Shown here: one piece after another, positions 1 through 64,000 of the stretch
How the letters are laid out: every line of letters begins with the position of its first letter
Position numbering within the stretch: the stretch's first letter is position 1
Source of the DNA: Fusobacterium perfoetens
GTDB taxonomy: Bacteria > Fusobacteriota > Fusobacteriia > Fusobacteriales > Fusobacteriaceae
Assembly: GCF_021531595.1 (NCBI RefSeq)
Contig: NZ_JADYUD010000002.1
Location: forward strand, 62,001-126,000
DNA length: 64,000 nt
Reading direction: 5' to 3'
Program-made: the position numbers and the translations under genes
The notes under the pieces: model-generated
What the model saw: the letters and a program-made list of their open reading frames with translations, nothing else
What the model was told of the DNA's origin: nothing
Databases searched by the model: none

Positions 1-1
1 T

Positions 2-601
2 TTAGGTTCAACTGGAATATTAAACCCTATGAGTGAAGAAGCTCTTAAAAATTCTCTTTATACAGAACTTAAAGTTTTAAAGGAAAATAGAGGTGGAGAT
101 TTTGTAATTTTTTCTTTTGGAAATCATGGAAAAAAATATTGTGAAGAACATGGACTTAATACAGAAAGAATAATTGTGATGAGCAATTATGTTGGTTTTA
201 TGCTTGAGAGCGCAGCAGAATTGGGATTTAAAAAGATTTTTCTTGTCGGGCATATAGGAAAGGCAGTTAAAATTGCAGGAGGAATATATAATACTCACAG
301 CAGAACAGCAGATTGCCGTATGGAAATTATGGGAGCAAATGCTTTTCTTATAGGAGAAAGTTATGAGAATATAATGAAAATTTTAAAATCAAATACAGTT
401 GAAGAAGCTTGTGAATATGTAGAGAAAAAAGAGCTTTTTAATTTGATAGCAGATAAGGCAGCACAAAAATCAAAAGAATATGTAAGAGATGAAAAAATAG
501 AGTGTGAAGTCATGCTTTTTGCTTTCAGTGGAAAAGAACTTGGACACAGTAAAGGATTTTATAGACTTTTAAATGAGGTGCAGAAAAGTGAAGAAGATTA
601 A
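2..601 (+). CDS. cbiD: Cobalt-precorrin-5B C1-methyltransferase, C-terminal part
   Basis: The gene is cut by the left window edge and its frame is open from base 2. CbiD methylates C1 of cobalt-precorrin-5B with S-adenosylmethionine in the anaerobic cobalamin route. The visible 199 codons begin in the family motif GSTGILNPMSEEA and continue through a stretch with VGHIGKAVKIAGG and NTHS, which are typical of the CbiD C-terminal half. The next gene (cbiE) starts inside its last codons, so the two are probably translationally coupled. The missing N-terminal half should lie just upstream of the window. Confidence 0.93.
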   Translation, partial: LGSTGILNPMSEEALKNSLYTELKVLKENRGGDFVIFSFGNHGKKYCEEHGLNTERIIVMSNYVGFMLESAAELGFKKIFLVGHIGKAVKIAGGIYNTHSRTADCRMEIMGANAFLIGESYENIMKILKSNTVEEACEYVEKKELFNLIADKAAQKSKEYVRDEKIECEVMLFAFSGKELGHSKGFYRLLNEVQKSEED

Positions 602-1223
602 TGTTGTAGGTCTTGGAACTGGGAATATAGATTATCTTACAGGAGCAGGAATAAAATGTATAAAGTCTGCTGATATAGTTATAGGAGGAGAGAGACAGCT
701 TGAAGATATATCTTCACTTTTAAATTTATCACAAGAAAAATATATTTTAAAAAAACTTTCAGATACAGTGGAATATGTACAGGAAAAAATATCTGAAAAA
801 GAAATAACTGTAGTAGTTTCAGGGGATACAGGGTTTTACAGTTTTTTGAATTATCTTAAAAAGACAGTCCATAACGGAGTTTTTAATGTAGTTCCAGGTA
901 TATCATCTTTTCAGTATCTTTTTGCTAAATTGGGAGAGACTTGGGAACATTATAATTTATACAGTGTTCATGGAAGAGAGATTGATATTCCAGAAGCTTT
1001 AAAAAACAGTACTGCAGGTATTATTCTGCTTACAGATGATAAAAATTCTCCTTATTATATAGGAAGGATTTTGATAAAAAATAATTTTTCAAATATAAAA
1101 ATGATAGTTGGGGAAAGGCTTTCGTATCCTGATGAAAAAATAACAGAATTTTATGCAAGAGATATTGAAGAGCATAAAAGAGATTATAAAATGAATGTGC
1201 TTATTTTAAAAAAGGAGAAATAA
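588..1223 (+). CDS. cbiE: Cobalt-precorrin-7 C5-methyltransferase CbiE
   Basis: This is a tetrapyrrole methylase. It adds the C5 methyl group, working with CbiT, which does the C15 methylation and C12 decarboxylation. The nucleotide loop GLGTGN lies at residues 8-13 and SGD near 78-80, both usual for the fold. I place the start at GTG 588 because GAGGTG at 575-580 is a good ribosome-binding site 7 bases upstream. An in-frame ATG at 573 would add five residues but has no clear site. The start lies inside cbiD and the stop shares a base with the cbiT start. CbiE and CbiT are separate proteins here, whereas aerobic organisms fuse them as CobL. Confidence 0.93.
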   Translation: MKKINVVGLGTGNIDYLTGAGIKCIKSADIVIGGERQLEDISSLLNLSQEKYILKKLSDTVEYVQEKISEKEITVVVSGDTGFYSFLNYLKKTVHNGVFNVVPGISSFQYLFAKLGETWEHYNLYSVHGREIDIPEALKNSTAGIILLTDDKNSPYYIGRILIKNNFSNIKMIVGERLSYPDEKITEFYARDIEEHKRDYKMNVLILKKEK

Positions 1224-1801
1224 TGGGGCATATAGCAGATAAAGAATTTATAAGAGGGGAAGTTCCCATGACAAAACAAGAAATAAGAGCTGTGTCTGTA
1301 GCAAAGTTAAGATTAGAAAAAGACTCAGTTCTTATTGATGTGGGAGCTGGAACAGGATCAGTTGGAATAGAGGCAGCTACATATATTTCTTTAGGAAAAG
1401 TCTATGCCATAGAGAAAAAATCTGAAGGAATAGAACTCATAAAAGAAAACATAAAGAAATTTAGTATAAAAAATTTGGAAGTAATACAAGGTACAGCTCC
1501 TGATGACTTGAGTATCAAAAAATTTAACAGAATGTTTGTGGGGGGTTCATCTGGAAGACTTGATTCAATAGTTGAATATTTTATAAAATATTCTGATGAA
1601 AAAAGTATTATTGTTATTAATGCTATAACTTTGGAAACTATTTCAGAAATAAAAAATATATTTGAAAAATATAAAATAACAAACAGTGAAATTATAAATA
1701 TGAGTGTAGCCAGAGGGAAAAAAATAGGAAATTATACAATGATGTATGGAGAGAATCCAATTTACATAGTAACAGGAGAAAAAGGAGATTTTAATGAGTA
1801 A
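1223..1801 (+). CDS. cbiT: Cobalt-precorrin-6B C15-methyltransferase (decarboxylating) CbiT
   Basis: A 192-residue class I SAM methyltransferase. Motif I, LIDVGAGTGSVGIE, is at residues 37-50 and binds S-adenosylmethionine. The N-terminal GEVPMTKQEIRA is typical of CbiT, which methylates C15 and removes the C12 acetate carboxyl of cobalt-precorrin-6B. The length matches stand-alone CbiT. The start ATG overlaps the cbiE stop by one base, with GGAG just upstream in the cbiE tail, and the end overlaps cbiL by 8 bases, so it is tightly coupled in the operon. Confidence 0.94.
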   Translation: MGHIADKEFIRGEVPMTKQEIRAVSVAKLRLEKDSVLIDVGAGTGSVGIEAATYISLGKVYAIEKKSEGIELIKENIKKFSIKNLEVIQGTAPDDLSIKKFNRMFVGGSSGRLDSIVEYFIKYSDEKSIIVINAITLETISEIKNIFEKYKITNSEIINMSVARGKKIGNYTMMYGENPIYIVTGEKGDFNE

Positions 1802-2513
1802 ATTTTATGGAATAGGAGTTGGAGTAGGAGATCCTGAAATGATAACTATAAAAGCAGTGAATGCTTTAAAAGAATTAGATATAGTAATAGTTCCTGATGC
1901 AGGAAGAGATTTTGAAAGTACAGCCTATTCAATAGCTAAAAATTATCTTAAAGAGAACTGCACAATTATTAATATGGAATTTTCAATGAATCCAGATATA
2001 AAGAAAAGGCAGGAAGAAAGAATTAAAAACAGTAAAATTGTTGAAGAATATTTAGATACAGGAAAGAATGTAGGATTCTTAACAATAGGAGATCCTATGA
2101 CTTTCAGTACTTATGTATATCTTCTTGAAAATATTTCAGATTTTCATGAAGTTGAAACAATAGCTGGAATTTCTTCCTTTGCTGATATGAGTTCAAGATT
2201 TAATCTTCCTCTTGTAATGGGAAATGAAACTTTAAAAGTTGTTCCTCTTCATAAAAAGTGTGATATAAAAAAAGAAATAGAAAGTGCAGATAATATTGTT
2301 TTTATGAAAGTGGCTCTTAAATTTAAAGAACTTAAAGAAGCTATAAGAGAAACAGGAAATATGAACAATGTTTTAATGGTATCTGAATCAGGAAAAGAAA
2401 GTCAAAAAATTTATTTTAATCTTGATGAAGTTGACAGTGAAAATGTACCATATTTTTCTACAATGATTTTAAAAAAAGGAGGAGTGGAAAAATGGAAAAA
2501 GTTTATTTCATAG
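1794..2513 (+). CDS. cbiL: Cobalt-precorrin-2 C20-methyltransferase CbiL
   Basis: A 239-residue tetrapyrrole methylase that methylates C20 of cobalt-precorrin-2, the first committed ring methylation after the branch from siroheme. GVGVGDPE is at residues 8-15 and the TIGDPMTFS loop near 98-105. The specific N-terminal pattern (VPDAGRDFESTA) fits CbiL/CobI and not the other methylases in this operon. The ribosome-binding site AAAGGAGA lies in the cbiT tail and the ends overlap both neighbours. CobI, the aerobic counterpart, cannot be separated by eye, but the company of cbiD and cbiG makes the anaerobic enzyme the natural reading. Confidence 0.93.
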   Translation: MSKFYGIGVGVGDPEMITIKAVNALKELDIVIVPDAGRDFESTAYSIAKNYLKENCTIINMEFSMNPDIKKRQEERIKNSKIVEEYLDTGKNVGFLTIGDPMTFSTYVYLLENISDFHEVETIAGISSFADMSSRFNLPLVMGNETLKVVPLHKKCDIKKEIESADNIVFMKVALKFKELKEAIRETGNMNNVLMVSESGKESQKIYFNLDEVDSENVPYFSTMILKKGGVEKWKKFIS

Positions 2514-3259
2514 GTGCTGGCCCTGGAGATCCAGAACTTATTACAGTAAAAGGGCAGAGAATTATAAAAGATGCAGATGTTATAATATATGCAGGTTCTC
2601 TTGTGCCTAAAGAAGTAATAGACTGTCACAAAGAGGGAGCTGAAGTTTATAACAGTGCTGTTTTAAATCTTGAAGAAGTTATGGATATAATGATAACTGC
2701 AGCAAAAAATAATAAAAAAATAGCAAGAGTACATACAGGAGATCCTGCTATATTTGGAGCTCATAGGGAACAAATGGATATTCTTGATGAAAATGGAATA
2801 GAATACGAAGTTATACCAGGAGTAAGTTCATTTCTTGCAGCAGCTGCAGCAGTAAAAAAAGAGTTTACTCTTCCAGATGTAAGTCAGACAGTAATATGTA
2901 CGAGACTTGAAGGAAGAACTCCTGTTCCTGAAACAGAAAGCCTTGAAAGCCTTGCTTCACATAAAGCATCAATGGCAATATTTTTATCAGTGCAGATGAT
3001 AGATGAAGTTGTAAAAAAACTTCTGGTTCATTATTCTCCAGATACTCCAATTGCTGTTGTTCAGAGAGCAACATGGGAAGATGAAAAAATATTAATGGGA
3101 ACTCTTGAAAACATAAGTAAAAAAGTAAAGGAAGAGGGAATAAATAAAACAGCACAAATTCTTGTAGGCCGTTTCCTAGAAGAAAAATCAAACTATTCAA
3201 AATCAAAACTTTATGATAAATATTTTACTCACGAATATAGAACAGGGATAAAAAAATAA
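2492..3259 (+). CDS. cbiF: Cobalt-precorrin-4 C11-methyltransferase CbiF
   Basis: A 255-residue tetrapyrrole methylase that adds the C11 methyl group to cobalt-precorrin-4. GAGPGDPE is at residues 8-15, YAGSLVP near 33-39 and the HTGDPAIFG loop at 81-89. YAGSLVP is characteristic of CbiF/CobM. The start overlaps the cbiL tail by 22 bases and is preceded by AAAGGAGG at a good distance. The next gene, cbiG, follows after 16 bases. CbiG opens the delta-lactone made after this step, so the neighbour fits the pathway order. Confidence 0.94.
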   Translation: MEKVYFIGAGPGDPELITVKGQRIIKDADVIIYAGSLVPKEVIDCHKEGAEVYNSAVLNLEEVMDIMITAAKNNKKIARVHTGDPAIFGAHREQMDILDENGIEYEVIPGVSSFLAAAAAVKKEFTLPDVSQTVICTRLEGRTPVPETESLESLASHKASMAIFLSVQMIDEVVKKLLVHYSPDTPIAVVQRATWEDEKILMGTLENISKKVKEEGINKTAQILVGRFLEEKSNYSKSKLYDKYFTHEYRTGIKK

Positions 3260-3275
3260 TAAAGGCAGGAAGATT

Positions 3276-4259
3276 ATGAAACTTGCAGTTATAACAGTTA
3301 CAAATAAAGGTGTAGACAGAGCTTTTTCAATAAAATCAAAGATAGAATGTGATATTTTTACAATTTCTAAATTTATGAGAGAAGGAACTTTTTTAATTGA
3401 GGGAAGGCTGCAGGAATTTTATGGAAAAATAAATTTAAAATATGATACATTTCTTTTTATAACAGCAGCAGGAATAGCAGTAAGAACCATAGCTCCTTTT
3501 ATAAAATCAAAAGATGTAGATCCAGCAGTATTGAGTATGGATGAAGAGGGAAATTTTATAATTTCACTTCTTTCAGGACATCTTGGAGGAGCAAATGAAG
3601 CAGCTGTTATTTTGTCTGAAATCACAGGTTCTGTACCTGTAATTTCAACAGCTTCAGATGTATCTGGAAAAATAGCAGCAGATACAATAGCTTTAAAAAT
3701 AAATGGAAAACTTGAAAGCCTTGAATCAGCTAAAAAAGTTACAAGCCTTGTTGTAGCAGGAAAAAAAGTAGATATAAAAATTCCTGAAAACATGGAAGGT
3801 GAAAATCCTGAAGGAGTAATAATAATTTCAAATAGAAAAAATATAGAAATTTCTCATATTATTCCAAGAAATATTGTGATAGGAATAGGATGTAGAAGAG
3901 AAAAAGAGGGAATAAAAATAATAGAAGCTATTAGAAATTCCCTTGAAAAATATAATCTTTCAGAAGAAAGTATCAGAATATTTACAACTGCAGATGTAAA
4001 GAAAGATGAGAAAGGAATATATGAGGCAGCAGATTTTTTTAAAAGGAAAGTTGAAATAATTTCCTGTGAAGAAATAAAGAAAATAGAAAAAAATTTTGAG
4101 CAGTCTGAATTTGTAAAGAAAACAATAGGAGTAGGAGCAGTTTCAGCTCCATGTGCTTTTATAACTGGAAAAGGAAAAGGAAAATTTTTAGCTGAAAAAC
4201 TTAAATATGATGGAATAACTATTTCTATTTTTGAAGAGGAGACAAAAAAGAATGGATAA
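3276..4259 (+). CDS. cbiG: Cobalt-precorrin-5A hydrolase CbiG
   Basis: CbiG opens the ring-A lactone of cobalt-precorrin-5A and releases acetaldehyde, a step unique to the oxygen-independent route, so it diagnoses the anaerobic pathway. The 327 residues show the usual order: an N-terminal domain containing SGHLGGANEA (100-109), a variable middle, and a C-terminal domain that starts near VIGIGCRREK (201-210) and ends with a VGAVSAPCA segment. The site GCAGGAAG precedes the ATG. The last 8 bases overlap cbiH. Confidence 0.94.
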   Translation: MKLAVITVTNKGVDRAFSIKSKIECDIFTISKFMREGTFLIEGRLQEFYGKINLKYDTFLFITAAGIAVRTIAPFIKSKDVDPAVLSMDEEGNFIISLLSGHLGGANEAAVILSEITGSVPVISTASDVSGKIAADTIALKINGKLESLESAKKVTSLVVAGKKVDIKIPENMEGENPEGVIIISNRKNIEISHIIPRNIVIGIGCRREKEGIKIIEAIRNSLEKYNLSEESIRIFTTADVKKDEKGIYEAADFFKRKVEIISCEEIKKIEKNFEQSEFVKKTIGVGAVSAPCAFITGKGKGKFLAEKLKYDGITISIFEEETKKNG

Positions 4260-4989
4260 AAAAGGAAAAATTTATGTTGTTGGTATAGGGCCTGGAAATA
4301 AAGAAAATATGACTTTCAGAGCTTATAATACCATAAAAGAATCAGATATAATAATAGGGCATAAAACTTATATTGCTCTTGTGGAAAAAATATTTCCAGA
4401 TAAGAAAACAGTAAAATCTGCGATGAAAAAGGAGGTGGAAAGATGTGAAGAAACTTTAAAACTTGCAGAAGAAGGAAATGTTGTAGCCCTTATTAGTTCA
4501 GGAGATGCAGGAGTATATGGAATGGCAGGAATAATGCTTGAAGTTGCAGGAGATTCAAATATTGATGTGGAAATTATTCCAGGAGTGACATCTTCAAATG
4601 CTTCAGCTTCAGTTGCAGGAGCTCCACTTATGCATGATTATGTTACAATATCTTTAAGTAATCTTCTTACAGATTGGGAACTTATAAAAAAGAGAGTGGC
4701 TCTTGCTTCAGAAGGAGATTTTGTAATTTCTCTTTATAATCCAAGAAGTAACGGAAGACCTGAGCTTATAAATGAAGCTACAGAAATTATACTTAAATAT
4801 AAAAGCAAAAACACTCCTGTTGCTATTGTAAGAAATACTGGACGGGACGGAGAAAGCTGTGACATTACAACACTTGAAAAAATGCTAGATTTTGAAATAA
4901 ATATGTTTACCACAGTTATAATCGGAAATTCAAAAACTTTTATAAAAAATGGAAAAATGATAACACCGAGAGGATATAAGGTAGATTAA
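4252..4989 (+). CDS. cbiH: Cobalt-precorrin-3B C17-methyltransferase CbiH
   Basis: CbiH methylates C17 and contracts the macrocycle in the anaerobic route. GIGPGNKENMT near the N-terminus, SSGDAGVYGMAG in the middle and YNPRSNGRP further on are typical of CbiH/CobJ. The frame is also open from TTG 4231, but ATG 4252 has a good upstream GAAGAGGAG and removes a tail unlike the family, so I start there; this gives 245 residues. The gene overlaps the end of cbiG by 8 bases and is followed after a single base by cbiJ. Confidence 0.94.
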   Translation: MDKKGKIYVVGIGPGNKENMTFRAYNTIKESDIIIGHKTYIALVEKIFPDKKTVKSAMKKEVERCEETLKLAEEGNVVALISSGDAGVYGMAGIMLEVAGDSNIDVEIIPGVTSSNASASVAGAPLMHDYVTISLSNLLTDWELIKKRVALASEGDFVISLYNPRSNGRPELINEATEIILKYKSKNTPVAIVRNTGRDGESCDITTLEKMLDFEINMFTTVIIGNSKTFIKNGKMITPRGYKVD

Positions 4990-4990
4990 G

Positions 4991-5749
4991 ATGGATTGGA
5001 TAATAGGCGGGACAAAAGACTCAAGAGATTTTATAAATATTTTATCAGAAGATAAAAATATAGATTTAAAAAATATTATTCTTACTACAGCAAGTGATTA
5101 TGGAAAAAAACTTGCAGAAGAAAGTGGGGTATATGCAATGTCCCTGCCTATGAATGAAGAACAGATGAAAATATTTATTTCTGAATACAGCATAAAAAGA
5201 ATTTTTGATTTAAGCCACCCTTATGCACAGGAGGTATCTCTAAATGCAATGAGGGCAGCAGAAAGCCAGAAAATAGAATATTTTCGTTTTGAAAGAGAAA
5301 ACCTTGGATATAAAAATAGTATAGACTTTACTTCAGCAGAGGAAATGGCAAGGTTTATTGAAAAACTTGAAGGAAATATTCTTGTTACTTTAGGAAGTAA
5401 TAATATTCATGAATTTAAAAATTTAAAAAATCTTGAAAATATATATTTCAGGATTCTGCCTGTTTCTGAATCTATAGAAAAAGCAGAAAAAGCAGGAATA
5501 AAAGCAAAAAATATAATTGGAATTCAAGGGCCTTTTTCAAAAGAATTTAATAAGGCAATTTATAAAAATTATAATATAAAATATGTGGTTACAAAAGAGA
5601 GCGGAGCAACAGGAGGAGAAGCTGAAAAAATGGAAGCAGCTTATGAAATGGGAGTTGTTCCTTTAGTTCTTAAAAGACCAAAAATACAATATACATGGGT
5701 TACATGTGAAATGAAAAAAATAAGAGAAAAGTTTAAGGAAGGATATTAA
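4991..5749 (+). CDS. cbiJ: Cobalt-precorrin-6A reductase CbiJ
   Basis: A 252-residue CbiJ/CobK family protein that reduces cobalt-precorrin-6A with a nicotinamide cofactor. The N-terminal IIGGTKDSRDF is the family nucleotide-binding signature, DLSHPYAQEVSLNA is another family block, and VVTKESGATGG near the C-terminus is diagnostic. It starts one base after the cbiH stop and ends with its TAA directly against the hemC ATG, which suggests ribosome re-initiation. Its product is the substrate that CbiT and CbiE act on next. Confidence 0.93.
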   Translation: MDWIIGGTKDSRDFINILSEDKNIDLKNIILTTASDYGKKLAEESGVYAMSLPMNEEQMKIFISEYSIKRIFDLSHPYAQEVSLNAMRAAESQKIEYFRFERENLGYKNSIDFTSAEEMARFIEKLEGNILVTLGSNNIHEFKNLKNLENIYFRILPVSESIEKAEKAGIKAKNIIGIQGPFSKEFNKAIYKNYNIKYVVTKESGATGGEAEKMEAAYEMGVVPLVLKRPKIQYTWVTCEMKKIREKFKEGY

Positions 5750-6652
5750 ATGTTAAGAAATAAAATAGTAATAGGTACAAGAGGAAGTATACTTGCAATG
5801 GCTCAGACAGAGCTTGTAGTTCAAATGCTTAAAGAAAAATTTCCTCAAATGATATTTGAAATAAAAGTAATAGTAACTACAGGGGATAAAGATATGAGAA
5901 CAAACTGGGGAGATAAAAGTGTATCTCTAAAAAGTTTTTTCACTAAAGAGATAGAGAAAGAACTTTTAGAAAAAGATATAGATCTTGCAGTTCACTCAAT
6001 GAAAGATATGCCTGCTGTAAGTCCTGAAGGGTTAATTTGTGGAGCAATTCCAATAAGAGAGGATAACAGAGATGTTTTTGTTTCAAGAACAGGAAAAAAA
6101 CTTATGGATCTTCCTGAAAATCCTGTAATAGGAACAAGTTCTTTAAGAAGAGCTGTTTCAATTAAAGATTTAAGACCAGATGCAGAAATAAAACCTATAA
6201 GAGGAAATATTCATACAAGATTAAATAAACTTGAAACAGAAGGATTTGATGGAATAGTTCTTGCAGCAGCAGGACTTATAAGAGTTGGACTTCAGGACAG
6301 AATAACACAATTTTTTTCAAAAGATGAAGTTATGCCTGCTCCTGCTCAGGGAGCTCTTTGTGTTCAGTGCAGAGAAGATGATAAAGAAATTTTAGAAATG
6401 CTTGAAAAAATAGTAGATAAAGATACAACAGAAGTAATAGCAGTTGAAAGAGAATTTTCAAGAATTTTTGATGGAGGATGTCATACTCCTATGGGATGTG
6501 CAGCAGAAATTGTAGGAGATGAAATAATAATAAAAGGAATTTATTATAACGGAGAGAAATTATATAGAGGAACACACAGAGGAAAAAGAGAAAAAGGAAT
6601 CATTCTGGCAGATGAACTGGCAGATAAAATTAGAGGGAATATAAATGGATAA
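5750..6652 (+). CDS. hemC: Hydroxymethylbilane synthase (porphobilinogen deaminase)
   Basis: HemC joins four porphobilinogens into hydroxymethylbilane. The 300 residues are the usual size. Visible motifs are IGTRGSILAMAQT near residue 8, AVHSMKDMP at 80-88 with the catalytic Asp, and FDGGCHTPMGC near 240-250, whose first Cys (244) would carry the dipyrromethane cofactor. Placement in the cbi operon, with cobA-hemD next, means this copy feeds corrin synthesis directly. HemA, HemL and HemB, needed for the earlier steps, are not in this window. The end overlaps cobA-hemD by 8 bases. Confidence 0.96.
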   Translation: MLRNKIVIGTRGSILAMAQTELVVQMLKEKFPQMIFEIKVIVTTGDKDMRTNWGDKSVSLKSFFTKEIEKELLEKDIDLAVHSMKDMPAVSPEGLICGAIPIREDNRDVFVSRTGKKLMDLPENPVIGTSSLRRAVSIKDLRPDAEIKPIRGNIHTRLNKLETEGFDGIVLAAAGLIRVGLQDRITQFFSKDEVMPAPAQGALCVQCREDDKEILEMLEKIVDKDTTEVIAVEREFSRIFDGGCHTPMGCAAEIVGDEIIIKGIYYNGEKLYRGTHRGKREKGIILADELADKIRGNING

Positions 6653-8123
6653 AAACACAAAAGGAAAAGTTTATGTTGTAGGAGCAGGATGCGGAGATTT
6701 TGAACTTCTTACACTTAAAGGAAAAAGATGTATAGAAGAAGCTGATTGTATCATCTACGACAGACTTATAAATAAAAGAATATTAAATTTTGCCGGAAAA
6801 AGAACAGAATTTATATATCTTGGTAAAGAGAACACAGAGGGCGGACTTATTCAGTCTGAAATTAACAATAAGATTGTTGAAAAGGCTCTTGAGGGAAAAA
6901 CAGTAGTAAGGCTTAAAGGAGGAGACCCTTTTGTTTTCGGAAGAGGGGGAGAAGAGATAGAGAAAATAGCAGAAAATAATATTCCTTTTGAAATAGTTCC
7001 AGGAATAACTTCTGCAGTGGCTGTACCTGAATATGCAGGAATCCCTGTTACACATAGAGGAATTTCTAAATCTTTTCATGTATTTACAGGAATGACAGCA
7101 AAAGATAATAAGTTTCATGATTTTGAACCAATTGCAAAACTTGATGGAACACTTATTTTCCTAATGGGAATGAAAAATTTAAATCTTATAACAAAAGAAC
7201 TTATAAAATATGGGAAAAATCCTAAAACACCAACTGCTGTAATTGAGAAGGGGACAACTGGAAAACAGAGAGTAATAACTGGAACTCTTGAAAATATTTT
7301 TGATATAGCAGAAAAAGAGAAAGCAGTTTCTCCTGCAGTGATTGTAATAGGAAATGTTGTTTCAAAGAGAGAAGAATTTAAATGGTTTGAGAAAAAAGAT
7401 CTTTTTGGAAAAAATATACTTGTTACAAGAGACACTGCACAGGGAGAAGTTTTTTGTCGTGAAATTGAAAAATCAGGGGGAAATGCAGAACTTTTATCTT
7501 TTTTAAAGATTCAGGACAAAATGATGAACTTTGATTATTCGGTTTTAAAAAATTATCAGGCAGTTCTTTTTAATTCTCCTAATGGGGTGAGATTTTTCTT
7601 TGAGCATATTCCAGATATGAGAGTTTTAGGAAATATAAAAATAGGAGCAGTTGGGGCAAAAACAAAAGAAGAACTTGAAAAATTTAAAATTAATCCTGAT
7701 GTGATGCCTGAAAAATATCTTACAGCAGATCTTGCTGAAGAAATTTTAAAAATCACAGAACCAAATGACAGAATTCTTATTATAACATCAGACATATCTC
7801 CGTGTGATGACATTGAGTGGAGCAAAAAATATAACAGAAGATTTGAAAAATTTGTTGGATACAATACAATTTTTAATTTAAAGTCTAAAAAAGAAGTGGA
7901 AAAGATTTTAGAAAATGTTGAATATATAACTTTTTTAAGCTCTTCAGCTGTAAAATCTTTTATAACTAGTTTGGAAAAAGACATTTCGTGCGTAAAAAAC
8001 CTAAAAGTTATATCTATCGGACCATCAACAAGCAAAACTTTAAAAAATTTTAAAATCAATATCTTTTCGGAAGCTATTGATTATACAGCAGATGGAGTGA
8101 TTAGTATTTTACGAAAAGAATAA
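6645..8123 (+). CDS. cobA-hemD: Uroporphyrinogen-III C-methyltransferase / uroporphyrinogen-III synthase fusion
   Basis: A two-domain enzyme of 492 residues. Residues 1 to about 245 are the SAM uroporphyrinogen-III methyltransferase (VVGAGCGDFELLTLKG at 11-26, VRLKGGDPFVFGRGGEE at 88-104, VPGITSAVAVP) that makes precorrin-2. Residues from about 250 onward match the two-lobed uroporphyrinogen-III synthase, starting at GKNILVTRD. Fusing the two lets the unstable uroporphyrinogen III pass straight to methylation. Similar CobA-HemD fusions are known in anaerobes. It is the last gene of the operon; I saw no terminator hairpin before the next promoter. Confidence 0.93.
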   Translation: MDKNTKGKVYVVGAGCGDFELLTLKGKRCIEEADCIIYDRLINKRILNFAGKRTEFIYLGKENTEGGLIQSEINNKIVEKALEGKTVVRLKGGDPFVFGRGGEEIEKIAENNIPFEIVPGITSAVAVPEYAGIPVTHRGISKSFHVFTGMTAKDNKFHDFEPIAKLDGTLIFLMGMKNLNLITKELIKYGKNPKTPTAVIEKGTTGKQRVITGTLENIFDIAEKEKAVSPAVIVIGNVVSKREEFKWFEKKDLFGKNILVTRDTAQGEVFCREIEKSGGNAELLSFLKIQDKMMNFDYSVLKNYQAVLFNSPNGVRFFFEHIPDMRVLGNIKIGAVGAKTKEELEKFKINPDVMPEKYLTADLAEEILKITEPNDRILIITSDISPCDDIEWSKKYNRRFEKFVGYNTIFNLKSKKEVEKILENVEYITFLSSSAVKSFITSLEKDISCVKNLKVISIGPSTSKTLKNFKINIFSEAIDYTADGVISILRKE

Positions 8124-8138
8124 ATTTGTGAAAAGTAC

Positions 8139-8167
8139 TTGAAAATTTTCTCTAAAAAAAGTATACT
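8139..8167 (+). promoter_or_regulatory. Sigma-70-type promoter of threonine ammonia-lyase
   Basis: TTGAAA at 8139-8144 and TATACT at 8162-8167 are separated by exactly 17 bases, about 60 bases upstream of the ilvA start. The ilvA gene therefore probably has its own transcript and does not rely on the cobalamin operon. Confidence 0.7.
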
Positions 8168-8227
8168 CTGATTGAAAACAAAATAGTTTTTATGAATAAA
8201 AACGGTTTTAAGTAGGAGGAATGTAAA

Positions 8228-9436
8228 ATGGAAAGAGTAACATTTGATATGATTAAGGAAGCTGCAGAAACCATAAAAGGGTCAGTAAAAAGAACTCAAA
8301 TAATAGAATGCCCTACTATGGAAAAATTAACAGGAAATAAAGTTTTCTTTAAATTAGAAAACTTACAAAAAACTGGATCTTTCAAAGTAAGAGGAGCTTT
8401 AAATAAAATTATGCACCTTACTGAAGAAGAAAAAGCAAGAGGAGTTATTGCATCTTCAGCTGGTAACCACGCTCAAGGAGTTGCACTTGGAGCAACAAAT
8501 CTTGGAATAAAATCAACAATTGTAATGCCTGGAACAGCACCATTATCAAAAGTAATGGCTACAAGAGGATATGGAGCAGAAGTTGTTCAAGTAGGAACAG
8601 TTTATGACGATGCTTATAAAAAAGCATGTGAAATTCAAGCTGAAACAGGAGCTACATTCTTACATCCATTTGACGATCCTTATGTTATAGCAGGACAAGG
8701 AACAATCGGTATGGAAATTATTGAAGACCTTGAAAATGTAGATATGGTAATAGTACCTATCGGAGGAGGAGGTATTGCCTCTGGTATAGCTAAAGCTGTT
8801 AAATCTTTAAAACCATCAGTAAAAATGGTTGGTGTTGAAGCTGAAAATGCTGCATCAATGCTTGAAGCTGTTAAACAAGGATGCCCTTGTACAATAAAAA
8901 CAACTCCTACAATAGCTGACGGTATTGCTGTTGCAAGAGCAGGAGAATTAACTTGTGAAATGATAAGAGACTATGTAGATGAAATCGTTACTGTAAGTGA
9001 AGATGACATCGCAAGAGCTATCTTATTCTTAATGGAAAAAGGAAAAGTTGTTGCTGAAGGAGCAGGAGCTACTCCAGTTGCAGCACTTCTTGCAGGAAAA
9101 ATTAAAGAACAAGGACAAAACATTTGTTGTGTAATTTCAGGAGGAAACTCTGACATCAACATGATAGAAAGAATTATAAACAAAGCTCTTATCCTTGAAG
9201 GAAGAAAAGCTGAATTCAATGTGGTTGTTCCAGACAGAGCAGGAGAATTATTCAAAGTTCTTCAAGTTCTTGCTGACAAAAAAGCAAACATCTTAAGAAT
9301 CAACCAATCTATGTATAAAACAGGAATAAAAATCAATAACCAAGTAGCTAAAATAGTTATTGAATGTGCAAACGCTGAGCACAGAAATGAAATAGCAGTA
9401 GCTATAAGAGAAGCTGGTTTTGAATTAAGACCATAG
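8228..9436 (+). CDS. ilvA: Threonine ammonia-lyase
   Basis: A PLP enzyme that deaminates threonine to 2-oxobutanoate. SFKVRGAL at 51-58 carries the PLP lysine (K53), SAGNHAQG is at 77-84 and the phosphate-binding GGGG at 179-182. A C-terminal ACT-like domain occupies roughly residues 330-402. At 402 residues it matches the short single-ACT type, so it could be biosynthetic or catabolic (TdcB-like). Threonine and other amino acids are main energy sources for fusobacteria, which favours a catabolic role. Glutamine is written almost only as CAA here, unlike the CAG-rich cobalamin genes just upstream, which suggests high expression. AGGAGGAA precedes the ATG. Confidence 0.93.
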   Translation: MERVTFDMIKEAAETIKGSVKRTQIIECPTMEKLTGNKVFFKLENLQKTGSFKVRGALNKIMHLTEEEKARGVIASSAGNHAQGVALGATNLGIKSTIVMPGTAPLSKVMATRGYGAEVVQVGTVYDDAYKKACEIQAETGATFLHPFDDPYVIAGQGTIGMEIIEDLENVDMVIVPIGGGGIASGIAKAVKSLKPSVKMVGVEAENAASMLEAVKQGCPCTIKTTPTIADGIAVARAGELTCEMIRDYVDEIVTVSEDDIARAILFLMEKGKVVAEGAGATPVAALLAGKIKEQGQNICCVISGGNSDINMIERIINKALILEGRKAEFNVVVPDRAGELFKVLQVLADKKANILRINQSMYKTGIKINNQVAKIVIECANAEHRNEIAVAIREAGFELRP

Positions 9437-9451
9437 TTTTAAAATTATAAT

Positions 9452-9480
9452 TTGTTTTTTCCTTTGATTTCTAGTAGAAT
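9452..9480 (+). promoter_or_regulatory. Probable promoter of the hydrolase-mlaA pair
   Basis: TTGTTT at 9452-9457 and TAGAAT at 9475-9480 have 17-base spacing, about 57 bases before the next start codon. A second arrangement (TTGATT 9464, TATATA 9486) is possible in the same AT-rich stretch. Confidence 0.45.
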
Positions 9481-9536
9481 ATACCTATATAAAATGACTG
9501 GTAGTTCATTACTGGAATAAAAGGAAGGCAGATATA

Positions 9537-10808
9537 ATGAAAAAACTTATATTATCATTATTTATCTTATTTGGAATGAATGTATTTTCTTACAACTTTC
9601 CATTTAAAAATCCATATGTGGCAACTGTAGTGGGGACATCCACGATGATGACTCCAAATATCATGGAAAAAATTCCTATTGATATATACAGAATAGGTTT
9701 CATAAATACAAGAGAAACTCCTGCCAATTTGGAATATCAGAAAGACTACAAATTTTCAGTAGCCTTACAAGATAAAAAAGCACCATTAGTATTTATTTTA
9801 TCAGGGACTGGTTCGTCTGCAACATCTCTTAAGACTGAACTTTTCCAAAGAATATTTTATACAGCAGGATACCACGTTGTTGGGGTTTCATCAACTATGA
9901 ACACCAATTCCGTGGTATCTTTATCTTATGAAAAAATGCCTGGAATACTTTTAAATGATGGAATGGATCTTTACAGAGCCATAAACAGAATAAAAGATAT
10001 TGTTGAGAAAAAGGCAGAAGTATCAGATTATTATCTTATGGGATATAGTCTTGGAGCAACTCATTCAGCTGTTCTTTCATACATTGATGAAACAGAAAAA
10101 GATTTTAATTTTAAAAGAGTATTTCTTGTAAATCCAGCTGTAAATCTTTATACTTCAGCAGCAATACTTGATAATATGTTTGAAAAGGCAATTGATAATG
10201 ATATAACAAATCTTTTCATAAGAGTTAATGCAATAACTGATAATCTTGCAGTTCTTACAGGAAGAGATGAAGAGATTAAACATCAGAATCCAGAAAAAGT
10301 TTTAAGAGATTTAGGAATTACAGACAGAGATCTTCAAGTTGGAATAGGTCTTGTTTTTAGATTGAATGCAATAGATATTAACTTTTTATCAGATGCAGCC
10401 AACAAAAGAGGGGTGTATGTAGATAAAAAAATAGAAAAATATGAAGATATGGGAGTTTATTTTGAAAAGATAAACTTTGCAGACTTTGAAGATTATATGG
10501 AAAGACTAGCAGTTCCTTATTATCAGGAAAAATATGGAACATCAATGACAACTAAAAATCTTATAAAACTTACAGATTTAAGGGTTATAGAAGATTACCT
10601 TCGTAGTGCAGATAAAATTATGGCTGTAACAAACAGAGATGAACTTATTCTTACAAAAGAAAATATAAAATATCTTCAAGATGTTTTTAAAGGAAGAATA
10701 ATAGTATATCCTTATGGTGGACATTGTGGAAATATGTATTATTATGAAAATGTAAAAAATATGCTGAATTTTATGAAAGGAGGTAAGTTAGTTGAAGTTA
10801 AAAAATAA
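9537..10808 (+). CDS. Exported alpha/beta hydrolase paired with MlaA
   Basis: A 423-residue protein with a cleavable signal peptide (residues 1 to about 18). The alpha/beta-hydrolase core shows LVFILSGTGSSATS near 84-97 (oxyanion-hole region) and the nucleophile elbow GYSLG at 169-173 with Ser171. A histidine in YGGHCGN near the C-terminus could complete the triad. Substrate is unknown. It overlaps mlaA by 17 bases, so a role in outer-membrane phospholipid turnover, perhaps as a periplasmic lipase or thioesterase, is a fair inference. AAGGAAGG precedes the ATG. Confidence 0.8.
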   Translation: MKKLILSLFILFGMNVFSYNFPFKNPYVATVVGTSTMMTPNIMEKIPIDIYRIGFINTRETPANLEYQKDYKFSVALQDKKAPLVFILSGTGSSATSLKTELFQRIFYTAGYHVVGVSSTMNTNSVVSLSYEKMPGILLNDGMDLYRAINRIKDIVEKKAEVSDYYLMGYSLGATHSAVLSYIDETEKDFNFKRVFLVNPAVNLYTSAAILDNMFEKAIDNDITNLFIRVNAITDNLAVLTGRDEEIKHQNPEKVLRDLGITDRDLQVGIGLVFRLNAIDINFLSDAANKRGVYVDKKIEKYEDMGVYFEKINFADFEDYMERLAVPYYQEKYGTSMTTKNLIKLTDLRVIEDYLRSADKIMAVTNRDELILTKENIKYLQDVFKGRIIVYPYGGHCGNMYYYENVKNMLNFMKGGKLVEVKK

Positions 10809-11634
10809 AATTATAATATTTATTTTATCTTCTGTGCTTATTTCCTGTAGCAGTATAGAAAGAGCAGATAATCACACTTTTCATGATGATGTAAGAAAAA
10901 GCTCTAATATTGAAAGTGCAGAAAGAAAAGAAATTAATCAGGAACTTGCAATTCTTTATGGAGTTGATGATCCGTTAGGACCTTTAAACAGAAGAGTATA
11001 TTATTTTAATGGTATGGCAGATAGATATGTATTAAAGCCAGCTGTTACAAAATATAAATATTATACACCTGATTTTTTTCAAAAAAGATTCAGTAATTTC
11101 TTTACTAATTTTGGAAATATCAGCACTGCTTTAAACTCTTTTTTACAGCTTAAATTTACTCAGGGCTTTGAATCAGCTTTAAGATTTGGGATAAACAGTA
11201 CAGTAGGAATTTTAGGACTTTTTGATCCTGCAACAAAACTTGGTATTCCTCAATATAAAGAAAATCTTGGAATGACTCTTGGATACTATGGAGTAGGAAG
11301 AGGGCCTTATGTAGTAGCTCCTCTTTTAGGGCCTACAAATGTAAGAGATTTTTCAGCTTTTGCAGTGAATAGCTATGGAGTGGGGCAACTTGATGTATAT
11401 CACCCTGTAGGAATAGATTTCAGAGAATGGTATATGGGAGCTCTTTATGGATTTTCAACAAAAGTTGATACTGGAATTTATTTCTTAGATTCAGATTATG
11501 TTTTTGAATATGAATACATGAGATTTTTAAGTAAAAAATATAATGATTTGGTAGAAAAAAGAAATAAGCATAGAGAAATAAAATATGAAAGAGAAAGAAT
11601 AAGAAAAGAAAATATTCAAAAAGAAGCAATATAA
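10792..11634 (+). CDS. mlaA: MlaA (VacJ) family outer-membrane lipoprotein
   Basis: MlaA removes phospholipids from the outer leaflet of the outer membrane for retrograde transport. The start is TTG 10792, preceded at 8 bases by a perfect AAAGGAGG, and gives a lipoprotein signal ending in the lipobox LISC (Cys19). DPLGPLNRRVYYFN near residue 62, a long central block, and GPYVVAPLLGPTNVRD match the family. The length of 280 is normal. It overlaps the hydrolase gene upstream. The rest of an Mla system (MlaBCDEF) is not nearby. A terminator follows directly. Confidence 0.9.
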   Translation: MKLKNKIIIFILSSVLISCSSIERADNHTFHDDVRKSSNIESAERKEINQELAILYGVDDPLGPLNRRVYYFNGMADRYVLKPAVTKYKYYTPDFFQKRFSNFFTNFGNISTALNSFLQLKFTQGFESALRFGINSTVGILGLFDPATKLGIPQYKENLGMTLGYYGVGRGPYVVAPLLGPTNVRDFSAFAVNSYGVGQLDVYHPVGIDFREWYMGALYGFSTKVDTGIYFLDSDYVFEYEYMRFLSKKYNDLVEKRNKHREIKYERERIRKENIQKEAI

Positions 11635-11640
11635 TAATAT

Positions 11641-11690
11641 AAAGACAGTTCCGAAAAATTTATATAATTTAAATCGGTTCTGTCTTTTTT
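11641..11690 (+). terminator. Rho-independent terminator after mlaA
   Basis: The arms AAAGACAG and CTGTCTTT, extended by CCGA/TCGG across a two-base internal mismatch, flank an AT-rich loop and run into TTTTTTATTTTTATAA. Confidence 0.8.
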
Positions 11691-11711
11691 ATTTTTATAA
11701 GATTCTTTTTA

Positions 11712-11720
11712 TGGTATAAT
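11712..11720 (+). promoter_or_regulatory. Extended -10 promoter of the metallo-hydrolase operon
   Basis: TGGTATAAT is a perfect extended -10 element (TGnTATAAT) 43 bases upstream of the next ATG. The -35 region is only weakly matched (TTTTTA at 11692). Confidence 0.55.
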
Positions 11721-11762
11721 ATAAAATAAGTATTTTTATTTTTAAGACAGAAAGGGAATAAA

Positions 11763-12545
11763 ATGAAGGTATCAATATTAGGAAGCGGAAGTGGGGGAAA
11801 TTCTACTTTTATTGAAGTTGACGGAGTAAAATTTCTTGTAGATGCAGGCTTCAGTGGGAAAAAAATAGAGGGAAGGCTTAAGGAGATAAATGAAAGTCCA
11901 GAAGAAATAGAAGGGATTTTAATTACTCATGAGCATTCAGATCATATACAAGGAGCAGGAATTTTATCAAGAAAATATAATATACCTGTATATATAACAA
12001 AAGAAAGTTATAGTGTATGTGAAAATAAACTTGGAAAAATAAATGATGGCAATCTTATATTCATAGATAATGAAACTTTTGTTTTAAAAGAAAAGGTAAA
12101 AGTTCTTCCTGTTGATGTAATGCATGATGCAAAAAGAACAGTAGGTTTTAGAATAGAGGGAATTGCAAGTAGAAAAACTCTTGGAATTTCAACTGATATT
12201 GGATATGTTGATAATAGAGTGAGAGAACTTTTTAAAAATGTAAATATCATGATTATAGAATCAAATTATGACTATAGAATGCTTATGGAATGTAATTATC
12301 CATGGGAGCTTAAAGACAGAGTAAAGAGCAGAAATGGGCATCTTTCAAATAATGATGCTGCAAAATTTGTGTGTGAAAGCTATAATACAGATTTAAAAAA
12401 GGTCTATCTTGCCCATGTAAGTAAGGACAGCAATAACTTTGAAATTGTATCAAGAACAATTTATCAGGAACTTGGAAGATTTAATATAAATATTCCTATT
12501 GAAATAGCTCATCAGGATCAAGTAACAGAAATGTATGAAATATAG
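11763..12545 (+). CDS. Metallo-beta-lactamase-fold hydrolase, YycJ/WalJ-like
   Basis: A 260-residue MBL-fold protein. The N-terminal LGSGSGGNSTFIEVDG and the metal-binding HEHSDH at 56-61 are the signature of the YycJ branch, and downstream histidines (MHDAKR, HLSNND, YLAHVS) complete the metal site. YycJ proteins are thought to be DNA-directed exonucleases acting in mismatch repair or replication. No yyc two-component genes are adjacent. It is followed after 11 bases by a degenerate uracil-glycosylase-like gene, so a DNA-repair context is plausible. Confidence 0.85.
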   Translation: MKVSILGSGSGGNSTFIEVDGVKFLVDAGFSGKKIEGRLKEINESPEEIEGILITHEHSDHIQGAGILSRKYNIPVYITKESYSVCENKLGKINDGNLIFIDNETFVLKEKVKVLPVDVMHDAKRTVGFRIEGIASRKTLGISTDIGYVDNRVRELFKNVNIMIIESNYDYRMLMECNYPWELKDRVKSRNGHLSNNDAAKFVCESYNTDLKKVYLAHVSKDSNNFEIVSRTIYQELGRFNINIPIEIAHQDQVTEMYEI

Positions 12546-12556
12546 GAGGATAAATC

Positions 12557-13150
12557 ATGGAAAAAGATGAATTATGGGAAGAACTGAGATTTGAAATAGG
12601 GACTATGAATAGACTGAATTCATCAAAAGAAGATGAAGAAATTCTCCTTGGAAGTGGAAATAAAGAAGCTAAAATTCTTTTCATAGGAGATGATGCAGAG
12701 CTTTATGAAACTTCTGATTTAAAAGTTGCAGTAGGTTCAAGTGGTGAATTTTTAATAAAATTATGTGATATTGCTGAAATAAGCCCTGAAGATTATTACA
12801 TAACAACTCTTACAAAAAGCAAGATAAAATATAGAGAAACTTTTGATGATGAAAAAAGAAAGCTTAAAGATCTTCTTGATATGCAAATAGCACTTATACA
12901 GCCAGAAATTATTGTTGCTCTTGGACAAGATGTAGGTGAGCTTCTTCTTGAAAAAGAAATAGATATGGGAAGAGAAAGAGGAGAAGTTAAAACATGGAGA
13001 GGTGGAATAAAACTTATTACCACTTATGATGTAAATTTCACTAAAAAATCAAGAGACAGCAGTGGAAAAAAATCAAAAGTAGCTCTTGATTTCTGGAATG
13101 ATCTTAAAAGTGTAAAAAGCCTTTTAAATGGTGCAGAAATTTATGAATAA
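12557..13150 (+). CDS. Uracil-DNA glycosylase superfamily protein, apparently degenerate
   Basis: A 197-residue protein with the outline of family 4/5 uracil-DNA glycosylases: a KILFIGDDAE strand-loop (39-48), AVGSSGEFLIKL (58-69), DYYITTLTKSKI (79-90) and QPEIIVALGQ (115-124). Several expected residues are changed. The GE(A/G)PG catalytic loop reads GDDAE, and the cysteines that would hold the 4Fe-4S cluster are absent, since only one Cys is present. It may bind DNA without glycosylase activity or be a divergent enzyme. AGGAGG precedes the ATG. Confidence 0.7.
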   Translation: MEKDELWEELRFEIGTMNRLNSSKEDEEILLGSGNKEAKILFIGDDAELYETSDLKVAVGSSGEFLIKLCDIAEISPEDYYITTLTKSKIKYRETFDDEKRKLKDLLDMQIALIQPEIIVALGQDVGELLLEKEIDMGRERGEVKTWRGGIKLITTYDVNFTKKSRDSSGKKSKVALDFWNDLKSVKSLLNGAEIYE

Positions 13151-13715
13151 AAAATATATAAAAAATCTTGTGAGAAAAGAGATAAGAATAAAAAGGGAAT
13201 CTCTTGAAGAAAATGAAAAAAGAAGATTAAGTTCTATCATAATTGATAAATTTTTAAATCTTGAAGAGGTAAAAAAAGCTTTAGTGATTATGTCTTATAT
13301 GGATTTTAAAAATGAAGTGGAAAGCAGAGAGCTTAATAATATTCTTTTAAGTTTAGGAAAAAAACTTTTAATACCAAGAGTCACTGAAAATAAAGAGAAA
13401 ATAATTCCTGTTTATGTAAATGGGGAGTATAAAAAAGGAAATTTTGGTATTTTAGAATCAGAAGGAAAAGACTTTACAGAAAAAGGAATAGATATAGTTA
13501 TAGTTCCAGGGATAGCTTTTAATGAAAAAGGTGGAAGAATAGGTTTTGGAAAAGGTTATTATGATAAATTTCTTTCAGAAAGAGAGAAAAACGGAGAGAA
13601 AATTCTTAAAATAGCTCTTCTTTATGACTTCCAAATTGACAGAAGATTTGAAAGCGAGGAACATGACAAAGCTGTTGATATTCTTATAACTGAGAGCAGG
13701 ATTATAAAGCTATAA
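13143..13715 (+). CDS. 5-formyltetrahydrofolate cyclo-ligase
   Basis: This enzyme converts 5-formyl-THF to 5,10-methenyl-THF with ATP. The typical N-terminal KEIRIKRESL, a central NEVESREL block, and the C-terminal VPGIAFNEKGGRIGFGKGYYDKFL motif are all present. An upstream in-frame ATG at 13128 would add five residues. I prefer 13143 because its 8-base overlap with the previous stop is a pattern repeated elsewhere in this genome, though neither start has a strong ribosome-binding site. Confidence 0.9.
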   Translation: MNKKYIKNLVRKEIRIKRESLEENEKRRLSSIIIDKFLNLEEVKKALVIMSYMDFKNEVESRELNNILLSLGKKLLIPRVTENKEKIIPVYVNGEYKKGNFGILESEGKDFTEKGIDIVIVPGIAFNEKGGRIGFGKGYYDKFLSEREKNGEKILKIALLYDFQIDRRFESEEHDKAVDILITESRIIKL

Positions 13716-13717
13716 TG

Positions 13718-13746
13718 TTGAAAAAATTTTTTCTGTATGATAAAAT
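13718..13746 (+). promoter_or_regulatory. Strong sigma-70 promoter of yebC
   Basis: TTGAAA at 13718-13723, 17 bases, then TAAAAT at 13741-13746 preceded by TGA, so it also has an extended -10. The -35 box begins just 3 bases after the preceding stop codon. Confidence 0.75.
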
Positions 13747-13791
13747 AATGTGGAATAATAATGTTTGATTAAAATTATAGGAGGAAAACTC

Positions 13792-14544
13792 GTGGCAGGA
13801 CACAGTAAATGGAATAATATCCAACACAGAAAAGGTGCTCAAGATAAAAAAAGAGCTAGCTTATTTACAAAATTAGGAAAAGAATTAACAATCGCAGCTA
13901 AGGAAGGTGGAGGAGATCCAAGCTTCAACCCAAGACTTAGACTTGCTATAGAAAAAGCTAAAGCAGGAAATATGCCTAAAGATATCCTAGAAAGAGCAAT
14001 TAAAAAAGGTACAGGAGAATTAGAAGGTGTAGATTATATAGAAATGAGATATGAAGGATATGGTCCAGAAGGAACAGCTTTCATAGTTGATGTTGTAACA
14101 GATAACAAAAACAGATCAGCATCAGAAGTAAGAACAACATTCTCAAGAAAAGGTGGAAACTTAGGTGCAGACGGTGCAGTTTCTTGGATGTTTAACAAAA
14201 AAGGAGAAATCATTGTTCCAGCAGCAAATGTAGAAGATGCAGAAGAGTTTATGATGGTAGCTCTTGAAGCAGGAGCAGATGACATTGTAGAAGATGGAGA
14301 TGAATTCCAAGTTCTTACAGAACCTGCAGCTTTCCAAGGTGTATTAGATGCTTTAACAGAAGCAGGATATAAATATGAAGATGCAGAAGTAACAATGATT
14401 CCTGAAAATAAAGTAGTTATTACAGATGTAAATGTTGCTAAAAAAGTTATGCTTCTTTATGATTCATTAGATGAACTTGATGATGTTCAAGAAGTATATT
14501 CAAACTTTGACATTGCTGATGAAATAATGGAGCAACTTGATTAA
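13792..14544 (+). CDS. YebC/PmpR (TACO1) family protein
   Basis: The family acts on translation of proline-rich stretches or as a transcription regulator, depending on the lineage. The start is GTG 13792, giving the invariant AGHSKWNNIQHRKG N-terminus, with AGGAGG 7 bases upstream; the frame is open further upstream from a TTG but that adds a non-family tail. GNMPKDILERAIKKGTG and YEGYGPEGTA are further family blocks. At 250 residues it is full length. CAA and AAC codons dominate, consistent with high expression. A hairpin and repeat element follow the stop. Confidence 0.92.
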   Translation: MAGHSKWNNIQHRKGAQDKKRASLFTKLGKELTIAAKEGGGDPSFNPRLRLAIEKAKAGNMPKDILERAIKKGTGELEGVDYIEMRYEGYGPEGTAFIVDVVTDNKNRSASEVRTTFSRKGGNLGADGAVSWMFNKKGEIIVPAANVEDAEEFMMVALEAGADDIVEDGDEFQVLTEPAAFQGVLDALTEAGYKYEDAEVTMIPENKVVITDVNVAKKVMLLYDSLDELDDVQEVYSNFDIADEIMEQLD

Positions 14545-14555
14545 TAAATAATTAT

Positions 14556-14587
14556 GTTACTTTCTTTGCTTGTACAAAGAAAGTAAC
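14556..14587. repeat. Perfect 13-bp inverted repeat at the edge of repeat element A
   Basis: GTTACTTTCTTTG (14556-14568) and CAAAGAAAGTAAC (14575-14587) are perfectly complementary across a 6-base loop. There is no T-run after it, so it is a poor terminator. A closely related hairpin (GTTCGTTTTCTTTG/CAAAGAAAATGAAC) sits at 50780-50813 next to element C, in the opposite orientation. Confidence 0.8.
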
Positions 14588-14600
14588 CAAAGAAATACCC

Positions 14601-14730
14601 CCTGTTAGTGAAAAAATTTTCTATTTATTTTGTTCGTTTCACTAAAAATGACAAACTCGCTTTCGCTCAAACATGTCATTTTTTAGCGTTCAACTCACTG
14701 CATAAATTACGAAAATTTTTTCAATACAGG
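14601..14730 (+). repeat. Nested-palindrome intergenic element, copy A
   Basis: A 130-base element between yebC and recG. The ends are CCTGT/ACAGG, the outer arms GAAAAAATTTTC (14610-14621) and GAAAATTTTTTC (14711-14722) pair perfectly, and an inner hairpin has arms AAAAATGACA (14644-14653) and TGTCATTTTT (14674-14683). The stretch GTTCGTTTCACT and the later GTTCAACTCACT are shared nearly exactly with copy B. A 62-codon open frame across it is not credible as a gene. No transposase is present, so it is MITE-like or an RNA-structure element. Confidence 0.8.
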
Positions 14731-14827
14731 GATTTTTTATTAAATTTTAAAATTTTTAAAAATTTTATCTTAAGTATAAAAGAACAGTTATTATGAAAAA
14801 TGAAAAATTGACAAATAAGGAGGGAAA

Positions 14828-16888
14828 ATGAAAGAAGATTATAAAATTATTTTTGAAGATTTAAAAAATTTAAATTTAAAATCTCTTACATTAAAAGAAG
14901 TAGAAAAAATAAAAAATCTTAATATAAATACTCTTCATGACCTTCTTTATTATTTTCCTAGAGCTTATGACGACAGAACAAATATAAAAAAGATAGAAGA
15001 CTTGAGGGGAGATGAATATGTTGTACTTAAGGTGCAGTTTCTTGCAGTTTCAACTCCCTATATTCCTGGAAGACTAAAAATGACAAAGGCAAGGGCAACA
15101 GATGGGACAGGAGTTATTGATGTTGTGTGGTTTCAGATGCCATATCTTGCAAAATCATTAAAAATAGGAGAAGACTATATTCTTATAGGCCATATAAAAA
15201 GAGGATATAATTTTCAGATGACAAATCCAGAATATAAAAAAGTTTCTAATCAAATAGAGATGGAAAAAGGTGAAATTCTACCTGTTTATAGTACAGTTAA
15301 AAATTTTGCTCAGAACAGTCTGAGAAAGGTTCTGAAAAAAAATATATCTGCAAATAAAAAATATTTTTATGAAAATATTCCTGATGAAATTTTAAAAAAA
15401 TATAAAATAATGGAAAGACAAAAGGCTCTTAATGAAATACATTTTCCTTCAGATCATAAAAATCTTGAAGAAGCAAAAAGAAGATTTGCTATAGAAGAAC
15501 TTATGATACTTGAAATGGGAATACTTGAAAAAAAATTTATTGAGGGAGTGACTGAGGGAAAAAAATATGAACTTAGTGATAATAAGTTTCTTGTAAAAAA
15601 TTATCTTAAAAATCTTAATTTCACTCTTACAAAAGCCCAGAAAAATGTAATTACAGATATATATAAAGAGCTTAATAATGGAATTTTTATAAACCGTCTT
15701 GTGCAGGGAGATGTAGGAAGTGGAAAAACAGTTGTAGCTATGGTTCTTCTTTTATATATTATAGAAAATGGTTATCAGGGAGTTATTATGGCTCCAACAG
15801 AAATTCTTGCTGCACAGCATTATCTTTCAATAAAAGATGATTTTGAAAAATTAGGTGTAAGAACTGAGCTTTTAACAGGAAGTGTTAAAGGAAAGAAAAA
15901 GGAAGCACTTCTTCAGAGAATAAAAAATGGAGAAATTTCCCTTGTAATAGGAACTCATGCCCTTATAGAAGATAATGTGGAATTTGAAAAACTTGGTTTA
16001 ATAGTTATAGATGAGCAACATAGATTTGGTGTAGTTCAGAGGAAAAAACTCCGTGATAAAGGGATTCTTTCAAATCTTTTGGTTATGAGTGCTACTCCGA
16101 TTCCTCGTTCTTTGGCTCTTAGTATTTATGGAGACTTGGATATTTCAATAATTGATGAACTTCCTCCAGGGAGAAAAGCTATAAAGACAAAATGGATAGG
16201 AAATGAGCCTGATTTGGAAAAAGCTTATAATTTTATAGAGAAAAAACTTCATGAGGGAAGACAAGCATACTTTGTAGTTCCCCTTATTGAAGACAGTGAA
16301 AAAATGGCAGTAAAATCTATTGAGCAGTATAAATATGAGATAGAAAATAGATTTTCAGGGTATAAGATAGGAATACTTCATGGAAAAATGAAAAACTCAG
16401 AAAAAGATGAAGTTATGAAATCTTTTAAAAACAAAGAAATAGATATTCTTCTTTCAACAACAGTTGTAGAGGTTGGAATAAATGTTCCTAATGCAACAGT
16501 AATTTCAATAATAAATGCTGAAAGATTTGGGCTTTCATCTCTTCATCAGCTTCGTGGAAGAGTGGGAAGAGGGGAGCACCAGTCTTATTGTTTCCTTATT
16601 TCAAAAACAGATAATGATACATCAAAGGCAAGGCTTAGAATTATGGAAAAAACACAGGACGGATTTGAAATTGCTGAAGAAGATTTAAGACTTAGAAAAT
16701 CTGGAGAGATATTTGGTACAAGACAGACAGGTTTCAGTGATTTAAAATTTATAGATATAACACAAGATGTAAAAACAATAAAAGCTGTAAAGGATATGTG
16801 CACAGAATATCTTAAAGAAAAAAAAGGAATAATAGATAATGAATATCTGAAAATGGATATTGAAGATAAATTTAAAGAAAACTTGTAA
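14828..16888 (+). CDS. recG: ATP-dependent DNA helicase RecG
   Basis: RecG remodels stalled forks and branched DNA. The N-terminal wedge domain with an OB fold spans residues up to about 250. Walker A GDVGSGKT is at 294-301, DEQH (motif II) at 395-398, and motif VI reads QLRGRVGRGEHQS. The C-terminal RLR and GTRQTG segment is typical of RecG. The length of 686 is normal. AAGGAGGG precedes the ATG by a good distance. It is preceded by the intergenic repeat element and not by an obvious promoter. Confidence 0.96.
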   Translation: MKEDYKIIFEDLKNLNLKSLTLKEVEKIKNLNINTLHDLLYYFPRAYDDRTNIKKIEDLRGDEYVVLKVQFLAVSTPYIPGRLKMTKARATDGTGVIDVVWFQMPYLAKSLKIGEDYILIGHIKRGYNFQMTNPEYKKVSNQIEMEKGEILPVYSTVKNFAQNSLRKVLKKNISANKKYFYENIPDEILKKYKIMERQKALNEIHFPSDHKNLEEAKRRFAIEELMILEMGILEKKFIEGVTEGKKYELSDNKFLVKNYLKNLNFTLTKAQKNVITDIYKELNNGIFINRLVQGDVGSGKTVVAMVLLLYIIENGYQGVIMAPTEILAAQHYLSIKDDFEKLGVRTELLTGSVKGKKKEALLQRIKNGEISLVIGTHALIEDNVEFEKLGLIVIDEQHRFGVVQRKKLRDKGILSNLLVMSATPIPRSLALSIYGDLDISIIDELPPGRKAIKTKWIGNEPDLEKAYNFIEKKLHEGRQAYFVVPLIEDSEKMAVKSIEQYKYEIENRFSGYKIGILHGKMKNSEKDEVMKSFKNKEIDILLSTTVVEVGINVPNATVISIINAERFGLSSLHQLRGRVGRGEHQSYCFLISKTDNDTSKARLRIMEKTQDGFEIAEEDLRLRKSGEIFGTRQTGFSDLKFIDITQDVKTIKAVKDMCTEYLKEKKGIIDNEYLKMDIEDKFKENL

Positions 16889-16933
16889 TAAAATTTTATT
16901 TTTTAGAAATTGTTGTTTTCAAAAAATAATAAT

Positions 16934-16944
16934 TATGGTAAGAT
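16934..16944 (+). promoter_or_regulatory. Possible extended -10 promoter of proS
   Basis: TATGGTAAGAT contains TGn directly before a TAAGAT -10 element, 44 bases upstream of the proS start. The candidate -35 (TTGTTT at 16913) is 20 bases away, so it relies on the extended -10. No T-box leader was found. Confidence 0.35.
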
Positions 16945-16987
16945 AACAGAAGGTATAGTCAAAAATTTTAAGGAGGATAGATAAAAA

Positions 16988-18703
16988 ATGAGGTTTAGTA
17001 AATATTATGTGAAAACATTAAAAGAAAACCCAAAAGAAGCTGAAGTTGTCAGCCACCAACTGCTTTTAAGAGCCGGTATGATTAAAAAAATGGCAAGCGG
17101 AGTGTACAGCTATCTTCCCTTAGGGTATAAGACACTTAGAAAAGTAGAAAATATTGTAAGAGAAGAAATGGACAGAGCAGGTGCAGTAGAACTTCTTATG
17201 CCTGTACTTCAGCCAGCTGAAATTTGGCAGGAAAGTGGAAGATGGGATGTAATGGGGCCTGAAATGATGAGACTTAAAGACAGACACGAAAGAGATTTTG
17301 TCCTTGGGCCAACACATGAAGAAGCTATAACAGATATAGTAAGAAGCGATATATTTTCATATAAACAATTACCAATAAATTTATATCAAATTCAAACTAA
17401 ATTCAGAGATGAAAGAAGACCAAGATTTGGACTTATGAGAGGAAGAGAGTTCCTTATGAAAGATGCTTACTCTTTTGGAGTGACAAGAGAGGATCTTGAT
17501 AAAGAATTTGATAATATGCAGGAAGCATATTCAAGAGTATTTAAAAGATGTGGACTTGATTTCAGAATTGTTGATGCTGACTCAGGAGCAATTGGAGGAA
17601 GTGGATCAAAAGAATTCCATGTTATGGCAAACTCAGGAGAAGATGAATTAATATTCTGTGATTCATGTCACTATGGAGCAAATGTTGAAAAAGCTGTAAA
17701 TGTTATTACAAATCTTCCTAAAGAAGAATTAAAAGAACCAGTGCTTGTTCCTACACCAAATATTGCAAAAATAGAAGATGTAGTTGCAAACTTAGGTGTT
17801 GAAATAGAAAGAACAGTAAAAGCAATAATGTATAAAGATATGGTTACAGATGAACCTTATATGGTTTTAATAAGAGGGGACATTGAAGTAAACGAAGTAA
17901 AAGTAAAAAATTTAATTGATACAATAGATATTGCAATGCTTACTGATGAAGAACTTGAAGCTCTTGGACTTTTCAAAGGATTCATAGGACCATATGGAAT
18001 GGATTTAAAAGCTAAGGGAATAAAAGTAATAGCAGATCCATCTGTAACAGAAATTCCTAACCATACAGCAGGAGGAAACAAGCCTGATACTCACTATTTA
18101 AATGTAAATTACGGAAGAGACTATGAAGCTGATATAGTTGCTGATGTAAGAAAAGTTAAAGAGGGAGATACTTGTTCAATCTGTGGAAAACCTCTTCGTG
18201 TTGCAAGAGGAATTGAATGTGGACATATCTTTAAACTTGGTAAAAAATATTCTGAGCCTATGAAAGCAACAGTTCTTGATGAAAATGGAAAAGATATTGT
18301 TATGGAAATGGGTTGCTATGGAATAGGAGTATCAAGAACAATGGCAGCTGCTATTGAACAAAATAATGATGAAAACGGAATTATTTGGCCGTCAGCTATA
18401 GCTCCTTTTGTAGTTGATGTTATTGCAGCAAATATAAAAGATGAAGCTCAAACAAATCTTGCAGAAGAGGTTTATAAAAATCTATTAGATTCAGGAATAG
18501 AAACTATCTATGACGACAGAAACGAAAGAGCAGGATTTAAATTTAAAGATGCTGACTTAATTGGATTCCCATTTAAAGTTGTATGTGGTAAAAAATCAGC
18601 AGAAGGAATTGTTGAATTAAAAATAAGAAGAACAGGAGAAACTATTGAAACAGCAAAAGCTGATGTAGTTGCAACTGTAAAAGAATTAATGAAAAAATAT
18701 TAA
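16988..18703 (+). CDS. proS: Prolyl-tRNA synthetase
   Basis: A class II aminoacyl-tRNA synthetase of the bacterial type. Motif 1 lies in the YLPLGYKTLRK region, motif 2 is FRDERRPRFGLMRGREFLMKD near residues 139-157, and motif 3 GIGVSRTMAAAIEQ is near 444. Between them (roughly 225-400) is the inserted editing domain that clears mischarged alanyl-tRNA, and a C-terminal anticodon-binding domain follows. The length of 571 is typical. TAAGGAGGA precedes the ATG. A terminator follows the stop. Confidence 0.96.
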   Translation: MRFSKYYVKTLKENPKEAEVVSHQLLLRAGMIKKMASGVYSYLPLGYKTLRKVENIVREEMDRAGAVELLMPVLQPAEIWQESGRWDVMGPEMMRLKDRHERDFVLGPTHEEAITDIVRSDIFSYKQLPINLYQIQTKFRDERRPRFGLMRGREFLMKDAYSFGVTREDLDKEFDNMQEAYSRVFKRCGLDFRIVDADSGAIGGSGSKEFHVMANSGEDELIFCDSCHYGANVEKAVNVITNLPKEELKEPVLVPTPNIAKIEDVVANLGVEIERTVKAIMYKDMVTDEPYMVLIRGDIEVNEVKVKNLIDTIDIAMLTDEELEALGLFKGFIGPYGMDLKAKGIKVIADPSVTEIPNHTAGGNKPDTHYLNVNYGRDYEADIVADVRKVKEGDTCSICGKPLRVARGIECGHIFKLGKKYSEPMKATVLDENGKDIVMEMGCYGIGVSRTMAAAIEQNNDENGIIWPSAIAPFVVDVIAANIKDEAQTNLAEEVYKNLLDSGIETIYDDRNERAGFKFKDADLIGFPFKVVCGKKSAEGIVELKIRRTGETIETAKADVVATVKELMKKY

Positions 18704-18710
18704 TATTAAA

Positions 18711-18740
18711 GTCCTCTGAAAATTTTCAGGGGATTTTTTT
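18711..18740 (+). terminator. Rho-independent terminator after proS
   Basis: GTCCTCTGAAAA pairs with TTTTCAGGGGAT (one G-U) and is followed by seven T residues. Confidence 0.8.
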
Positions 18741-18833
18741 ATTTATATAAAATTGTATTTGTTATTTTTTCAGAAATTTTGAGCTAGAATAAAATATTTT
18801 GCTCTATATTAAAATTTTTTTTGATAAAAAGAC

Positions 18834-18862
18834 TTGATAATTTTTTTATTTGGGCATATAAT
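18834..18862 (+). promoter_or_regulatory. Strong promoter upstream of the autotransporter
   Basis: TTGATA at 18834-18839, exactly 17 bases, then a consensus TATAAT at 18857-18862. It lies 256 bases upstream of the autotransporter start, with a hairpin in between (18971-19000), so it may serve a short RNA, a long leader, or both. Confidence 0.7.
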
Positions 18863-18868
18863 AAGAAA

Positions 18869-19004
18869 AAAGATAGGCATAAAAGTGTATAAAAACTTAA
18901 AAAAATTTAAACATGAAAGATAAGAAGAATTTTTCATATTCTTTTGATACTTTTTTGTAAAAAAGCAAAAAAAAGCATGAAAATTTCTTTTCATGCTTTT
19001 AGTT
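18869..19004 (+). ncRNA. Candidate small RNA or structured leader before the autotransporter
   Basis: Starting just after the promoter above, about 135 bases contain no credible open frame and end in a hairpin with perfect 13-bp arms, AAAAGCATGAAAA (18971-18983) and TTTTCATGCTTTT (18988-19000), loop TTTC. The T-run after it is short (TTTTAGTTT), so termination would be partial. An inner AAGAAT...ATTCTT pair may form another stem. It could be a stand-alone small RNA or an attenuator in the 5' leader of the adhesin gene. The remaining bases to 19117 hold only AT-rich sequence and the AAGGGGGAA ribosome-binding site. Confidence 0.35.
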
Positions 19005-19117
19005 TAATAACTTTTAAATATTTATACAATTATGTATTATTTTTTCTTTTGGGTTAAAGAGATTTTATTTTTTTATGTGAAAACTTTTATTAAAATCAAG
19101 AAGGGGGAATTTTATTT

Positions 19118-22100
19118 ATGAATAACTATGTTAGCACAGAAAAATCATTAAAAAGATGGTTAAAAACGAGAGTAAAAGTAACAATGGCAACTGTAGTAGG
19201 ATTCCTTATTGCAGGAACTGTAGCTTTTGGAGCTGGAACTATTCCAGAAGATGGTGTATATAATAATGATGTTTTATTAAATACTTTACAAAGTACAAAA
19301 TTTGCTGTAGGACAAAATGGAAATCTTGAAATTTATTCAAATGGTAGTGTTGGACATTTATTATCAGATTTACAAGGCAATCATTCTTTATCAGGAATAC
19401 AAAATGCATTAAGTCAGCAGAATAATCATCCTGGATATGTTGTTTTAACAGGAGCTTTAGCAGGAGAGGGAAATTATGATGGACTAACTGTTGCTGCTTT
19501 AAATGTTCTTTCAGGAAAAGGAGGTTCTCTTGGTAATTTAGCAAAAGCTTTAAAGAGATTTGATACTTCAAATAAAACAGGGAATATAGAAATTGTTGGA
19601 GATACAAAAACTATTGTAGGAAATACAGAAAATTCTCCAGTTGTTTTAGGATTAATTGGTGGAGATTTTTCAGCTGGATTACTTGGAACAGTAGAGCAGT
19701 CATTAACAAGAACAGGAAATACATCAGTTACAATAAATAATGGTAATGTTTTTGGAGCAACAGTTGGAAGCACAGCGATTTCAGCAGGAAATTTAAAAGT
19801 GAAATATTCATTTTTACCTATTTCAGCAAATAATAAAGGAACAGCTACAATTAATGGAAATACTACATTAAATATAAATGGTCCAGCAAATGCAGCAGGA
19901 ATTACAGCAGGAGGACTTGCAGCAGCAATAGGTGGTACAGCAACATCAACTGTAAATGGAGATTCTAATATAAAAGTTAATTCTGTAGTTAATGCTGGTA
20001 AATTGGAAGGATTAACAGTAGGATTATTTGGTGGAGGAATGACAGTTTCTACTTTAGGTGGAAAAGCTGAAGCAAATACAACAGGAACTACAAATGTAGA
20101 AATAACTGATGGGCTTTCTGTTGGAGTAATAGGTGGAGGACTTGCAGTTTCAACTGATGCTTCTCAATATTTAAAAGATGGATTAGAAATAGGTGGTAAA
20201 AAAGGAAGAATAGATGGAAAAGGAAATTTTGTAATTGATTTAGATGGAATACCACCAATTACAGTTTCAGGACTTAAAGCTGGTGGAACATCAACAGTTA
20301 AATCTGGAGATATTAATGTAAATCTTAATGGAAAAACAGCTGCAGCTGCTGTATTAGGAAATGGTATTGCAGTATCACATCAAAATGCACCTCAAGGGGC
20401 AAAACCTACTGAAAACGATAAAATTTCAACATCAACAGTAGAAGCAAATAATATTACAGTAAATATAGATTTAACTAAAAACTTAAATGGAACAGAAATA
20501 GGAAATAATAATGTAATAGGAAAAGTTAAAGATGTATTTGTACAATTAAAAAATATTGTTGATCCAAAAGTAGGTACAGATGTAAGTAAAGTAATTGGTT
20601 CAATGCAAGGTGCAGTAGGAGCATTAAAAGATGGTGGAATAGCAGTAGGGGTAGCAGGAAATGGTATTGCAATAGCTGCTGATAAAGGAGTTTCAACAGT
20701 AAAAGCTAATAATACAACTCTTAACTTAAATGGTGGATATATTGTTGGAGCTTTAGGAAATGGTATTGCTATGAATAATGCTTGGGCAAAATCAACAGCA
20801 GAAGTAGGAAAATCTGTAATAAATATTGATGGAGAAGATACAGAAGTAATTGGAGTTTCTGGAAATGGACTTGCAGTTTATTATGGTTCAGGAAATTATG
20901 ACGGAAGCTTAAACTTTGAAGGTAAAGCTCTTGTTCAAGTAAAAGACAGTGAAATTAATATTACGAATGGTTCAGCTGATGGAGTATTTGGTGGAGGAAT
21001 TGCAATAGATGATTCTGAACTTAATACAAAAAATGCAGAAGCTATAACATCAGGAACTTCTACAATAAAGGTAACTGGTGGACTTGTTAAAGATTTTGGT
21101 TATGAACATTTAGGTGGAGTTATATCTGGTGGAACAATTGGAGGACAAGATTATGCTTCTTATTATAAAGAAGTACAAGCTCTTGGAGATGGAGTTGCTA
21201 TAGTTGGTGGAGGAGTTGCAGCAGGAAATAATGCTAAAGCTCATGTAGAAAATTCTATAATTGAAATCTCTGGTGGAAAAATAGAAGGAGATATTTTAGC
21301 AGGAGGACTTGCAACAAGAGGAGCAGAATCTACTGTTAAAGAATCTACTATTAATATTACTGGTGGAGAAATCATTGGTAGTGTTTACGGAACAGGAAAA
21401 GCAACAGAAGCTGGAAAAGGAAAATTAACAGAGGCAGGAAAAGCAACTGTAGAAAATTCTGTATTAAATATTGATGGTTACACAAACAGCATAAAAAATA
21501 TCAGTGGATTTGATAAAATTACTATCTCTAAAGCTACAGATATGAAAGTTAATAATATTCTTTTAGAAGAAGGGGAAATATTAACAAATGATGGAAAATT
21601 AACTCTAGGATTAGATAAAGATAACGCATCACTTATAACAATAAAAGGTGGAACAGCAGAAAATAATGGAACTATCGTAGTAAAATCAACACAAAAAGTT
21701 GTTTCAAATACTGATGGTAAATTTGAAAGTGCAGGTACAATTCAAATCTCTGATATAGAAAAAGATAAATTAGGAGAATTTAAAGCTTCAGATTTATTTG
21801 ATGGAAAATATACATTTACAGGAATGCTAAAAGATAAAAATGGAAATGGTATATTAACAACAGATGATATAATTACTGGTGGTGGAGATTATAACTCTGA
21901 TGAAATAAATAATGCTGGAAAAGAAAATAATGGAGAAGTAAACCTTGGAGATAAAGTTGCTTTAGTTGGAGGAGAAAAACCAATAGATGTTGGTTCAGTA
22001 AACATTTATAACGATATTACAGTAAAAAATAATGAAGAAGAAAAAGGAGTTACAATAGAAAATACTCCTATCAATATTAGTGGAGATAAACATATTACAA

Positions 22101-23989
22101 TAGGAGAAGAAACAATAAAGGCTGATTTAACAATCAAAGATGGAACAGTAAATGGAGAAGAAGGAAAAACAGCTGTAGACTTTGCTAATAAAGATTCATC
22201 TCTTACTCTAGATGGAACAAACTTCACAGGAAATATAGGAACAGAAAATAATACAAACGGAACTGTTAGTGTAACTGATTCAACAGTAGATGGAGATATT
22301 ACAGCAGGAAGTGTTGTTACTGGAGATGAAGATTTATGGAATAGTTTATTTGGAAGCACTAGATTAAGAACAGCATTGTTTGCTGCAACAGCTAAAGAAG
22401 TAAAAACAACAGTATATAATGGTAATGTAACTGCAAGCGATAAACTTGGTGTTATAAATGAAAATGCAATTTATAATGGAAAAGTTACATTTACTGGTAA
22501 TGATGGTGATGGAATAAATATAGGAGCAACAGCAGGAAATACAGCTTCAGCAAGATTTAATGGAGATATAAAATCTAATAATATAAGACTAGTTGGAGAT
22601 GCTACAGCATACTATGCTTCAAATATTACAATGACTGGAAAAGATAATGATACTACAGGAACAAAAATTAATGGAGGAACAAATATATTTGAAGTAAGTG
22701 AAAAAGGAGAAAATGCTCTTCTTAATACTTCTAATAAAGTAGGAAATGCTGGAACTGGAGTATCAATTGCAGATAATTCTGGAGTAAAACTTGAAGCAAA
22801 TATTGATAAAGATACAGTAATTGATTTAGGAGATAAAACAAATCTTAATAATAATGATGTTAAATTAACTGAAAATAGTGATGGATTCTATGAATTATCT
22901 AAAGTTGGTACAGAAGGTAATAAATATGCTCTTAACTATAAAGACAATATAGCAAGTGAAAATGGATATAGTGCAGAACTTAATGATGTATTTGCAGCTT
23001 CTCAAGTTATCCACTCTAAATTAAATGAATTTGGATATAAAACAGTTGATGAAAGAGCAGAAGTACTAGATAAATATTATTCATCTAACATCTATTCTGA
23101 AACTGTAAAAGCAGCTTATGATACTGTTAAAATGAATGAAGAAGCAGTACTTTCTCTTGCTAGAAAATCTGAAGTAGGAAAATGGACAGCTGAAGGTAAA
23201 GCACTTTACTCTAAAGATGAATATGATAGAAAAGGAACTGTAGGAGATTATTCTTCTGAAATAGAATCAACAGGACTAATGGCAGCATTTGGTTATGGAT
23301 TAAATGAAACTACTACAGCAGGAGTAGCTTTCTCTGGTGTAAAACAAGATGTTGATACAGATACAGGAAGTGCTGATGCTGACTTATTCTACTTAGGAGT
23401 ATATGGAAATAAAGTTTATGGAAACTATGACTTTACAGCAGGATTAGGATACCAATTTGGAGAATATGAAGCTGATAACAATATTCTAGGAACAACAGGA
23501 GATAAATACGATTCTAAAGCATTAAGCGGATATGTACAAGGAAGATATACAGCAGACTTAGGAGATGGATTATCACTACAACCTAGAGTAAGATTAGGAT
23601 ATACTTATGTAGAACAAGATGATACAAGAGATTCTTACTTTGGAGTATCTGACGCAGAAATTTCAACATTTGATGCAGAATTTGGTTTAGATACAGTTAA
23701 ATCAGTTCAATTAGAAAAATCTAAAGTAGATGTAAAATTCGGAGTATCTTATGTAAGAACAATGGGAGATACAGATGATGAATTTACAGGAAGATTCTAT
23801 GGAGCAACAGCAAGCGAAGGATTTAATGTATTAGGAGCAGAACTAGCAGAAAATGTAGTTAAATTTAACTTAGGAGCAGAAGTAACAAATGAAAATGGAT
23901 TCTTCTATAATGGTGGATTAACTTATGAATTCGGAAGCAATGATACAGAAGCTTACGGTGTAACAGCAGGTGTAGGATATAAGTTCTAA
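19118..23989 (+). CDS. Type Va autotransporter, large repetitive passenger
   Basis: A 1623-residue secreted outer-membrane protein. A long leader (residues 1-39) has the basic EKSLKRWLKTRVKVT segment, then a hydrophobic core ending in VAFGA, as in other fusobacterial autotransporters. The passenger (about 40-1330) is rich in Gly, Asn, Thr and Val, and has about ten copies of a G(N/G)G(I/L)AV-like motif between residues 262 and 730, expected to form a beta-helix. The C-terminal region (about 1340-1623) is the 12-strand translocator barrel and ends in the outer-membrane signal AGVGYKF. No protease triad was recognised. It is probably an adhesin, but the ligand is unknown. It is not as long as RadD or Fap2. 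Confidence 0.9.
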   Translation: MNNYVSTEKSLKRWLKTRVKVTMATVVGFLIAGTVAFGAGTIPEDGVYNNDVLLNTLQSTKFAVGQNGNLEIYSNGSVGHLLSDLQGNHSLSGIQNALSQQNNHPGYVVLTGALAGEGNYDGLTVAALNVLSGKGGSLGNLAKALKRFDTSNKTGNIEIVGDTKTIVGNTENSPVVLGLIGGDFSAGLLGTVEQSLTRTGNTSVTINNGNVFGATVGSTAISAGNLKVKYSFLPISANNKGTATINGNTTLNINGPANAAGITAGGLAAAIGGTATSTVNGDSNIKVNSVVNAGKLEGLTVGLFGGGMTVSTLGGKAEANTTGTTNVEITDGLSVGVIGGGLAVSTDASQYLKDGLEIGGKKGRIDGKGNFVIDLDGIPPITVSGLKAGGTSTVKSGDINVNLNGKTAAAAVLGNGIAVSHQNAPQGAKPTENDKISTSTVEANNITVNIDLTKNLNGTEIGNNNVIGKVKDVFVQLKNIVDPKVGTDVSKVIGSMQGAVGALKDGGIAVGVAGNGIAIAADKGVSTVKANNTTLNLNGGYIVGALGNGIAMNNAWAKSTAEVGKSVINIDGEDTEVIGVSGNGLAVYYGSGNYDGSLNFEGKALVQVKDSEINITNGSADGVFGGGIAIDDSELNTKNAEAITSGTSTIKVTGGLVKDFGYEHLGGVISGGTIGGQDYASYYKEVQALGDGVAIVGGGVAAGNNAKAHVENSIIEISGGKIEGDILAGGLATRGAESTVKESTINITGGEIIGSVYGTGKATEAGKGKLTEAGKATVENSVLNIDGYTNSIKNISGFDKITISKATDMKVNNILLEEGEILTNDGKLTLGLDKDNASLITIKGGTAENNGTIVVKSTQKVVSNTDGKFESAGTIQISDIEKDKLGEFKASDLFDGKYTFTGMLKDKNGNGILTTDDIITGGGDYNSDEINNAGKENNGEVNLGDKVALVGGEKPIDVGSVNIYNDITVKNNEEEKGVTIENTPINISGDKHITIGEETIKADLTIKDGTVNGEEGKTAVDFANKDSSLTLDGTNFTGNIGTENNTNGTVSVTDSTVDGDITAGSVVTGDEDLWNSLFGSTRLRTALFAATAKEVKTTVYNGNVTASDKLGVINENAIYNGKVTFTGNDGDGINIGATAGNTASARFNGDIKSNNIRLVGDATAYYASNITMTGKDNDTTGTKINGGTNIFEVSEKGENALLNTSNKVGNAGTGVSIADNSGVKLEANIDKDTVIDLGDKTNLNNNDVKLTENSDGFYELSKVGTEGNKYALNYKDNIASENGYSAELNDVFAASQVIHSKLNEFGYKTVDERAEVLDKYYSSNIYSETVKAAYDTVKMNEEAVLSLARKSEVGKWTAEGKALYSKDEYDRKGTVGDYSSEIESTGLMAAFGYGLNETTTAGVAFSGVKQDVDTDTGSADADLFYLGVYGNKVYGNYDFTAGLGYQFGEYEADNNILGTTGDKYDSKALSGYVQGRYTADLGDGLSLQPRVRLGYTYVEQDDTRDSYFGVSDAEISTFDAEFGLDTVKSVQLEKSKVDVKFGVSYVRTMGDTDDEFTGRFYGATASEGFNVLGAELAENVVKFNLGAEVTNENGFFYNGGLTYEFGSNDTEAYGVTAGVGYKF

Positions 23990-24028
23990 TAAAATAGAAC
24001 TCCTTATATCATAAATAAAAATTCTCAC

Positions 24029-24066
24029 AAAAACAGGGCTCAGAGAAATCTGAGTCCTGTTTTTTG
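24029..24066 (+). terminator. Rho-independent terminator after the autotransporter
   Basis: AAAAACAGG-G-CTCAGA and TCTGAG-T-CCTGTTTTT pair around a GAAA tetraloop and run into six T residues. Confidence 0.85.
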
Positions 24067-24091
24067 TCATTATATTTTTTATGCCACTTAT

Positions 24092-24120
24092 TTGACACAG
24101 TAGTATAGTATTCTTAGAAT
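24092..24120 (+). promoter_or_regulatory. Near-consensus promoter upstream of the two-component operon
   Basis: TTGACA at 24092-24097, 17 bases, then TAGAAT at 24115-24120 (an overlapping TATAAT begins at 24120). It drives a short unit that ends in a hairpin at 24208-24239, before the response regulator. Confidence 0.75.
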
Positions 24121-24147
24121 ATAATTATAAAAATGGAGATAGATTAA

Positions 24148-24246
24148 ATGTTAAGTTTGCCGGCAGACAATACTTTATTTTATAAGATGCAAAACCAGCT
24201 GCATGAGCAGGAGAGGAATAGAAAACTTCTCCTGTTTTTGTTATAA
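24148..24246 (+). CDS. Possible 32-residue leader peptide
   Basis: ATG 24148 is preceded by GGAGA at 24135-24139, 8 bases away, and lies 28 bases after the promoter. The frame reads MLSLPADNTLFYK and continues to LLLFLL before TAA. The last third of the frame is itself the hairpin CAGGAGA/TCTCCTG followed by five T residues. That arrangement, a translated short frame overlapping a terminator upstream of a regulator, is what a translation-sensitive attenuator looks like. It may also be a chance frame inside a small RNA. No similarity is recognised. Confidence 0.35.
   Translation: MLSLPADNTLFYKMQNQLHEQERNRKLLLFLL
24208..24239 (+). terminator. Terminator-like hairpin before the response regulator
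   Basis: CAGGAGA (24208-24214) pairs with TCTCCTG (24228-24234), followed by TTTTT. It lies between the promoter at 24092 and the response-regulator start at 24298, so it would attenuate the operon or end a small RNA of about 113 bases. Confidence 0.6.
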
Positions 24247-24297
24247 TTATAAATATAAAAGAATAAAAATCCTGCATAAAAATTTAAGGAGATGTAA

Positions 24298-24957
24298 ATG
24301 GATAAGAGAATACTGCTGGTTGAAGATGAGTGGAAATTAAGAAGAATAGCTGCTGACTTTTTAAAAAGAGAAAAGTTTAATGTTATAGAGGCTGGAGATG
24401 GAGAAGAAGCTTTAGATTTTATACTTACAGAAAAATTTGATTTAATAATTTTAGATTTAATGCTTCCTAAAATAAATGGCTGGGAGCTTTTAAAAGAGAT
24501 AAGAGAAAAAGATTCATCTCTTCCTGTTATAATGCTTACAGCAAGAGGAAGCGAAGAGGATATTTTAAAAGGATATGAAATGAAGGCTGATGAATATATT
24601 GTAAAGCCTGTAAGCATGAAAGTCCTTGTGGCAAAAGTAAAAGCATTTTTAAGAATACATAGCCTAGGTGAAACAATTTCATTTGGGGGAATTACAATAA
24701 ATACAGATACAAGAGATATAAAAATGGACGGAGTTCCTTTGGAACTTTCTCAAAAAGAGTATGAACTTTTACTTTTCTTTATAAAAAATAAAGGGCAGGT
24801 TCTTTCAAGAGACCGTATAATTACATCTTTATGGGGATATGATTATGATGGAGATATAAGAGCTGTTGATTCTCAGATAAAGAGAATAAGAAAAAAGCTT
24901 GATGGAAAATATATTAAAACTATAAGAGGTGCAGGTTACAAAATAGAGGAGGAATAA
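24298..24957 (+). CDS. OmpR-family response regulator
   Basis: A 219-residue DNA-binding response regulator. The receiver domain (1 to about 120) has the acidic pair ED at 9-10, the phosphoacceptor D53 in LIILDLMLP, a Thr in MLTAR and the Lys in VKPVS. The winged-helix domain (about 125-219) ends with the usual DSQIKRIRKKL...RGAGYKIE. The start is at ATG 24298 after AAGGAGA. The stop overlaps the kinase start by one base, so the pair is coupled. The CpxP-like gene two positions downstream suggests the target is envelope stress. Confidence 0.94.
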   Translation: MDKRILLVEDEWKLRRIAADFLKREKFNVIEAGDGEEALDFILTEKFDLIILDLMLPKINGWELLKEIREKDSSLPVIMLTARGSEEDILKGYEMKADEYIVKPVSMKVLVAKVKAFLRIHSLGETISFGGITINTDTRDIKMDGVPLELSQKEYELLLFFIKNKGQVLSRDRIITSLWGYDYDGDIRAVDSQIKRIRKKLDGKYIKTIRGAGYKIEEE

Positions 24958-26303
24958 TGAGCAGTATCCGTAATAAACTGTTTTTCCTTATAGCCTCAGT
25001 TATTACAATGATAATGTTTTTTATGGTTGCTTTTAATGAGGTGTATTTTGAAAAATACTTTTTAAAAATAAAAAAGAATCAGCTTTTTTATCTTGCAAAT
25101 GAGATAAAAGATCCTCGTTCTTTAATAGATTTAAGTGCTATTGAAGAAAAAAATAATATAAAAATATATATAATAAACGAAAGATATCTTAATGATATAG
25201 ATGTATCTCTTTCTAAAGAGGATATGACAGAACTTTTTGAAAATCCTAAAAAATTTGTATTCAGGCTTACAGATACATCATTTTCTTTGGATAAGGAACT
25301 TACTATAATAACATCATATAATAAAAATCAGCTTCTTATAATAAGCACTCCTTTCAGTTCTGTAAAAGAGCCTGTAAATATTATTACATCTTTTCACCTG
25401 AAAATAGTTCTTACAGCTCTTGTTTTAGGTTATGTTCTTTCAATTATACTTTCAAGAATTATAACAGCTTCAATTATAGATATGGGGGAAACTGCCAAAA
25501 GAGTTGCAAAATTAGATTTTTCTCAGGAGTTTAAATCTTATTCAAAAGATGAGATTGGAATTCTGGGAGAGAACCTTAATATAATGTCAGCACAGCTTAA
25601 GGACAGTATAGAAAAACTTCAGGAAGATATAGAAAAAGAAAGAAAAATAGATAAAATGAGAAAAGAATTTATCTCCAGTGTCAGCCATGAACTTAAAACT
25701 CCCATTGCAATTATAAATAACTATTGCGAGGGATTAAAAGAGGGAATAGCAGATGATAAAGAAACAGCTGACTTTTACCTTGATATAATTATGGAAGAAA
25801 CTGAAAATATGAATAAGCTTGTTCAGTCACTTTTATTTTTATCAAGGGCAGAGAGAGGATTTATTACTTTTAATTCAGAGAGATTTAATATAAAAGAAAT
25901 TATTGAAAATGAAGTAAAAAGAGCTGAAAACTTAAATACAGAAGATAAAAAAGTTATTGTAGATATAAAAGATAAGTTTTTTGTTGGAGATAAAGAACAA
26001 CTTACTGCTGTTATTAAGAATCTTGTAGAAAATAGTTTTAAATATGTAGAGCCAGAAGGTGAGATAATTATAAAATCTGAAAACAATAGATTTACTATAG
26101 GAAATACATCTCATATTTCAGAAAAGGAAATAGAAAATATATGGCTTCCTTTCTACAGAGCAGATAAAGCCAGAGATAGAAAACTGGGAACAGGTCTTGG
26201 GCTTGCAATAGTAAAAGAGATACTTGAGAGCCATAAACTTAAATATGGTGTTTATAAAGAAGATGATAAAATTATTTTTTGGTTTGAAGGAGGAGAAGAA
26301 TGA
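24957..26303 (+). CDS. Membrane sensor histidine kinase
   Basis: A 448-residue inner-membrane kinase. A first membrane segment lies at about residues 8-26, followed by a sensor domain outside the membrane (27-143) and a second segment at about 144-167. HAMP covers about 165-218. The H-box SSVSHELKTPI places the phosphorylated His at about 244. The ATP-binding domain has NLVENSFKY (N box), and LGTGLGLAIVKEI (G box). No known ligand-binding fold is obvious in the sensor part. It is coupled to the response regulator upstream and overlaps the CpxP-like gene downstream by 4 bases. Confidence 0.93.
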   Translation: MSSIRNKLFFLIASVITMIMFFMVAFNEVYFEKYFLKIKKNQLFYLANEIKDPRSLIDLSAIEEKNNIKIYIINERYLNDIDVSLSKEDMTELFENPKKFVFRLTDTSFSLDKELTIITSYNKNQLLIISTPFSSVKEPVNIITSFHLKIVLTALVLGYVLSIILSRIITASIIDMGETAKRVAKLDFSQEFKSYSKDEIGILGENLNIMSAQLKDSIEKLQEDIEKERKIDKMRKEFISSVSHELKTPIAIINNYCEGLKEGIADDKETADFYLDIIMEETENMNKLVQSLLFLSRAERGFITFNSERFNIKEIIENEVKRAENLNTEDKKVIVDIKDKFFVGDKEQLTAVIKNLVENSFKYVEPEGEIIIKSENNRFTIGNTSHISEKEIENIWLPFYRADKARDRKLGTGLGLAIVKEILESHKLKYGVYKEDDKIIFWFEGGEE

Positions 26304-26659
26304 AAAAGCTAATATTTGCAGCCTTTATTTTTATAGCATGTACAATATTTGCAAAACATAATGAGTATACTCTTACAGATCCTCTTAAAGATTTCAGAGA
26401 AAAAAAATCCATAGAATATCTTACTGCAGATCAGAAAGATAAACTTCTTATTTTAAGAAGGGAGTATTTCAGAGAACTTAAAGATATTCAGGAAAAAGTG
26501 AGAGAACTTAGAAAAGAAGCCAATGAATGTATGATGAATAATGATGAAAAAAGATATGAAGAAATTCATGATGTGATGAATGAACTTAAACTTAAAAGAG
26601 AACTTGTGAAAGAAAATTATAGAGAACAAATAGATGAGATTTTAGAACAAAAAAATTAA
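26300..26659 (+). CDS. CpxP/Spy-like periplasmic LTxxQ protein
   Basis: A 119-residue protein with a signal peptide (1 to about 18, ending TIFA). The mature part is nearly all charged helix and contains LTADQ at residues 42-46, matching the LTxxQ motif of CpxP, Spy and ZraP, followed by two long helices (LRREYFRELKDIQEKV and MNELKLKRELVKENY). In enterobacteria these proteins sense misfolding or metals in the periplasm and restrain their kinase. The ATGA overlap with the kinase gene makes a functional link very likely. The family assignment rests on motif and helix pattern only. Confidence 0.7.
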   Translation: MKKLIFAAFIFIACTIFAKHNEYTLTDPLKDFREKKSIEYLTADQKDKLLILRREYFRELKDIQEKVRELRKEANECMMNNDEKRYEEIHDVMNELKLKRELVKENYREQIDEILEQKN

Positions 26660-26661
26660 AA

Positions 26662-26706
26662 AAATCCCTGCAAAGGAAAATAAATTTTCAATGCAGGGTT
26701 TTTATT
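26662..26706. terminator. Bidirectional terminator between the CpxP-like gene and kdsC
   Basis: CCCTGCA (26666-26672) pairs with TGCAGGG (26692-26698), with an inner GAAAA/TTTTC pairing. A T-run follows on the plus strand and an A-run precedes it, so it can serve both convergent genes. Confidence 0.8.
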
Positions 26707-26708
26707 TT

Positions 26709-27215
26709 TTATTGTTCTGTAGCTGTAAAATTTTCTATAATATTATTCCAAAGGTTTTGTTTTTTCAGAATAAATTCAAGAACCTCTCTTACAGCTCCAC
26801 AGCCTCCATTTTTTGAAGAAATAAAGTCAGAGATTTCAATAATTTCAGCAGCAGAATCTTTAGGACAAGCAGAAAATCCACAAAGTTTCATAGGTTTTAA
26901 ATCTATAAGGTCATCTCCTATATAAGCAGTTTCTTCAAAAGTTAAATTATATTTTTTTAATATTTTTTCAAGATCTGCAACTTTGTCCCAGCTTCCTTGA
27001 ACTATTTCTTGAATTCCAAGTTCTTTCCCTCTTCTTTCAACAATTTTAGAAGTTTTACCAGTAATGATTGCAAATTTTATTCCTTGTTTTATAGACTGGC
27101 TTATTGCAAGCCCATCTTTAACATCAAAGGCTTTCATTTCATTTCCCATGTTATCTATATAAAGTTTTCCATCAGTAAGAGTTCCATCTACATCAAGAAC
27201 CACAAGCTTTATCAT
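26709..27215 (-). CDS. kdsC: KdsC-type HAD phosphatase (Kdo-8-phosphate phosphatase)
   Basis: A 168-residue C-type HAD phosphatase without a cap domain. LDVDGTLTDG at 7-16 holds the nucleophile Asp8 and acid Asp10, IITGK is motif II, and IGDDLIDLKPM near 118 is motif IV. KdsC hydrolyses Kdo-8-phosphate to Kdo for the lipopolysaccharide core. The same fold handles N-acylneuraminate-9-phosphate, so a sialic-acid or other nine-carbon sugar role is possible. It stands alone, divergent from cobU, with AAGGAGG before the ATG on the minus strand. Confidence 0.87.
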   Translation of the reverse strand: MIKLVVLDVDGTLTDGKLYIDNMGNEMKAFDVKDGLAISQSIKQGIKFAIITGKTSKIVERRGKELGIQEIVQGSWDKVADLEKILKKYNLTFEETAYIGDDLIDLKPMKLCGFSACPKDSAAEIIEISDFISSKNGGCGAVREVLEFILKKQNLWNNIIENFTATEQ

Positions 27216-27335
27216 TTTATATCCTCCTTAAATTAAACTTTACTATAAAATAATATCATAATTTTAAAAAATATTAAATAAAATTAAATCTTATCAGTCT
27301 GTTTTAATTTATTTTGGGAATTTTAACATATAATA

Positions 27336-27344
27336 TGATATAAT
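27336..27344 (+). promoter_or_regulatory. Extended -10 promoter of the cobUSCT operon
   Basis: TGATATAAT is a perfect extended -10, 46 bases before the cobU start. TTGGGA at 27314 is a poor -35 at 19-base spacing. I found no B12-box (GCCACTG-like) sequence in the 174-base gap, so no cobalamin riboswitch is evident here. Confidence 0.5.
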
Positions 27345-27389
27345 TGTTCTTAGAAAGCAGTGAATATGATACTGAAAGGAGGGATTATT

Positions 27390-27950
27390 TTGGGAAAAAT
27401 AATTTACATAACAGGGGGAGCAAGAAGTGGAAAAAGTTCTTTTGCTGAAAAGCTTATACAAGAGCGTTATAAAAGTAAAATATATCTTGCAACAGCTATT
27501 CCTTTTGATGACGAGATGAAAGACAGAATAGAAAAACATAAAAAACAAAGAGGAAAAAATTGGAAAACAATAGAAAATTATAAAAATCTTTCAGGAATAT
27601 TAAAGAATCATATAGAGGAATATGATGTGATTCTTCTTGACTGTATTACAAATATGGTGACAAATCTTATGATTATTGAAAATGAATATGATTGGGATAA
27701 TATATCTATGAAAGAAGTAGATTCAGTAAGAGAAAAAGTAATAAGAGAGATAGAATCTGTTATTGAGTTTATAAAGAAAAATGATATTGATATGGTAGCT
27801 GTATCAAATGAAGTGGGGTTAGGGCTTGTACCAACAACTGCCCTTGGAAGACATTTCAGAGATATAGGTGGAAAAATAAATCAGATAATGGCAGAGGCTT
27901 CAGATGAAGCATATCTTGTTGTATCAGGTTTAAATATGAGATTAAAATAA
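27390..27950 (+). CDS. cobU: Adenosylcobinamide kinase / guanylyltransferase
   Basis: CobU phosphorylates adenosylcobinamide and attaches GMP, starting assembly of the nucleotide loop. I start at TTG 27390, because AAGGAGGG ends 6 bases upstream and the resulting GKIIYITGGARSGKSSFAEK is the exact family N-terminus with the P-loop at residues 9-16. An upstream GTG (27360) is in frame but would place the ribosome-binding site inside the gene. LLDCITNMVTNL and VSNEVGLGLVP are further CobU motifs. The length of 186 is normal. Confidence 0.94.
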   Translation: MGKIIYITGGARSGKSSFAEKLIQERYKSKIYLATAIPFDDEMKDRIEKHKKQRGKNWKTIENYKNLSGILKNHIEEYDVILLDCITNMVTNLMIIENEYDWDNISMKEVDSVREKVIREIESVIEFIKKNDIDMVAVSNEVGLGLVPTTALGRHFRDIGGKINQIMAEASDEAYLVVSGLNMRLK

Positions 27951-27972
27951 TTTTGGAGGTTTTTTATTTATT

Positions 27973-28803
27973 ATGAAAGGGTTGATTTTACTTTTTAAAT
28001 TTATGACAAGACTGCCTATTCCTGTAAATTCTGAATTTGATTCAAAGGAACTTGGAAAAAGCATGAAATTTTTTCCTGTTGTAGGAATAGTGATAGGTAT
28101 TATTTTATATGCAGTATATCTTATAGGGGCTAAATTTATTTTATCTTCATATCTTCTTGCAGCTGTAGTAGTTTTGGTTGAAGTTATTCTTACAGGAGGA
28201 CTTCATCTTGATGGTCTTGCAGATACTTTTGATGGAATATTCAGTTACAGAAGTAAACAAAAAATGCTTGAGATAATGAAGGATTCTAGATTAGGTACAA
28301 ACGGAGGAATAGCTATTGTTCTTTATTTTATTTTAAAAATATTATTAATAGCAGGAATAAGAGATACAGGATTTGGTATAGCTGGAGAAATGTTTGGACT
28401 ACAGAATGCAGCAGGAGCAGTTGTTCTTGTAACACCTGTACTTGCAAGAATAAATACAGTTCTTAACTGTGCAGCAGCACCTTATGCAAGATCTTCAGGA
28501 AGTGCTAAAGATTTTGTGGAATGTACTGATAAGGCAGGAGTATTAACAGCAGCAGCAATAGCTCTTGTTTTTTCAGGGATAGCAGGATGTGGAATATTAG
28601 GTATATTAAATCCTCTTCATCTTGTAAATATAACAGCAGTAACAATGGTTCTTGGACTTTACTTTGCTAAGCTTATGGAAAGAAAAATAGGGGGAGTTAC
28701 AGGGGATACTCTTGGAGCAATACTTGAACTTTCAGAAATAGTAATTCTATTTGGATTTTATTTTTCAGCAGCAGCATCACTAGGTTCAAAACTTTCATTT
28801 TAG
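27973..28803 (+). CDS. cobS: Adenosylcobinamide-GDP ribazoletransferase (cobalamin synthase)
   Basis: An integral membrane enzyme of 276 residues that joins adenosylcobinamide-GDP to alpha-ribazole. The N-terminal FKFMTRLPIPV and the acidic GGLHLDGLADTFDG at 75-88, which binds Mg, are diagnostic. About seven hydrophobic segments are visible. The GGAGG site is 14 bases from ATG, longer than usual, but the N-terminus fits the family so I keep this start. It lies between cobU and the phosphatase gene. Confidence 0.94.
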   Translation: MKGLILLFKFMTRLPIPVNSEFDSKELGKSMKFFPVVGIVIGIILYAVYLIGAKFILSSYLLAAVVVLVEVILTGGLHLDGLADTFDGIFSYRSKQKMLEIMKDSRLGTNGGIAIVLYFILKILLIAGIRDTGFGIAGEMFGLQNAAGAVVLVTPVLARINTVLNCAAAPYARSSGSAKDFVECTDKAGVLTAAAIALVFSGIAGCGILGILNPLHLVNITAVTMVLGLYFAKLMERKIGGVTGDTLGAILELSEIVILFGFYFSAAASLGSKLSF

Positions 28804-28825
28804 AAATATTTAAAAGGGAGGTCTT

Positions 28826-29419
28826 ATGGGAAAGCTTATTTTAATAAGGCATGGTCAGACTGATATGAATAAAGATCAGATGTATTATGGAAGAATGGAT
28901 GTCCCTATTAATGAAACAGGGAGAAAGCAGGCTGAAAAGGCCCGTGAGACTCTTATTAATTTAAAAATAGATTATGATAAAATTTATTCAAGCAATCTGA
29001 AAAGAGCTTATGAAACAGCAAAAATAGTAAATTATAAAAATTTAGAAGTAGAAACTGATGAAAAAATTCAGGAAATGGATTTTGGAATTTTTGAAGGTTT
29101 ATGCTATGAAGAAATTGTAGAAAAATATCCTGAAGAGATGGAACTTTTAAAAAAGGATTGGAAGACATATTCTTATGTAACGGGAGAGAATCCTTTTATG
29201 CTTCAGAAAAGAGCAGTTGAGTTTTTAGAATCAATTGATAAGAGCAAAGATAATATGGTAGTAACACACTGGGGAATAATATGTTCCCTTTTAAGCTGGC
29301 TGTTCTCAAGTGAACTTGACAGTTATTGGAAATTCCAAATAAAAAATGGCGGAATAGCAGTTATTGATTTTGTTGACAATAATTATCCTGTTCTGTGCAG
29401 TTTTAATGTTGGGGGATAG
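28826..29419 (+). CDS. cobC: Histidine phosphatase, alpha-ribazole phosphatase
   Basis: A 197-residue phosphoglycerate-mutase-like phosphatase with RHGQT at 8-12 (catalytic His9), SSNLKRAYETA near 55, and VVTHWGII with the second catalytic His. In the cobalamin pathway CobC removes the phosphate from alpha-ribazole-5'-phosphate or from cobalamin-5'-phosphate. The family has many substrates and the assignment leans on its place between cobS and cobT. AAAGGGAGG precedes the ATG. Confidence 0.85.
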   Translation: MGKLILIRHGQTDMNKDQMYYGRMDVPINETGRKQAEKARETLINLKIDYDKIYSSNLKRAYETAKIVNYKNLEVETDEKIQEMDFGIFEGLCYEEIVEKYPEEMELLKKDWKTYSYVTGENPFMLQKRAVEFLESIDKSKDNMVVTHWGIICSLLSWLFSSELDSYWKFQIKNGGIAVIDFVDNNYPVLCSFNVGG

Positions 29420-29430
29420 GCAGGTATTTT

Positions 29431-30489
29431 ATGAAAAGATTAGAAGAAAGTCTTAAAGAAATAACAGTTTTAAACAAAAATTCTATGAACAAGTGTCAAA
29501 AAATATGGGATTCTAAGATGAAGCCTGTTGGAAGTCTTGGAGTCATGGAAAATATAGTTTTAAAACTAGCAGGAATATTTGAAGATTCCTTTGAAAATAT
29601 AAAAACAAAAGGCTGTCATATTGTAGCAGCTGCAGATAATGGAATAATAGATGAAGGAGTTTCATCATGTCCAGTTGAATATACAAGAATAGTATCTGAA
29701 GCAATGCTTAATAATACAGCTGCAATTGGTATTATGTGTAATACCTTAGGAATAGATTTAAAAGTTGTAGATACAGGAATAAAAACAGAGATAAAAAGAA
29801 AATATCCAAATCTTTATGAGATGAAAGTGATGAATGGAACAGAAAACTTTTACAGAACTCCTGCTATGACAATGGAACAAGCTGTAGGAGCTGTTGAAAA
29901 TGGAATTTTCTTTATGGAAGAGCTTGAAAATGATTATGATATTTTCTCAACTGGAGAAATGGGAATAGGAAATACAACAACAAGTTCTGCAGTGCTTTAT
30001 TCTCTTACAAAATCAAGTATAGAAGAGGTTGTAGGAAGAGGAGGAGGACTTTCTGATGAAAGTCTTATAACAAAGAAAAAAGTTATATTTGAAAGCTGTG
30101 TGAAATATAATACCTTCCAGCTTGATACCCTTGAAATTTTAGCAGATGTAGGAGGACTTGACATAGCTTTTTTAACAGGGCTTTATATAGGTGCTGCAAA
30201 ATGTAGAAAGCTTATTCTTGTTGATGGTTTTATATCAAGTGTGGCAGCTCTTGCAGCATGCAAACTTAATCCTCTTGTAAAAGATTATCTTCTTATAACT
30301 CATTTAAGTGAAGAGCCAGGAATGAAAATCGTTTTAAGAGAACTTGGAGCAGAGCCATTTCTTAATATGAATTTAAGACTTGGAGAGGGAACAGGAGCAG
30401 TGCTTGCATATCCTATAATAAAATCTGCACTGGAAGTTTATAAGAATATGAAAACACCAGAAGAGGTATACAAACTTTTTTCTGAATAA
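29431..30489 (+). CDS. cobT: Nicotinate-nucleotide--dimethylbenzimidazole phosphoribosyltransferase
   Basis: CobT makes alpha-ribazole-5'-phosphate from a lower-ligand base and nicotinate mononucleotide. The 352 residues show KPVGSLGVMENI near the N-terminus, AADNGIIDEGVSSCP, GEMGIGNTTTSSA, RGGGLSDESL and the C-terminal LRLGEGTGAVLA near 315-326, which includes the catalytic glutamate. The start is 11 bases after cobC. The lower base used cannot be told from sequence; anaerobes may take other benzimidazoles or purines. Confidence 0.95.
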   Translation: MKRLEESLKEITVLNKNSMNKCQKIWDSKMKPVGSLGVMENIVLKLAGIFEDSFENIKTKGCHIVAAADNGIIDEGVSSCPVEYTRIVSEAMLNNTAAIGIMCNTLGIDLKVVDTGIKTEIKRKYPNLYEMKVMNGTENFYRTPAMTMEQAVGAVENGIFFMEELENDYDIFSTGEMGIGNTTTSSAVLYSLTKSSIEEVVGRGGGLSDESLITKKKVIFESCVKYNTFQLDTLEILADVGGLDIAFLTGLYIGAAKCRKLILVDGFISSVAALAACKLNPLVKDYLLITHLSEEPGMKIVLRELGAEPFLNMNLRLGEGTGAVLAYPIIKSALEVYKNMKTPEEVYKLFSE

Positions 30490-30533
30490 TTAACATTTAA
30501 AATATATACAAAAGAAAAAAGAAGGGAAGGAAA

Positions 30534-31211
30534 ATGGCTGAAGACTATATAGGGCACAGAAAAAGACTTCGTGAAAGATATATAAAAAATGGTTATAATG
30601 CTCTTGCAGACTATGAAATTGTAGAACTTCTCCTTACATTTGCAAAACAGAGGGTTGATACTAAGCCTCTAGCAAAAAGTCTTATAAAAAAATATGGGAC
30701 TCTTGAAGATATATTAAAAGCTGATATGAAAGATTTAAAAGAAATTGATGGAATAGGAGAAGTCACAGCATTTTTTCTTAATTTTGTAGGAGATATTGCA
30801 GCTTGTTCCTTTAAAGATAAAACTAAAAAAGAAAAAGTTTCTTTAAAAAATAAAAATCAGCTTATAGCTTATTTAAGAAATGAGATAGGTTTTTCAAAAA
30901 ATGAAGAATTTAAAGTCTTGTTTTTAAATTCAGCAAATGAGATAATAGAAACTGAAATACTTTTTACAGGAACAATAGATAAAAGTGCAGTGTATCCAAG
31001 AAAAATTCTTGAAAGAGCATTATATCACAATGCAAGAGCATTAGTTTTTGCTCATAATCATCCTTCTGGAAATATATCTCCTTCAGAAAAAGATATAGAA
31101 CTTATAAAGGAAATGAAAGAGTTTTTTAAAATAGCAGATATATATGTACTGGATCATATAATAATAACAAGGGATTCCTATTTCAGCTTTTTAGAAGAGG
31201 GAATAATTTAA
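30534..31211 (+). CDS. radC: RadC family JAB/JAMM-fold protein
   Basis: A 225-residue RadC protein. The N-terminal helix-hairpin-helix part includes LKEIDGIGEVTA, and the C-terminal JAMM-like metal site HNHPSG is at about 174-179 with a Ser and Asp (SPSEKD) after it. The function remains unsettled despite the historical repair name; links to recombination and competence have been proposed. AAGGGAAGG precedes the ATG. It appears to head a run with ricT and the methyltransferase. Confidence 0.9.
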   Translation: MAEDYIGHRKRLRERYIKNGYNALADYEIVELLLTFAKQRVDTKPLAKSLIKKYGTLEDILKADMKDLKEIDGIGEVTAFFLNFVGDIAACSFKDKTKKEKVSLKNKNQLIAYLRNEIGFSKNEEFKVLFLNSANEIIETEILFTGTIDKSAVYPRKILERALYHNARALVFAHNHPSGNISPSEKDIELIKEMKEFFKIADIYVLDHIIITRDSYFSFLEEGII

Positions 31212-31231
31212 GAATAGAATTGGAGGAATTA

Positions 31232-32197
31232 ATGACTGAAGAGATAAAAGAAATTAAAGAAACAGATATTCAGACAGAGATAATAGAAGTTATAGAAGAA
31301 CAAGAACCAGCAGAAGAAAAATTTTATACAGTTCTTGGGGTTATGTTTGATATCACAAAGAAAAGATATTATTTTGAAGTTGTAGATAAAAACGAAGTAT
31401 ATAAAAAAGGAGATAAAGTTATAGTAGATACTGTAAGAGGGCAGGAAATAGGAGTAGTTTATAATCTTCCTGTAACTTTATCTGAAAAATTTCTTGTGCT
31501 TCCTTTAAAACCTGTTATTAAAAAAGCAAATGAAGAAGAGACAGCAAGATATGAAGAACTTAGAAAAGAAGCTGTTGAAGCACAAAAAATATGTAAAGAA
31601 AAAATAGCAAAACATAATCTTCCTATGAAACTTGTAAATACAGAATATACTTTTGATAAAACAAAACTTATATTTTATTTTACAGCTGAAGGAAGAATTG
31701 ATTTCAGAGAACTTGTAAAGGATCTTGCAAATATATTTAAGCTTAGAATAGAGCTTAGACAGATAGGTGTAAGAGATGAAGCAAGAATATTAGGAGATAT
31801 AGGTGTATGTGGAAAAGAACTTTGCTGCAGAACATTTATAAATAAATTTAACTCTGTTTCAATAAAAATGGCAAGAGATCAAGGACTTGTAATAAATCCG
31901 TCTAAAATTTCAGGAGTATGTGGAAGACTTCTTTGCTGCATAAATTATGAATATGCTCAATATGAAGAAGCTCTTAAAAACTTCCCTGCAATAAATCAAA
32001 ATGTAGGGACAGAAAAAGGAGAAGGAAAAGTTGTCAGCATAAGTCCTCTTAATGGATTTTTATATGTAGATGTTCCAAAACTTGGAATAACAAAATTTGA
32101 TATAGAGGAAATTAAATTTAACAGAAAAGAAGCTAAGAAATTAAAAAGTGAAACTACAGAAGAAGAAAGAGCACATAAAGACTTAGAAAAAGAGTAA
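31232..32197 (+). CDS. ricT: PSP1-domain protein, RicT (YaaT) type
   Basis: A 321-residue protein of the RicT family, which in Bacillus is part of a complex with Fe-S clusters affecting RNA processing, competence and biofilm. Two cysteine blocks, GVCGKELCCRTF and GVCGRLLCCINYEYAQYEEA, are characteristic. The first 30 residues are an unusually acidic tail (repeated Glu and Ile). I start at ATG 31232, which has GGAGG 5 bases before it; the in-frame TTG at 31220 contains that site. No ricA or ricF partner is adjacent. Confidence 0.88.
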   Translation: MTEEIKEIKETDIQTEIIEVIEEQEPAEEKFYTVLGVMFDITKKRYYFEVVDKNEVYKKGDKVIVDTVRGQEIGVVYNLPVTLSEKFLVLPLKPVIKKANEEETARYEELRKEAVEAQKICKEKIAKHNLPMKLVNTEYTFDKTKLIFYFTAEGRIDFRELVKDLANIFKLRIELRQIGVRDEARILGDIGVCGKELCCRTFINKFNSVSIKMARDQGLVINPSKISGVCGRLLCCINYEYAQYEEALKNFPAINQNVGTEKGEGKVVSISPLNGFLYVDVPKLGITKFDIEEIKFNRKEAKKLKSETTEEERAHKDLEKE

Positions 32198-32201
32198 AAA
32201 T

Positions 32202-32879
32202 ATGAAAGAAAAATATGATATTACTTTTCTTGAAAGTGGGACAAAAATATATCAGCTGACAGATGGATTTAGATTTTCTGTAGATCCTGTTATTCTAGCA
32301 GATTTCTTTGAAGGAAATCCTAAAGGAAAAGTTCTTGACATAGGAAGTGGCTGTGGAATAATTCCCATTCTGCTTGCAGAAAAAAAAGGAATGAAAGATA
32401 TATGGGGAGTTGAAATACAGAAAAGTTCAGCAGAAGTTTTTAAAAAAAATATTGAAGAAAACAACTTTTCAGATAGAATTACAGTCTTAAACTGTGATGT
32501 TGAGGAGTTAACTTGTGGGAATAGTTTTGACTACATAATTTCTAATCCTCCTTATATGGCTTTTGATGGTAAAAAAATATCTGAAAATGAAAATAAGAAA
32601 ATAGCAAGACATGAAATATATCTTGATCTTCAAAAACTTATTAAAAATGCAAAGAGACTTTTAAAGCCAAGAGGTGAGTTTTTTCTTGTGCATAGAAGTC
32701 ATAGATTTTTAGAAATTGCAAAAATTCTTGAAGAAAATAATTTTTCTGTAAAAAGAGTATGTTTTACTTTTTTTGATAAAGAAAAAGATTCAAATCTTGT
32801 TCTTATTCAGGCATCAAAAGGAAGAAAGCATATACTTAAAATAGAAAGTCCTCTCTTCCTTCAAGAAAAAGGTTATTAA
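32202..32879 (+). CDS. tRNA1(Val) adenine-N6 methyltransferase-like (TrmN6/YfiC)
   Basis: A 225-residue SAM methyltransferase. DIGSGCG at 46-52 is the SAM-binding loop and NPPY at 115-118 is the catalytic signature of N6-adenine methyltransferases. The N-terminal YQLTDGFRFSVDPVILADF block fits the YfiC/TrmN6 family, which methylates A37 of tRNA-Val. Substrate is inferred from family alone. It starts 4 bases after ricT and probably shares its transcript. Confidence 0.83.
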   Translation: MKEKYDITFLESGTKIYQLTDGFRFSVDPVILADFFEGNPKGKVLDIGSGCGIIPILLAEKKGMKDIWGVEIQKSSAEVFKKNIEENNFSDRITVLNCDVEELTCGNSFDYIISNPPYMAFDGKKISENENKKIARHEIYLDLQKLIKNAKRLLKPRGEFFLVHRSHRFLEIAKILEENNFSVKRVCFTFFDKEKDSNLVLIQASKGRKHILKIESPLFLQEKGY

Positions 32880-32883
32880 ATAC

Positions 32884-32911
32884 TTGAAAATAAATAATTT
32901 TATAGTATAAT
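32884..32911 (+). promoter_or_regulatory. Promoter of the ankyrin gene
   Basis: TTGAAA at 32884-32889 and TATAAT at 32906-32911 with 16-base spacing, about 80 bases upstream of the ankyrin start. Confidence 0.6.
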
Positions 32912-32990
32912 AGAATGTGAAAACAAAAAATTAAAAATAACAAAAACAGATAAAATTAATAAGAAAGGAAGAACTTAATTAGGGGTGACA

Positions 32991-33359
32991 ATGGAACTTT
33001 TGGCTTTTTTAGAAAATGATGATCTAGAAAACTTTAATGAGAATATGAGCATCAGTGCAGTGGAGGAGAAAGACAGTAAAGGATTTACAATTCTTCATCT
33101 AGCTGTTTTAAAAGAAAAATATGATTTTGTGGACGCTTTAATGTATTATGGAGCAGATCCTAATGTTGAAAATAAAAATCATGAGACACCTTTACATATT
33201 GCAGCTAAACAGGATTCAGATGAGATTTTTAAGCTGCTTTGGGACTATGGAGCTGATCTTGATCAGGAAAATTATAAAGGGCAGACTCCAAAAGATATTG
33301 CTGAGGCAAATCACAGCAAAAAAGTATTAAGAGTTATTGAAGAAATAGAAGAAGATTAA
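32991..33359 (+). CDS. Small ankyrin-repeat protein
   Basis: A 122-residue cytoplasmic protein with about three ankyrin repeats: KGFTILHLAVLKEKYDFVDAL then YYGADPNVEN, HETPLHIAAKQDSDEIFKLL then DYGADLDQEN, and a shorter GQTPKDIAEANHSKKVLRVI. It has no signal peptide and would bind a protein partner I cannot name. I start at ATG 32991 with AGGGG 5 bases upstream; a GTG at 32985 is in frame. It stands alone between its own promoter and terminator. Confidence 0.83.
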   Translation: MELLAFLENDDLENFNENMSISAVEEKDSKGFTILHLAVLKEKYDFVDALMYYGADPNVENKNHETPLHIAAKQDSDEIFKLLWDYGADLDQENYKGQTPKDIAEANHSKKVLRVIEEIEED

Positions 33360-33367
33360 TTATTAGT

Positions 33368-33410
33368 GAGACTGTTGCAGGTTTATTTACAACGGTCTCT
33401 TATTTTTTTA
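33368..33410 (+). terminator. Rho-independent terminator after the ankyrin gene
   Basis: GAGACTGTTG pairs with CAACGGTCTC (one wobble) and is followed by TTATTTTTTTA. Confidence 0.8.
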
Positions 33411-33470
33411 TTATATATAGTTTTTAAAAAATAAAATTTTATTTTTATAAATTAGAAAATATAAATAGTT

Positions 33471-33499
33471 TTGCACTTAGATATAAAATCATATACAAT
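33471..33499 (+). promoter_or_regulatory. Promoter of the uvrB-xseA run
   Basis: TTGCAC at 33471-33476, 17 bases, then TACAAT at 33494-33499. The uvrB ATG follows 21 bases later, so the leader would be short. Confidence 0.6.
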
Positions 33500-33520
33500 A
33501 TGATAAGAGGTGATTATAAA

Positions 33521-35509
33521 ATGGATTTTAAACTGCATTCAAAATTTAAACCTACAGGAGACCAGCCTGAAGCAATAGAAAAAATATCTGAGGGAATAGA
33601 AAGAGGAGTTAAGGATCAGGTTCTTTTAGGAGTAACAGGTTCAGGAAAAACTTTTACAATAGCAAATATTATAGCTCGTACAGGAAGACCAGCTCTTATT
33701 ATGGCACCGAATAAGACTTTGGCAGCACAGCTTTACTCAGAGTATAAAAACTTTTTCCCAGAAAATGCAGTTGAATATTTTGTTTCATATTATGATTATT
33801 ATCAGCCTGAAGCATATATAAAATCCACTGATACATATATAGAAAAAGATTCAGCTATAAATGATGAAATAGACAGGCTTCGTTATGCTGCAACATCAGC
33901 AGTTATAAACAGAAGAGATACAATTATAGTGGCTTCAGTTTCTGCAATTTATGGTTTAGGTTCTCCGGAAACATATAAGAAAAATTCAATTCCTATTGAT
34001 TTAAAAACAGGTTATGACAGAAGAGAACTTATAGAAAAATTGGTAGCCTTAAGATATGAAAGAAATGACATAGCTTTTGAAAGAGGAAAATTCAGAATAA
34101 AAGGAGATGTTATTGATATTTATCCATCTTCTCATGAAGTAGGATATAGACTTGAGTTTTTTGGTGATGACCTTGAAACAATGTCAGAGATAAACACAAT
34201 AACAGGGCAGAAGATAAAAAAGAATATAGAAAGAATTATAATACCTCCAGCTTCTCACTATCTTACAGAGGAAGATGAAGTTGAAAGAATTCTGGGCGAT
34301 ATAAAAAGAGATATGGAAACAGAAGTTGAAGCTTTTAAAAAAGAGGGAAAACTTTTAGAAGCTCAGAGACTGGAACAAAGAACAACATATGATATGGAAA
34401 TGATAAAAGAGATAGGGTATTGTAAAGGAATTGAAAATTATTCAAGATATCTGAGTGGAAAGAAACCAGGAGAAAGACCTGATACTCTTATAGATTATTT
34501 TCCAAAAGACTTTTTGATATTTATAGATGAATCTCATATAGGAGTATCACAGATAGGGGGAATGTATAACGGAGACAGGGCAAGAAAGACAAATCTTGTT
34601 GAAAATGGATTCAGACTTAAAGCTGCTCTTGATAACAGACCTCTTACTTTTGAAGAATTTAGAAAAACAGCTAATCAGATTGTTTATGTGTCAGCAACTC
34701 CTGGAGATTATGAAATGGAAGTTTCAAATGGAGAAGTGGCAGAACAGCTTATAAGACCAACAGGACTTATAGATCCTGAAATTGAAGTTAGAAAAACAGA
34801 AAATCAGGTTGATGATCTTCTTCATGAAATAAGGGAAAGAGTTAAGAAAAAAGAGAGAGTTCTTGTTACAACTCTTACTAAAAAAATGGCAGAAGAACTT
34901 ACAGAATATTATATTAATTTTGGGGTAAAAGTAAAATATATGCATTCTGATATTGATACTTTGGAAAGAATTGATATAATAAGAGACCTTCGTCATGGAG
35001 TGATAGATGTTCTTGTGGGAATAAACCTTTTAAGAGAGGGGCTTGATATTCCTGAAGTATCACTTGTAGCAATTCTTGAAGCAGATAAAGAGGGATTTTT
35101 AAGAAGCAGGCGTTCTCTTATTCAGACAATAGGAAGAGCAGCCAGAAATGTAAATGGGAAAGTTATACTTTATGGAGATATAATTACAAAATCAATGAAA
35201 CAGGCAATAGATGAAACAGAAAGAAGAAGAACTGTTCAGAGGGAATATAATGCCTTCCATCATATAGATCCAAAAAGTGTTGTAAGAGAAGTTTCAGAAG
35301 AAGTTTTAAATCTTGATTATGGACTTCCTCAGGAAGAAGTAAAAAAAGTTTCTTCAGAGAAAAAATATCATTCAAAAGAAGAAATTGAAAAAGACATTTC
35401 TAAACTTCTTAAAGAGATTAAAAAACTTTCAGAAGAACTTGATTTTGAAAATGCAATTAAGAAAAGAGATGAAATGTTAAAACTTAAAAATATATTATTG
35501 GAACTTTAA
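33521..35509 (+). CDS. uvrB: Excinuclease ABC subunit B
   Basis: UvrB is the damage-verifying helicase of nucleotide excision repair. Walker A GVTGSGKT is at about 37-44, the beta-hairpin region with [11 protein letters not shown] follows, DESH (motif II) appears in [14 protein letters not shown], and the C-terminal UVR coiled-coil motif ends the protein. I start at ATG 33521, with AGAGGTG 8 bases before it; an in-frame ATG at 33500 would add seven residues but overlaps the ribosome-binding site. At 662 residues it is full length. uvrA and uvrC are not in this window. Confidence 0.96.
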
Positions 35510-35518
35510 AGAGGAGAT

Positions 35519-36718
35519 ATGGCAGACAGAGTATACAGTGTAAGTGAATTTAATAAAATAGTAAAAGGTTATCTGGAAGAAAACCCTGTTCTGCAGGAAT
35601 TTTTCTTAAAAGGAGAACTTTCAGGAGTAAACTACTACAGAAGCGGACATCTTTATTTTACCTTGAAAGATAGTAAATGTCAGGTAAAATGTGCAGCTTT
35701 CAGTTATAAATATAAAAGAATACCTGAAGATTTAAAAGAGGGAGATTCTGTTAAAATTTTCGGAGATGTTGGATTTTATGAAAACAGAGGGGATTTTCAG
35801 ATTCTTGTAAGACATATTGAAAAAGAAGATAAAATAGGAGAGCTTTACAGAAAACTTGAGGAGGTAAAAAAATCATTTGAAGAAAAAGGATATTTTTCTC
35901 CTTTATACAAAAAACCTCTTCCAAAATATCCAAAATCAGTGGGAGTAGTTACATCTCTTAATGGAGCAGCTCTTCATGATATTATAAACACTGCAAGAAA
36001 AAGAATGAAAAATATAGATATCTATGTTTATCCTGCAAAAGTTCAAGGGCCAGGTGCGGCTGAGGAAATAGTAAAAGGGATTGAAACTCTTGATAAGATA
36101 GATGAAATAGATTTTATAGTAGCAGGAAGAGGAGGAGGAAGCATAGAAGATCTTTGGGCTTTTAATGAAGAAAAAGTGGCTCTTGCATTTTTTAACTGTA
36201 AGAAACCTATAATTTCTGCTGTAGGGCATGAAATAGATTTTCTTCTTTCAGATTTAACAGCTGATATAAGGGCAGCAACTCCTACTCAGAGTATGGAAAT
36301 AGCTGTTCCTGTAAGAAGTGATATAGAGAGTATGCTTGAAAATAAAAAGAAATATCTTGATTCTCTTATAAAAAGCAAAATAGAAAAAAGTAGAAAAGAA
36401 CTTGAAAATTTAGAAAATTCTTTTGCACTTAAAAATTTTTCAAGATATATTGATGACTGCAGAGAAGAAGTTGTATCAAGAGAAAAAGAACTTCAAAGAG
36501 CATTAAAAATTTTTCTTGAAAGAAAGAGACAGGAACTTATTCTTAAAACAGAAAAGATTATAAATATTAATCCTCTTTCAACTCTTTCAAGAGGATATAG
36601 CATTACAAGAAAAAACAATATAATTTTAAAAGATACATCTTCTCTTAAAGAGGGAGATGAAATTACTACTAATTTATATAATGGTACTGTAATAAGTACA
36701 GTAAAGGAGATTAAATAA
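35519..36718 (+). CDS. xseA: Exodeoxyribonuclease VII large subunit
   Basis: The large, catalytic subunit of ExoVII, 399 residues. The N-terminal OB-fold (VSEFNKIVKGYLEENP ... LKGELSGVNYY) binds single-stranded DNA, the middle has GGGSIEDLWAFNEE and AVGHEIDFLLSD, and a long coiled coil fills about 260-345. The last part, NPLSTLSRGYSI, is typical. It starts 9 bases after uvrB with GAGGAG as ribosome-binding site. The small subunit gene xseB is not next to it, which is unusual but not unknown. Confidence 0.95.
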   Translation: MADRVYSVSEFNKIVKGYLEENPVLQEFFLKGELSGVNYYRSGHLYFTLKDSKCQVKCAAFSYKYKRIPEDLKEGDSVKIFGDVGFYENRGDFQILVRHIEKEDKIGELYRKLEEVKKSFEEKGYFSPLYKKPLPKYPKSVGVVTSLNGAALHDIINTARKRMKNIDIYVYPAKVQGPGAAEEIVKGIETLDKIDEIDFIVAGRGGGSIEDLWAFNEEKVALAFFNCKKPIISAVGHEIDFLLSDLTADIRAATPTQSMEIAVPVRSDIESMLENKKKYLDSLIKSKIEKSRKELENLENSFALKNFSRYIDDCREEVVSREKELQRALKIFLERKRQELILKTEKIININPLSTLSRGYSITRKNNIILKDTSSLKEGDEITTNLYNGTVISTVKEIK

Positions 36719-36721
36719 TTT

Positions 36722-37558
36722 ATGAAAAAACTGGCAGTAATATTTTTTATTATCTTTTCTTCAATGACATTTGCAGAAAAAGATACATATTCTTTTTTTG
36801 AAGGATTCTTTTCTGGAAAACCTAAGACAGATCAGAATAAAAAAGAGGAAAAAAAGGAAAGCACAGCACCTTCTCTTATTCCTATAATAGAAGGAGAAAC
36901 TGTTCCTGAATATCTTGAATTTCAATATATAGATGAAAAAACAAAGGAAGAAAAAACATTTCGTGTTTATGTAACTTCTCTTCAGCCTGGAGACAGAAGG
37001 CCAGCAGAAATAGCTGCTCTTGAAAATGCAATTGCTAAAGAAACAGTAAGAGAAAAAATAACTCCAATGATGAGATATTATGAAAACAGTTTTAAAAAGC
37101 ATATTGAAAATATAAGCAGCAATCCTGAAAAAATATATCTTTTAGGAAATCAATATTTTATTAATAAAAAATATGAAAGAGCGAAGGATATTTTTAGTAA
37201 AAATATAGATACAGCAGATAATCTTTTTGGGGCAGCTGTGACAAATAGATTTCTTGGATATGATAAGACAGCAATAGATTACTATAGTGAAGTGATATAT
37301 TTAGAACCTAATCTTGCAGAGCCTTATCTTGGAAGAGGGATATGCTATAGAAATATAGGGAGATACAGAGAAGCTCTGGCAGACTTTTTAAAATATAAAT
37401 CAATGAAAAATACAGAAGAAGCTTATACAGCCTTGGGAAATATTTATATTTTAAGAGAAGAATACAGTCAGGCAAAACAAATTCTTACAGAGGGAAGAAT
37501 GCTTTATCCAAATTCAAAACTTATAAGTGAATTGCTTGTAAAAGCTTATGCAAAATAA
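36722..37558 (+). CDS. Exported tetratricopeptide-repeat protein
   Basis: A 278-residue protein with a signal peptide (residues 1-18, ending MTFA). A charged Lys/Glu-rich spacer (about 34-48) follows, then an uncharacterised region, then three or four TPR-like helical pairs from about residue 140 to the end (KYERAKDIFSKNI, KTAIDYYSEVIYLEP, GRYREALADFLKY, EEYSQAKQILTEGR). It would act in the periplasm as a protein-binding scaffold. I do not recognise a named family. It sits 3 bases after xseA and 20 before dprA. Confidence 0.8.
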   Translation: MKKLAVIFFIIFSSMTFAEKDTYSFFEGFFSGKPKTDQNKKEEKKESTAPSLIPIIEGETVPEYLEFQYIDEKTKEEKTFRVYVTSLQPGDRRPAEIAALENAIAKETVREKITPMMRYYENSFKKHIENISSNPEKIYLLGNQYFINKKYERAKDIFSKNIDTADNLFGAAVTNRFLGYDKTAIDYYSEVIYLEPNLAEPYLGRGICYRNIGRYREALADFLKYKSMKNTEEAYTALGNIYILREEYSQAKQILTEGRMLYPNSKLISELLVKAYAK

Positions 37559-37578
37559 AAACATTCGGGGGTAGGTTT

Positions 37579-38652
37579 ATGGAATGGTATAGACTTAAAG
37601 CTGCCGGAATAAAAGACAGTATTATAGGAAGACTTATGAAAGAACTGGAAAATTATCAGGATATTTTTTTGCTTGATAGAAATCAGCTGAAAAAATATTT
37701 TAAGATAGATGATGAGACAGTTAATATTATATATGAGTCAAGAAATGCAGATTTTTCAGAAGAATTTAAAAAACTTGAAAAATTAAATATAAAAGTTATT
37801 TCTATGAAAGATGAAAAATATCCAGAAAGATTAAAACAAATTGCACAGCCTCCAGTCTTTCTTTATTACAGAGGAGATATATCTCTTGCAGGAAAAGAAA
37901 AGATAATAGCTGTTGTAGGTACAAGAAAACCTACTGTATATGGAAAAAATTCTTGTGAAAGAATAGTAGATGAACTTACAGAAGGAGATGTTACAACAAT
38001 AAGTGGGCTTGCTCTTGGAATTGATACTGTTTGTCATAAAAGAACTCTTCAAAAAGGAGGAAAAACAATAGCTGTTGTAGGTTCAGGACTTGATGTTGTA
38101 TATCCTTATGAGAATAAAAAATATTGGGAAGAAATTGGAGAAAAAGGACTTCTTCTTTCTGAATTCCCTCCTGAAACCCCTCCCAATGCTTATAATTTTC
38201 CAAGAAGAAACAGAATAATTGCAGGACTTTCAAGAGGGGTTGCCGTTATAGAAAGTAAATCAAAGGGAGGAAGTCTTATTACAGCTTATCTTGCTTTAGA
38301 AGAGGGAAGAGATGTATTTGCAGTTCCAGGGGATATTTTTTCTCCTGCTTCAGAAGGAACAAATGAACTTATAAAAAAATCAGAAGCAAAGCTTATAACT
38401 TCTGGAAAAGATATTCTTGATGAATTTGGATGGAATATTTTAAATGAAGAAAAAGAGGAAAAATTGTGTAAATTTTCTATGACAGAAGAAGAATATAAAA
38501 TTTATGAAATTTTAAATGTTGAAAAAAACCTTGATGAAATAATTTTAGAAAGCGGAATAAAAGCTGGAAATTTACTGGCACTCCTTATGGAAATGGAGAT
38601 TAAAGGAATTGTTTCAAGTATCTCAGGGGGAAAATATAGAAGAAAAAAGTGA
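37579..38652 (+). CDS. dprA: DNA-processing protein DprA
   Basis: DprA loads RecA onto incoming single-stranded DNA during natural transformation. The Rossmann-like core shows VVGTRKPTVYG, ISGLALGID, VVGSGLDVVYP, FPRRNRIIAGLS, SKGGSLITAYLALEEGRDVFAVPG, all typical. The 357 residues include a short N-terminal SAM-like domain and a C-terminal winged-helix part. TopA follows it, as in many bacteria (dprA-topA order). Its presence suggests competence or a role in general recombination. Confidence 0.95.
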   Translation: MEWYRLKAAGIKDSIIGRLMKELENYQDIFLLDRNQLKKYFKIDDETVNIIYESRNADFSEEFKKLEKLNIKVISMKDEKYPERLKQIAQPPVFLYYRGDISLAGKEKIIAVVGTRKPTVYGKNSCERIVDELTEGDVTTISGLALGIDTVCHKRTLQKGGKTIAVVGSGLDVVYPYENKKYWEEIGEKGLLLSEFPPETPPNAYNFPRRNRIIAGLSRGVAVIESKSKGGSLITAYLALEEGRDVFAVPGDIFSPASEGTNELIKKSEAKLITSGKDILDEFGWNILNEEKEEKLCKFSMTEEEYKIYEILNVEKNLDEIILESGIKAGNLLALLMEMEIKGIVSSISGGKYRRKK

Positions 38653-38670
38653 TAAAAAGGTAAAGAAATA

Positions 38671-38699
38671 TTGATTTTTTAATATTCTTCTACTATAAT
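38671..38699 (+). promoter_or_regulatory. Promoter of topA
   Basis: TTGATT at 38671-38676, 17 bases, then a consensus TATAAT at 38694-38699, about 105 bases before the topA start. Confidence 0.65.
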
Positions 38700-38803
38700 T
38701 AAACAAGAAGTTTCATTATATATGTTATAATGATATATATCAAAAAGAAAAGTTTCTGAAAAAGACAGAAAATTATAATAAAATGTGTGGAAGGGATAGA
38801 ATA

Positions 38804-41113
38804 ATGGCAAGAAAAAAATCACCAAAGAAAAACTTAGTAATAGTTGAGTCCCCAGCTAAAGCAAAAACAATAGAAAAAATATTAGGAAGTAATTTTAATG
38901 TAACAGCTTCCTTCGGACATATAAGAGATTTGCCTAAAAGCACACTTGGAGTGGATATTGAAAATGGTTTTAAGCCTAATTACTCAACTATAAGAGGAAA
39001 GGGAGAGATAACAAAAGCACTTAAAGAACTTGCAAAAAAATCAGATAAAATATATCTTGCTTCCGATCCAGATAGAGAGGGAGAGGCAATAGCATGGCAT
39101 ATAGCCCATACTTTAAAGCTTGATGAAAATGAAAATAACAGAATAGAGTTTAATGAGATTACTTCATCAGCTATAAGAGAAGCTATAAAACATCCAAGAA
39201 AGATAGATACAGATAAAGTAAATGCTCAGCAAACAAGAAGAATTTTAGATAGACTTGTAGGGTATGGTATAAGCCCTCTTTTATGGAAAACAATATCAGC
39301 TAATACAAGTGCAGGAAGAGTTCAGTCAGTTGCTCTTAAACTTATCTGTGAGCTTGAAGACACTATAAAAAACTTTGTTCCAGAAAAATTTTGGGATATT
39401 AAAGGGAAATTTAATGATAACCTTGAACTTCTTCTTTATAAAATTGATGATGAAAAGATTGATAAATTAAAAGATGAAAGTTTAGTTAAAAGAGTTCAGA
39501 CTTTGGAAAAAGAAAAATTTCTTGTAGAAAATGCTAAAGTAAACAAGAAAGTAAAAAATCCTCCTCTGCCTTTAAAAACAAGCACTCTTCAACAGCTTGC
39601 ATCATCATATCTTGGTTTTGCTGCTTCAAAAACAATGAGAGTTGCTCAGGGACTTTATGAGGGGATAAATATAGAAGGAACTCATAAAGGGCTTATAACA
39701 TATATGAGAACAGACTCAACAAGAATATCAGAAGAAGCAAAAGAAATGGCAAAAGATTATATTCTTAAGAATTTAGGAAAAGAATATTTAGGAAAGGATA
39801 CACCTAAAAAGTCTGAAAAAAAACAAGAGAATGTTCAAGATGCTCACGAAGGTATAAGACCTACTGATATAAATTATCATCCAAAAGATTTACAAAAATA
39901 CCTTGATAAAGACCAAATGAAACTTTATACACTTATCTGGGAAAGATTTTTAATTTCTCAGCTTGCACCTATGAAATATGATCAGTTTGAATTAATATGT
40001 GGTAAAGATAATGTTCAATTTAGAGGAGTTTTAAATAAAATAACTTTTGATGGATATTATAAAATATTTAAAGAAGAAGATGAAATACCTGTGGGAGATT
40101 TTCCAGATATAAAAACAGGTGATAATATGACTTTAACAAGCCTTGAAATAAAAGAAGATTATACAAAACCTCCTGCAAGACTTACAGAGTCATCTCTTAT
40201 TAAAAAACTTGAATCTGACGGAATAGGAAGACCTTCAACTTATGCAACAATTATAGATACTCTTAAGAAGAGAGAATATGTGTCTCTTAAAGGAAAAAGT
40301 TTCGTTCCTACACAGCTTGGATATGAAGTTAAATATGTTTTGAATGAGCATTTCCAAGATATAATGAATGAGAAATTCACTGCTGATCTTGAAAATAAAC
40401 TTGATGAAATAGCCGAAGGAAAAGAAAACTGGCAGAAAATTCTTGAAAATTTCTATAAGGGACTTTCTAAAAATATAGAGAAATATAAAGCTGAAGTTGA
40501 AAAAGATGAAAATAAAGTGATTGTTTCAGATGTAAAATGTCCTTGTGGAAGAGGATATATGATATTAAAGAATGGAAGATTTGGAAGATATCTTGCATGT
40601 GAACATGAAGACTGTAAAGAAAAATTTTCTCTTAAAGGAATAGATATTCCTATGGAAGATATTCAGACAGGAAAGATATATGTAAATGATATTTTAAAAG
40701 AAAAGCTTGATGCAAAAAGAGGAAAAACAACAGATGTAAGAACTCCTGAAGGAGCAGTAATGCTTCTTAAATTAGGAAGATTTGGAAGTTATCTTGAAAG
40801 TGAAAATTATGCTTCAGATAATATAAGAGAGCCACTTCCTTCAGAAATAAGAAAACTTCTTGCTCAAGGAAGTGTAGAAGAAAAAGATGGAGTAGTTCTT
40901 CTTAATGAAAAGATAAAGGCTATAAAAGATGAAGAAAATAAAATTCTTTCAAAAGCTGGAGTCTGTGAAAAATGTGGAAAGCCTTTTAAAATAGGAAGAG
41001 GAAGATGGGGAAGATTCCTTGCATGTACAGGATATCCTGAATGTAAAAATATTAAAAAAATTGATGCAGAAGGAAATATAATAGAAACAAAAGAAAAAAC
41101 AAAAAAGAAATAA
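38804..41113 (+). CDS. topA: DNA topoisomerase I
   Basis: A type IA topoisomerase that relaxes negative supercoils. The Toprim domain starts NLVIVESPAKAKTIEK and has the acidic ASDPDREGEAIAWH. The active-site Tyr is in TYMRTDSTR at about residue 300. Two zinc-ribbon-like C-terminal modules are visible (CPCGRGYMILKNGRFGRYLACEHEDC split around 582-607, and CEKCGKPFKIGRGRWGRFLAC). I start at ATG 38804, with GAAGGG 7 bases upstream; an ATG at 38783 is in frame but without a good site. The length of 769 is normal. Confidence 0.95.
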   Translation: MARKKSPKKNLVIVESPAKAKTIEKILGSNFNVTASFGHIRDLPKSTLGVDIENGFKPNYSTIRGKGEITKALKELAKKSDKIYLASDPDREGEAIAWHIAHTLKLDENENNRIEFNEITSSAIREAIKHPRKIDTDKVNAQQTRRILDRLVGYGISPLLWKTISANTSAGRVQSVALKLICELEDTIKNFVPEKFWDIKGKFNDNLELLLYKIDDEKIDKLKDESLVKRVQTLEKEKFLVENAKVNKKVKNPPLPLKTSTLQQLASSYLGFAASKTMRVAQGLYEGINIEGTHKGLITYMRTDSTRISEEAKEMAKDYILKNLGKEYLGKDTPKKSEKKQENVQDAHEGIRPTDINYHPKDLQKYLDKDQMKLYTLIWERFLISQLAPMKYDQFELICGKDNVQFRGVLNKITFDGYYKIFKEEDEIPVGDFPDIKTGDNMTLTSLEIKEDYTKPPARLTESSLIKKLESDGIGRPSTYATIIDTLKKREYVSLKGKSFVPTQLGYEVKYVLNEHFQDIMNEKFTADLENKLDEIAEGKENWQKILENFYKGLSKNIEKYKAEVEKDENKVIVSDVKCPCGRGYMILKNGRFGRYLACEHEDCKEKFSLKGIDIPMEDIQTGKIYVNDILKEKLDAKRGKTTDVRTPEGAVMLLKLGRFGSYLESENYASDNIREPLPSEIRKLLAQGSVEEKDGVVLLNEKIKAIKDEENKILSKAGVCEKCGKPFKIGRGRWGRFLACTGYPECKNIKKIDAEGNIIETKEKTKKK

Positions 41114-41174
41114 TTTGTATGGATATATAAAAGATATATTGGTTTATTATAATGGGTACATAAGAAAGGAAGCA

Positions 41175-41222
41175 ATGAACTTTCTGGAAAAATTACCATA
41201 TTATCAAAATGTTTATGAGTAG
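41175..41222 (+). other. 15-codon frame after topA, possible gene remnant or leader
   Basis: AAAGGAAG precedes ATG 41175, and the frame reads MNFLEKLPYYQNVYE before TAG. A TATAAT lies at 41148-41153. Nothing in the bases after the stop continues the frame for any length. The start signals look real but the product is tiny, so it may be the stub of a lost gene. The rest of the gap to 41312 is AT-rich with nothing recognised. Confidence 0.25.
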
Positions 41223-41312
41223 AATTTTATTTTTATCTCTCTCCCTTACATGTATAAAAATAAAGTTTATATTCATAAATACAACCATCAATTAAATGCC
41301 TAAACCCAAAAT

Positions 41313-41350
41313 AAAGGAGATGATACCCGTCATCTCCTTTTCCCTTTTTT
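41313..41350. terminator. Bidirectional terminator between topA and dapF
   Basis: AAAGGAGATGA (41313-41323) pairs perfectly with TCATCTCCTTT (41330-41340), followed by TTCCCTTTTTT on the plus strand. On the minus strand the hairpin runs into TTTATTTT. Confidence 0.8.
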
Positions 41351-41382
41351 GTAAATTTTAATATTTTAAATAGAGCTGTTGT

Positions 41383-41553
41383 AAATCTATAAAAATAAAA
41401 TTTTCTTCTGTGAAAATATTTTTTATTTATATTGTTCGTTTCACTAAAAATGACAAACTCACTTCGTTCAGACAGTGTCATTTTTCAGCGTTCAACTCAC
41501 TTCATAAATTACAAAAATATTTTCAATATTCTAAAATTTTATTTTTATAAATT
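41383..41553 (+). repeat. Nested-palindrome intergenic element, copy B
   Basis: Same architecture and orientation as copy A (14601). The outermost arms AAATCTATAAAAATAAAATTTT, here split by one mismatch (41383-41404), pair with 41533-41553. The next arms, TGAAAATATTTTT (41411-41423) and AAAAATATTTTCA (41513-41525), pair perfectly, and the inner hairpin AAAAATGACA/TGTCATTTTT (41446-41455, 41476-41485) is identical to copy A. GTTCGTTTCACT and GTTCAACTCACT are also identical to copy A. The sequence just outside, AGCTGTTGTAAA, resembles the edge of copy C. Confidence 0.8.
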
Positions 41554-41569
41554 ATAAAATGCAGTATTC

Positions 41570-42406
41570 TTATTTCTTTAAATCAACAGTTCCTTCAAAA
41601 GTAATTTCTGCACTTCCTCTTAATTTAACTCTGTCTTCAAGGACTTGAACTTCAAGTTCTCCTCCTTCTGTATAAACTTTTATTGTGTTGTCCATTCCTT
41701 TTAATTTATGGCATAAAAGAGCAGCAGAACTTGAACCAGTACCACATGCCAAAGTTCTTCCAGCACCTCTTTCCCAAGTAAATATTTTTATTTCGTTATT
41801 AGAAAGAGGAAGAACAAAGTTTACATTTGTTTTCTTAGGAAAAATAGGATTAACTTCAATTTTAGAACCTATATCATTGACATCGTATTGCCCTTCATGT
41901 TCTATGAAGATTACAGTATGGGGAACACCTAAAAATATAGATGAAAAAGTAATTTCTTTTCCGTCAATTGTAAGTTTTTTATTAAAAGCATTTTCTCCTT
42001 CAACATTTACAACTATATCTTTAGGAGAATATTTTATATTTCCTATTTCAATTTCAATTTTTTCAACAATTCCTTTATCATTTATATTAAGGACAGCTGT
42101 CTGAACTCCTGCAAGAGTTTCTATTTTTAATATATCTTTTTTTACAATATTTTTTTCATATACAAACTTAGCAAAGCATCTTATTCCATTGCCACACATT
42201 TCCCCTTGTGAACCGTCACTGTTATAATAGTACATTTTTACATCGCATTCTGTACTTGGAAGAGCTACCATGATACCATCTCCTCCAACTCCAAATCTTC
42301 TGTCACAAAGACTTTTAATTTTAGGAACTATTTCATCAAGATTGTATTTAAAGCCGTCTATAAGCAGGAAATCATTTCCGGCTCCTTGCATTTTTGTAAA
42401 TTCCAT
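41570..42406 (-). CDS. dapF: Diaminopimelate epimerase
   Basis: DapF converts LL- to meso-diaminopimelate for lysine and peptidoglycan. The two catalytic cysteines are visible: Cys71 in GEMCGNGIRC and a second near 220 in LACGTGSSSAA. KMQGAGNDFLLID is the typical N-terminus. The length of 278 is normal. It lies 13 bases after lysA, whose product uses its own, so the two form a lysine unit on the minus strand. Some fusobacteria use lanthionine in place of diaminopimelate in their wall, and DapF can serve either chemistry. Confidence 0.96.
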   Translation of the reverse strand: MEFTKMQGAGNDFLLIDGFKYNLDEIVPKIKSLCDRRFGVGGDGIMVALPSTECDVKMYYYNSDGSQGEMCGNGIRCFAKFVYEKNIVKKDILKIETLAGVQTAVLNINDKGIVEKIEIEIGNIKYSPKDIVVNVEGENAFNKKLTIDGKEITFSSIFLGVPHTVIFIEHEGQYDVNDIGSKIEVNPIFPKKTNVNFVLPLSNNEIKIFTWERGAGRTLACGTGSSSAALLCHKLKGMDNTIKVYTEGGELEVQVLEDRVKLRGSAEITFEGTVDLKK

Positions 42407-42419
42407 TTAATCCTCCTGT

Positions 42420-43724
42420 TTAGTCTTCAAAATTTACATCATTTCTTATTAAATATTCGTATGTTTCCCTTCTTACTAGAAGTCTTGATTTTCCATTTTT
42501 AACAAGAACAACAGCTGGTTTTCTAAGTCTGTTGTAATTGCTTGCCATAGAATAATTGTATGCTCCTGTTGTTGCTACAGCAAGAATATCCCCTGCCTGT
42601 GCTTCTGCCATAAAAGTATCTTTTATAAGCATATCCCCTGATTCACAGCATTTTCCTGCAACAGTAACTTCATCAGAAGTTTTTTCATTCATTTTATTGG
42701 CAATACATCCTTCATATTCTGCCTGATAAAGAGCTGGTCTTATATTATCTGCCATTCCACCATCAACAAATATATATTTCTTTCCACTGTGAGTTATTTT
42801 TGTTCCCCCTACAGTGTATATTGTTGTCCCTGCATTTCCAACAATACTTCTTCCAGGCTCTATAATAACTTTTTCAAGAGAAATTTCATATTCATCAAGT
42901 TTATTTTCAAGTATTTCTACCATTTTTTTCATAATCTGAGGAATATTAAGTTCTTTATCCCCTTGAACATAATATATTCCAAATCCTCCTCCAAGATTAA
43001 GAACTCTTGTATTAAAATTTAGTTTCTCTTTTACAGTTTCTATAAATTTCATCATAGTTTCTATTTCTTCATAGAATGCTTTTGTATCAAATATTTGTGA
43101 ACCTATATGGCAGTGAAAACCAAGAAGTTCAACATACTCAGATTTTTGGAACTCTTTTATTATATCATATATTTTATCTTCATATATAGTTTCTCCAAAT
43201 TTAGAAGAATCTTTTGATGTTTTTATGTATTCGTGAGTATGTGCTTCAATTCCTGGATTAACTCTTAAAAGTACTTTTACTTTTTCTTTTTTTATTCTAC
43301 ATATTTCTTCTAGTTTTTTTAATTCAGAAAAACTATCAACAATAATTGTTCCTACTCCATAATCAATACACATTTCAAGTTCTAAATCACTTTTATTATT
43401 TCCATGCATATATACATTTTCCATAGGAAAACCAGAATGCTTTATTGTAAAAAGTTCCCCATCAGAAACAGCATCAACTCCTAAACCAAATTTATTTACA
43501 AGCTGACACATTCCTATATTTAAAAAAGCTTTTGTGGCATATATAACCTGTGTTTTAAATTTTTCAGAAACAAAATATTCTTTATATTTTTTCATATTAT
43601 CTTCAATAAGTTTTTGATCCATTATATAAAGAGGTGTTCCATATTCCTCTCTAAGTTTTTCAACAGATATTCCTCCAATATGAAGAACACCATTTATAAT
43701 TTCAGAACTTCCAAACAATTTCAT
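42420..43724 (-). CDS. lysA: Diaminopimelate decarboxylase
   Basis: A PLP enzyme that decarboxylates meso-diaminopimelate to lysine. The PLP lysine (about K65) is in VIYATKAFLN, HCHIGSQI and LNLGGGFGI are binding blocks, and the C-terminal CCESGDMLIKD carries the second-subunit catalytic cysteine. I start at ATG 43724, because GGTGAT just upstream pairs well with the 16S end; ATG 43730 and GTG 43733 in the same frame overlap that site. The length is then 434. It is cotranscribed with dapF. Confidence 0.95.
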   Translation of the reverse strand: MKLFGSSEIINGVLHIGGISVEKLREEYGTPLYIMDQKLIEDNMKKYKEYFVSEKFKTQVIYATKAFLNIGMCQLVNKFGLGVDAVSDGELFTIKHSGFPMENVYMHGNNKSDLELEMCIDYGVGTIIVDSFSELKKLEEICRIKKEKVKVLLRVNPGIEAHTHEYIKTSKDSSKFGETIYEDKIYDIIKEFQKSEYVELLGFHCHIGSQIFDTKAFYEEIETMMKFIETVKEKLNFNTRVLNLGGGFGIYYVQGDKELNIPQIMKKMVEILENKLDEYEISLEKVIIEPGRSIVGNAGTTIYTVGGTKITHSGKKYIFVDGGMADNIRPALYQAEYEGCIANKMNEKTSDEVTVAGKCCESGDMLIKDTFMAEAQAGDILAVATTGAYNYSMASNYNRLRKPAVVLVKNGKSRLLVRRETYEYLIRNDVNFED

Positions 43725-43751
43725 ATCCATCACCTTTTAAAAATATTTGAG

Positions 43752-43788
43752 TAAAAAAAATCACAGTCTGAAATACCAAACTGTGATA
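43752..43788 (-). terminator. Rho-independent terminator after hslO
   Basis: On the minus strand TCACAGT (43780-43786 complement) pairs with ACTGTGA and runs into eight T residues (43753-43760). It separates hslO from lysA. Confidence 0.75.
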
Positions 43789-43848
43789 AAAAATATAAAA
43801 TGCAGTAGAATTTTTCACAGATAACATTTTATTTTATTAATTTTTTAA

Positions 43849-44745
43849 TTATTTTTCTAAAAAATCTTTAAAGTCATCTTCAGTGAACTGATATTTTTTT
43901 CTGCAGAAATGACATTCAGTTTCAATAGTACCTTTCATTTCTTCAAAAAGTTTTTTTAATTCCTCTTTTCCAAGAGTGATAAGACCTTTGTAATATTTTT
44001 CTTTGCTGCAGTTACAGCTGTATGAAATTTCTCTCTCTTCCATAATCTCATAATCTTCAACAAGTCTTTCGTGATTTTCATCAGTCATGTCTTCATAAAG
44101 AAGTTTCAGGATTCTTTCAAGATCCATTCCTCCTTTAAATAACTCTGTAACATTTCTGATTGCTTTTATTTTTTCTTCAAGACGGTCTATAAACTTTTCA
44201 TCAGCATCAGGGAAAAGCTGTATCATATATCCTCCAGCTGATCTTACAGTTTTATTATCTTTTAAATCAACTCCAAGAGCTATAACTGTAGGAGTTTGTT
44301 CAGAAGTTACATAATAGTATGCAATATCCTCTGCAATTTCTCCTGAATTAATTTCAGAAAGTCCCACATAAGGTTCTTTTAATCCCATATCTTTAATAAC
44401 TCTTAAACTACCTTTACCTATAAGGTTTGCAACATCAGGTCTTCCTGTAGGTCTTGGAGGAAGATCTGCCTGAGGATTAGCAAGATATCCTTTAACTTCT
44501 CCTTTTCCATTTGCTGTAACTGTCATCTGAGGTACAAGTCCGTCAGTTGAAGTGATAAGTGTTAAAAGGTCATCACCTTTTAAAGACATTCCCATTATAA
44601 CACCAGCTGTTAAAAATCTTCCAAAAGCTGCTATTGCAGTTGGGCTGCATTCATGTATGTCCAATGCTTTTTGAACAATTTCAGTTGTATCTGCAAGAAA
44701 GAATCTTGCATTTTTACTTGCTCCTCTTATTATTCTGCTTTTCAT
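43849..44745 (-). CDS. hslO: Redox-regulated chaperone Hsp33
   Basis: A 298-residue heat-shock chaperone that is switched on when its zinc-bound cysteines are oxidised. The N-terminal domain has a typical AFGRFLTAGVIMGMSLKG block and GDVANLIGKG-like PTGRPDVANLIGKG. The C-terminal zinc centre shows CNCSKEKY followed about 30 residues later by CHFCRKKY. An oxidation-sensing chaperone fits an anaerobe that meets air. GGAAGGAG lies before the ATG on the minus strand. Confidence 0.94.
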   Translation of the reverse strand: MKSRIIRGASKNARFFLADTTEIVQKALDIHECSPTAIAAFGRFLTAGVIMGMSLKGDDLLTLITSTDGLVPQMTVTANGKGEVKGYLANPQADLPPRPTGRPDVANLIGKGSLRVIKDMGLKEPYVGLSEINSGEIAEDIAYYYVTSEQTPTVIALGVDLKDNKTVRSAGGYMIQLFPDADEKFIDRLEEKIKAIRNVTELFKGGMDLERILKLLYEDMTDENHERLVEDYEIMEEREISYSCNCSKEKYYKGLITLGKEELKKLFEEMKGTIETECHFCRKKYQFTEDDFKDFLEK

Positions 44746-44760
44746 TTTATATACTCCTTC

Positions 44761-45246
44761 CTAGTAAACATCATATCTTATAATATCTTTGTATTTTTCA
44801 TATTTATTTTGTGAAATAACTTTTTTTAATATGATGTTGTTTTTTATCTTTTTATTTTTTTCTAAAAATTTTCTTATATTTTTTATTTCTTTTTTATTAA
44901 ATCCATAGTAAGATAAAATTTTATCATCAGCTTTATTAATATAAAGTGGTTTTATATTTGGAATCTCATTTATAAAAAAATATTTTTTTAATTTTTCACA
45001 TGTTTTTTCACCAATTCCACTTACACTTTCAAGTTCATTAATATTTTCTATTCCACCTTTTATATCTCTGAAACTTATTATTTTGCTTACATAGCTTTCG
45101 GCTACTCCACTTCTTAACATCTCTTCTCTGGTTGCTTTATTTATGTCAAGCTTTCCAGAAGCATTGTCACTTATTATCATTTTATATTTTGCCCCGAAAG
45201 AAAAAATGGATATTATAAAAAATAAAGTTAATATAATTTTTTTCAT
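44761..45246 (-). CDS. Exported helix-hairpin-helix protein, ComEA-like
   Basis: A 161-residue protein with a signal peptide (residues 1-18, ending FSFGA). The helix-hairpin-helix tandem LDINKATREEMLRSGV...YVSKIISFRDIKGGIENINELESVSGIGEKTCEKLKKYF (described in segments at about 33-90) fits the DNA-binding domain of ComEA. The C-terminal half (lysine-rich) resembles nothing I know. ComEA pulls DNA into the periplasm during transformation. pilT, dprA and comM elsewhere in the window support that idea. Confidence 0.75.
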   Translation of the reverse strand: MKKIILTLFFIISIFSFGAKYKMIISDNASGKLDINKATREEMLRSGVAESYVSKIISFRDIKGGIENINELESVSGIGEKTCEKLKKYFFINEIPNIKPLYINKADDKILSYYGFNKKEIKNIRKFLEKNKKIKNNIILKKVISQNKYEKYKDIIRYDVY

Positions 45247-45294
45247 AAAACCTCCGATAAAGCTGATGATTGTATAAAGAAAATGAACAGAAAA

Positions 45295-46692
45295 TTAAAA
45301 ATTAAAAAGTTCCTCTTTTTGCTTCATTCTTTCTTTCATCTCACATATATACATATATGGATCTTTAGGATTAATATATCTTACAATAGAAGCTCTTGTT
45401 TCATCAATCATTTCTACTTTTTTACTTATAGCTCCTCCTCCAAGAGCTATTGTTGACTGATTTTCTTCTATCATTTCAATATTAAATATAGATTCTTTTC
45501 CTTCTTTTGAATATCCCACATTTTCTCCCCATTCAAGACTATTTTTTTGTCTGTAAAGATAATATGGTTTTAAATTCATTTCCTCAGTAAGTTTTTCTAT
45601 TTCTGCTTCAATTTTTTCATTTTCAATAGCAGTTATTTTATATTTTTCTCTTACAAGTTTTGAACCATTTTTAACAGCAAGAGCATGGATTGTAAGGTTA
45701 TCTATATCATATTTTCTTACTTCATTAAGAGTTCTTAAAATATCTTCAACACTTTCTCCAGGAAGTCCTAAAATTAAATCCATGTTTACTATAAATCCAA
45801 GTCTTTTTATTTCTTTAAAGATTTCATCAAAGTGTTTTCTATCAAAGTTTCTGTTAAGTTCCTTTAAAATATGTTCATTGAAACTTTGAGGATTAAGACT
45901 TACTCTGTCAACTCCTTCATCTTTTAGAATTTGAAGTTTTTCAATATTTAAAGTATCTTCTCTTCCAGCTTCAAAGGTAAATTCTTTTAAATGCTCAAGG
46001 TTTATATTTTTATATACAGCGTCAATAACTCTTTTTAAATCTTTTTCAGTAAGAATGCTAGGAGTACCCCCTCCCATATAAAGAGATTCTATTCTGCATT
46101 TTTTTCCTTGAAGCATTTCTCCTGTAAGTCTTATTTCTTCAAGAAGTGTTTCTACAAATTCATCGTAGAATTTTCCAAGTTTGCTGTTGATTTCATAAGA
46201 AGCAAATGAACAATATCTGCATCTTGTAGGGCAGTATGGTATCCCTATATACATATTTACAGCCTTATCATTAAGATAAAGGCTTTCTTTTTTAACCACA
46301 TCTATAAGAAGTTTTCTTTTTTTAGGAAAAGCAAAATAAAGCTTATCAAGGATTTCATCAATTTCCTCATAAGAATATCCCATAATAAGAAAACGCCTTA
46401 CAAGTTTTGTAGGTCTTACTCCCATTAAAGCACCCCAAGGGTATACTTTTTTAAATAATTTTAAAAGTCCTGCTTTTATCATTACAATTTTTTGATCAAC
46501 CATTTTATCACTGTAATTTTTCAGAGTGAAAACAAAAGAATTTTCTCCTGAAGTAAGTTCAAGAGAGATAATATCTTTATTTTCTTCAAGAGTTCTTACA
46601 TTAAGAGTATCTATTTCCACATCAGGAAGCATAACTTTTTTAAATTCATGTATTGTATTATCTTTAATATTAAAATCTAAATTAATTTTCAC
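45295..46692 (-). CDS. hemZ: Oxygen-independent coproporphyrinogen dehydrogenase HemZ
   Basis: A radical-SAM enzyme of 465 residues. The 4Fe-4S motif CPTRCRYC holds Cys154, Cys158 and Cys161. The N-terminal extension with LMGVRPTKLVRR is specific to HemZ and absent from HemN. HemZ is thought to convert coproporphyrinogen III to protoporphyrinogen IX without oxygen, so some haem synthesis is suggested, though close family members have other roles. The start is GTG 46692 with GGAGA 5 bases upstream. Confidence 0.9.
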   Translation of the reverse strand: MKINLDFNIKDNTIHEFKKVMLPDVEIDTLNVRTLEENKDIISLELTSGENSFVFTLKNYSDKMVDQKIVMIKAGLLKLFKKVYPWGALMGVRPTKLVRRFLIMGYSYEEIDEILDKLYFAFPKKRKLLIDVVKKESLYLNDKAVNMYIGIPYCPTRCRYCSFASYEINSKLGKFYDEFVETLLEEIRLTGEMLQGKKCRIESLYMGGGTPSILTEKDLKRVIDAVYKNINLEHLKEFTFEAGREDTLNIEKLQILKDEGVDRVSLNPQSFNEHILKELNRNFDRKHFDEIFKEIKRLGFIVNMDLILGLPGESVEDILRTLNEVRKYDIDNLTIHALAVKNGSKLVREKYKITAIENEKIEAEIEKLTEEMNLKPYYLYRQKNSLEWGENVGYSKEGKESIFNIEMIEENQSTIALGGGAISKKVEMIDETRASIVRYINPKDPYMYICEMKERMKQKEELFNF

Positions 46693-46740
46693 TTAATTCT
46701 CCATATATTTTTATAAATTTTCTGTATTAAAAAATAAAAG

Positions 46741-47787
46741 TTATCTGTTTTTTCTTAAAGCTTTCACCATATTTTCATATTGAATATTGCTTATTTTATT
46801 TTCTTTATACAGATCTTTTAGACATTCTTCTTTATTAAGCATTCCGTCTCTTCCACTTATATCTATAAAAGACTGAATTTGATTTATTTTACCATTTTTT
46901 ATAAGATTTGCAATTCCTCTATTTATATAAAGCATTTCACAAAGAGGAACTCTTACTTCAGAGATACCTTCAATAAGTTCTTGATAAATTACCCCAATAA
47001 GATTTGAAGCCAGCTGTCTTTCTATAAGATTTTTTTTATTTTCAGGAAATACAGAAAGGATTCTGTCAACAGTATCAACAGCTCCATTTGTATGAAGAGT
47101 TGCAAGAACAAGATGGCCAGTTTCAGCAGCTGTAAGAGCCATTTCCAAACTTTCAGTATCTCTTAGTTCTCCAACCATTATAATATCAATATCCTGACGA
47201 AGAGCAGATCTTAATCCATCAATAAAACTTTTAGTATCCCGTCCCACTTCTCTTTGTCTTATAATGCTTTTCTTTCCTTTGAAAATATATTCAATGGGAT
47301 CTTCAATAGTTAAGATATTAAGATTTTCTTCCCTATTAAATTTTTCTATAATTCCTGCAAGGGTACTGCTTTTTCCACTTCCACTTTTTCCTGAAACTAT
47401 AATAAGCCCTTGTTTTTTTTCAAGAAGTTCATATATTTTTTTATTTATTCCAAGTTCTTCAAGAGTAAAAGGTTCTTCTCTTATAAGCCTTATACTCATG
47501 CCTATGTTTTCTTTTTCATAAAAAATATTTATACGGCAGTTAATTCCACAAGCTTTAAAAGAAAAATCAAGTTCTTTTTCTAAATTAAGAATTTTTTTAT
47601 CTTCTTCTTTAGAAACAAAAGAGGATAGGTCTTTCATATCCTCTTCTGTAAAAGCATTATATTCTTCTATTCTTATAAGTCTGCCGTTAATTCTGAACAC
47701 AGGAACTTCTCCAGCAAGAAGATGGATATCTGAGGCTTTCATCATTTTTCCTTTGTTTAAAATTTCAAAAAAAGTTTCTTTGTTCAT
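46741..47787 (-). CDS. pilT: Type IV pilus retraction ATPase PilT
   Basis: A 348-residue hexameric ATPase. The N-terminal PAS-like domain includes ASDIHLLAGEVPVFRINGRL, Walker A SGKSGSGKS is at 132-140, the Asp box is LTIEDPIEY, Walker B is DIIMVGELRD, and the His box ALTAAETGHLVLATLHTNGA follows. It powers pilus retraction, for motility or DNA uptake. No other pilus genes are adjacent, so the machine itself must be elsewhere. Neighbours hemZ and uppP are unrelated. Confidence 0.93.
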   Translation of the reverse strand: MNKETFFEILNKGKMMKASDIHLLAGEVPVFRINGRLIRIEEYNAFTEEDMKDLSSFVSKEEDKKILNLEKELDFSFKACGINCRINIFYEKENIGMSIRLIREEPFTLEELGINKKIYELLEKKQGLIIVSGKSGSGKSSTLAGIIEKFNREENLNILTIEDPIEYIFKGKKSIIRQREVGRDTKSFIDGLRSALRQDIDIIMVGELRDTESLEMALTAAETGHLVLATLHTNGAVDTVDRILSVFPENKKNLIERQLASNLIGVIYQELIEGISEVRVPLCEMLYINRGIANLIKNGKINQIQSFIDISGRDGMLNKEECLKDLYKENKISNIQYENMVKALRKNR

Positions 47788-47812
47788 AAAACCAGACTCC
47801 TTTTTTATAATT

Positions 47813-48616
47813 TTATTTTATAAGCAGCAGTACTAATATTCCAAGAATTATTCTGTAAACTCCAAAAAGTTTGAAAGTTCTTGTTTTAATATATCCCATA
47901 AACCATTTTATTACAATGTAAGCTACAATAAAAGCTGTAAATGAACCTGCAAACATAAGAGTCCATTCCTGAGAAGTAAAGCTAAGCCCACTTTTCATAA
48001 GTTTTAGAAGAGTAGCTCCAAACATTGTAGGTATTGCAAGGAAGAAAGAAAATTCTGCTGCAACACTTTTTGACAGTCCAAGAAGAAGAGCTCCTACAAT
48101 AGTAGCTCCTGATCTTGAAGTTCCTGGTATCATTGCAAGGCATTGGAAAAAACCAATAGCTAATGCTGTTTTATATGATATATCTTTAAGTGATGTTATT
48201 TTTTTTGCCTTTATTTTATCTTCAATAAAATAAAGGATTATTCCATAAACTATAAGCATTATTGCAACAATTTTTGTATTTCCCATAAACATCTCTGTAA
48301 TGTAGTCATCTGCAAGAAAACCTATTACTCCTGCTGGAATAACTCCTACAAGAATTTTACTCCAAAGAGTAACTCTTTCAATTAAAACTTCTTTATTTTT
48401 TACAAATGGGTGAATATCTCCCCAAAAATAAAGAAGAACTGAAATTATAGATCCAAACTGAACTATAACAAGAAAGTTATCCATAAAATGTTTGCTTATA
48501 TTAGGACTGTTAATAAATCTTTCAACAAGAATCATATGTCCTGTACTGCTTATTGGAAGAAATTCTGTAACTCCTTGAACTATTCCAAGAAGAATAACAA
48601 GTAAAAAAGGATTCAT
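47813..48616 (-). CDS. uppP: Undecaprenyl-diphosphatase
   Basis: A 267-residue integral membrane phosphatase (BacA/UppP) that recycles undecaprenyl pyrophosphate for wall and LPS synthesis; it can give bacitracin tolerance. GVTEFLPISSTGH at 15-27 and PGTSRSG near 164-170 are the two catalytic motifs. About seven to eight hydrophobic segments are visible. It lies between pilT and rfaD, in the envelope-gene run. Confidence 0.96.
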   Translation of the reverse strand: MNPFLLVILLGIVQGVTEFLPISSTGHMILVERFINSPNISKHFMDNFLVIVQFGSIISVLLYFWGDIHPFVKNKEVLIERVTLWSKILVGVIPAGVIGFLADDYITEMFMGNTKIVAIMLIVYGIILYFIEDKIKAKKITSLKDISYKTALAIGFFQCLAMIPGTSRSGATIVGALLLGLSKSVAAEFSFFLAIPTMFGATLLKLMKSGLSFTSQEWTLMFAGSFTAFIVAYIVIKWFMGYIKTRTFKLFGVYRIILGILVLLLIK

Positions 48617-48639
48617 TTTTTATTTTCCTCCCAAGTATA

Positions 48640-49638
48640 TTATAGATAAGGATCTTCTTTAGAAAGATAGTTTACAACATAATCATAAACTCCCTCTTCA
48701 AGAGTATGGAATTTTTTAGTATATCCTGCTTTTTTAACTTTATCCATTTTTGCTTCAGTAAAGTATTGGTATTTTCCTCTTAAGTCTTCAGGCATAGGAA
48801 CAAAAGTAATTACATATTCTTCTTTTAAATCAGGGTTTCCAGAAGCTGCTCTCATTGTTGCCATAGAAAGATCTTTAAAGCTTCTTGCTTTTCCTGTTCC
48901 TACATTATATACTCCTGAAGGAACTTCTTCTGTTAAGAAATAATATAATAAATCAACAACATCTTTTATGTATACGAAATCTCTTAGTTGTTCTCCATCA
49001 GCATACCCTTCTTTATGAGATTTGAAAAGTTTAACTCCTCCATCAGCTTTATATTGGTTGAAAGTATGGAATACCATAGATGCCATTCTTCCTTTGTGGT
49101 ATTCTTGAGGGCCATAAACATTAAAGAATTTACAGCTTATCCATTGTTTTGGAGTCTTAGTTTGTTTGAAAGACCAGTCATCAAAAAGTTTTTTAGAATA
49201 TCCATATTTATTTAAAGGAAGAAGCTTATGGAATTGTTCAACAGTGATATCGTCATCATATCCTTGTTCTCCAGCACCATATGTAGCAGCAGAAGAAGCA
49301 TTAACAAAGTTTATATTGTGATCAGCACAGAATTCCCATAATTTTTTAGTATAACCATAGTTATTACTCATTAAGAAATCTCCGTCTCTTTCTGTTGTTG
49401 CTGAGCAAGCACCAAAGTGCGCTACTCCTGTAATTTTAGCTGCATTTTTCTCATCAGCAAGCCATTCAAAAAGGTTATCTCTGTCAACCCAGTCAGCATA
49501 ATCTCTTTTTCTTAAATTAAGCCATTTATCTTCTGTTCTCATTTTATCAACAGCTAATATGTCGTTGATTCCCATTTCATTTAATTTCCATATAAACGCA
49601 CTTCCGATAAAACCGGCAGCACCAGTAACAATAATCAT
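48640..49638 (-). CDS. rfaD: ADP-L-glycero-D-manno-heptose 6-epimerase
   Basis: A short-chain dehydrogenase-type epimerase of 332 residues that makes ADP-L-glycero-D-manno-heptose for the LPS inner core. The NADP-binding GAAGFIGS is at 6-13, ASSAATYGAGEQGYDDD carries the Ser/Thr, and YGYSKK the catalytic Tyr and Lys. KFFNVYGPQEYHKGRMASM is a family block. GGAGG precedes the ATG. With kdsC it indicates a heptose/Kdo-type LPS. Confidence 0.94.
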   Translation of the reverse strand: MIIVTGAAGFIGSAFIWKLNEMGINDILAVDKMRTEDKWLNLRKRDYADWVDRDNLFEWLADEKNAAKITGVAHFGACSATTERDGDFLMSNNYGYTKKLWEFCADHNINFVNASSAATYGAGEQGYDDDITVEQFHKLLPLNKYGYSKKLFDDWSFKQTKTPKQWISCKFFNVYGPQEYHKGRMASMVFHTFNQYKADGGVKLFKSHKEGYADGEQLRDFVYIKDVVDLLYYFLTEEVPSGVYNVGTGKARSFKDLSMATMRAASGNPDLKEEYVITFVPMPEDLRGKYQYFTEAKMDKVKKAGYTKKFHTLEEGVYDYVVNYLSKEDPYL

Positions 49639-49685
49639 TATTTTACCTCCGTTATTTAGCCTTATATATAAATTCTAGCTGTTTT

Positions 49686-50540
49686 TTACAATAAATTCAA
49701 ACTTTTTTTCATATTCTCATATTCTGAAAGATTAAGTCCCGTATCTCCAAGAGAAACTTCAACTCTGTTTCCTCCATGGAAATCTGATCCTCCTGTTATG
49801 ATAAGGTTGTATTTTTCAGCAAGTTTTTTATAATATTCCTTATCTTTTTGTGAAAAACTGTAATAATTAACTTCAAGTCCTTTTAAACCATGTTTTATAA
49901 GTTCTGAAATAAGTTTTTCAACCTCATCTTTGTTTTCAGTTATAAGCTTAGGATGAGCAAGAGAAACAAAAGCACCATTTCTCATAAGAATATCAACTGC
50001 ATCGGCAGGTTTATAGTCTCTTTTTTCTACAAAGGCTGCTCCTCCTTTTCCAAGATAATTTTTAAAAGCATCAGATTTACAGCTTACATATCCTTTTTTT
50101 AGCATAATTTCTGCAAAATGTGCTTTGCTTATAACATTTCCTTGAACAATGGTTTTAAGTTCATCCATAGTTACAGGAAGATTTAAATCAGCCAGTTTTT
50201 TTATAATTTTTTCGTTTCTTTCATTTCTTATATCAGCAATTCTGTCAAGTTCTTTTAAAAAGTCTGTATCATCAAGATTTAAAAAGTATCCTAAAATATG
50301 AACATCTTTTCCATTAAGATTGCATGACATTTCAATGCCTTTTATAATTTCAATATTATATTTTGCTTCATATTCTTTTATCTTCTTACTGTCTTTAAGT
50401 CCATCCACAGTATCGTGATCTGTTACAGCAAGAACTTTAAGCCCTTTTTCAGAAGCCATTTTAACAAGTTCTTCTACTGTATATGTACCATCAGAATTTA
50501 CTGTGTGAGTGTGTAAATCTGCAATTACTTTATTTTCCAT
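49686..50540 (-). CDS. PHP-domain phosphoesterase
   Basis: A 284-residue PHP-superfamily hydrolase. Metal ligands are in DLHTHTVNSDGT at 8-19, TDHDTVDG at 40-47, GIEMS, and VSLAHPKL and GGSDFHGG near the end. Relatives (YciV, RNase AM) hydrolyse 3',5'-nucleoside bisphosphates or trim RNA 5' ends. The substrate here is not fixed by sequence. The 292-base region upstream of it holds repeat element C. Confidence 0.88.
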   Translation of the reverse strand: MENKVIADLHTHTVNSDGTYTVEELVKMASEKGLKVLAVTDHDTVDGLKDSKKIKEYEAKYNIEIIKGIEMSCNLNGKDVHILGYFLNLDDTDFLKELDRIADIRNERNEKIIKKLADLNLPVTMDELKTIVQGNVISKAHFAEIMLKKGYVSCKSDAFKNYLGKGGAAFVEKRDYKPADAVDILMRNGAFVSLAHPKLITENKDEVEKLISELIKHGLKGLEVNYYSFSQKDKEYYKKLAEKYNLIITGGSDFHGGNRVEVSLGDTGLNLSEYENMKKSLNLL

Positions 50541-50570
50541 TTCTTTTTTCCCTCTCTTCTTTATCTCAAA

Positions 50571-50838
50571 TAAAAAATAAAAGGCTGTTGTAAACTATAA
50601 ACTTATAAAAAAAATTATTTTTATAAGTTTTTCCTGCATTGAAAAATAGTTTGTGATTAATGCAGTGAACAAAACATGAAAATTCATATGTTTGAGGGCA
50701 AAGCCCGAGTTTATGAATTTTAGTTTTGAGAACAACATTAATAGAACTATTTTTCGCCAGCAGGACAGTTTTCTTTTGGTTCGTTTTCTTTGACTGTACA
50801 AAGAAAATGAACAACAACAGCCTTATTTTTTATTAGTT
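50571..50838. repeat. Terminal inverted repeats enclosing element C
   Basis: The left arm TAAAAAATAAAAGGCTGTTGT (one base over from its partner, given here as 50571-50591) pairs with ACAACAGCCTT plus ATTTTTTATTA at about 50813-50838. Each arm is a GC stem followed by a T-run when read outward, so the pair looks like a bidirectional rho-independent terminator with about 220 bases in its loop. Inside the left arm there is also an AAACTTATAAAAA/TTTTTATAAGTTT hairpin (50599-50631). Confidence 0.65.
50633..50764 (-). repeat. Nested-palindrome intergenic element, copy C
   Basis: This 132-base element lies in reverse orientation to copies A and B. Ends are CCTGC/GCAGG, outer arms GAAAAATAGTT (50641-50651) and AACTATTTTTC (50745-50755) pair perfectly, and inner arms AAAATTCATA (50679-50688) and TATGAATTTT (50712-50721) pair perfectly. 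The loop has its own GGGC/GCCC stem. Both arm sequences differ from copies A and B, but pairing is kept. On the minus strand it is preceded by a hairpin (50780-50813) related to 14556-14587. Two overlapping open frames here are not credible genes. Confidence 0.75.
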
Positions 50839-51552
50839 ATCCCATTTTTCAAGTTCAGAAAGATATGGAGAGTAAGCAATGTATAGAGCTTTAGCATTTA
50901 CATTGTTTCTTTCTTGTTTAGTAAGCATTCCTTTTTTATAAATAGTTACAATTTCCATAACTCTATCTGAAACTTCAGAACCATACCAGCTGTTTTCATT
51001 GAAAAACTCAGCTCTTTTTATAAATTTGTTAAGAAGTTTTCTAAGTCTTTTTATATCTTTTTTATCTAAATCAGATTTTTGAGAGAAAGCAACTATTTCG
51101 CTCCATTCTTCAGGTGTAGCTACTGTATTTTGAATATGGTTTGAAGGATTTGCCATTCTAAGACGGGCATCACTTACCATTTTATCAACAAGACCTTTTC
51201 CATTTTTTATGTTTGTATCGCTAAGATAAAAACTTCTGTCAAGACCTGAAACATATCCATTAAGAAGAGAGTTAAATTTATCTCTGTCTTCTTGTGTAAG
51301 CTCTTCTTTTTCAGGAAGAGTTTTAAGGAAATTGTAGTCTTTTTCACTCATTTTTCCTGTTTTTTGTAAATAATAGATAGGATTTTGGTTTCCATACCAG
51401 TCAGGGATAAGAGATTCTTCAACAACAACCTTTGCTATTGTACGATCCCATTGTTTTATATCTTCATCTTTTATCTCATGCTTTTCTGTTACTTTTACAG
51501 AACTGCATGCAGTTACTAATAATAATGCTCCAACAGCTAATAATTTTTTCAT
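50833..51552 (-). CDS. Lipoprotein of unknown function
   Basis: A 239-residue protein starting at ATG 51552, with CAGGAGGA upstream on the minus strand. The signal MKKLLAVGALLLVTACSS has a lipobox LVTAC at Cys16, so the mature protein is membrane-anchored. The mature part is mostly helical and charged, rich in Asp, Lys and Asn (repeated LTQEDRDKFN-like and KKDIKRLRKLL segments). I recognise no family. It follows secA by 25 bases and probably shares its transcript. It may be restricted to fusobacteria. Confidence 0.78.
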   Translation of the reverse strand: MKKLLAVGALLLVTACSSVKVTEKHEIKDEDIKQWDRTIAKVVVEESLIPDWYGNQNPIYYLQKTGKMSEKDYNFLKTLPEKEELTQEDRDKFNSLLNGYVSGLDRSFYLSDTNIKNGKGLVDKMVSDARLRMANPSNHIQNTVATPEEWSEIVAFSQKSDLDKKDIKRLRKLLNKFIKRAEFFNENSWYGSEVSDRVMEIVTIYKKGMLTKQERNNVNAKALYIAYSPYLSELEKWDN

Positions 51553-51577
51553 AATTAATCCTCCTGTAATTTGGTTA

Positions 51578-54187
51578 TTATCTTCCACAACACTTATTAT
51601 ATGGCTTTCCGCTTCCGCAAGGACAAGGTCCTTCAGGATTTTCATCTCCTCCTGCAACAGCTTCTGCTTCCATTTGTTCTTTTGTTTTTACAACAACTTT
51701 AAACATATATGATGTTGTTTCCATTTTAATAGTTTCAAGCATTCTTCCATAAAGCTCCCCTGAAAGAAGTTTGTATTCAATTACAGGATCTTTCTGACCA
51801 TAAGATCTCAGATAGATTCCTTCTCTTAAACCGTCAAGAGCTTTTAAGTGCTCTCTCCATCTGTTATCAACTACTTCAAACAGAACATATTTTTCTATTT
51901 CTCTCATCAGGTCTGAACCAATTTCATTTTCTCTTTCCTGATATTTAGCTTCTATTTCTTCAAATAACTTATCTGCATATTCTTCAATACCATAAGATTT
52001 ATATTCTTCAAAATCTTTGATTTCATATCCATAATGTTCTTCAAGGAATTCAGAAAGTCCTTTGATATCCCATTCGTCTTTAAATTCTCCAACAAATCTT
52101 TCAATAACAGCAGACTGAATAGTTCCTCTAAGCATTTCTGTAATAGTGTCTTTTAAATCAGTTTTAGAAAGAGCTTCATTTCTGCTTGCATAAATTGCTT
52201 CTCTTTGTTTATTCATAACATCGTCAAATTCAAGAAGAGATTTTCTGATTCCAAAGTTTCTTGATTCAACTTTTTTCTGAGCATTTTCAATAGCTTTGCT
52301 TATCATTTTATGAGCGATAGGTTCTCCTTTAGGGATACCAAGTTTTTCCATAACAGTTTTTACTCTGTCAGAACCGAAAAGTTTCATAAGATCATCTTCA
52401 AGAGAAAGGTAGAATTGAGATTCTCCAGGATCTCCTTGTCTTCCTGATCTTCCTCTTAACTGATTATCTATTCTTCTTGATTCATGTCTTTCAGTACCAA
52501 GAATATAAAGTCCTCCAAGAGCTTTAACTTTTTCTTTTTCAGTTTCACATTGAGCAATGTATTTATTTAAGATTTCACTGTATCTTTCATCTGAAACAGG
52601 AACTTCACTTTTTGCCATAAAGTCTGGATTTCCTCCAAGCATAATGTCAGTTCCTCTACCTGCCATATTTGTAGCTATTGTTACAGCTTTATATCTTCCT
52701 GCCTGAGCAACAATTTCAGCTTCTTGAGCATGGAATTTAGCATTAAGAACATTGTGAGGAATGTTCATTTCTTTTAATCTATTAGAAAGAAGTTCAGAAC
52801 CTTGAATTGTAATTGTACCTACAAGCACAGGCTGTCCTTTGTCGTGAAGTTCTTTTATTTTTTCAACGATAGCATCTATTTTTTCTTCTTTTGTTTTATA
52901 AATAATATCTCCGTTGTCTTTTCTTATAACAGGTTTGTTTGTTGGGATAATAACAACTTCAAGACCATAGATATGCATAAATTCAGCAGCTTCAGTTTCA
53001 GCAGTACCAGTCATTCCAGAAAGTTTTTTATACATTCTAAAATAGTTTTGAAGAGTTATTGACGCAAGAGTTTGGTTTTCACTTGCTATTTTAACTCCTT
53101 CTTTTGCTTCAATAGCTTGATGAAGGCCGTCAGAATATCTTCTTCCTTCAAGTGCTCTTCCAGTAAATTCATCTATTATAACTACTTCATTTTCTCTTAC
53201 AAGATAATCTTTATCTTTAACAAAAAGTTCTTTTGCTTTTAAAGATTGCATTAAATAGTGTGTAAGTTCAATATTATTTGGTGAGTAAAGGTTATCAAGT
53301 CCAAGCATTTTTTCAACTTTTTTAACACCTTTTTCAGTAAGAGTAACATTTTTTCCCTTTTCATCAACTTCGTAGTCTTTCCACATTTCTTCAGGGAAAT
53401 TCATTTCTTTTTTCTTTTTAATATCAGTTATTTTTTCAGTTTCTCTACTTCTTTCAAGCATTGTTGCTATTTGGAAGAAAGTCTGATAAAGTTTTGCAGT
53501 ATTTGCAGCAGCACCTGAAATAATAAGAGGTGTTCTTGCTTCGTCAATAAGAATTGAATCAACTTCGTCAACAATACAGAAGTTTAGTTCTCTTTGAACT
53601 TTGTCTTCAAGTCTTGGTACCATATTATCTCTTAGATAATCAAAACCAAACTCAGAGTTTGTTCCGTAAGTTATATCAGCCTGATAAGCTGCTTTTCTTA
53701 AGTCATTATCAAGTCCGTTAATAATAACTCCAGAAGTAAGACCTAGGAAAGAATATAATTGTCCCATTTGCTCTCTATCTCTTTGAGCAAGATAATCGTT
53801 TACTGTGATTACATGAACTCCTTTTCCTGTAAGAGCATTTAAGTAAATTGCAGTAGTGGCAACAAGAGTTTTTCCTTCCCCTGTTTTCATTTCTGTTATT
53901 TTTCCCTCGTGAAGTACAATTCCTCCAATAAGCTGTACATCATAATGTCTCATTCTAAGAACTCTTTTTGAACCTTCTCTTACAACAGCAAAGGCTTCAA
54001 CAAGAAGATCATCAAGAGTTTCTCCTGCTGCAAGTCTTTTTTTGAACTCATCAGTTTTTCCTCTAAGTTCTTCGTCAGAAAGTTTTTCATATTCAGGTTC
54101 AAGAGCGTTGATTTTTTCAACAGTTTTTCTCATTCTCTTTACTTCTCTGTCATTTTTTGTTCCAAAGATTGCTTTTAATAAACCCAT
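51578..54187 (-). CDS. secA: Preprotein translocase ATPase SecA
   Basis: SecA drives protein export through SecYEG. Walker A MKTGEGKT is at 100-107, Walker B-like [12 protein letters not shown] follows, and [13 protein letters not shown] lies in the second nucleotide-binding domain. The C-terminal zinc-binding tail reads [14 protein letters not shown]. The 869 residues are full length. A promoter with 17-base spacing lies just upstream on the minus strand. A lipoprotein gene follows directly. Confidence 0.97.
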
Positions 54188-54241
54188 TTACCTGTTCCTC
54201 TCTATATTTAGTTATTTATTTTATACAACTTTACATTCTAA

Positions 54242-54270
54242 ATACTACCATAAAGTAAGCTCTTAGTCAA
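54242..54270 (-). promoter_or_regulatory. Promoter of secA
   Basis: On the minus strand TTGACT (54265-54270 complement) and TAGTAT (54242-54247 complement) are 17 bases apart, and TGG precedes the -10 as an extended element. The secA start is about 55 bases downstream. Confidence 0.7.
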
Positions 54271-54285
54271 AATATTTATTGCTTG

Positions 54286-56325
<2,040 letters not shown>

Positions 56326-56341
56326 TTATTTTTTCAAATTA

Positions 56342-56371
56342 ATTATAACTTTTTTATCTGTAAAATGTCTA
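56342..56371 (-). promoter_or_regulatory. Probable promoter of ligA
   Basis: Minus strand TAGACA (56366-56371 complement), 18 bases, then TATAAT (56342-56347 complement), about 38 bases before the ligA start. Confidence 0.45.
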
Positions 56372-56410
56372 TGATTTGTTTTATTAAGAAAGTTTTTTGA
56401 CAAAAAATAA

Positions 56411-56466
56411 AAAAGGCTGCTTTAAAATTATTTAATAAAAATTTTTATAATTTTTCAGCAGCTTTT
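56411..56466 (-). terminator. Terminator after the amino-acid permease
   Basis: AAAAGGCTGCT (56411-56421) and AGCAGCTTTT (56457-56466) form the base of a long AT-rich hairpin, with a T-run on the minus strand. The other strand also ends in TTTTATTTATT, so it may be partly bidirectional. Confidence 0.7.
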
Positions 56467-56471
56467 ATTTA

Positions 56472-57800
56472 TTAATTATTTTTTTTACTCCAGAAAACAA
56501 GAGAAACAGCTATAACAGCAAGACATATTCCAAAATAAATAATTGTCATAGGATTTTGAAGACCTCCTATTATAATAAGAAGAGATCCGATTATAGCAAG
56601 GACAGGAATAATTATTCCTCTTATTTTTCCTTCAACCTCTCCCTTTAAATATAACTGTATAACACAAACATAAAGAATTATATAAAGTATATAACTTGCT
56701 ACTATAGGAATTTCAGAAACATCAGAATTTGGTATAAGATTATTTTTCTGAACATAATAGTTTATATATTCCCATACACAAGCAATAATAAATGCAACAA
56801 GTGCAGAATATTCAGGAAGATGTGTTTTTTCATTTACTTTTTTTAATTTTTCTTCCATAGGGAACATACCTCTTAAAGCAAGAGAGTAAGGAAGACGGAT
56901 AAATCCAAGTATAAATCCATTAAGAGTTCCAAGAACAGAAATAATTACAAAAATAAGAATAATTTTTGCTCCCATTTCTCCAAATAGTTTTAAAGCTGCA
57001 GCATTAACATGCTGATCTCCCATTTCTATAATTTGAGCAGGTCCAATTAAAAAACTTATTCCTGTAAAATAGAATATATATGCAGCAAGAACAAATATAG
57101 GTCCTACTATAAGTGCAATGGGAAGATTTCTCTTTGAGTTTTTAATCTCATGTGCTATTGAAGTGGAAACAACCCATCCGTCATAAGAAAAGGCTATAGG
57201 CCCAAGTGCTGCAAACCAATTTATTGAAGAAGGAACTGAAGCTGTTTTTTCAGCTATAGGCATTGCTGCATATGGATCTCCATAAATAAATCCAGCTGCT
57301 GCTATTATTATAAGTGGAATCATTTTTATAATTGTTGCACAATTTTGAAAATATCCTCCAAGAGTTGCAGAAAGGGCATTGATAATAAAATATATTATTG
57401 CTGCTATAAGTCCTATAACTCCTATAAGTTCAGGTGCAGCATTTATACCAAAAAGCATACATATATATACTCCAACTACCCAAGAAACCACAACAGTTAC
57501 AGCAGGATAATATATAAATACCTGAAACCATCCAAAAGCACAGGCAGTTTTCTTTCCTGAAAATTCATCAGCATATGTGATAAGTCCTCCAGCTTTTGTA
57601 GTTTTTGAAGCAAGAACTCCAATGGCAAGACTTCCAAAGATAATTCCTATAGCTGCCAGAGAAAATAATAAAATACCATCTCTGATACTTCCATTAGTAT
57701 ATACTAAAATATTGTCACTCTTAAAAAATATTCCCGAACCTATTACTGTTCCAACTATCATAGCAATAGCGGTGAATAAACTATATTCTTTTTTCTGCAT
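56472..57800 (-). CDS. APC-superfamily amino-acid permease
   Basis: A 442-residue membrane transporter with about 12 hydrophobic segments. The first has AMIVGTVIGSGIFFKSDNI, the unwound substrate-binding motif (GSGIF) of LAT-type APC exchangers. SYDGWVVSTSIAHEIKNSKRNLP is the matching block of the sixth segment and following loop, as in serine/threonine exchangers. The substrate cannot be fixed from sequence. It stands alone, between a terminator and its own promoter. Confidence 0.87.
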   Translation of the reverse strand: MQKKEYSLFTAIAMIVGTVIGSGIFFKSDNILVYTNGSIRDGILLFSLAAIGIIFGSLAIGVLASKTTKAGGLITYADEFSGKKTACAFGWFQVFIYYPAVTVVVSWVVGVYICMLFGINAAPELIGVIGLIAAIIYFIINALSATLGGYFQNCATIIKMIPLIIIAAAGFIYGDPYAAMPIAEKTASVPSSINWFAALGPIAFSYDGWVVSTSIAHEIKNSKRNLPIALIVGPIFVLAAYIFYFTGISFLIGPAQIIEMGDQHVNAAALKLFGEMGAKIILIFVIISVLGTLNGFILGFIRLPYSLALRGMFPMEEKLKKVNEKTHLPEYSALVAFIIACVWEYINYYVQKNNLIPNSDVSEIPIVASYILYIILYVCVIQLYLKGEVEGKIRGIIIPVLAIIGSLLIIIGGLQNPMTIIYFGICLAVIAVSLVFWSKKNN

Positions 57801-57821
57801 ATTGTCTCCTTGTTTCTATAC

Positions 57822-57850
57822 ATTATATATAGATTAAATTTTTTAATGAA
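57822..57850 (-). promoter_or_regulatory. Probable promoter of the permease
   Basis: Minus strand TTCATT (57845-57850 complement), 17 bases, then a consensus TATAAT (57822-57827 complement), 21 bases before the permease start. Confidence 0.45.
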
Positions 57851-57907
57851 AATTTTTTGATACGATAAATTATACAATATAATTTGAATTTTGAAAATGA
57901 AAAAATA

Positions 57908-57950
57908 AAAAAATCGGAACTGTTAAATTTATATTTACAGCACCGATTTA
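57908..57950 (-). terminator. Terminator after the flavodoxin
   Basis: On the minus strand AAATCGG, mismatch, CTGTAAAT pairs with ATTTAACAG, mismatch, CCGATTT and runs into a T-run. Confidence 0.7.
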
Positions 57951-57976
57951 CTTTCAATTATAAAAGTTTTTAAATA

Positions 57977-58480
57977 TTAATAAAAATTCTTTTTAAGTTC
58001 AGAAATCCAGTTCATAACTCTTTCAGGAGTTTCGTCATCCTGATTATTTTCATCAATAGCAAGACCTACAAATTGATCTCCTATAACAGCATTACTTTCT
58101 TCATAACGATATCCTTCATTTGAAGTGAAGCCAATAACTTCTCCACCATTTTTTATGACAACATCATAAAGGACTCTCATTCCTCCTACAAATGATTCCC
58201 CAAAAGCAAATTGATTTCCAAGACCAGCAACAGCTACTTTTTTTCCAGTGAAATCAATTTTCTCAAGTTGAGGCATAACAGCTGCCCAGTCTTCTTGAAC
58301 TTCTCCCACACCATAAGTAGGTGTTAAAAGTATAAGATTTTTAAATTCCTCTATCTTATCAATACCATCAGCTACATTTATAGTTTCATAATTATCTTTT
58401 CTAAGATTGAATTCTATTTCTTCAGCAATTGCTGCTGTTTTACCTGTGTTTGAACCGTAAAATATTCCTATTTTTTCCAT
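57977..58480 (-). CDS. fldA: Flavodoxin
   Basis: A 167-residue long-chain flavodoxin that carries electrons with FMN. The phosphate loop GSNTGKTAAIAEEI is near 8-21, TPTYGVGEVQEDW matches the 50s loop, and GLGNQFAFGESF the 90s loop. The start at ATG 58480 has CAGGAGGA before it; the frame continues 11 codons upstream into tcdA, but that tail is not flavodoxin-like. It lies 2 bases after the tcdA stop. Confidence 0.93.
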   Translation of the reverse strand: MEKIGIFYGSNTGKTAAIAEEIEFNLRKDNYETINVADGIDKIEEFKNLILLTPTYGVGEVQEDWAAVMPQLEKIDFTGKKVAVAGLGNQFAFGESFVGGMRVLYDVVIKNGGEVIGFTSNEGYRYEESNAVIGDQFVGLAIDENNQDDETPERVMNWISELKKNFY

Positions 58481-58482
58481 GA

Positions 58483-59205
58483 TTAATTTCCTCCTGAATT
58501 TTTTAAACCACATATGTCTTTTATTACTTCTCCACCTATAATAAGTCCAGCAACAGAAGGAACAAAAGAAATACTTCCAACATTTTTTGACTTTTCTCTG
58601 CTCCCATCTTCATTTAATGGTTTCATAGGCAGTTCTTTTGAGTAAATAACTTTAAGTTTTTTTATTCCTCTTGTTTTAAGTTCTTTCCTCATAACTTTTG
58701 CCAAAGGGCATACTGAAGTTTTAGTGATATCACTTACTTCAAGCATAGTGGGATTAATTTTATTTCCTGTTCCCATAGAAGAGATTACAGGTATATTTTT
58801 TTTAACAGCTGTTTCTATTAAATCAAGTTTTGATGAAACAAGATCAATAGCATCTACAACATAGTCATAACTTTTACCTTCAAAGAAGAAATCTCTTGTT
58901 TCTTCATTATATTTTTCCTTATAAGCATGAATTTTTATATTTGGATTTATAGAAAGAGCTCTTTCTTTTATAAGTGTAACTTTATCAAGACCTATTGTAT
59001 TTTGCAGGGCAATTATCTGTCTATTGATATTTGTAATATCAACAGTGTCATAGTCTACAACAGTAAGTTCTCCTATTCCTCCTCTTACAAGAGCTTCAAC
59101 AGTAAAACCTCCCACTCCTCCTGTTCCGAAAACAATGACATGAGAATTTTTTAATTTATTAAGATTTTCTTTACCTATTAAGAGTTCTTCTCTTTGGAAA
59201 ATCAT
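58483..59205 (-). CDS. tcdA: tRNA threonylcarbamoyladenosine dehydratase
   Basis: A ThiF/E1-like enzyme (also called CsdL) of 240 residues that cyclises t6A37 in tRNA, using ATP. The nucleotide-binding GTGGVGGFTVEALVRGG is near 27-43, DTVDITNINRQ is the adenylate motif, and VDAIDLVSSK and GSISFVPSVAGLIIGG follow. The absence of a fused rhodanese domain separates it from MoeB. Its partner tRNA t6A synthesis genes are elsewhere. Confidence 0.93.
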   Translation of the reverse strand: MIFQREELLIGKENLNKLKNSHVIVFGTGGVGGFTVEALVRGGIGELTVVDYDTVDITNINRQIIALQNTIGLDKVTLIKERALSINPNIKIHAYKEKYNEETRDFFFEGKSYDYVVDAIDLVSSKLDLIETAVKKNIPVISSMGTGNKINPTMLEVSDITKTSVCPLAKVMRKELKTRGIKKLKVIYSKELPMKPLNEDGSREKSKNVGSISFVPSVAGLIIGGEVIKDICGLKNSGGN

Positions 59206-59369
59206 AAATACCCCCGCTTATATTTTTTACTAAATCAATAAAGAAATTATAACCTTATACAGATTAAAAATCAATATTTTTTTATTTTCTCAAAATCTCT
59301 GTATCTAAAATGTACACAGAATTTTATAAAAAACTAGTTAAAAAAATACAAAAAAATGAATAAAAACCC

Positions 59370-59398
59370 TTGACTTATAAAGTAAAGTATAGTATTAT
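59370..59398 (+). promoter_or_regulatory. Promoter of the rplU-prp-rpmA operon
   Basis: TTGACT at 59370-59375, 17 bases, then TATTAT at 59393-59398. A leader of about 65 bases precedes the rplU start. Confidence 0.65.
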
Positions 59399-59403
59399 AT
59401 TTT

Positions 59404-59466
59404 AAGTTACGCATGATGAAGGTCGTCAGCAACCTGTCATCAGCGATTAATACTTTTGGAGGTGTT
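59404..59466 (+). promoter_or_regulatory. Structured rplU leader, candidate autoregulatory element
   Basis: Just after the promoter, GATGA-A-GGT (59415-59423) pairs with ACC-TG-TCATC (59432-59441) around an 8-base loop, and CGC/GCG (59410-59412, 59443-59445) extends the stem across small internal loops. Leaders of this sort bind ribosomal proteins in other bacteria, such as the Bacillus L21 leader. Whether this one binds L21 is inferred. The GGAGGTG site follows at 59458. Confidence 0.5.
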
Positions 59467-59469
59467 AGA

Positions 59470-59781
59470 ATGTACGCAGTTATAAAAACTGGTGGTAAAC
59501 AGTACAAAGTTGCAGAAGGTGATGTTTTAAGAGTAGAAAAGCTTAATGCTGAAGTTAATGAGACTGTAGAATTAACTGATGTTCTTTTAGTAGCTAATGG
59601 AGAAGATGTAAAAGTTGGAACTCCAGTAGTAGAAGGAGCTAAAGTTGTTGTAGAAGTATTAAGCCAAGGTAAAGGGGCTAAAGTAGTTAACTTCAAATAC
59701 AAGCCAAAAACTGGAAATCACAGAAAAAAAGGTCACAGACAACTTTTCACTGAGATTAAAGTTACAGCAATCAATGCATAG
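59470..59781 (+). CDS. rplU: 50S ribosomal protein L21
   Basis: A 103-residue L21 starting at ATG 59470, with GGAGGTG 5 bases before it and the family N-terminus [35 protein letters not shown] near the C-terminus is the rRNA-binding block. The frame is open upstream to 59413 but that part is the structured leader. It starts the usual rplU-prp-rpmA unit. Confidence 0.97.
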
Positions 59782-59785
59782 TTAA

Positions 59786-60121
59786 ATGACAGAGATTGAA
59801 GTTTTAAGAAAAAACGGCAGAATTATAAAATATAAAGCTGCTGGTCATGCAGAATATGACGAATATGGATCAGATATAGTGTGTGCAGCGCTATCTACAG
59901 CATTACAGTTTCCTCTTGCAGGATTTCAGGATGTTTTAGATATCTATCCAAGATTTGAAATATCATCTGAAGGTCTTTTATCAGTAGATTTAGCTGATAT
60001 GGACTTGAAAGGTAAAGAAAGAGAAGTGCACACTCTTTTGGAAAGCATGTTGGTAATTGTAAGGCAATTATCAAAAGATTATCCTAAAAATATAAAGCTT
60101 GTAGAGAAGGAGGAAATTTAA
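59786..60121 (+). CDS. prp: Ribosomal-processing cysteine protease Prp
   Basis: A 111-residue protease (YsxB family). Catalytic His21 lies in AAGHAEYDEYGSD and Cys33 in DIVCAALST. Prp trims the N-terminal extension of L27, and this is required for growth in Staphylococcus. Its gene sits between rplU and rpmA, and its stop abuts the rpmA start, with the rpmA ribosome-binding site (AAGGAGGAAA) inside its last codons. Confidence 0.92.
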   Translation: MTEIEVLRKNGRIIKYKAAGHAEYDEYGSDIVCAALSTALQFPLAGFQDVLDIYPRFEISSEGLLSVDLADMDLKGKEREVHTLLESMLVIVRQLSKDYPKNIKLVEKEEI

Positions 60122-60406
60122 ATGTTATTTACATTAAATATACAATTATTTGCCCACAAAAAAGGACAAGGTTCTGTTAAAAACGGAAGAGACTCTAATC
60201 CTAAATACCTAGGAGTTAAGAAATATGATGGAGAAGCTGTTAAAGCTGGAAACATCATCATCAGACAAAGAGGTAACAAATTCCATGCTGGTGTAAACAT
60301 GGGAGAAGGTAAAGACCATACATTATTCGCTTTAATAGACGGATATGTAAAATTTGAAAGATTAGGAAAAGACAAAAAACAAGTTTCTGTTTACGCAGAA
60401 AAATAG
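60122..60406 (+). CDS. rpmA: 50S ribosomal protein L27 with a cleavable N-terminal extension
   Basis: A 94-residue L27. The first 10 residues, [10 protein letters not shown], precede the mature start [15 protein letters not shown]. The LNIQLF / AHKKG junction matches the Prp cleavage site. The unextended type, as in E. coli, starts directly at AHKK. The protein lies near the peptidyl-transferase centre. A terminator follows. Confidence 0.96.
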
Positions 60407-60425
60407 TTCTTTAAACTAAGAAATT

Positions 60426-60453
60426 AAAAGCCCTGAATTTTCAGGGCTTTTTT
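60426..60453. terminator. Bidirectional terminator after rpmA
   Basis: AAAAGCCCTGAA pairs with TTCAGGGCTTTT, followed by a T-run on the plus strand and preceded by an A-run, so it can also end the minus-strand binding-protein gene. Confidence 0.85.
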
Positions 60454-60471
60454 ACTTTAACATATCTATTT

Positions 60472-61416
60472 TTATTTTAAAATAATTTTATCAATATCAA
60501 TTCTATTTTCTTGTAAACCATTTTTTAAGAGAAATTCCTGTGTATTTTTTAGTTCAGCTATATCTTTTTCAGTTATTTCAGGAGAAAAATCATAAATTTC
60601 TTTTAATTTTTTTATATCATCTTTTGAAAGTCCTGTTTCAGCACTTACAATTTCAGAAGTTTTATCAAAATTATTTTCAATAAAATCAGCAGTTCTTTTA
60701 TTAAGATTTATAAATCTTTTTACCATGTCTGGATGTTTTTTATAAAAATCAGAACTTACAGCAGTAACAATTACTCCTTGTATAAGCCCTTCTCCTGAAG
60801 TAATAAGTTTTGCTCCATGTTTTAAAGAGTTTTCAGCAGCAGGACCTGTAAGAAGAGCAGCATCAATAACCCCCTTTTCAAGAGCAGCAGCACAGTCATT
60901 CACTTTCATATTTATAAATTCAACATCATTTATATTCATATCTTCTTTTTCAAGAGCAGCAGCTAAAAGTTGATGAAGAACAGTTCCTTTAGGTCCTCCC
61001 ACTTTTTTTCCTTTTAAGTCTTTTGGAGAATTAATTTTATCAGATTTTGTAACAAGAATAAATCCTTTTGGAGAACGGCTGTAAATATTTGTAATAATAA
61101 AATCAGCTCCATTTGAAGCAGAAATTATTGCAGAAGTCCCTCCAAAAGCATGAAGGATATCTAAGTCTCCTGCCATAAGAGCCTGAACTTGCTGAGGACC
61201 TGAAGTAACATCATGGAAATTTACTTTTACTTTATCGTCTTTAAACTCTTCCTGAGCAAGATTAAGATTTTTTATAAGTATTGAAGGAATATTTAAAGGT
61301 CCTTTAGCATAACTTATATTTATTTCTTTTAACTCTTCTTGTTTACTTTTACAGCCTGTGAAAGTAAAAACAGTAAGAATTAAGCTTAAAGATAAAAAAA
61401 TTTTTTTAATATTCAT
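60472..61416 (-). CDS. ABC-transporter substrate-binding lipoprotein (NMT1/SsuA-like)
   Basis: A 314-residue lipoprotein with signal MNIKKIFLSLSLILTVFTFTGC (split here as residues 1-22; lipobox Cys22). The mature part is a two-lobed NMT1/SsuA-type binding fold: IPSILIKNL, TSGPQQVQALMAGDLDILHAFGG, DLKGKKVGGPKGTVLHQLLAAAL and GVIDAALLTGPAAENSL. Ligands in this family include sulfonates, taurine, nitrate, pyrimidines and hydroxymethylpyrimidine. No permease or ATPase gene is next to it, so the ligand cannot be inferred from context. Confidence 0.82.
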   Translation of the reverse strand: MNIKKIFLSLSLILTVFTFTGCKSKQEELKEINISYAKGPLNIPSILIKNLNLAQEEFKDDKVKVNFHDVTSGPQQVQALMAGDLDILHAFGGTSAIISASNGADFIITNIYSRSPKGFILVTKSDKINSPKDLKGKKVGGPKGTVLHQLLAAALEKEDMNINDVEFINMKVNDCAAALEKGVIDAALLTGPAAENSLKHGAKLITSGEGLIQGVIVTAVSSDFYKKHPDMVKRFINLNKRTADFIENNFDKTSEIVSAETGLSKDDIKKLKEIYDFSPEITEKDIAELKNTQEFLLKNGLQENRIDIDKIILK

Positions 61417-61445
61417 TTTTAACTCCTTATTTTAATGTTTTAGTT

Positions 61446-62954
61446 TTATAAATCTTCCATTCTATATGAAAGGGCTTCTAAAATATGTATTTTTTCTATA
61501 TTTTTTGAATTTTCTAAATCACTTATTGTCCTTGCTGTTTTAAGAATTCTATCAAAACTTCTAGCTGAAAGATTAAGAGTTTTAACTGCAGCTTTTAAAA
61601 TATTTTTACATTCTTCATTTAAAATACAAAATTTTTCAATATCGTTTCTAGTCATACTGCCGTTTAATTTGTCATAACCAAATCTTTTTCTTTGTATTTC
61701 TCTAGCTTTTATAACTCTTTTTTTAATTTCAGAAGATGTTTCACGAGGAGGGTTTCCAATAAGTTCATCTTCACTCAGTCTTTTTATTTCTATTTTTAAA
61801 TCAATTCTATCCAAGATAGGCCCTGATAATTTTTTCATATATCTTGAAATTTCTCCTGAAGAACAAGTACATAAATCTCCTGGCTCAAAAGCATAACCAC
61901 ATTTACAGGGATTACATGCTCCTATAAATATAAGGTCAGCAGGAAATACAGCTTTATAAGAGGCTCTTGTTACAGAAACCTTTTTTTCTTCCAGTGGTTC
62001 TCTTAAAGCTTCCAGAACATCTTTTTTAAATTCAACTATCTCATCAAGGAAAAGCACTCCTTTGTCTGCAAGTGAAATTTCTCCAAGAGAGGGATTTTTT
62101 CCTCCTCCTATTATTGAAACACTGCTGCTTGTATGATGAGGGCTTCTGAAAGGTCTTTTATTAATTATAGGATTTTTTTCATCAAGTTCTCCTGAAATAC
62201 TGTAAAGTTTTGTAACTTCTATTTTTTCTTCTTCACTCATTGGAGGAAGGATTGTCATTATTCTTTTTGCAAGCATTGTTTTTCCAGAACCTGGAGTTCC
62301 GACCATAAGGAGATTATGTCCTCCTGCTGCACAAATTTCTAAAGCTCTTTTAGCTTTTTCCTGCCCTTTTACATCATAAAAATCAATTTCTACTTTATTG
62401 CTTTCGTCTTCTTCAGGAAGTTTGTATTTTTCATACTCTCCTGTTTCAAGGAATTTTACAGTATCTTTAAGATTTTTTACAGGAATTATTTCAATTCTTT
62501 TTATAAGACTTCCTTCTTTTAAATTTTCATATGGAATTACAATTCCTTTATACCCTTTTTCTTTTGCAAGAATTGCACCATTAACAATTCCTTGTGTTCT
62601 TTTTATTTCTCCAGTAAGAGAAATTTCTCCCATAAAAAGATAATTTTCTAAAATATTTTTTTTAATATTTATAATTTTATTTCCTTCCATTATTCCAACT
62701 GCAATAGGAAGATCAAAGTGAGTTCCCATTTTTTTTACATTGGCAGGAGTAAGGTTTACAGTTATTTTTTTAGGTTCTGATTTGTAACCACTGTTTCTTA
62801 TTCCAGCTCTTATTCTTTCTTTGCTTTCATTTATGGCAGTATCTCCCAAACCTACTATATTGAAAGCAGGAAGTCCTTTTGAAATATCAACTTCAACATC
62901 AACCAAGAATGGTTCAATACCAAAGTATCCAAGACTTTTAATTTTTGTTATCAT
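61446..62954 (-). CDS. comM: YifB/ComM family Mg-chelatase-like AAA ATPase
   Basis: A 502-residue AAA+ protein. The N-terminal Lon-protease-like fold carries DISKGLPAFNIVGLGDTAINESKERIRAGIRNSGY (about 24-57, quoted by region). Walker A GTPGSGKT is at 219-226, Walker B VLFLDEIVEF follows, and the C-terminal Mg-chelatase part has NLSARSFDRILK. ComM is a helicase that extends branch migration of donor DNA during transformation. The name yifB is also used. It is read on its own, 29 bases from the binding protein start. Confidence 0.9.
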   Translation of the reverse strand: MITKIKSLGYFGIEPFLVDVEVDISKGLPAFNIVGLGDTAINESKERIRAGIRNSGYKSEPKKITVNLTPANVKKMGTHFDLPIAVGIMEGNKIINIKKNILENYLFMGEISLTGEIKRTQGIVNGAILAKEKGYKGIVIPYENLKEGSLIKRIEIIPVKNLKDTVKFLETGEYEKYKLPEEDESNKVEIDFYDVKGQEKAKRALEICAAGGHNLLMVGTPGSGKTMLAKRIMTILPPMSEEEKIEVTKLYSISGELDEKNPIINKRPFRSPHHTSSSVSIIGGGKNPSLGEISLADKGVLFLDEIVEFKKDVLEALREPLEEKKVSVTRASYKAVFPADLIFIGACNPCKCGYAFEPGDLCTCSSGEISRYMKKLSGPILDRIDLKIEIKRLSEDELIGNPPRETSSEIKKRVIKAREIQRKRFGYDKLNGSMTRNDIEKFCILNEECKNILKAAVKTLNLSARSFDRILKTARTISDLENSKNIEKIHILEALSYRMEDL

Positions 62955-63082
62955 ATCCCGTCACCCATAAATTATTTTTAAAAATATTAAATTAATAAAA
63001 AAAGATTTTATAATCCTCTATAAAGAGATTGTATATTTTTATTAAAAAACTGTAAAGTGTTAAATAATTCTTTTTTCTATGA

Positions 63083-63088
63083 TAAAAT
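63083..63088 (+). promoter_or_regulatory. Extended -10 promoter of the aminopeptidase gene
   Basis: TGATAAAAT (TGn at 63080-63082, -10 at 63083-63088) lies 38 bases before the start codon. The -35 region is AT-rich without a clear match. Confidence 0.4.
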
Positions 63089-63125
63089 GATTTTATGAAA
63101 TATTTTCTTATGAAAGGAGCAGTTT

Positions 63126-64000
63126 ATGAAAGCAGATGAAAAAATAGAAAAAATAAGAAAATTAATGGCAGAAAATAAAATAGACATTTATATTATTCCT
63201 TCATCAGATTATCATCAAAGTGAAGATGTAGGAGAATATTTCAGATGCAGAGAATTTGTTTCTGGATTTACTGGATCAGCAGGAACTCTTTTAATTACGA
63301 AGGAAAAATCATATCTTTGGACTGATGGCAGATATTTTATTCAGGCTGAAAAAGAGATTTCAGATACAGAAATAGAATTATGCAGAGCAGGTACAGAGGG
63401 AGTTCCAACAATTACAGAATTTTTAAAAAATAATTTAAAAAAAGATGAAGTTTTAGGATTTGATGGAAAAACAGTAGCATGCAGAGAAATGCTTAATTAT
63501 AAAAAAATATGTGATGAAAAAAATGCAAAGTTAAATACAGAATATGATTTTGTAGGAGAAATATGGGATAAAAGACCTTCTCTTTCAAAAGAAAAGATTT
63601 TTCTTTTAGATATAAAATATTCAGGGGAAAATACTCATAATAAACTTAAAAGAGTCAGAAAAGCAATGAAAGAAGAGGGGGCAGATATCCATATTATTTC
63701 ATCTCTTGATGATATTGCATGGCTTTTTAATATAAGAGGAAGGGATATTCCATGTAATCCTGTTGTTCTTTCTTATGCTGCAGTTACTGAAAAAGAAGCT
63801 TTTATATTTATAGACAGAGAAAAAATAACAGAAGCTGTTGAAGAATATTTTAAAGAAAATAATATTGAAATAAAAGAATATTCAGAATTTTATGATTTTC
63901 TTAAAAATATAGAAAGAGGAAAAAAAGTACTTCTTGATTATGAAAGAATAAATAGTTCTGTATATATGAGTATTCCTTTTTATTCAGAAAAAATAAACAG
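63126..64000 (+). CDS. Aminopeptidase P family protein (Xaa-Pro aminopeptidase), N-terminal part
   Basis: The frame opens at ATG 63126 after AAAGGAG and runs off the right window edge with no stop (291 codons visible). MKADEKIEKIRKLMAENKIDIYIIPSSDYH ... (in segments), GFTGSAGTLLITKEKSYLWTDGRYFIQAEKEI and the later block DDIAWLFNIRGRDIPCNPVV are typical of the N-terminal non-catalytic domains of three-domain aminopeptidase P. The catalytic metal-binding domain lies beyond the window. It would release N-terminal residues before proline during peptide use. Confidence 0.88.
   Translation, partial: MKADEKIEKIRKLMAENKIDIYIIPSSDYHQSEDVGEYFRCREFVSGFTGSAGTLLITKEKSYLWTDGRYFIQAEKEISDTEIELCRAGTEGVPTITEFLKNNLKKDEVLGFDGKTVACREMLNYKKICDEKNAKLNTEYDFVGEIWDKRPSLSKEKIFLLDIKYSGENTHNKLKRVRKAMKEEGADIHIISSLDDIAWLFNIRGRDIPCNPVVLSYAAVTEKEAFIFIDREKITEAVEEYFKENNIEIKEYSEFYDFLKNIERGKKVLLDYERINSSVYMSIPFYSEKIN

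Follow-up and report, generated by a model that had tools for sequence, protein, structure and literature searches.

Nested palindromic repeats at gene ends in Fusobacterium perfoetens, with arms probably kept matched by template switching at the DNA level

Three intergenic nested palindromes (copies A, B, and C) in a window of 64,000 nucleotides from Fusobacterium perfoetens, the whole stretch of DNA analyzed here, are probably copies of a non-autonomous palindromic repeat that is maintained at the DNA level, its arms being kept matched through template switching. The copies belong to a repeat family with nested layers, in which paired positions change on both sides without a G·U bias, elements have been inverted between sister species, one copy bears an arm copied from its partner, and orthologous loci hold bare terminators.

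An earlier note on this DNA had placed the arms of the nested palindromes, and inspection of the sequence found all of them where it put them. Among the three copies, two subtypes can be distinguished: a terminator-loop type (type i, copy B) and a hairpin-pseudoknot type (type ii, copies A and C). Delimited from sequence and fold, copy A occupies 14556–14731 on the plus strand and consists of an upstream hairpin, an A-rich linker, a CCCTG...CAGGG frame, and the nested palindrome. Its hairpin 1 and linker (14556–14595) read GTTACTTTCTTTG-CTTGTA-CAAAGAAAGTAAC and CAAAGAAA, respectively; the loop GTA is able to pair weakly (3 bp) with a following TAC, and this 5' hairpin is common to L010, L017, L024, and L029. 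The palindrome between the outer arms (14610–14722) comprises those arms (GAAAAAATTTTC, 14610–14621, with GAAAATTTTTTC, 14711–14722), the inner arms (AAAAATGACA, 14644–14653, with TGTCATTTTT, 14674–14683), and an apex of the form AACTC...CTCAAACA. Copy C, whose relatives are L029, L030, and L031, lies on the minus strand (50633–50812), with hairpin 1, a linker, a CCTGC...GCAGG frame, and the nested palindrome. In its hairpin and linker region (50765–50812; GTTCATTTTCTTTG-TACAGT-CAAAGAAAACGAAC, linker CAAAAGAAA), ACTGT (50769–50765) complements the loop ACAGT (50797–50793), and an H-type pseudoknot is predicted. Its palindrome between the outer arms (50641–50755) pairs GAAAAATAGTT (50755–50745) with AACTATTTTTC (50651–50641) and, in the inner arms, AAAATTCATA (50721–50712) with TATGAATTTT (50688–50679), and carries a GGGC/GCCC tip, which had been regarded as an addition of C alone and is also found in L016 and L017. 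The extents first assigned to A and C held for the arms and not for the starts, as the upstream hairpins begin at 14556 in A and at 50812 (minus strand) in C.

Copy B (41373–41567, plus strand) is built from an outermost terminator-like arm, partly decayed on its right side, followed by layer 0, layer 1, and a core, the layers being delimited by comparison with the coreless copies L254–L263. The left arm of layer 0 (ATCTATAAAAATAAAATTTT, 41386–41405) has its partner at 41531–41551, and this hairpin is found alone as L258, L261, L262, and L263. Layer 1 (41411–41525) surrounds the core with TGAAAATATTTTT (41411–41423) and AAAAATATTTTCA (41513–41525), and layers 0 and 1 occur without the core as L254 and L256. 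The core itself (41431–41508) runs from GTTCGTTTCACT through an inner arm, the AACTC apex, and the second inner arm to GTTCAACTCACT, its inner arm being identical to that of A. Here too the arms were correctly placed and the outer limit was not, a further arm pair lying outward and the partly decayed outermost arm being reached near 41373. The predicted folds of the elements are very stable.

Further copies in relatives, anticipated in the note, were recovered by a covariance-model search, with 31 matches in the own genome, 30 in one congener, 4 and 3 in two others, and 0 in the remaining three of these seven genomes of the genus; the 30 matches of the one congener form a distinct subfamily. 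With copy number so patchy, the element does look like a mobile sequence. Elements are about 70–220 bp long, layered, and noncoding, and coreless layers coexist with full copies in the same genome. No Rfam family that might already explain the pattern was matched, whether at the gathering threshold in the whole window (0 matches), at E<=1 in 14500–14850, or by position on the elements (13 loci), and no description emerged when the literature was searched by text for the motifs or for palindromic repeats in fusobacteria. Further, no mobilizing enzyme was found. In a search validated by positive control genomes, the Y1/RAYT transposase PF01797 was absent from the own genome (G000) and five congeners, with one occurrence in G006; a RAYT/REP assignment was rejected on the absence from the own genome, and neither a GTAG head at the arm ends nor the 20–40 bp size of REPs was found in inspected copies. 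When the own genome was searched at the DNA level with A, B, and C, the matches included one repeat that is not the element and some partial arms in addition to palindromic copies; among them no coding element with the same ends was recognized, though draft contigs may hide one. The apex motif occurs in only 6 viral contigs, on which ground a phage origin was rejected.

The copies sit at gene 3' ends, some of them directly past stop codons, and none of 30 contexts lies between divergent genes (13 convergent versus 0 divergent among independent gene contexts). Some elements stand where sister-species orthologs have a plain intrinsic terminator or are set into its loop, and orthologous terminator loops occur both with and without the element insert. 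In several type i copies, the outermost arms have the layout of an intrinsic terminator, in which a T tract comes after a GC-richer stem at the 3' end of a gene, as in L018 (AAAATGGGACTGTT/AACAGTCCCATTTT), and the outermost stem may terminate transcription. On inspection, type i copies have flanks complementary to each other, and no flanking direct duplication of the target-site kind was noticed at their borders. No clean empty site was found for a full-length copy, coreless orthologs being readable as deletions, and the empty sites sought for A and B in congeners gave no footprint, the flanking genes not being syntenic. That the arms are duplicated palindromic targets was also rejected, since in C and L023 the arms complement each other without being palindromic in themselves.

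In the alignment of 26 copies, the two bases can pair in 98.5% of pair cells, versus 42–53% when the partners are slid by 1–3 columns. Changes on both sides affect 19 of the 35 pairs and 86 cells, versus 19.9 cells in shuffles, with 0 of 500 shuffles reaching 86, such that the paired substitutions first noticed in three copies are real, numerous, and far beyond chance. Two-sided changes number 86 versus 1 one-sided change in G000 and 94 versus 12 in G006 (180 versus 13 for both genomes pooled). It is quite improbable that the family represents descent only, i.e., a MITE derived from a DDE insertion sequence and now in decay, with the arms as terminal inverted repeats and no continuing process. 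Such an origin would suit a multi-copy, noncoding element with inverted-repeat ends, but under neutral decay, unpaired changes and changes on one side only would be expected to remain, whereas pairing in fact stays at 98.5%, no coding element with these ends was recognized in the own genome, and the flanks are complementary rather than duplicated. A functional structured RNA (a 3' UTR element, attenuator, or sRNA) with stems covarying under RNA-level selection is very improbable, even though the position just past stop codons at gene ends, the pseudoknot-like 5' module with complementarity above shuffles, and the stable folds are what such an RNA might display. Under selection of this kind, G·U should outnumber A·C and one-sided changes should be in excess, and neither was found: G·U:A·C in the arms is 2:4 in G000 and 12:11 in G006 (14:15 together), whereas 26 RNase P RNAs from genomes in the same family, scored by the same counting, gave 186:7 (Fisher p = 1e-10). 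Isolated arm mismatches counted without a pairing model in 62 copies were similarly divided (G·T 43, A·C 40). With G·U and A·C about equally frequent and hardly any one-sided changes, RNA-level selection is contradicted, and the pairing of the nested palindrome is not kept as RNA; the earlier proposal of selection on folding, as RNA or cruciform DNA, was thus only half right. Moreover, the element occurs in both orientations beside orthologous neighboring genes and lacks an Rfam match even at E = 1, and in the cross-phylum loci the hairpin lies on the strand of the upstream gene about as often as on the opposite one (46 versus 47), a balance that likewise led us to reject stop-codon proximity for the cross-phylum hairpin.

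How the arms change together can be seen in two sister species, 93% identical, compared at orthologous loci. One element is inverted in place (L164/L161), another has its outer arms inverted and its core gone (L160/L209), and in the short copy L257, the left arm is a reverse-complement copy of the right arm, right-only bases included. Template switching between inverted repeats gives arm homogenization and spacer inversion (PMC8604942), and compensatory pair changes can arise in one such event (PMC8794818); both homogenization and inversion between close relatives were found here, and they match these published marks of replication template switching. Together they point to a DNA copying mechanism by which arms stay matched without selection on folding, although the inversions could also stem from recombination between the arms. 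An invertible switch, flipped by a site-specific recombinase so as to control the neighboring gene, would also account for the two inverted loci, but it is extremely improbable given that the arms vary from copy to copy, leaving no common recombination site, and that copies sit at gene 3' ends rather than at promoters. We regard as unlikely that the palindrome is kept because a transposase, recombinase, or replication or nucleoid factor must recognize it as a folded single strand or a cruciform, with selection on DNA folding compensating for changes in the arms, as has been proposed for REPs and integron attC sites. The lack of RNA strand bias, the unpaired bases at the apex and bulges conserved in several genera, the patchy amplification, and the H-type loop–linker pairing kept through sequence change all favor such selection on DNA structure. 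Against it, two successive mutations would be required via a disfavored mismatch, and intermediates are nearly absent (1 one-sided versus 86 two-sided); by itself it leaves the in-place inversion and arm copying unexplained, and the own genome has no Y1 transposase. We infer that template switching, not selection for a DNA hairpin, is the cause.

On the favored reading, a short, noncoding palindromic interspersed repeat of about 70–220 bp would spread within certain genomes and come to rest at the 3' ends of genes, where it would occupy an intrinsic terminator's loop or take the terminator's place. During replication, the nascent strand at a hairpin or cruciform would switch template from one arm to the other, copying a change in one arm into its partner in a single step and sometimes inverting or deleting the inside of the element; because of these switches, the arms would stay complementary while their sequence changes. 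Spread would be owed to an enzyme acting in trans, which would probably recognize conserved unpaired bases of the folded single strand, with the AACTC...CTCAAACA apex, GTTC, CACT, TTAC, and CAATGC as candidate recognition points. Counting against this reading, conserved unmatched positions persist across subfamilies and, less clearly, across phyla; homogenization is thus incomplete, and these positions must be held in place by some form of selection or recognition.

A pattern search found an architecture related to the upstream hairpin-pseudoknot of A and C in several phyla, where complementarity between the loop of the 5' hairpin and the sequence downstream exceeds shuffles (84 distinct loci). 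The C loop/linker pair has covarying counterparts in GCAG/CTGC (L010, L024) and CGAG/CTCG (L030), and across phyla this complementarity varies jointly over stretches of 3–6 bp. Because such joint variation could hardly be produced by arm copying, folding of the single strand, as RNA or ssDNA, matters for the 5' hairpin module. A broader, tentative reading, possible though doubtful, is that A, B, and C are members of a mobile-element class, as yet unnamed, that spans phyla, with an H-type-pseudoknot 5' hairpin and a nested palindrome of fixed apex (AACTC...CTCAAACA), whose unpaired bases would be read by an enzyme as folded ssDNA while the stems are free to change via template switching.

ERIC is a fixed, conserved palindrome of enterobacteria, and integron attC sites are imperfectly palindromic, conserve their unpaired bases while the stems vary, and act as folded single-stranded DNA. 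The present elements differ from ERIC, by description only, in that arms are replaced wholesale in a constant layout; they share imperfect palindromy, conserved unpaired bases, and variable stems with attC sites, but by eye no cassette array or R-box (GTTRRRY/RYYYAAC) layout was seen, the copies being solitary at gene ends. ERIC/RU and other enterobacterial miniature elements are comparable as intergenic small mobile sequences of 103–168 bp, likened to MITEs (PMC2759123). REP/REPIN sequences mobilized by RAYT are likewise high-copy, extragenic palindromes with complementarity preserved in variants and species-specific amplification (PMC2817692, PMC3116915), but REPs measure 20–40 bp, bear a GTAG tag, and have a Y1 transposase (RAYT) of their own, in contrast to nested layers of 70–220 bp in a genome without Y1. 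CGTC-tagged repeats, in an account that does not mention Fusobacteria, are also palindromic and without a dedicated transposase, but are short single hairpins lacking nested layers or a pseudoknot module (PMC3733652). Hairpins maintained by template switching (PMC8794818, PMC8604942) share one-step compensatory changes, arm homogenization, and loop or spacer inversion; they are known from RNA genes and yeast coding repeats, whereas here dispersed intergenic repeats are involved and a stretch of ~200 bp is inverted.

Compensatory changes usually count as the strongest sign that an RNA is functional. The family described here is a natural one in which they abound, yet the G·U versus A·C test, with its RNase P control, indicates pairing at the DNA level, and inversion is seen at orthologous loci; it may thus serve as a test case for telling template-switch covariation from RNA selection. 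Beyond this, it has relatives in several phyla without an Rfam entry, and it connects intrinsic terminators with the growth of nested palindromes.

The family to which A, B and C belong is best supported as a non-autonomous palindromic interspersed repeat that is maintained at the DNA level, resides in terminators and is putatively mobilised in trans, a working mode likened to that of REP- or MITE-type elements. Direct reading confirmed that the arms named in the earlier note are complementary and lie where it had placed them in A, B and C. DNA searches of the same genome (G000, a draft assembly of 36 contigs) revealed about 30 further places, and the covariance-model search that the note had proposed, run with a model from 26 copies, returned 31 matches; A, B and C are the only matches in the window. 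Two subtypes have one core in common, consisting of a GTTC block, inner arm, an AACTC-hairpin-CTCAAACA apex, inner arm, a GTTC...CACT block and outer arm. Type i, represented by B and about 15 others, is enclosed by two additional pairs of arms (layers 1 and 0) plus an outermost stem that looks like a bidirectional intrinsic terminator (e.g., TTTTTTATAGAGCTGTTG/CAACAGCTCTATAAAAAA at locus L013) and that has decayed on its right side in B. Upstream of type ii (A, C, L010, L017, L024 and L029-L031) are a hairpin (TTTCTTTG-loop-CAAAGAAA), an A-rich linker and a CCTGC...GCAGG frame. Layer 0 also occurs alone in G000 (L258, L261-L263), as do layers 0 and 1 together (L254, L256), the frame without a core (L033) and the hairpin by itself (L034, L036).

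At L032, a different sequence takes the place of the core, and at L030 a second palindrome breaks up the hairpin. This second insert (GAACAAA, a stem, then TTCGTCGG...CTAGTCGTC, with CGTC motifs) lies at about 470-560 of L030 (G000:C3 near 76800) and about 537-636 of L032 (C13 near 28850), interrupting one element's hairpin and substituting for another's core, and its stem differs in sequence between the two loci with complementarity kept in both. To the left of B, some 250 bp (window 41104-41353) outside the palindrome family are repeated at G000:C22:9364-9605 with 87% identity. At a contig end, L264 (G000:C10:72750-73041) holds two layer-0 palindromes in opposite orientation that form one very long hairpin, and palindromes may be the cause of the assembly breaks at L264, C18:1 and C3:180874.

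The covariation claimed from three copies held in the 26-copy alignment, where 98.5% of 907 cells pair and 19 of 35 pairs have changed on both sides. Two-sided cells number 86 versus a single one-sided cell, although cells are not independent events because the copies are related. None of 500 shuffles matched the observed covariation, and sliding the partners lowered pairing to 42-53%. Several separate arms (outer, GTTC block and inner) carry two-sided changes, among them the replacements ATAGTT/AACTAT, ATCTG/CAGAT, GGC/GCC and GAT/ATC.

Of the selection on folding (RNA or cruciform DNA) suggested in the earlier note, the paired changes hold up and the RNA-level component is unlikely. RNA tolerates G·U but not A·C, while DNA lacks such a strand asymmetry. 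The G·U:A·C ratio was 2:4 in G000 and 12:11 in the independent subfamily of the congeneric genome G006, as opposed to 186:7 in RNase P RNA from 26 genomes of the same family (Fisher p = 1e-10), a control aligned and counted in the same way at 78% identity (75% and 80% for the elements). One-sided to two-sided changes stood at 13:180 in the elements and 88:195 in the control, and these ratios together make it unlikely that the nested palindrome is maintained at the RNA level. When arm was aligned against arm without a pairing model, isolated mismatches were G·T in 43 cases and A·C in 40, a count that takes in conserved bulge positions recurring over copies. Template switching between inverted repeats has two published outcomes, arm homogenisation and spacer inversion (PMC8604942), and it has been argued that one such event can yield compensatory changes (PMC8794818). 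At L257, the left arm reads as the reverse complement of its right partner and even carries bases that are normally confined to the right arm. The orthologous evidence comes from two sister species (G001 and G003, about 93% identical at the compared loci), between which one shared locus exhibits an in-place inversion of the element (L164/L161), two have the element without inversion (L168/L165 and L173/L170), and at a fourth (L160/L209) G003 lacks the core and its leftover arms are inverted. Recombination between the arms could also invert the inside of an element.

Across four genomes, simple open-reading-frame calls placed none of 30 contexts between divergent genes (14 convergent, 16 codirectional); with the single orthologous pair counted once, this becomes 13 convergent versus 0 divergent (p = 2e-4). 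Selection against promoter insertions could contribute to this absence. Copies often lie 0-30 nt from a stop codon, and the comparison of G001 with G003 located short copies in terminators. L216 in G003 corresponds to AAAGAGCTTTAAATAATTTTTTTAAAGCTCTTT at that place in G001; at L221, the hairpin (GACTGTTACA...TGTAACAGTC) is bare in G001, whereas in G003 its loop contains 33 extra nt of element; and at L218, G001 is short by about 60 inner nt, differences that can be read as gain or as loss. Because seven congeners hold 31, 30, 4, 3, 0, 0 and 0 copies by the covariance model, the counts indicate lineage-specific spread. Membership among REP elements fails, given the wrong size, the absent tag and the lack in G000 of a Y1 transposase, the one family searched. 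The sole Y1 transposase found in the genus is at L253 (G006:C14:7539-7901), in G006, which along with G000 is one of the two genomes at about 30 copies; G000 itself (31 copies) lacks one. No Rfam family covers the element, and text searches, which took in few subscription papers, found no description of it.

Beyond the genus, a pattern scan found the upstream hairpin in at least 120 stretches from Bacteroidota, Bacillota, Desulfobacterota and others; in several of these stretches, a nested palindrome bearing the same apex comes next. Among Fusobacteriota, 22 of 98 genomes (9 of 29 genera) contain the apex 20-mer, as do 16 of 386 genomes from the phylum to which one Acinetobacter locus belongs (56 matches versus 1 for the reversed control), whereas viral contigs with it number only 6. 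Complementarity links the hairpin loop to the segment that comes 3' of the A-rich linker: the longest match averaged 3.33, a mean that never exceeded 2.69 in 500 shuffles, and complementarity of at least 5 was seen at 20 of 84 loci versus at most 9 in 500 shuffles, the 84 being non-independent since they include relatives. Selenomonas-type 3-nt loops lack complementarity to the post-linker segment. Between genera, the 3' halves of L275 and L086 resembled that of L029 significantly in sequence, but the Thermodesulfobacteriota copy did not reach significance. Common descent across phyla is therefore likely in part, though not proven; convergence of a simple layout is a possible source of the cross-phylum likeness. 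In one Selenomonas genome, four copies with the same apex (L306, L310, L314 and L316) fold into nested hairpins that are nearly perfect and exceed 200 nt, at -100 to -133 kcal/mol. Kordia and Leeuwenhoekiella (L043, L048, L050, L058 and L102) carry, in several copies per genome, the TTTCTTTG hairpin with its complementary loop, but the long conserved 3' part after it is a different one and has no AACTC apex.

What the first reader, a model, noticed from the sequence alone, without database searches (positions are those of the whole stretch)
24092..24246. Promoter, 32-codon frame and terminator form a possible attenuator in front of the regulator
Seen: a near-consensus promoter (TTGACA, 17, TAGAAT), a GGAGA site, ATG, 32 codons, and a hairpin plus five T residues inside the last third of the frame, all before the response regulator. 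A ribosome translating the frame would cover the hairpin and could prevent termination. An alternative is a terminated small RNA of about 113 bases. TGCCGGCA at 24158-24165 is a further palindrome inside it.
Basis: inference. Interest (0 to 1): 0.52.

Follow-up and report, generated by a model that had tools for sequence, protein, structure and literature searches.

The report
Regulator-switched small RNA before its regulator
The stretch just before a stress-type regulator gene is most likely a separate small RNA switched on by that regulator, rather than a built-in brake on the regulator gene, and related bacteria carry the same switch in front of whole rows of small RNA genes.

Summary
(1) TTGACA is half of an 11-bp direct repeat, TGNCA-N6-TGNCA, followed 11 nt later by TANNNT. 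All nine such repeats near this regulator, its relatives and linked secreted-protein genes share that spacing. (2) In 7 of 7 genus genomes the terminator before the regulator runs straight into TGNTAYAAT, so the regulator has its own promoter behind the terminator. (3) The frame exists only in the window; in the near-identical pair G001/G003 an indel shifts the best candidate frame, while 165 nt are identical. (4) The frame's stop lies beyond the T-run. (5) The same box-promoter marks 25 small-RNA-type units in the genus, including tandem arrays of 3-4 near-identical, C-rich RNAs absent from Rfam. I read the finding as a terminated ~115-120 nt RNA, probably activated by the neighbouring OmpR-type regulator, comparable to LhrC/LisRK and csRNA/CiaRH. 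Its targets are unknown and no expression data exist. A dampened autoregulatory promoter remains the main rival.

The parts
24033..24065 (+). Terminator-like hairpin and T-run ending the upstream autotransporter unit, isolating the locus
   Evidence: read directly from the sequence; the scan reported only the minus-strand reading of its inner part
24082..24097 (+).
   Evidence: one of two hits of the Y-form of the box in the whole genome
24109..24114 (+). Candidate -10 TATTCT at the conserved spacing of 11 from the box
   Evidence: 9 of 9 linked boxes have TANNNT at 11
24115..24120 (+).
   Evidence: TANNNT at spacing 17 in only 4 of 9 boxes
24121..24239 (+). Predicted small RNA (start about 24121-24127, end at the T-run)
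   Evidence: transcription itself not shown
24148..24246 (+). 32-codon frame; stop codon lies past the T-run and inside the next promoter's -10; probably not functional
24205..24239 (+). Intrinsic terminator of the small RNA (12-pair hairpin, five T)
   Evidence: counterparts before the regulator in 7 of 7 genus genomes
24239..24247 (+). Extended -10 TGTTATAAT, predicted own promoter of the regulator operon
   Evidence: TGNTAYAAT in 7 of 7 genomes, each in at most 17 of 2000 shuffles
24298..24957 (+). OmpR/PhoB-type response regulator, 219 aa
   Evidence: Pfam PF00072 and PF00486; the NCBIfam equivalogs shown are all below cut-off
24957..26303 (+). Sensor histidine kinase, 448 aa
   Evidence: Pfam HisKA, HATPase_c, HAMP
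26300..26659 (+). Small secreted-looking helical protein, 119 aa, with an LTADQ motif; position recalls CpxP/Spy
   Evidence: no Pfam family above cut-off; helical hairpin model, no significant fold match

Best explanation
The 24082-24247 stretch is an independent small-RNA gene plus the start of the regulator's own promoter. Step 1 (inferred from motif and linkage): the phosphorylated OmpR-type regulator encoded at 24298 binds the 11-bp direct repeat TGCCA-N6-TGACA and, sitting in the -35 position, activates a promoter with its -10 at 24109-24120. Step 2 (inferred from sequence): transcription starts at about 24121-24127 and stops at the hairpin and T-run at 24205-24239, giving a structured RNA of about 113-119 nt. 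Step 3 (predicted, conserved): the regulator-kinase operon is transcribed from its own extended -10 promoter at 24239-24247. Step 4 (inferred by analogy): the RNA acts in trans by base pairing as part of a non-coding arm of an envelope-type stress response. In relatives the same box drives tandem C-rich small RNAs and small secreted proteins. The RNA's targets are not known.
For: Box found without a -10 constraint: 9 of 9 copies near the regulator, a related regulator or its upstream secreted-protein gene have TANNNT exactly 11 nt downstream. The full pattern occurs 39 times in 7 genus genomes against 5 for the reversed control. Of the 39, 25 are small-RNA-type units: 15 class A, 4 class B, 5 before the regulator, 1 elsewhere in the window's own genome. 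A covariance model of class A found two further copies outside the arrays, both directly under box hits that had not been used to build it. Terminator plus TGNTAYAAT before the regulator in 7 of 7. G001 against G003: a 165-nt identical run from -151 to +14 of the regulator, next longest 59 in 3 kb, while third positions of regulator and kinase are 82% and 80% identical. The indel inside the RNA shifts the best candidate frame. Four OmpR-type regulators in the genome, the intergenic box hits near only this one.
Against: No expression data. The RNA body is not alignable between the window and any other species; only box, terminator and position are shared. Unlike classes A and D, the window RNA has no C-run. 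Frame plus RBS is seen in only 33 of 3000 shuffles, so translation is not excluded. The window's box has TGCCA and a poor -10 (TATTCT). Binding of the box by this regulator is not shown; in genus g5 the same pattern precedes what read as microcompartment genes, so it is not specific to one regulator. Most regulator loci outside the genus have no box nearby. The identical 165-nt run also covers the regulator's promoter and 5' UTR, so it does not prove RNA function.
Confidence: 0.6

Rival explanations
1. Autoregulatory promoter with a leaky terminator: the box is the regulator's own upstream autoactivation site, and the hairpin only limits how much of that transcription reads into the operon. 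The short RNA is a by-product without targets.
For: Autoactivation is common in two-component systems (general knowledge). In G002 and G005 the box drives a secreted-protein gene and the same terminator separates it from the regulator. In G052 a box lies upstream of a methyltransferase-like gene that precedes the closest regulator homologue. The RNA body is not conserved between species.
Against: The sequence of the RNA itself is nearly frozen between G001 and G003. The same box-promoter drives free-standing small-RNA units with no gene to autoregulate. The regulator has its own predicted promoter in all seven genomes.
Confidence: 0.22
2. Leader-peptide attenuator: a ribosome translating the 32 codons opens the hairpin and lets transcription reach the regulator.
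For: Good RBS and an open frame across the hairpin; the frame's last codons are leucine-rich (CTT CTC CTG TTT TTG TTA).
Against: The leucines are only the reading of the hairpin's 3' arm and T-run. No equivalent frame in G001, G003, G004, G006. Own promoter behind the hairpin. No strong antiterminator pairing of the 5' arm when the 3' arm is removed.
Confidence: 0.06
3. Box-driven gene for a small protein in front of the regulator, for instance a feedback peptide.
For: G052 has a 35-codon, membrane-like frame (by eye) with a strong RBS between a box and a terminator, before a related regulator. The window frame has an RBS.
Against: In the window the stop codon lies beyond the terminator; other genus members have no comparable frame. 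The two peptides look unlike each other by eye; they were not compared by a tool.
Confidence: 0.07
4. Chance assembly of AT-rich promoter-like and hairpin-like sequence.
For: Promoter-like sites as such are not above chance here.
Against: Conserved box spacing, terminator and following promoter across species.
Confidence: 0.05

Closest known systems
LhrC1-5 small RNAs of Listeria under LisRK (PMC4132741, passages read)
   Same: Multicopy, near-identical, C-rich RNAs that depend on an envelope-stress two-component system; the class A RNAs of the window's relatives look like this, each with its own promoter.
   Different: No sequence relation was tested. LisRK dependence and stress induction are shown there, nothing of the kind here. 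The window's own RNA before the regulator is single and not C-rich.
csRNAs of streptococci under CiaRH (PMC8186281, passages read)
   Same: A direct repeat with N5 between hexamers (TTTAAG-N5-TTTAAG) drives several small RNAs; the same 11-bp period as the box here (NTGNCA-N5-NTGNCA); tandem csRNA copies reported in S. sanguinis.
   Different: Different box letters, different phylum; sequence relation of the RNAs not tested.
CpxQ from the cpxP 3' UTR under CpxR (PMC4817254 abstract, PMC9438474 passages)
   Same: In G001 and G003 the RNA unit lies right behind a box-driven small secreted-protein gene next to the regulator-kinase pair.
   Different: Here the RNA has its own predicted promoter rather than being cut from the mRNA. 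The secreted proteins were not recognised as CpxP/Spy family.
FoxJ/FoxI of Fusobacterium nucleatum (PMC11005410, abstract, section 15, part 1 of section 4, passages)
   Same: FoxJ lies upstream of ylmH with a strong internal stop followed by a secondary start, and had been taken for a 5' UTR: the same anatomy. FoxI uses a C-stretch for repression.
   Different: FoxI and FoxJ depend on sigma-E promoters; here the promoter is a regulator-type direct repeat with a TATAAT-like -10. Sequence homology not tested, since I saw no FoxI or FoxJ sequence.

Membership tests
Two-component-controlled trans-acting sRNA (LhrC/csRNA kind) | Promoter with a response-regulator direct repeat | tested here: met
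   TGNCA-N6-TGNCA-N11-TANNNT, 39 hits against 5 control hits in the genus; 9 of 9 spacing. Actual binding not tested.
Two-component-controlled trans-acting sRNA (LhrC/csRNA kind) | Discrete RNA ending at an intrinsic terminator | tested here: inconclusive
   Terminator predicted; no transcript data.
Two-component-controlled trans-acting sRNA (LhrC/csRNA kind) | Single-stranded C-rich pairing motif | tested here: not met
   Absent from the window RNA as read; present in classes A and D. Therefore not filed as an LhrC or csRNA member.
Two-component-controlled trans-acting sRNA (LhrC/csRNA kind) | Base-pairs with mRNAs in trans | not testable with these tools
   For class A only, a 12-nt complement of the seed gave no 5'-UTR match among the 4 non-array hits.
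Leader-peptide transcription attenuator | Conserved leader frame | tested here: not met
   No comparable frame in G001, G003, G004, G006.
Leader-peptide transcription attenuator | Competing antiterminator structure | tested here: not met
   Without the 3' arm, the 5' arm is mostly unpaired, with only weak pairs upstream; window sequence only.
Leader-peptide transcription attenuator | Downstream gene depends on the leader promoter | tested here: inconclusive
   A separate promoter is predicted behind the terminator in 7 of 7; not measured.
Rfam family | Match to a curated model | tested here: not met
   Window: none at gathering score. L101, L107, L112, L121, L122: none at E 0.1.
CpxP/Spy family (downstream and upstream secreted proteins) | Pfam LTXXQ or Metal_resist match | tested here: not met
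   Four proteins scanned; best Metal_resist 16.1 bits against cut-off 29.2; for the window protein no PDB fold match below E 0.001.

The most novel reading that the evidence does not exclude
Members of this genus have a Cpx/LisRK-like two-component system whose regulon is largely non-coding: one repeat-box promoter type drives an RNA before the regulator itself, tandem arrays of 3-4 near-identical C-rich RNAs beside ispG, a further single-copy RNA family (class B), and small secreted proteins. This would be a second, sigma-E-independent non-coding arm of envelope stress in Fusobacteriota. In the window's genome the box would control essentially only two small RNAs.
Probability: 0.45. Interest if true: 0.68.

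Novelty: new member of a known kind. Interest (0 to 1): 0.52.

Why it matters
In Fusobacterium the known stress small RNAs FoxI and FoxJ answer to sigma-E (PMC11005410). A regulator-box promoter type that marks small-RNA genes, tandem copies included, gives a sequence rule for finding a separate group of small RNAs and ties them to one two-component system. It also warns that an apparent leader plus terminator upstream of a regulator may be its own RNA gene, as happened with FoxJ. My full-text searches (open-licence PMC only) listed no paper whose title or abstract start reports a two-component-controlled small RNA in Fusobacterium. Two key Fusobacterium transcriptome papers are not held, so this is not a claim that none is in print.

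Tried and rejected
Direct DNA search of 24080-24300 in the genus: only low-score AT-rich matches apart from the window itself; rejected as homology. Regulator protein search in named genomes: 20 loci from other phyla, not used further. Class A seed complement AATGGGGAAAAT as target finder in 4 genomes: 10 hits, 6 of them the arrays themselves; none of the other 4 looks like a 5' UTR. Exact 36-nt piece of the window RNA in viral contigs: 0. Synteny of the own-genome class D RNA (between a glutamate-dehydrogenase-like and an azlC-like gene) with 10 class A/B loci: none. Structure of the 119-aa protein: helical hairpin, mean pLDDT 78.9, no significant PDB match. Relaxed box in the own genome (2 mismatches): 3 hits, of which only the class D unit is convincing.

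Dropped from or left open in the count of 39 genus box hits: 25 small-RNA-type units and 6 protein-gene promoters (4 secreted-protein genes, one TolC-like by eye, one short membrane-protein gene) leave 8: five that look like chance hits in coding sequence, one reverse reading of an array box, one unclear (L196), and one (G003:C21) not inspected. The diverged third array copy of G004 is counted in class A but was left out of model R1.

Full report
OBSERVATION. The promoter TTGACA-17-TAGAAT scores 11 of 12, best in the 4-kb region, although the region holds no more promoter-like sites than its shuffles. The hairpin 24205-24237 (-16.2 kcal/mol) with T at 24235-24239 is a credible terminator. The frame 24148-24246 is open for 32 codons. 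Two details matter and were missed. The frame's stop codon (24244-24246) lies beyond the T-run, so a terminated transcript would have no stop. And that stop sits inside TGTTATAAT (24239-24247), an extended -10.

SETTING. Upstream is a 1623-aa autotransporter-like gene (19118-23989) with its own hairpin and T-run (24033-24065, read). Downstream is an OmpR/PhoB-type regulator, a HisKA kinase and a 119-aa secreted-looking protein. NCBIfam finds PhoB as best equivalog but far below its cut-off, and likewise CpxR, so I do not name the regulator.

COMPARISON. The kinase was searched in 61 genomes of the family: 52 match at 1e-30. The six same-genus orthologues are 46-50% identical, and their regulators 57-66%, so these are distant species. 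DNA of the finding itself does not align to any of them beyond short AT-rich matches. The upstream regions do share an anatomy. In 7 of 7 genomes a terminator hairpin with T-run stands 40-60 nt before the regulator and runs directly into TGNTAYAAT; dinucleotide shuffles of each 75-nt stretch contain that motif in at most 17 of 2000. So the regulator very probably starts behind the terminator.

THE BOX. In G001, G003 and G004 the spacer holds TTGACA-N5-TTGACA, and the window ATGCCA-N5-TTGACA. In G002 and G005 there is no room for an RNA; instead the box precedes a secreted-protein gene whose terminator is the one before the regulator. G001 and G003 have both: box, secreted protein, box, RNA unit, terminator, regulator. 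The nine are not all independent: G001 and G003 are close. So TTGACA is best read as a half-site in the -35 position.

GENUS-WIDE. The whole pattern gives 39 hits in 7 genomes against 5 for the reversed control, and about 194 against 35 in 61 genomes (my sums over the table). In the genus 25 of 39 are small-RNA-type units. Class A: 15 units in G001, G003, G004 and G006, 3-4 of them in tandem about 120-160 bp apart beside a gene that reads as ispG, each with its own box; all but one carry a 5' end like ATCATAATATTTTCCCCATTA, and all have a terminator, often with a C-rich loop. Class B: 4 units. Class C, the finding: 5 units, the one in G006 split over two contig ends. Class D: one unit in the window's own genome at G000:C8:34468. 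A covariance model of 12 class A copies found all twelve and two more outside the arrays (G001:C24, G003:C5), both under box hits not used for building; also weaker matches in G004:C23 (E 0.007, imperfect box by eye) and in four g5 genomes (E 0.002-0.009; the one inspected has no box); nothing in G000, G002 or G005. Rfam has no match to the five loci searched nor to the window. In the own genome the Y-form of the box has 2 hits, class C and class D, against 3 control hits, so the own-genome count alone proves nothing; it is the comparison that carries the weight. The own genome holds 4 OmpR-type regulators, and these two box hits lie near only this one or near none.

IS THE RNA ITSELF UNDER SELECTION? 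Between G001 and G003 the 165 nt from -151 to +14 of the regulator are identical, the longest identical run of the 3-kb locus (next 59), while third positions of the regulator and kinase are 82% and 80% identical. The identical run covers most of the RNA, the terminator, the regulator's promoter and its 5' UTR. Just upstream the sequence differs at the promoter. The only difference inside the predicted RNA, apart from its first base, is one A in an A-run that shifts the best candidate frame. So in that pair the unit is hardly a peptide gene. For the window's own RNA no close relative is available.

MECHANISM. Best reading (0.6): a regulator-activated small RNA gene. Shown by computation: box, spacing, terminator, second promoter, conservation of layout. 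Inferred: that this regulator binds the box, that the RNA accumulates, that it acts in trans, that the stimulus is envelope stress. Against it: the body is not conserved between species, it lacks the C-run of classes A and D, and the box pattern is not unique to this regulator. In g5 it precedes what read as microcompartment genes. Of 13 other-genus loci scanned only L098 (G043) has a box with a TANNNT -10, between the kinase and a secreted-protein gene; G052 has one before a related regulator and one upstream of the operon of its closer homologue. The main rival (0.22) is autoregulation dampened by the terminator.

KNOWN SYSTEMS. Works like: LhrC/LisRK (PMC4132741, passages), csRNA/CiaRH with its N5-spaced repeat (PMC8186281, passages), and, in the arrangement of G001/G003, cpxP-CpxQ (PMC4817254 abstract, PMC9438474 passages). 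FoxJ (PMC11005410) is the closest anatomical precedent: an RNA mistaken for a 5' UTR, with an internal stop followed by a secondary start. Membership in any of these families is not claimed. CarR of F. nucleatum has a 17-bp motif (PMC12186487, passages); its letters were not seen, so identity with this box is open.

Noticed in passing
L101 (G001), L121 (G003), L122 (G004), L107 (G006): Tandem arrays of 3-4 near-identical C-rich small-RNA genes, each with its own TGACA-N6-TGACA-N11-TATAAT-like promoter, beside an ispG-like gene; not in Rfam.
   Followed up: yes
L169 (G000:C8:33000-37000), about 1469-1600: Second box-driven small-RNA unit in the window's own genome (about 93 nt, CCCTACCC stretch, strong terminator), between a glutamate-dehydrogenase-like and an azlC-like gene.
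   Followed up: partly
L109 (G003), L104 (G004), L128 (G006), L195 (G001): Class B: conserved box-driven RNA beginning TTTGTTCATAA(G/A)ACCTTTCCTTTTAAA, after a gene whose product ends in a glycine-rich tail.
   Followed up: partly
L096, about -180 to -50 of the regulator start: In G052 the corresponding box-to-terminator unit holds a 35-codon membrane-like frame with a strong RBS.
   Followed up: no
L163 (G044), L156 (G045): Another genus has repeated box-driven RNA units of a different sequence (GCCAAGAA(T/C)GAGGTTTAGTG...), two copies in G044 and one similar copy in G045.
   Followed up: no
L165, L166: In other genera the same repeat pattern precedes genes that read as propanediol/ethanolamine microcompartment genes, so another regulator may use a similar box.
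   Followed up: no
L201 (G034:C1:3920600-3921300): C-rich hairpin RNA candidate found by the class A model at E 0.0025, without a box.
   Followed up: no
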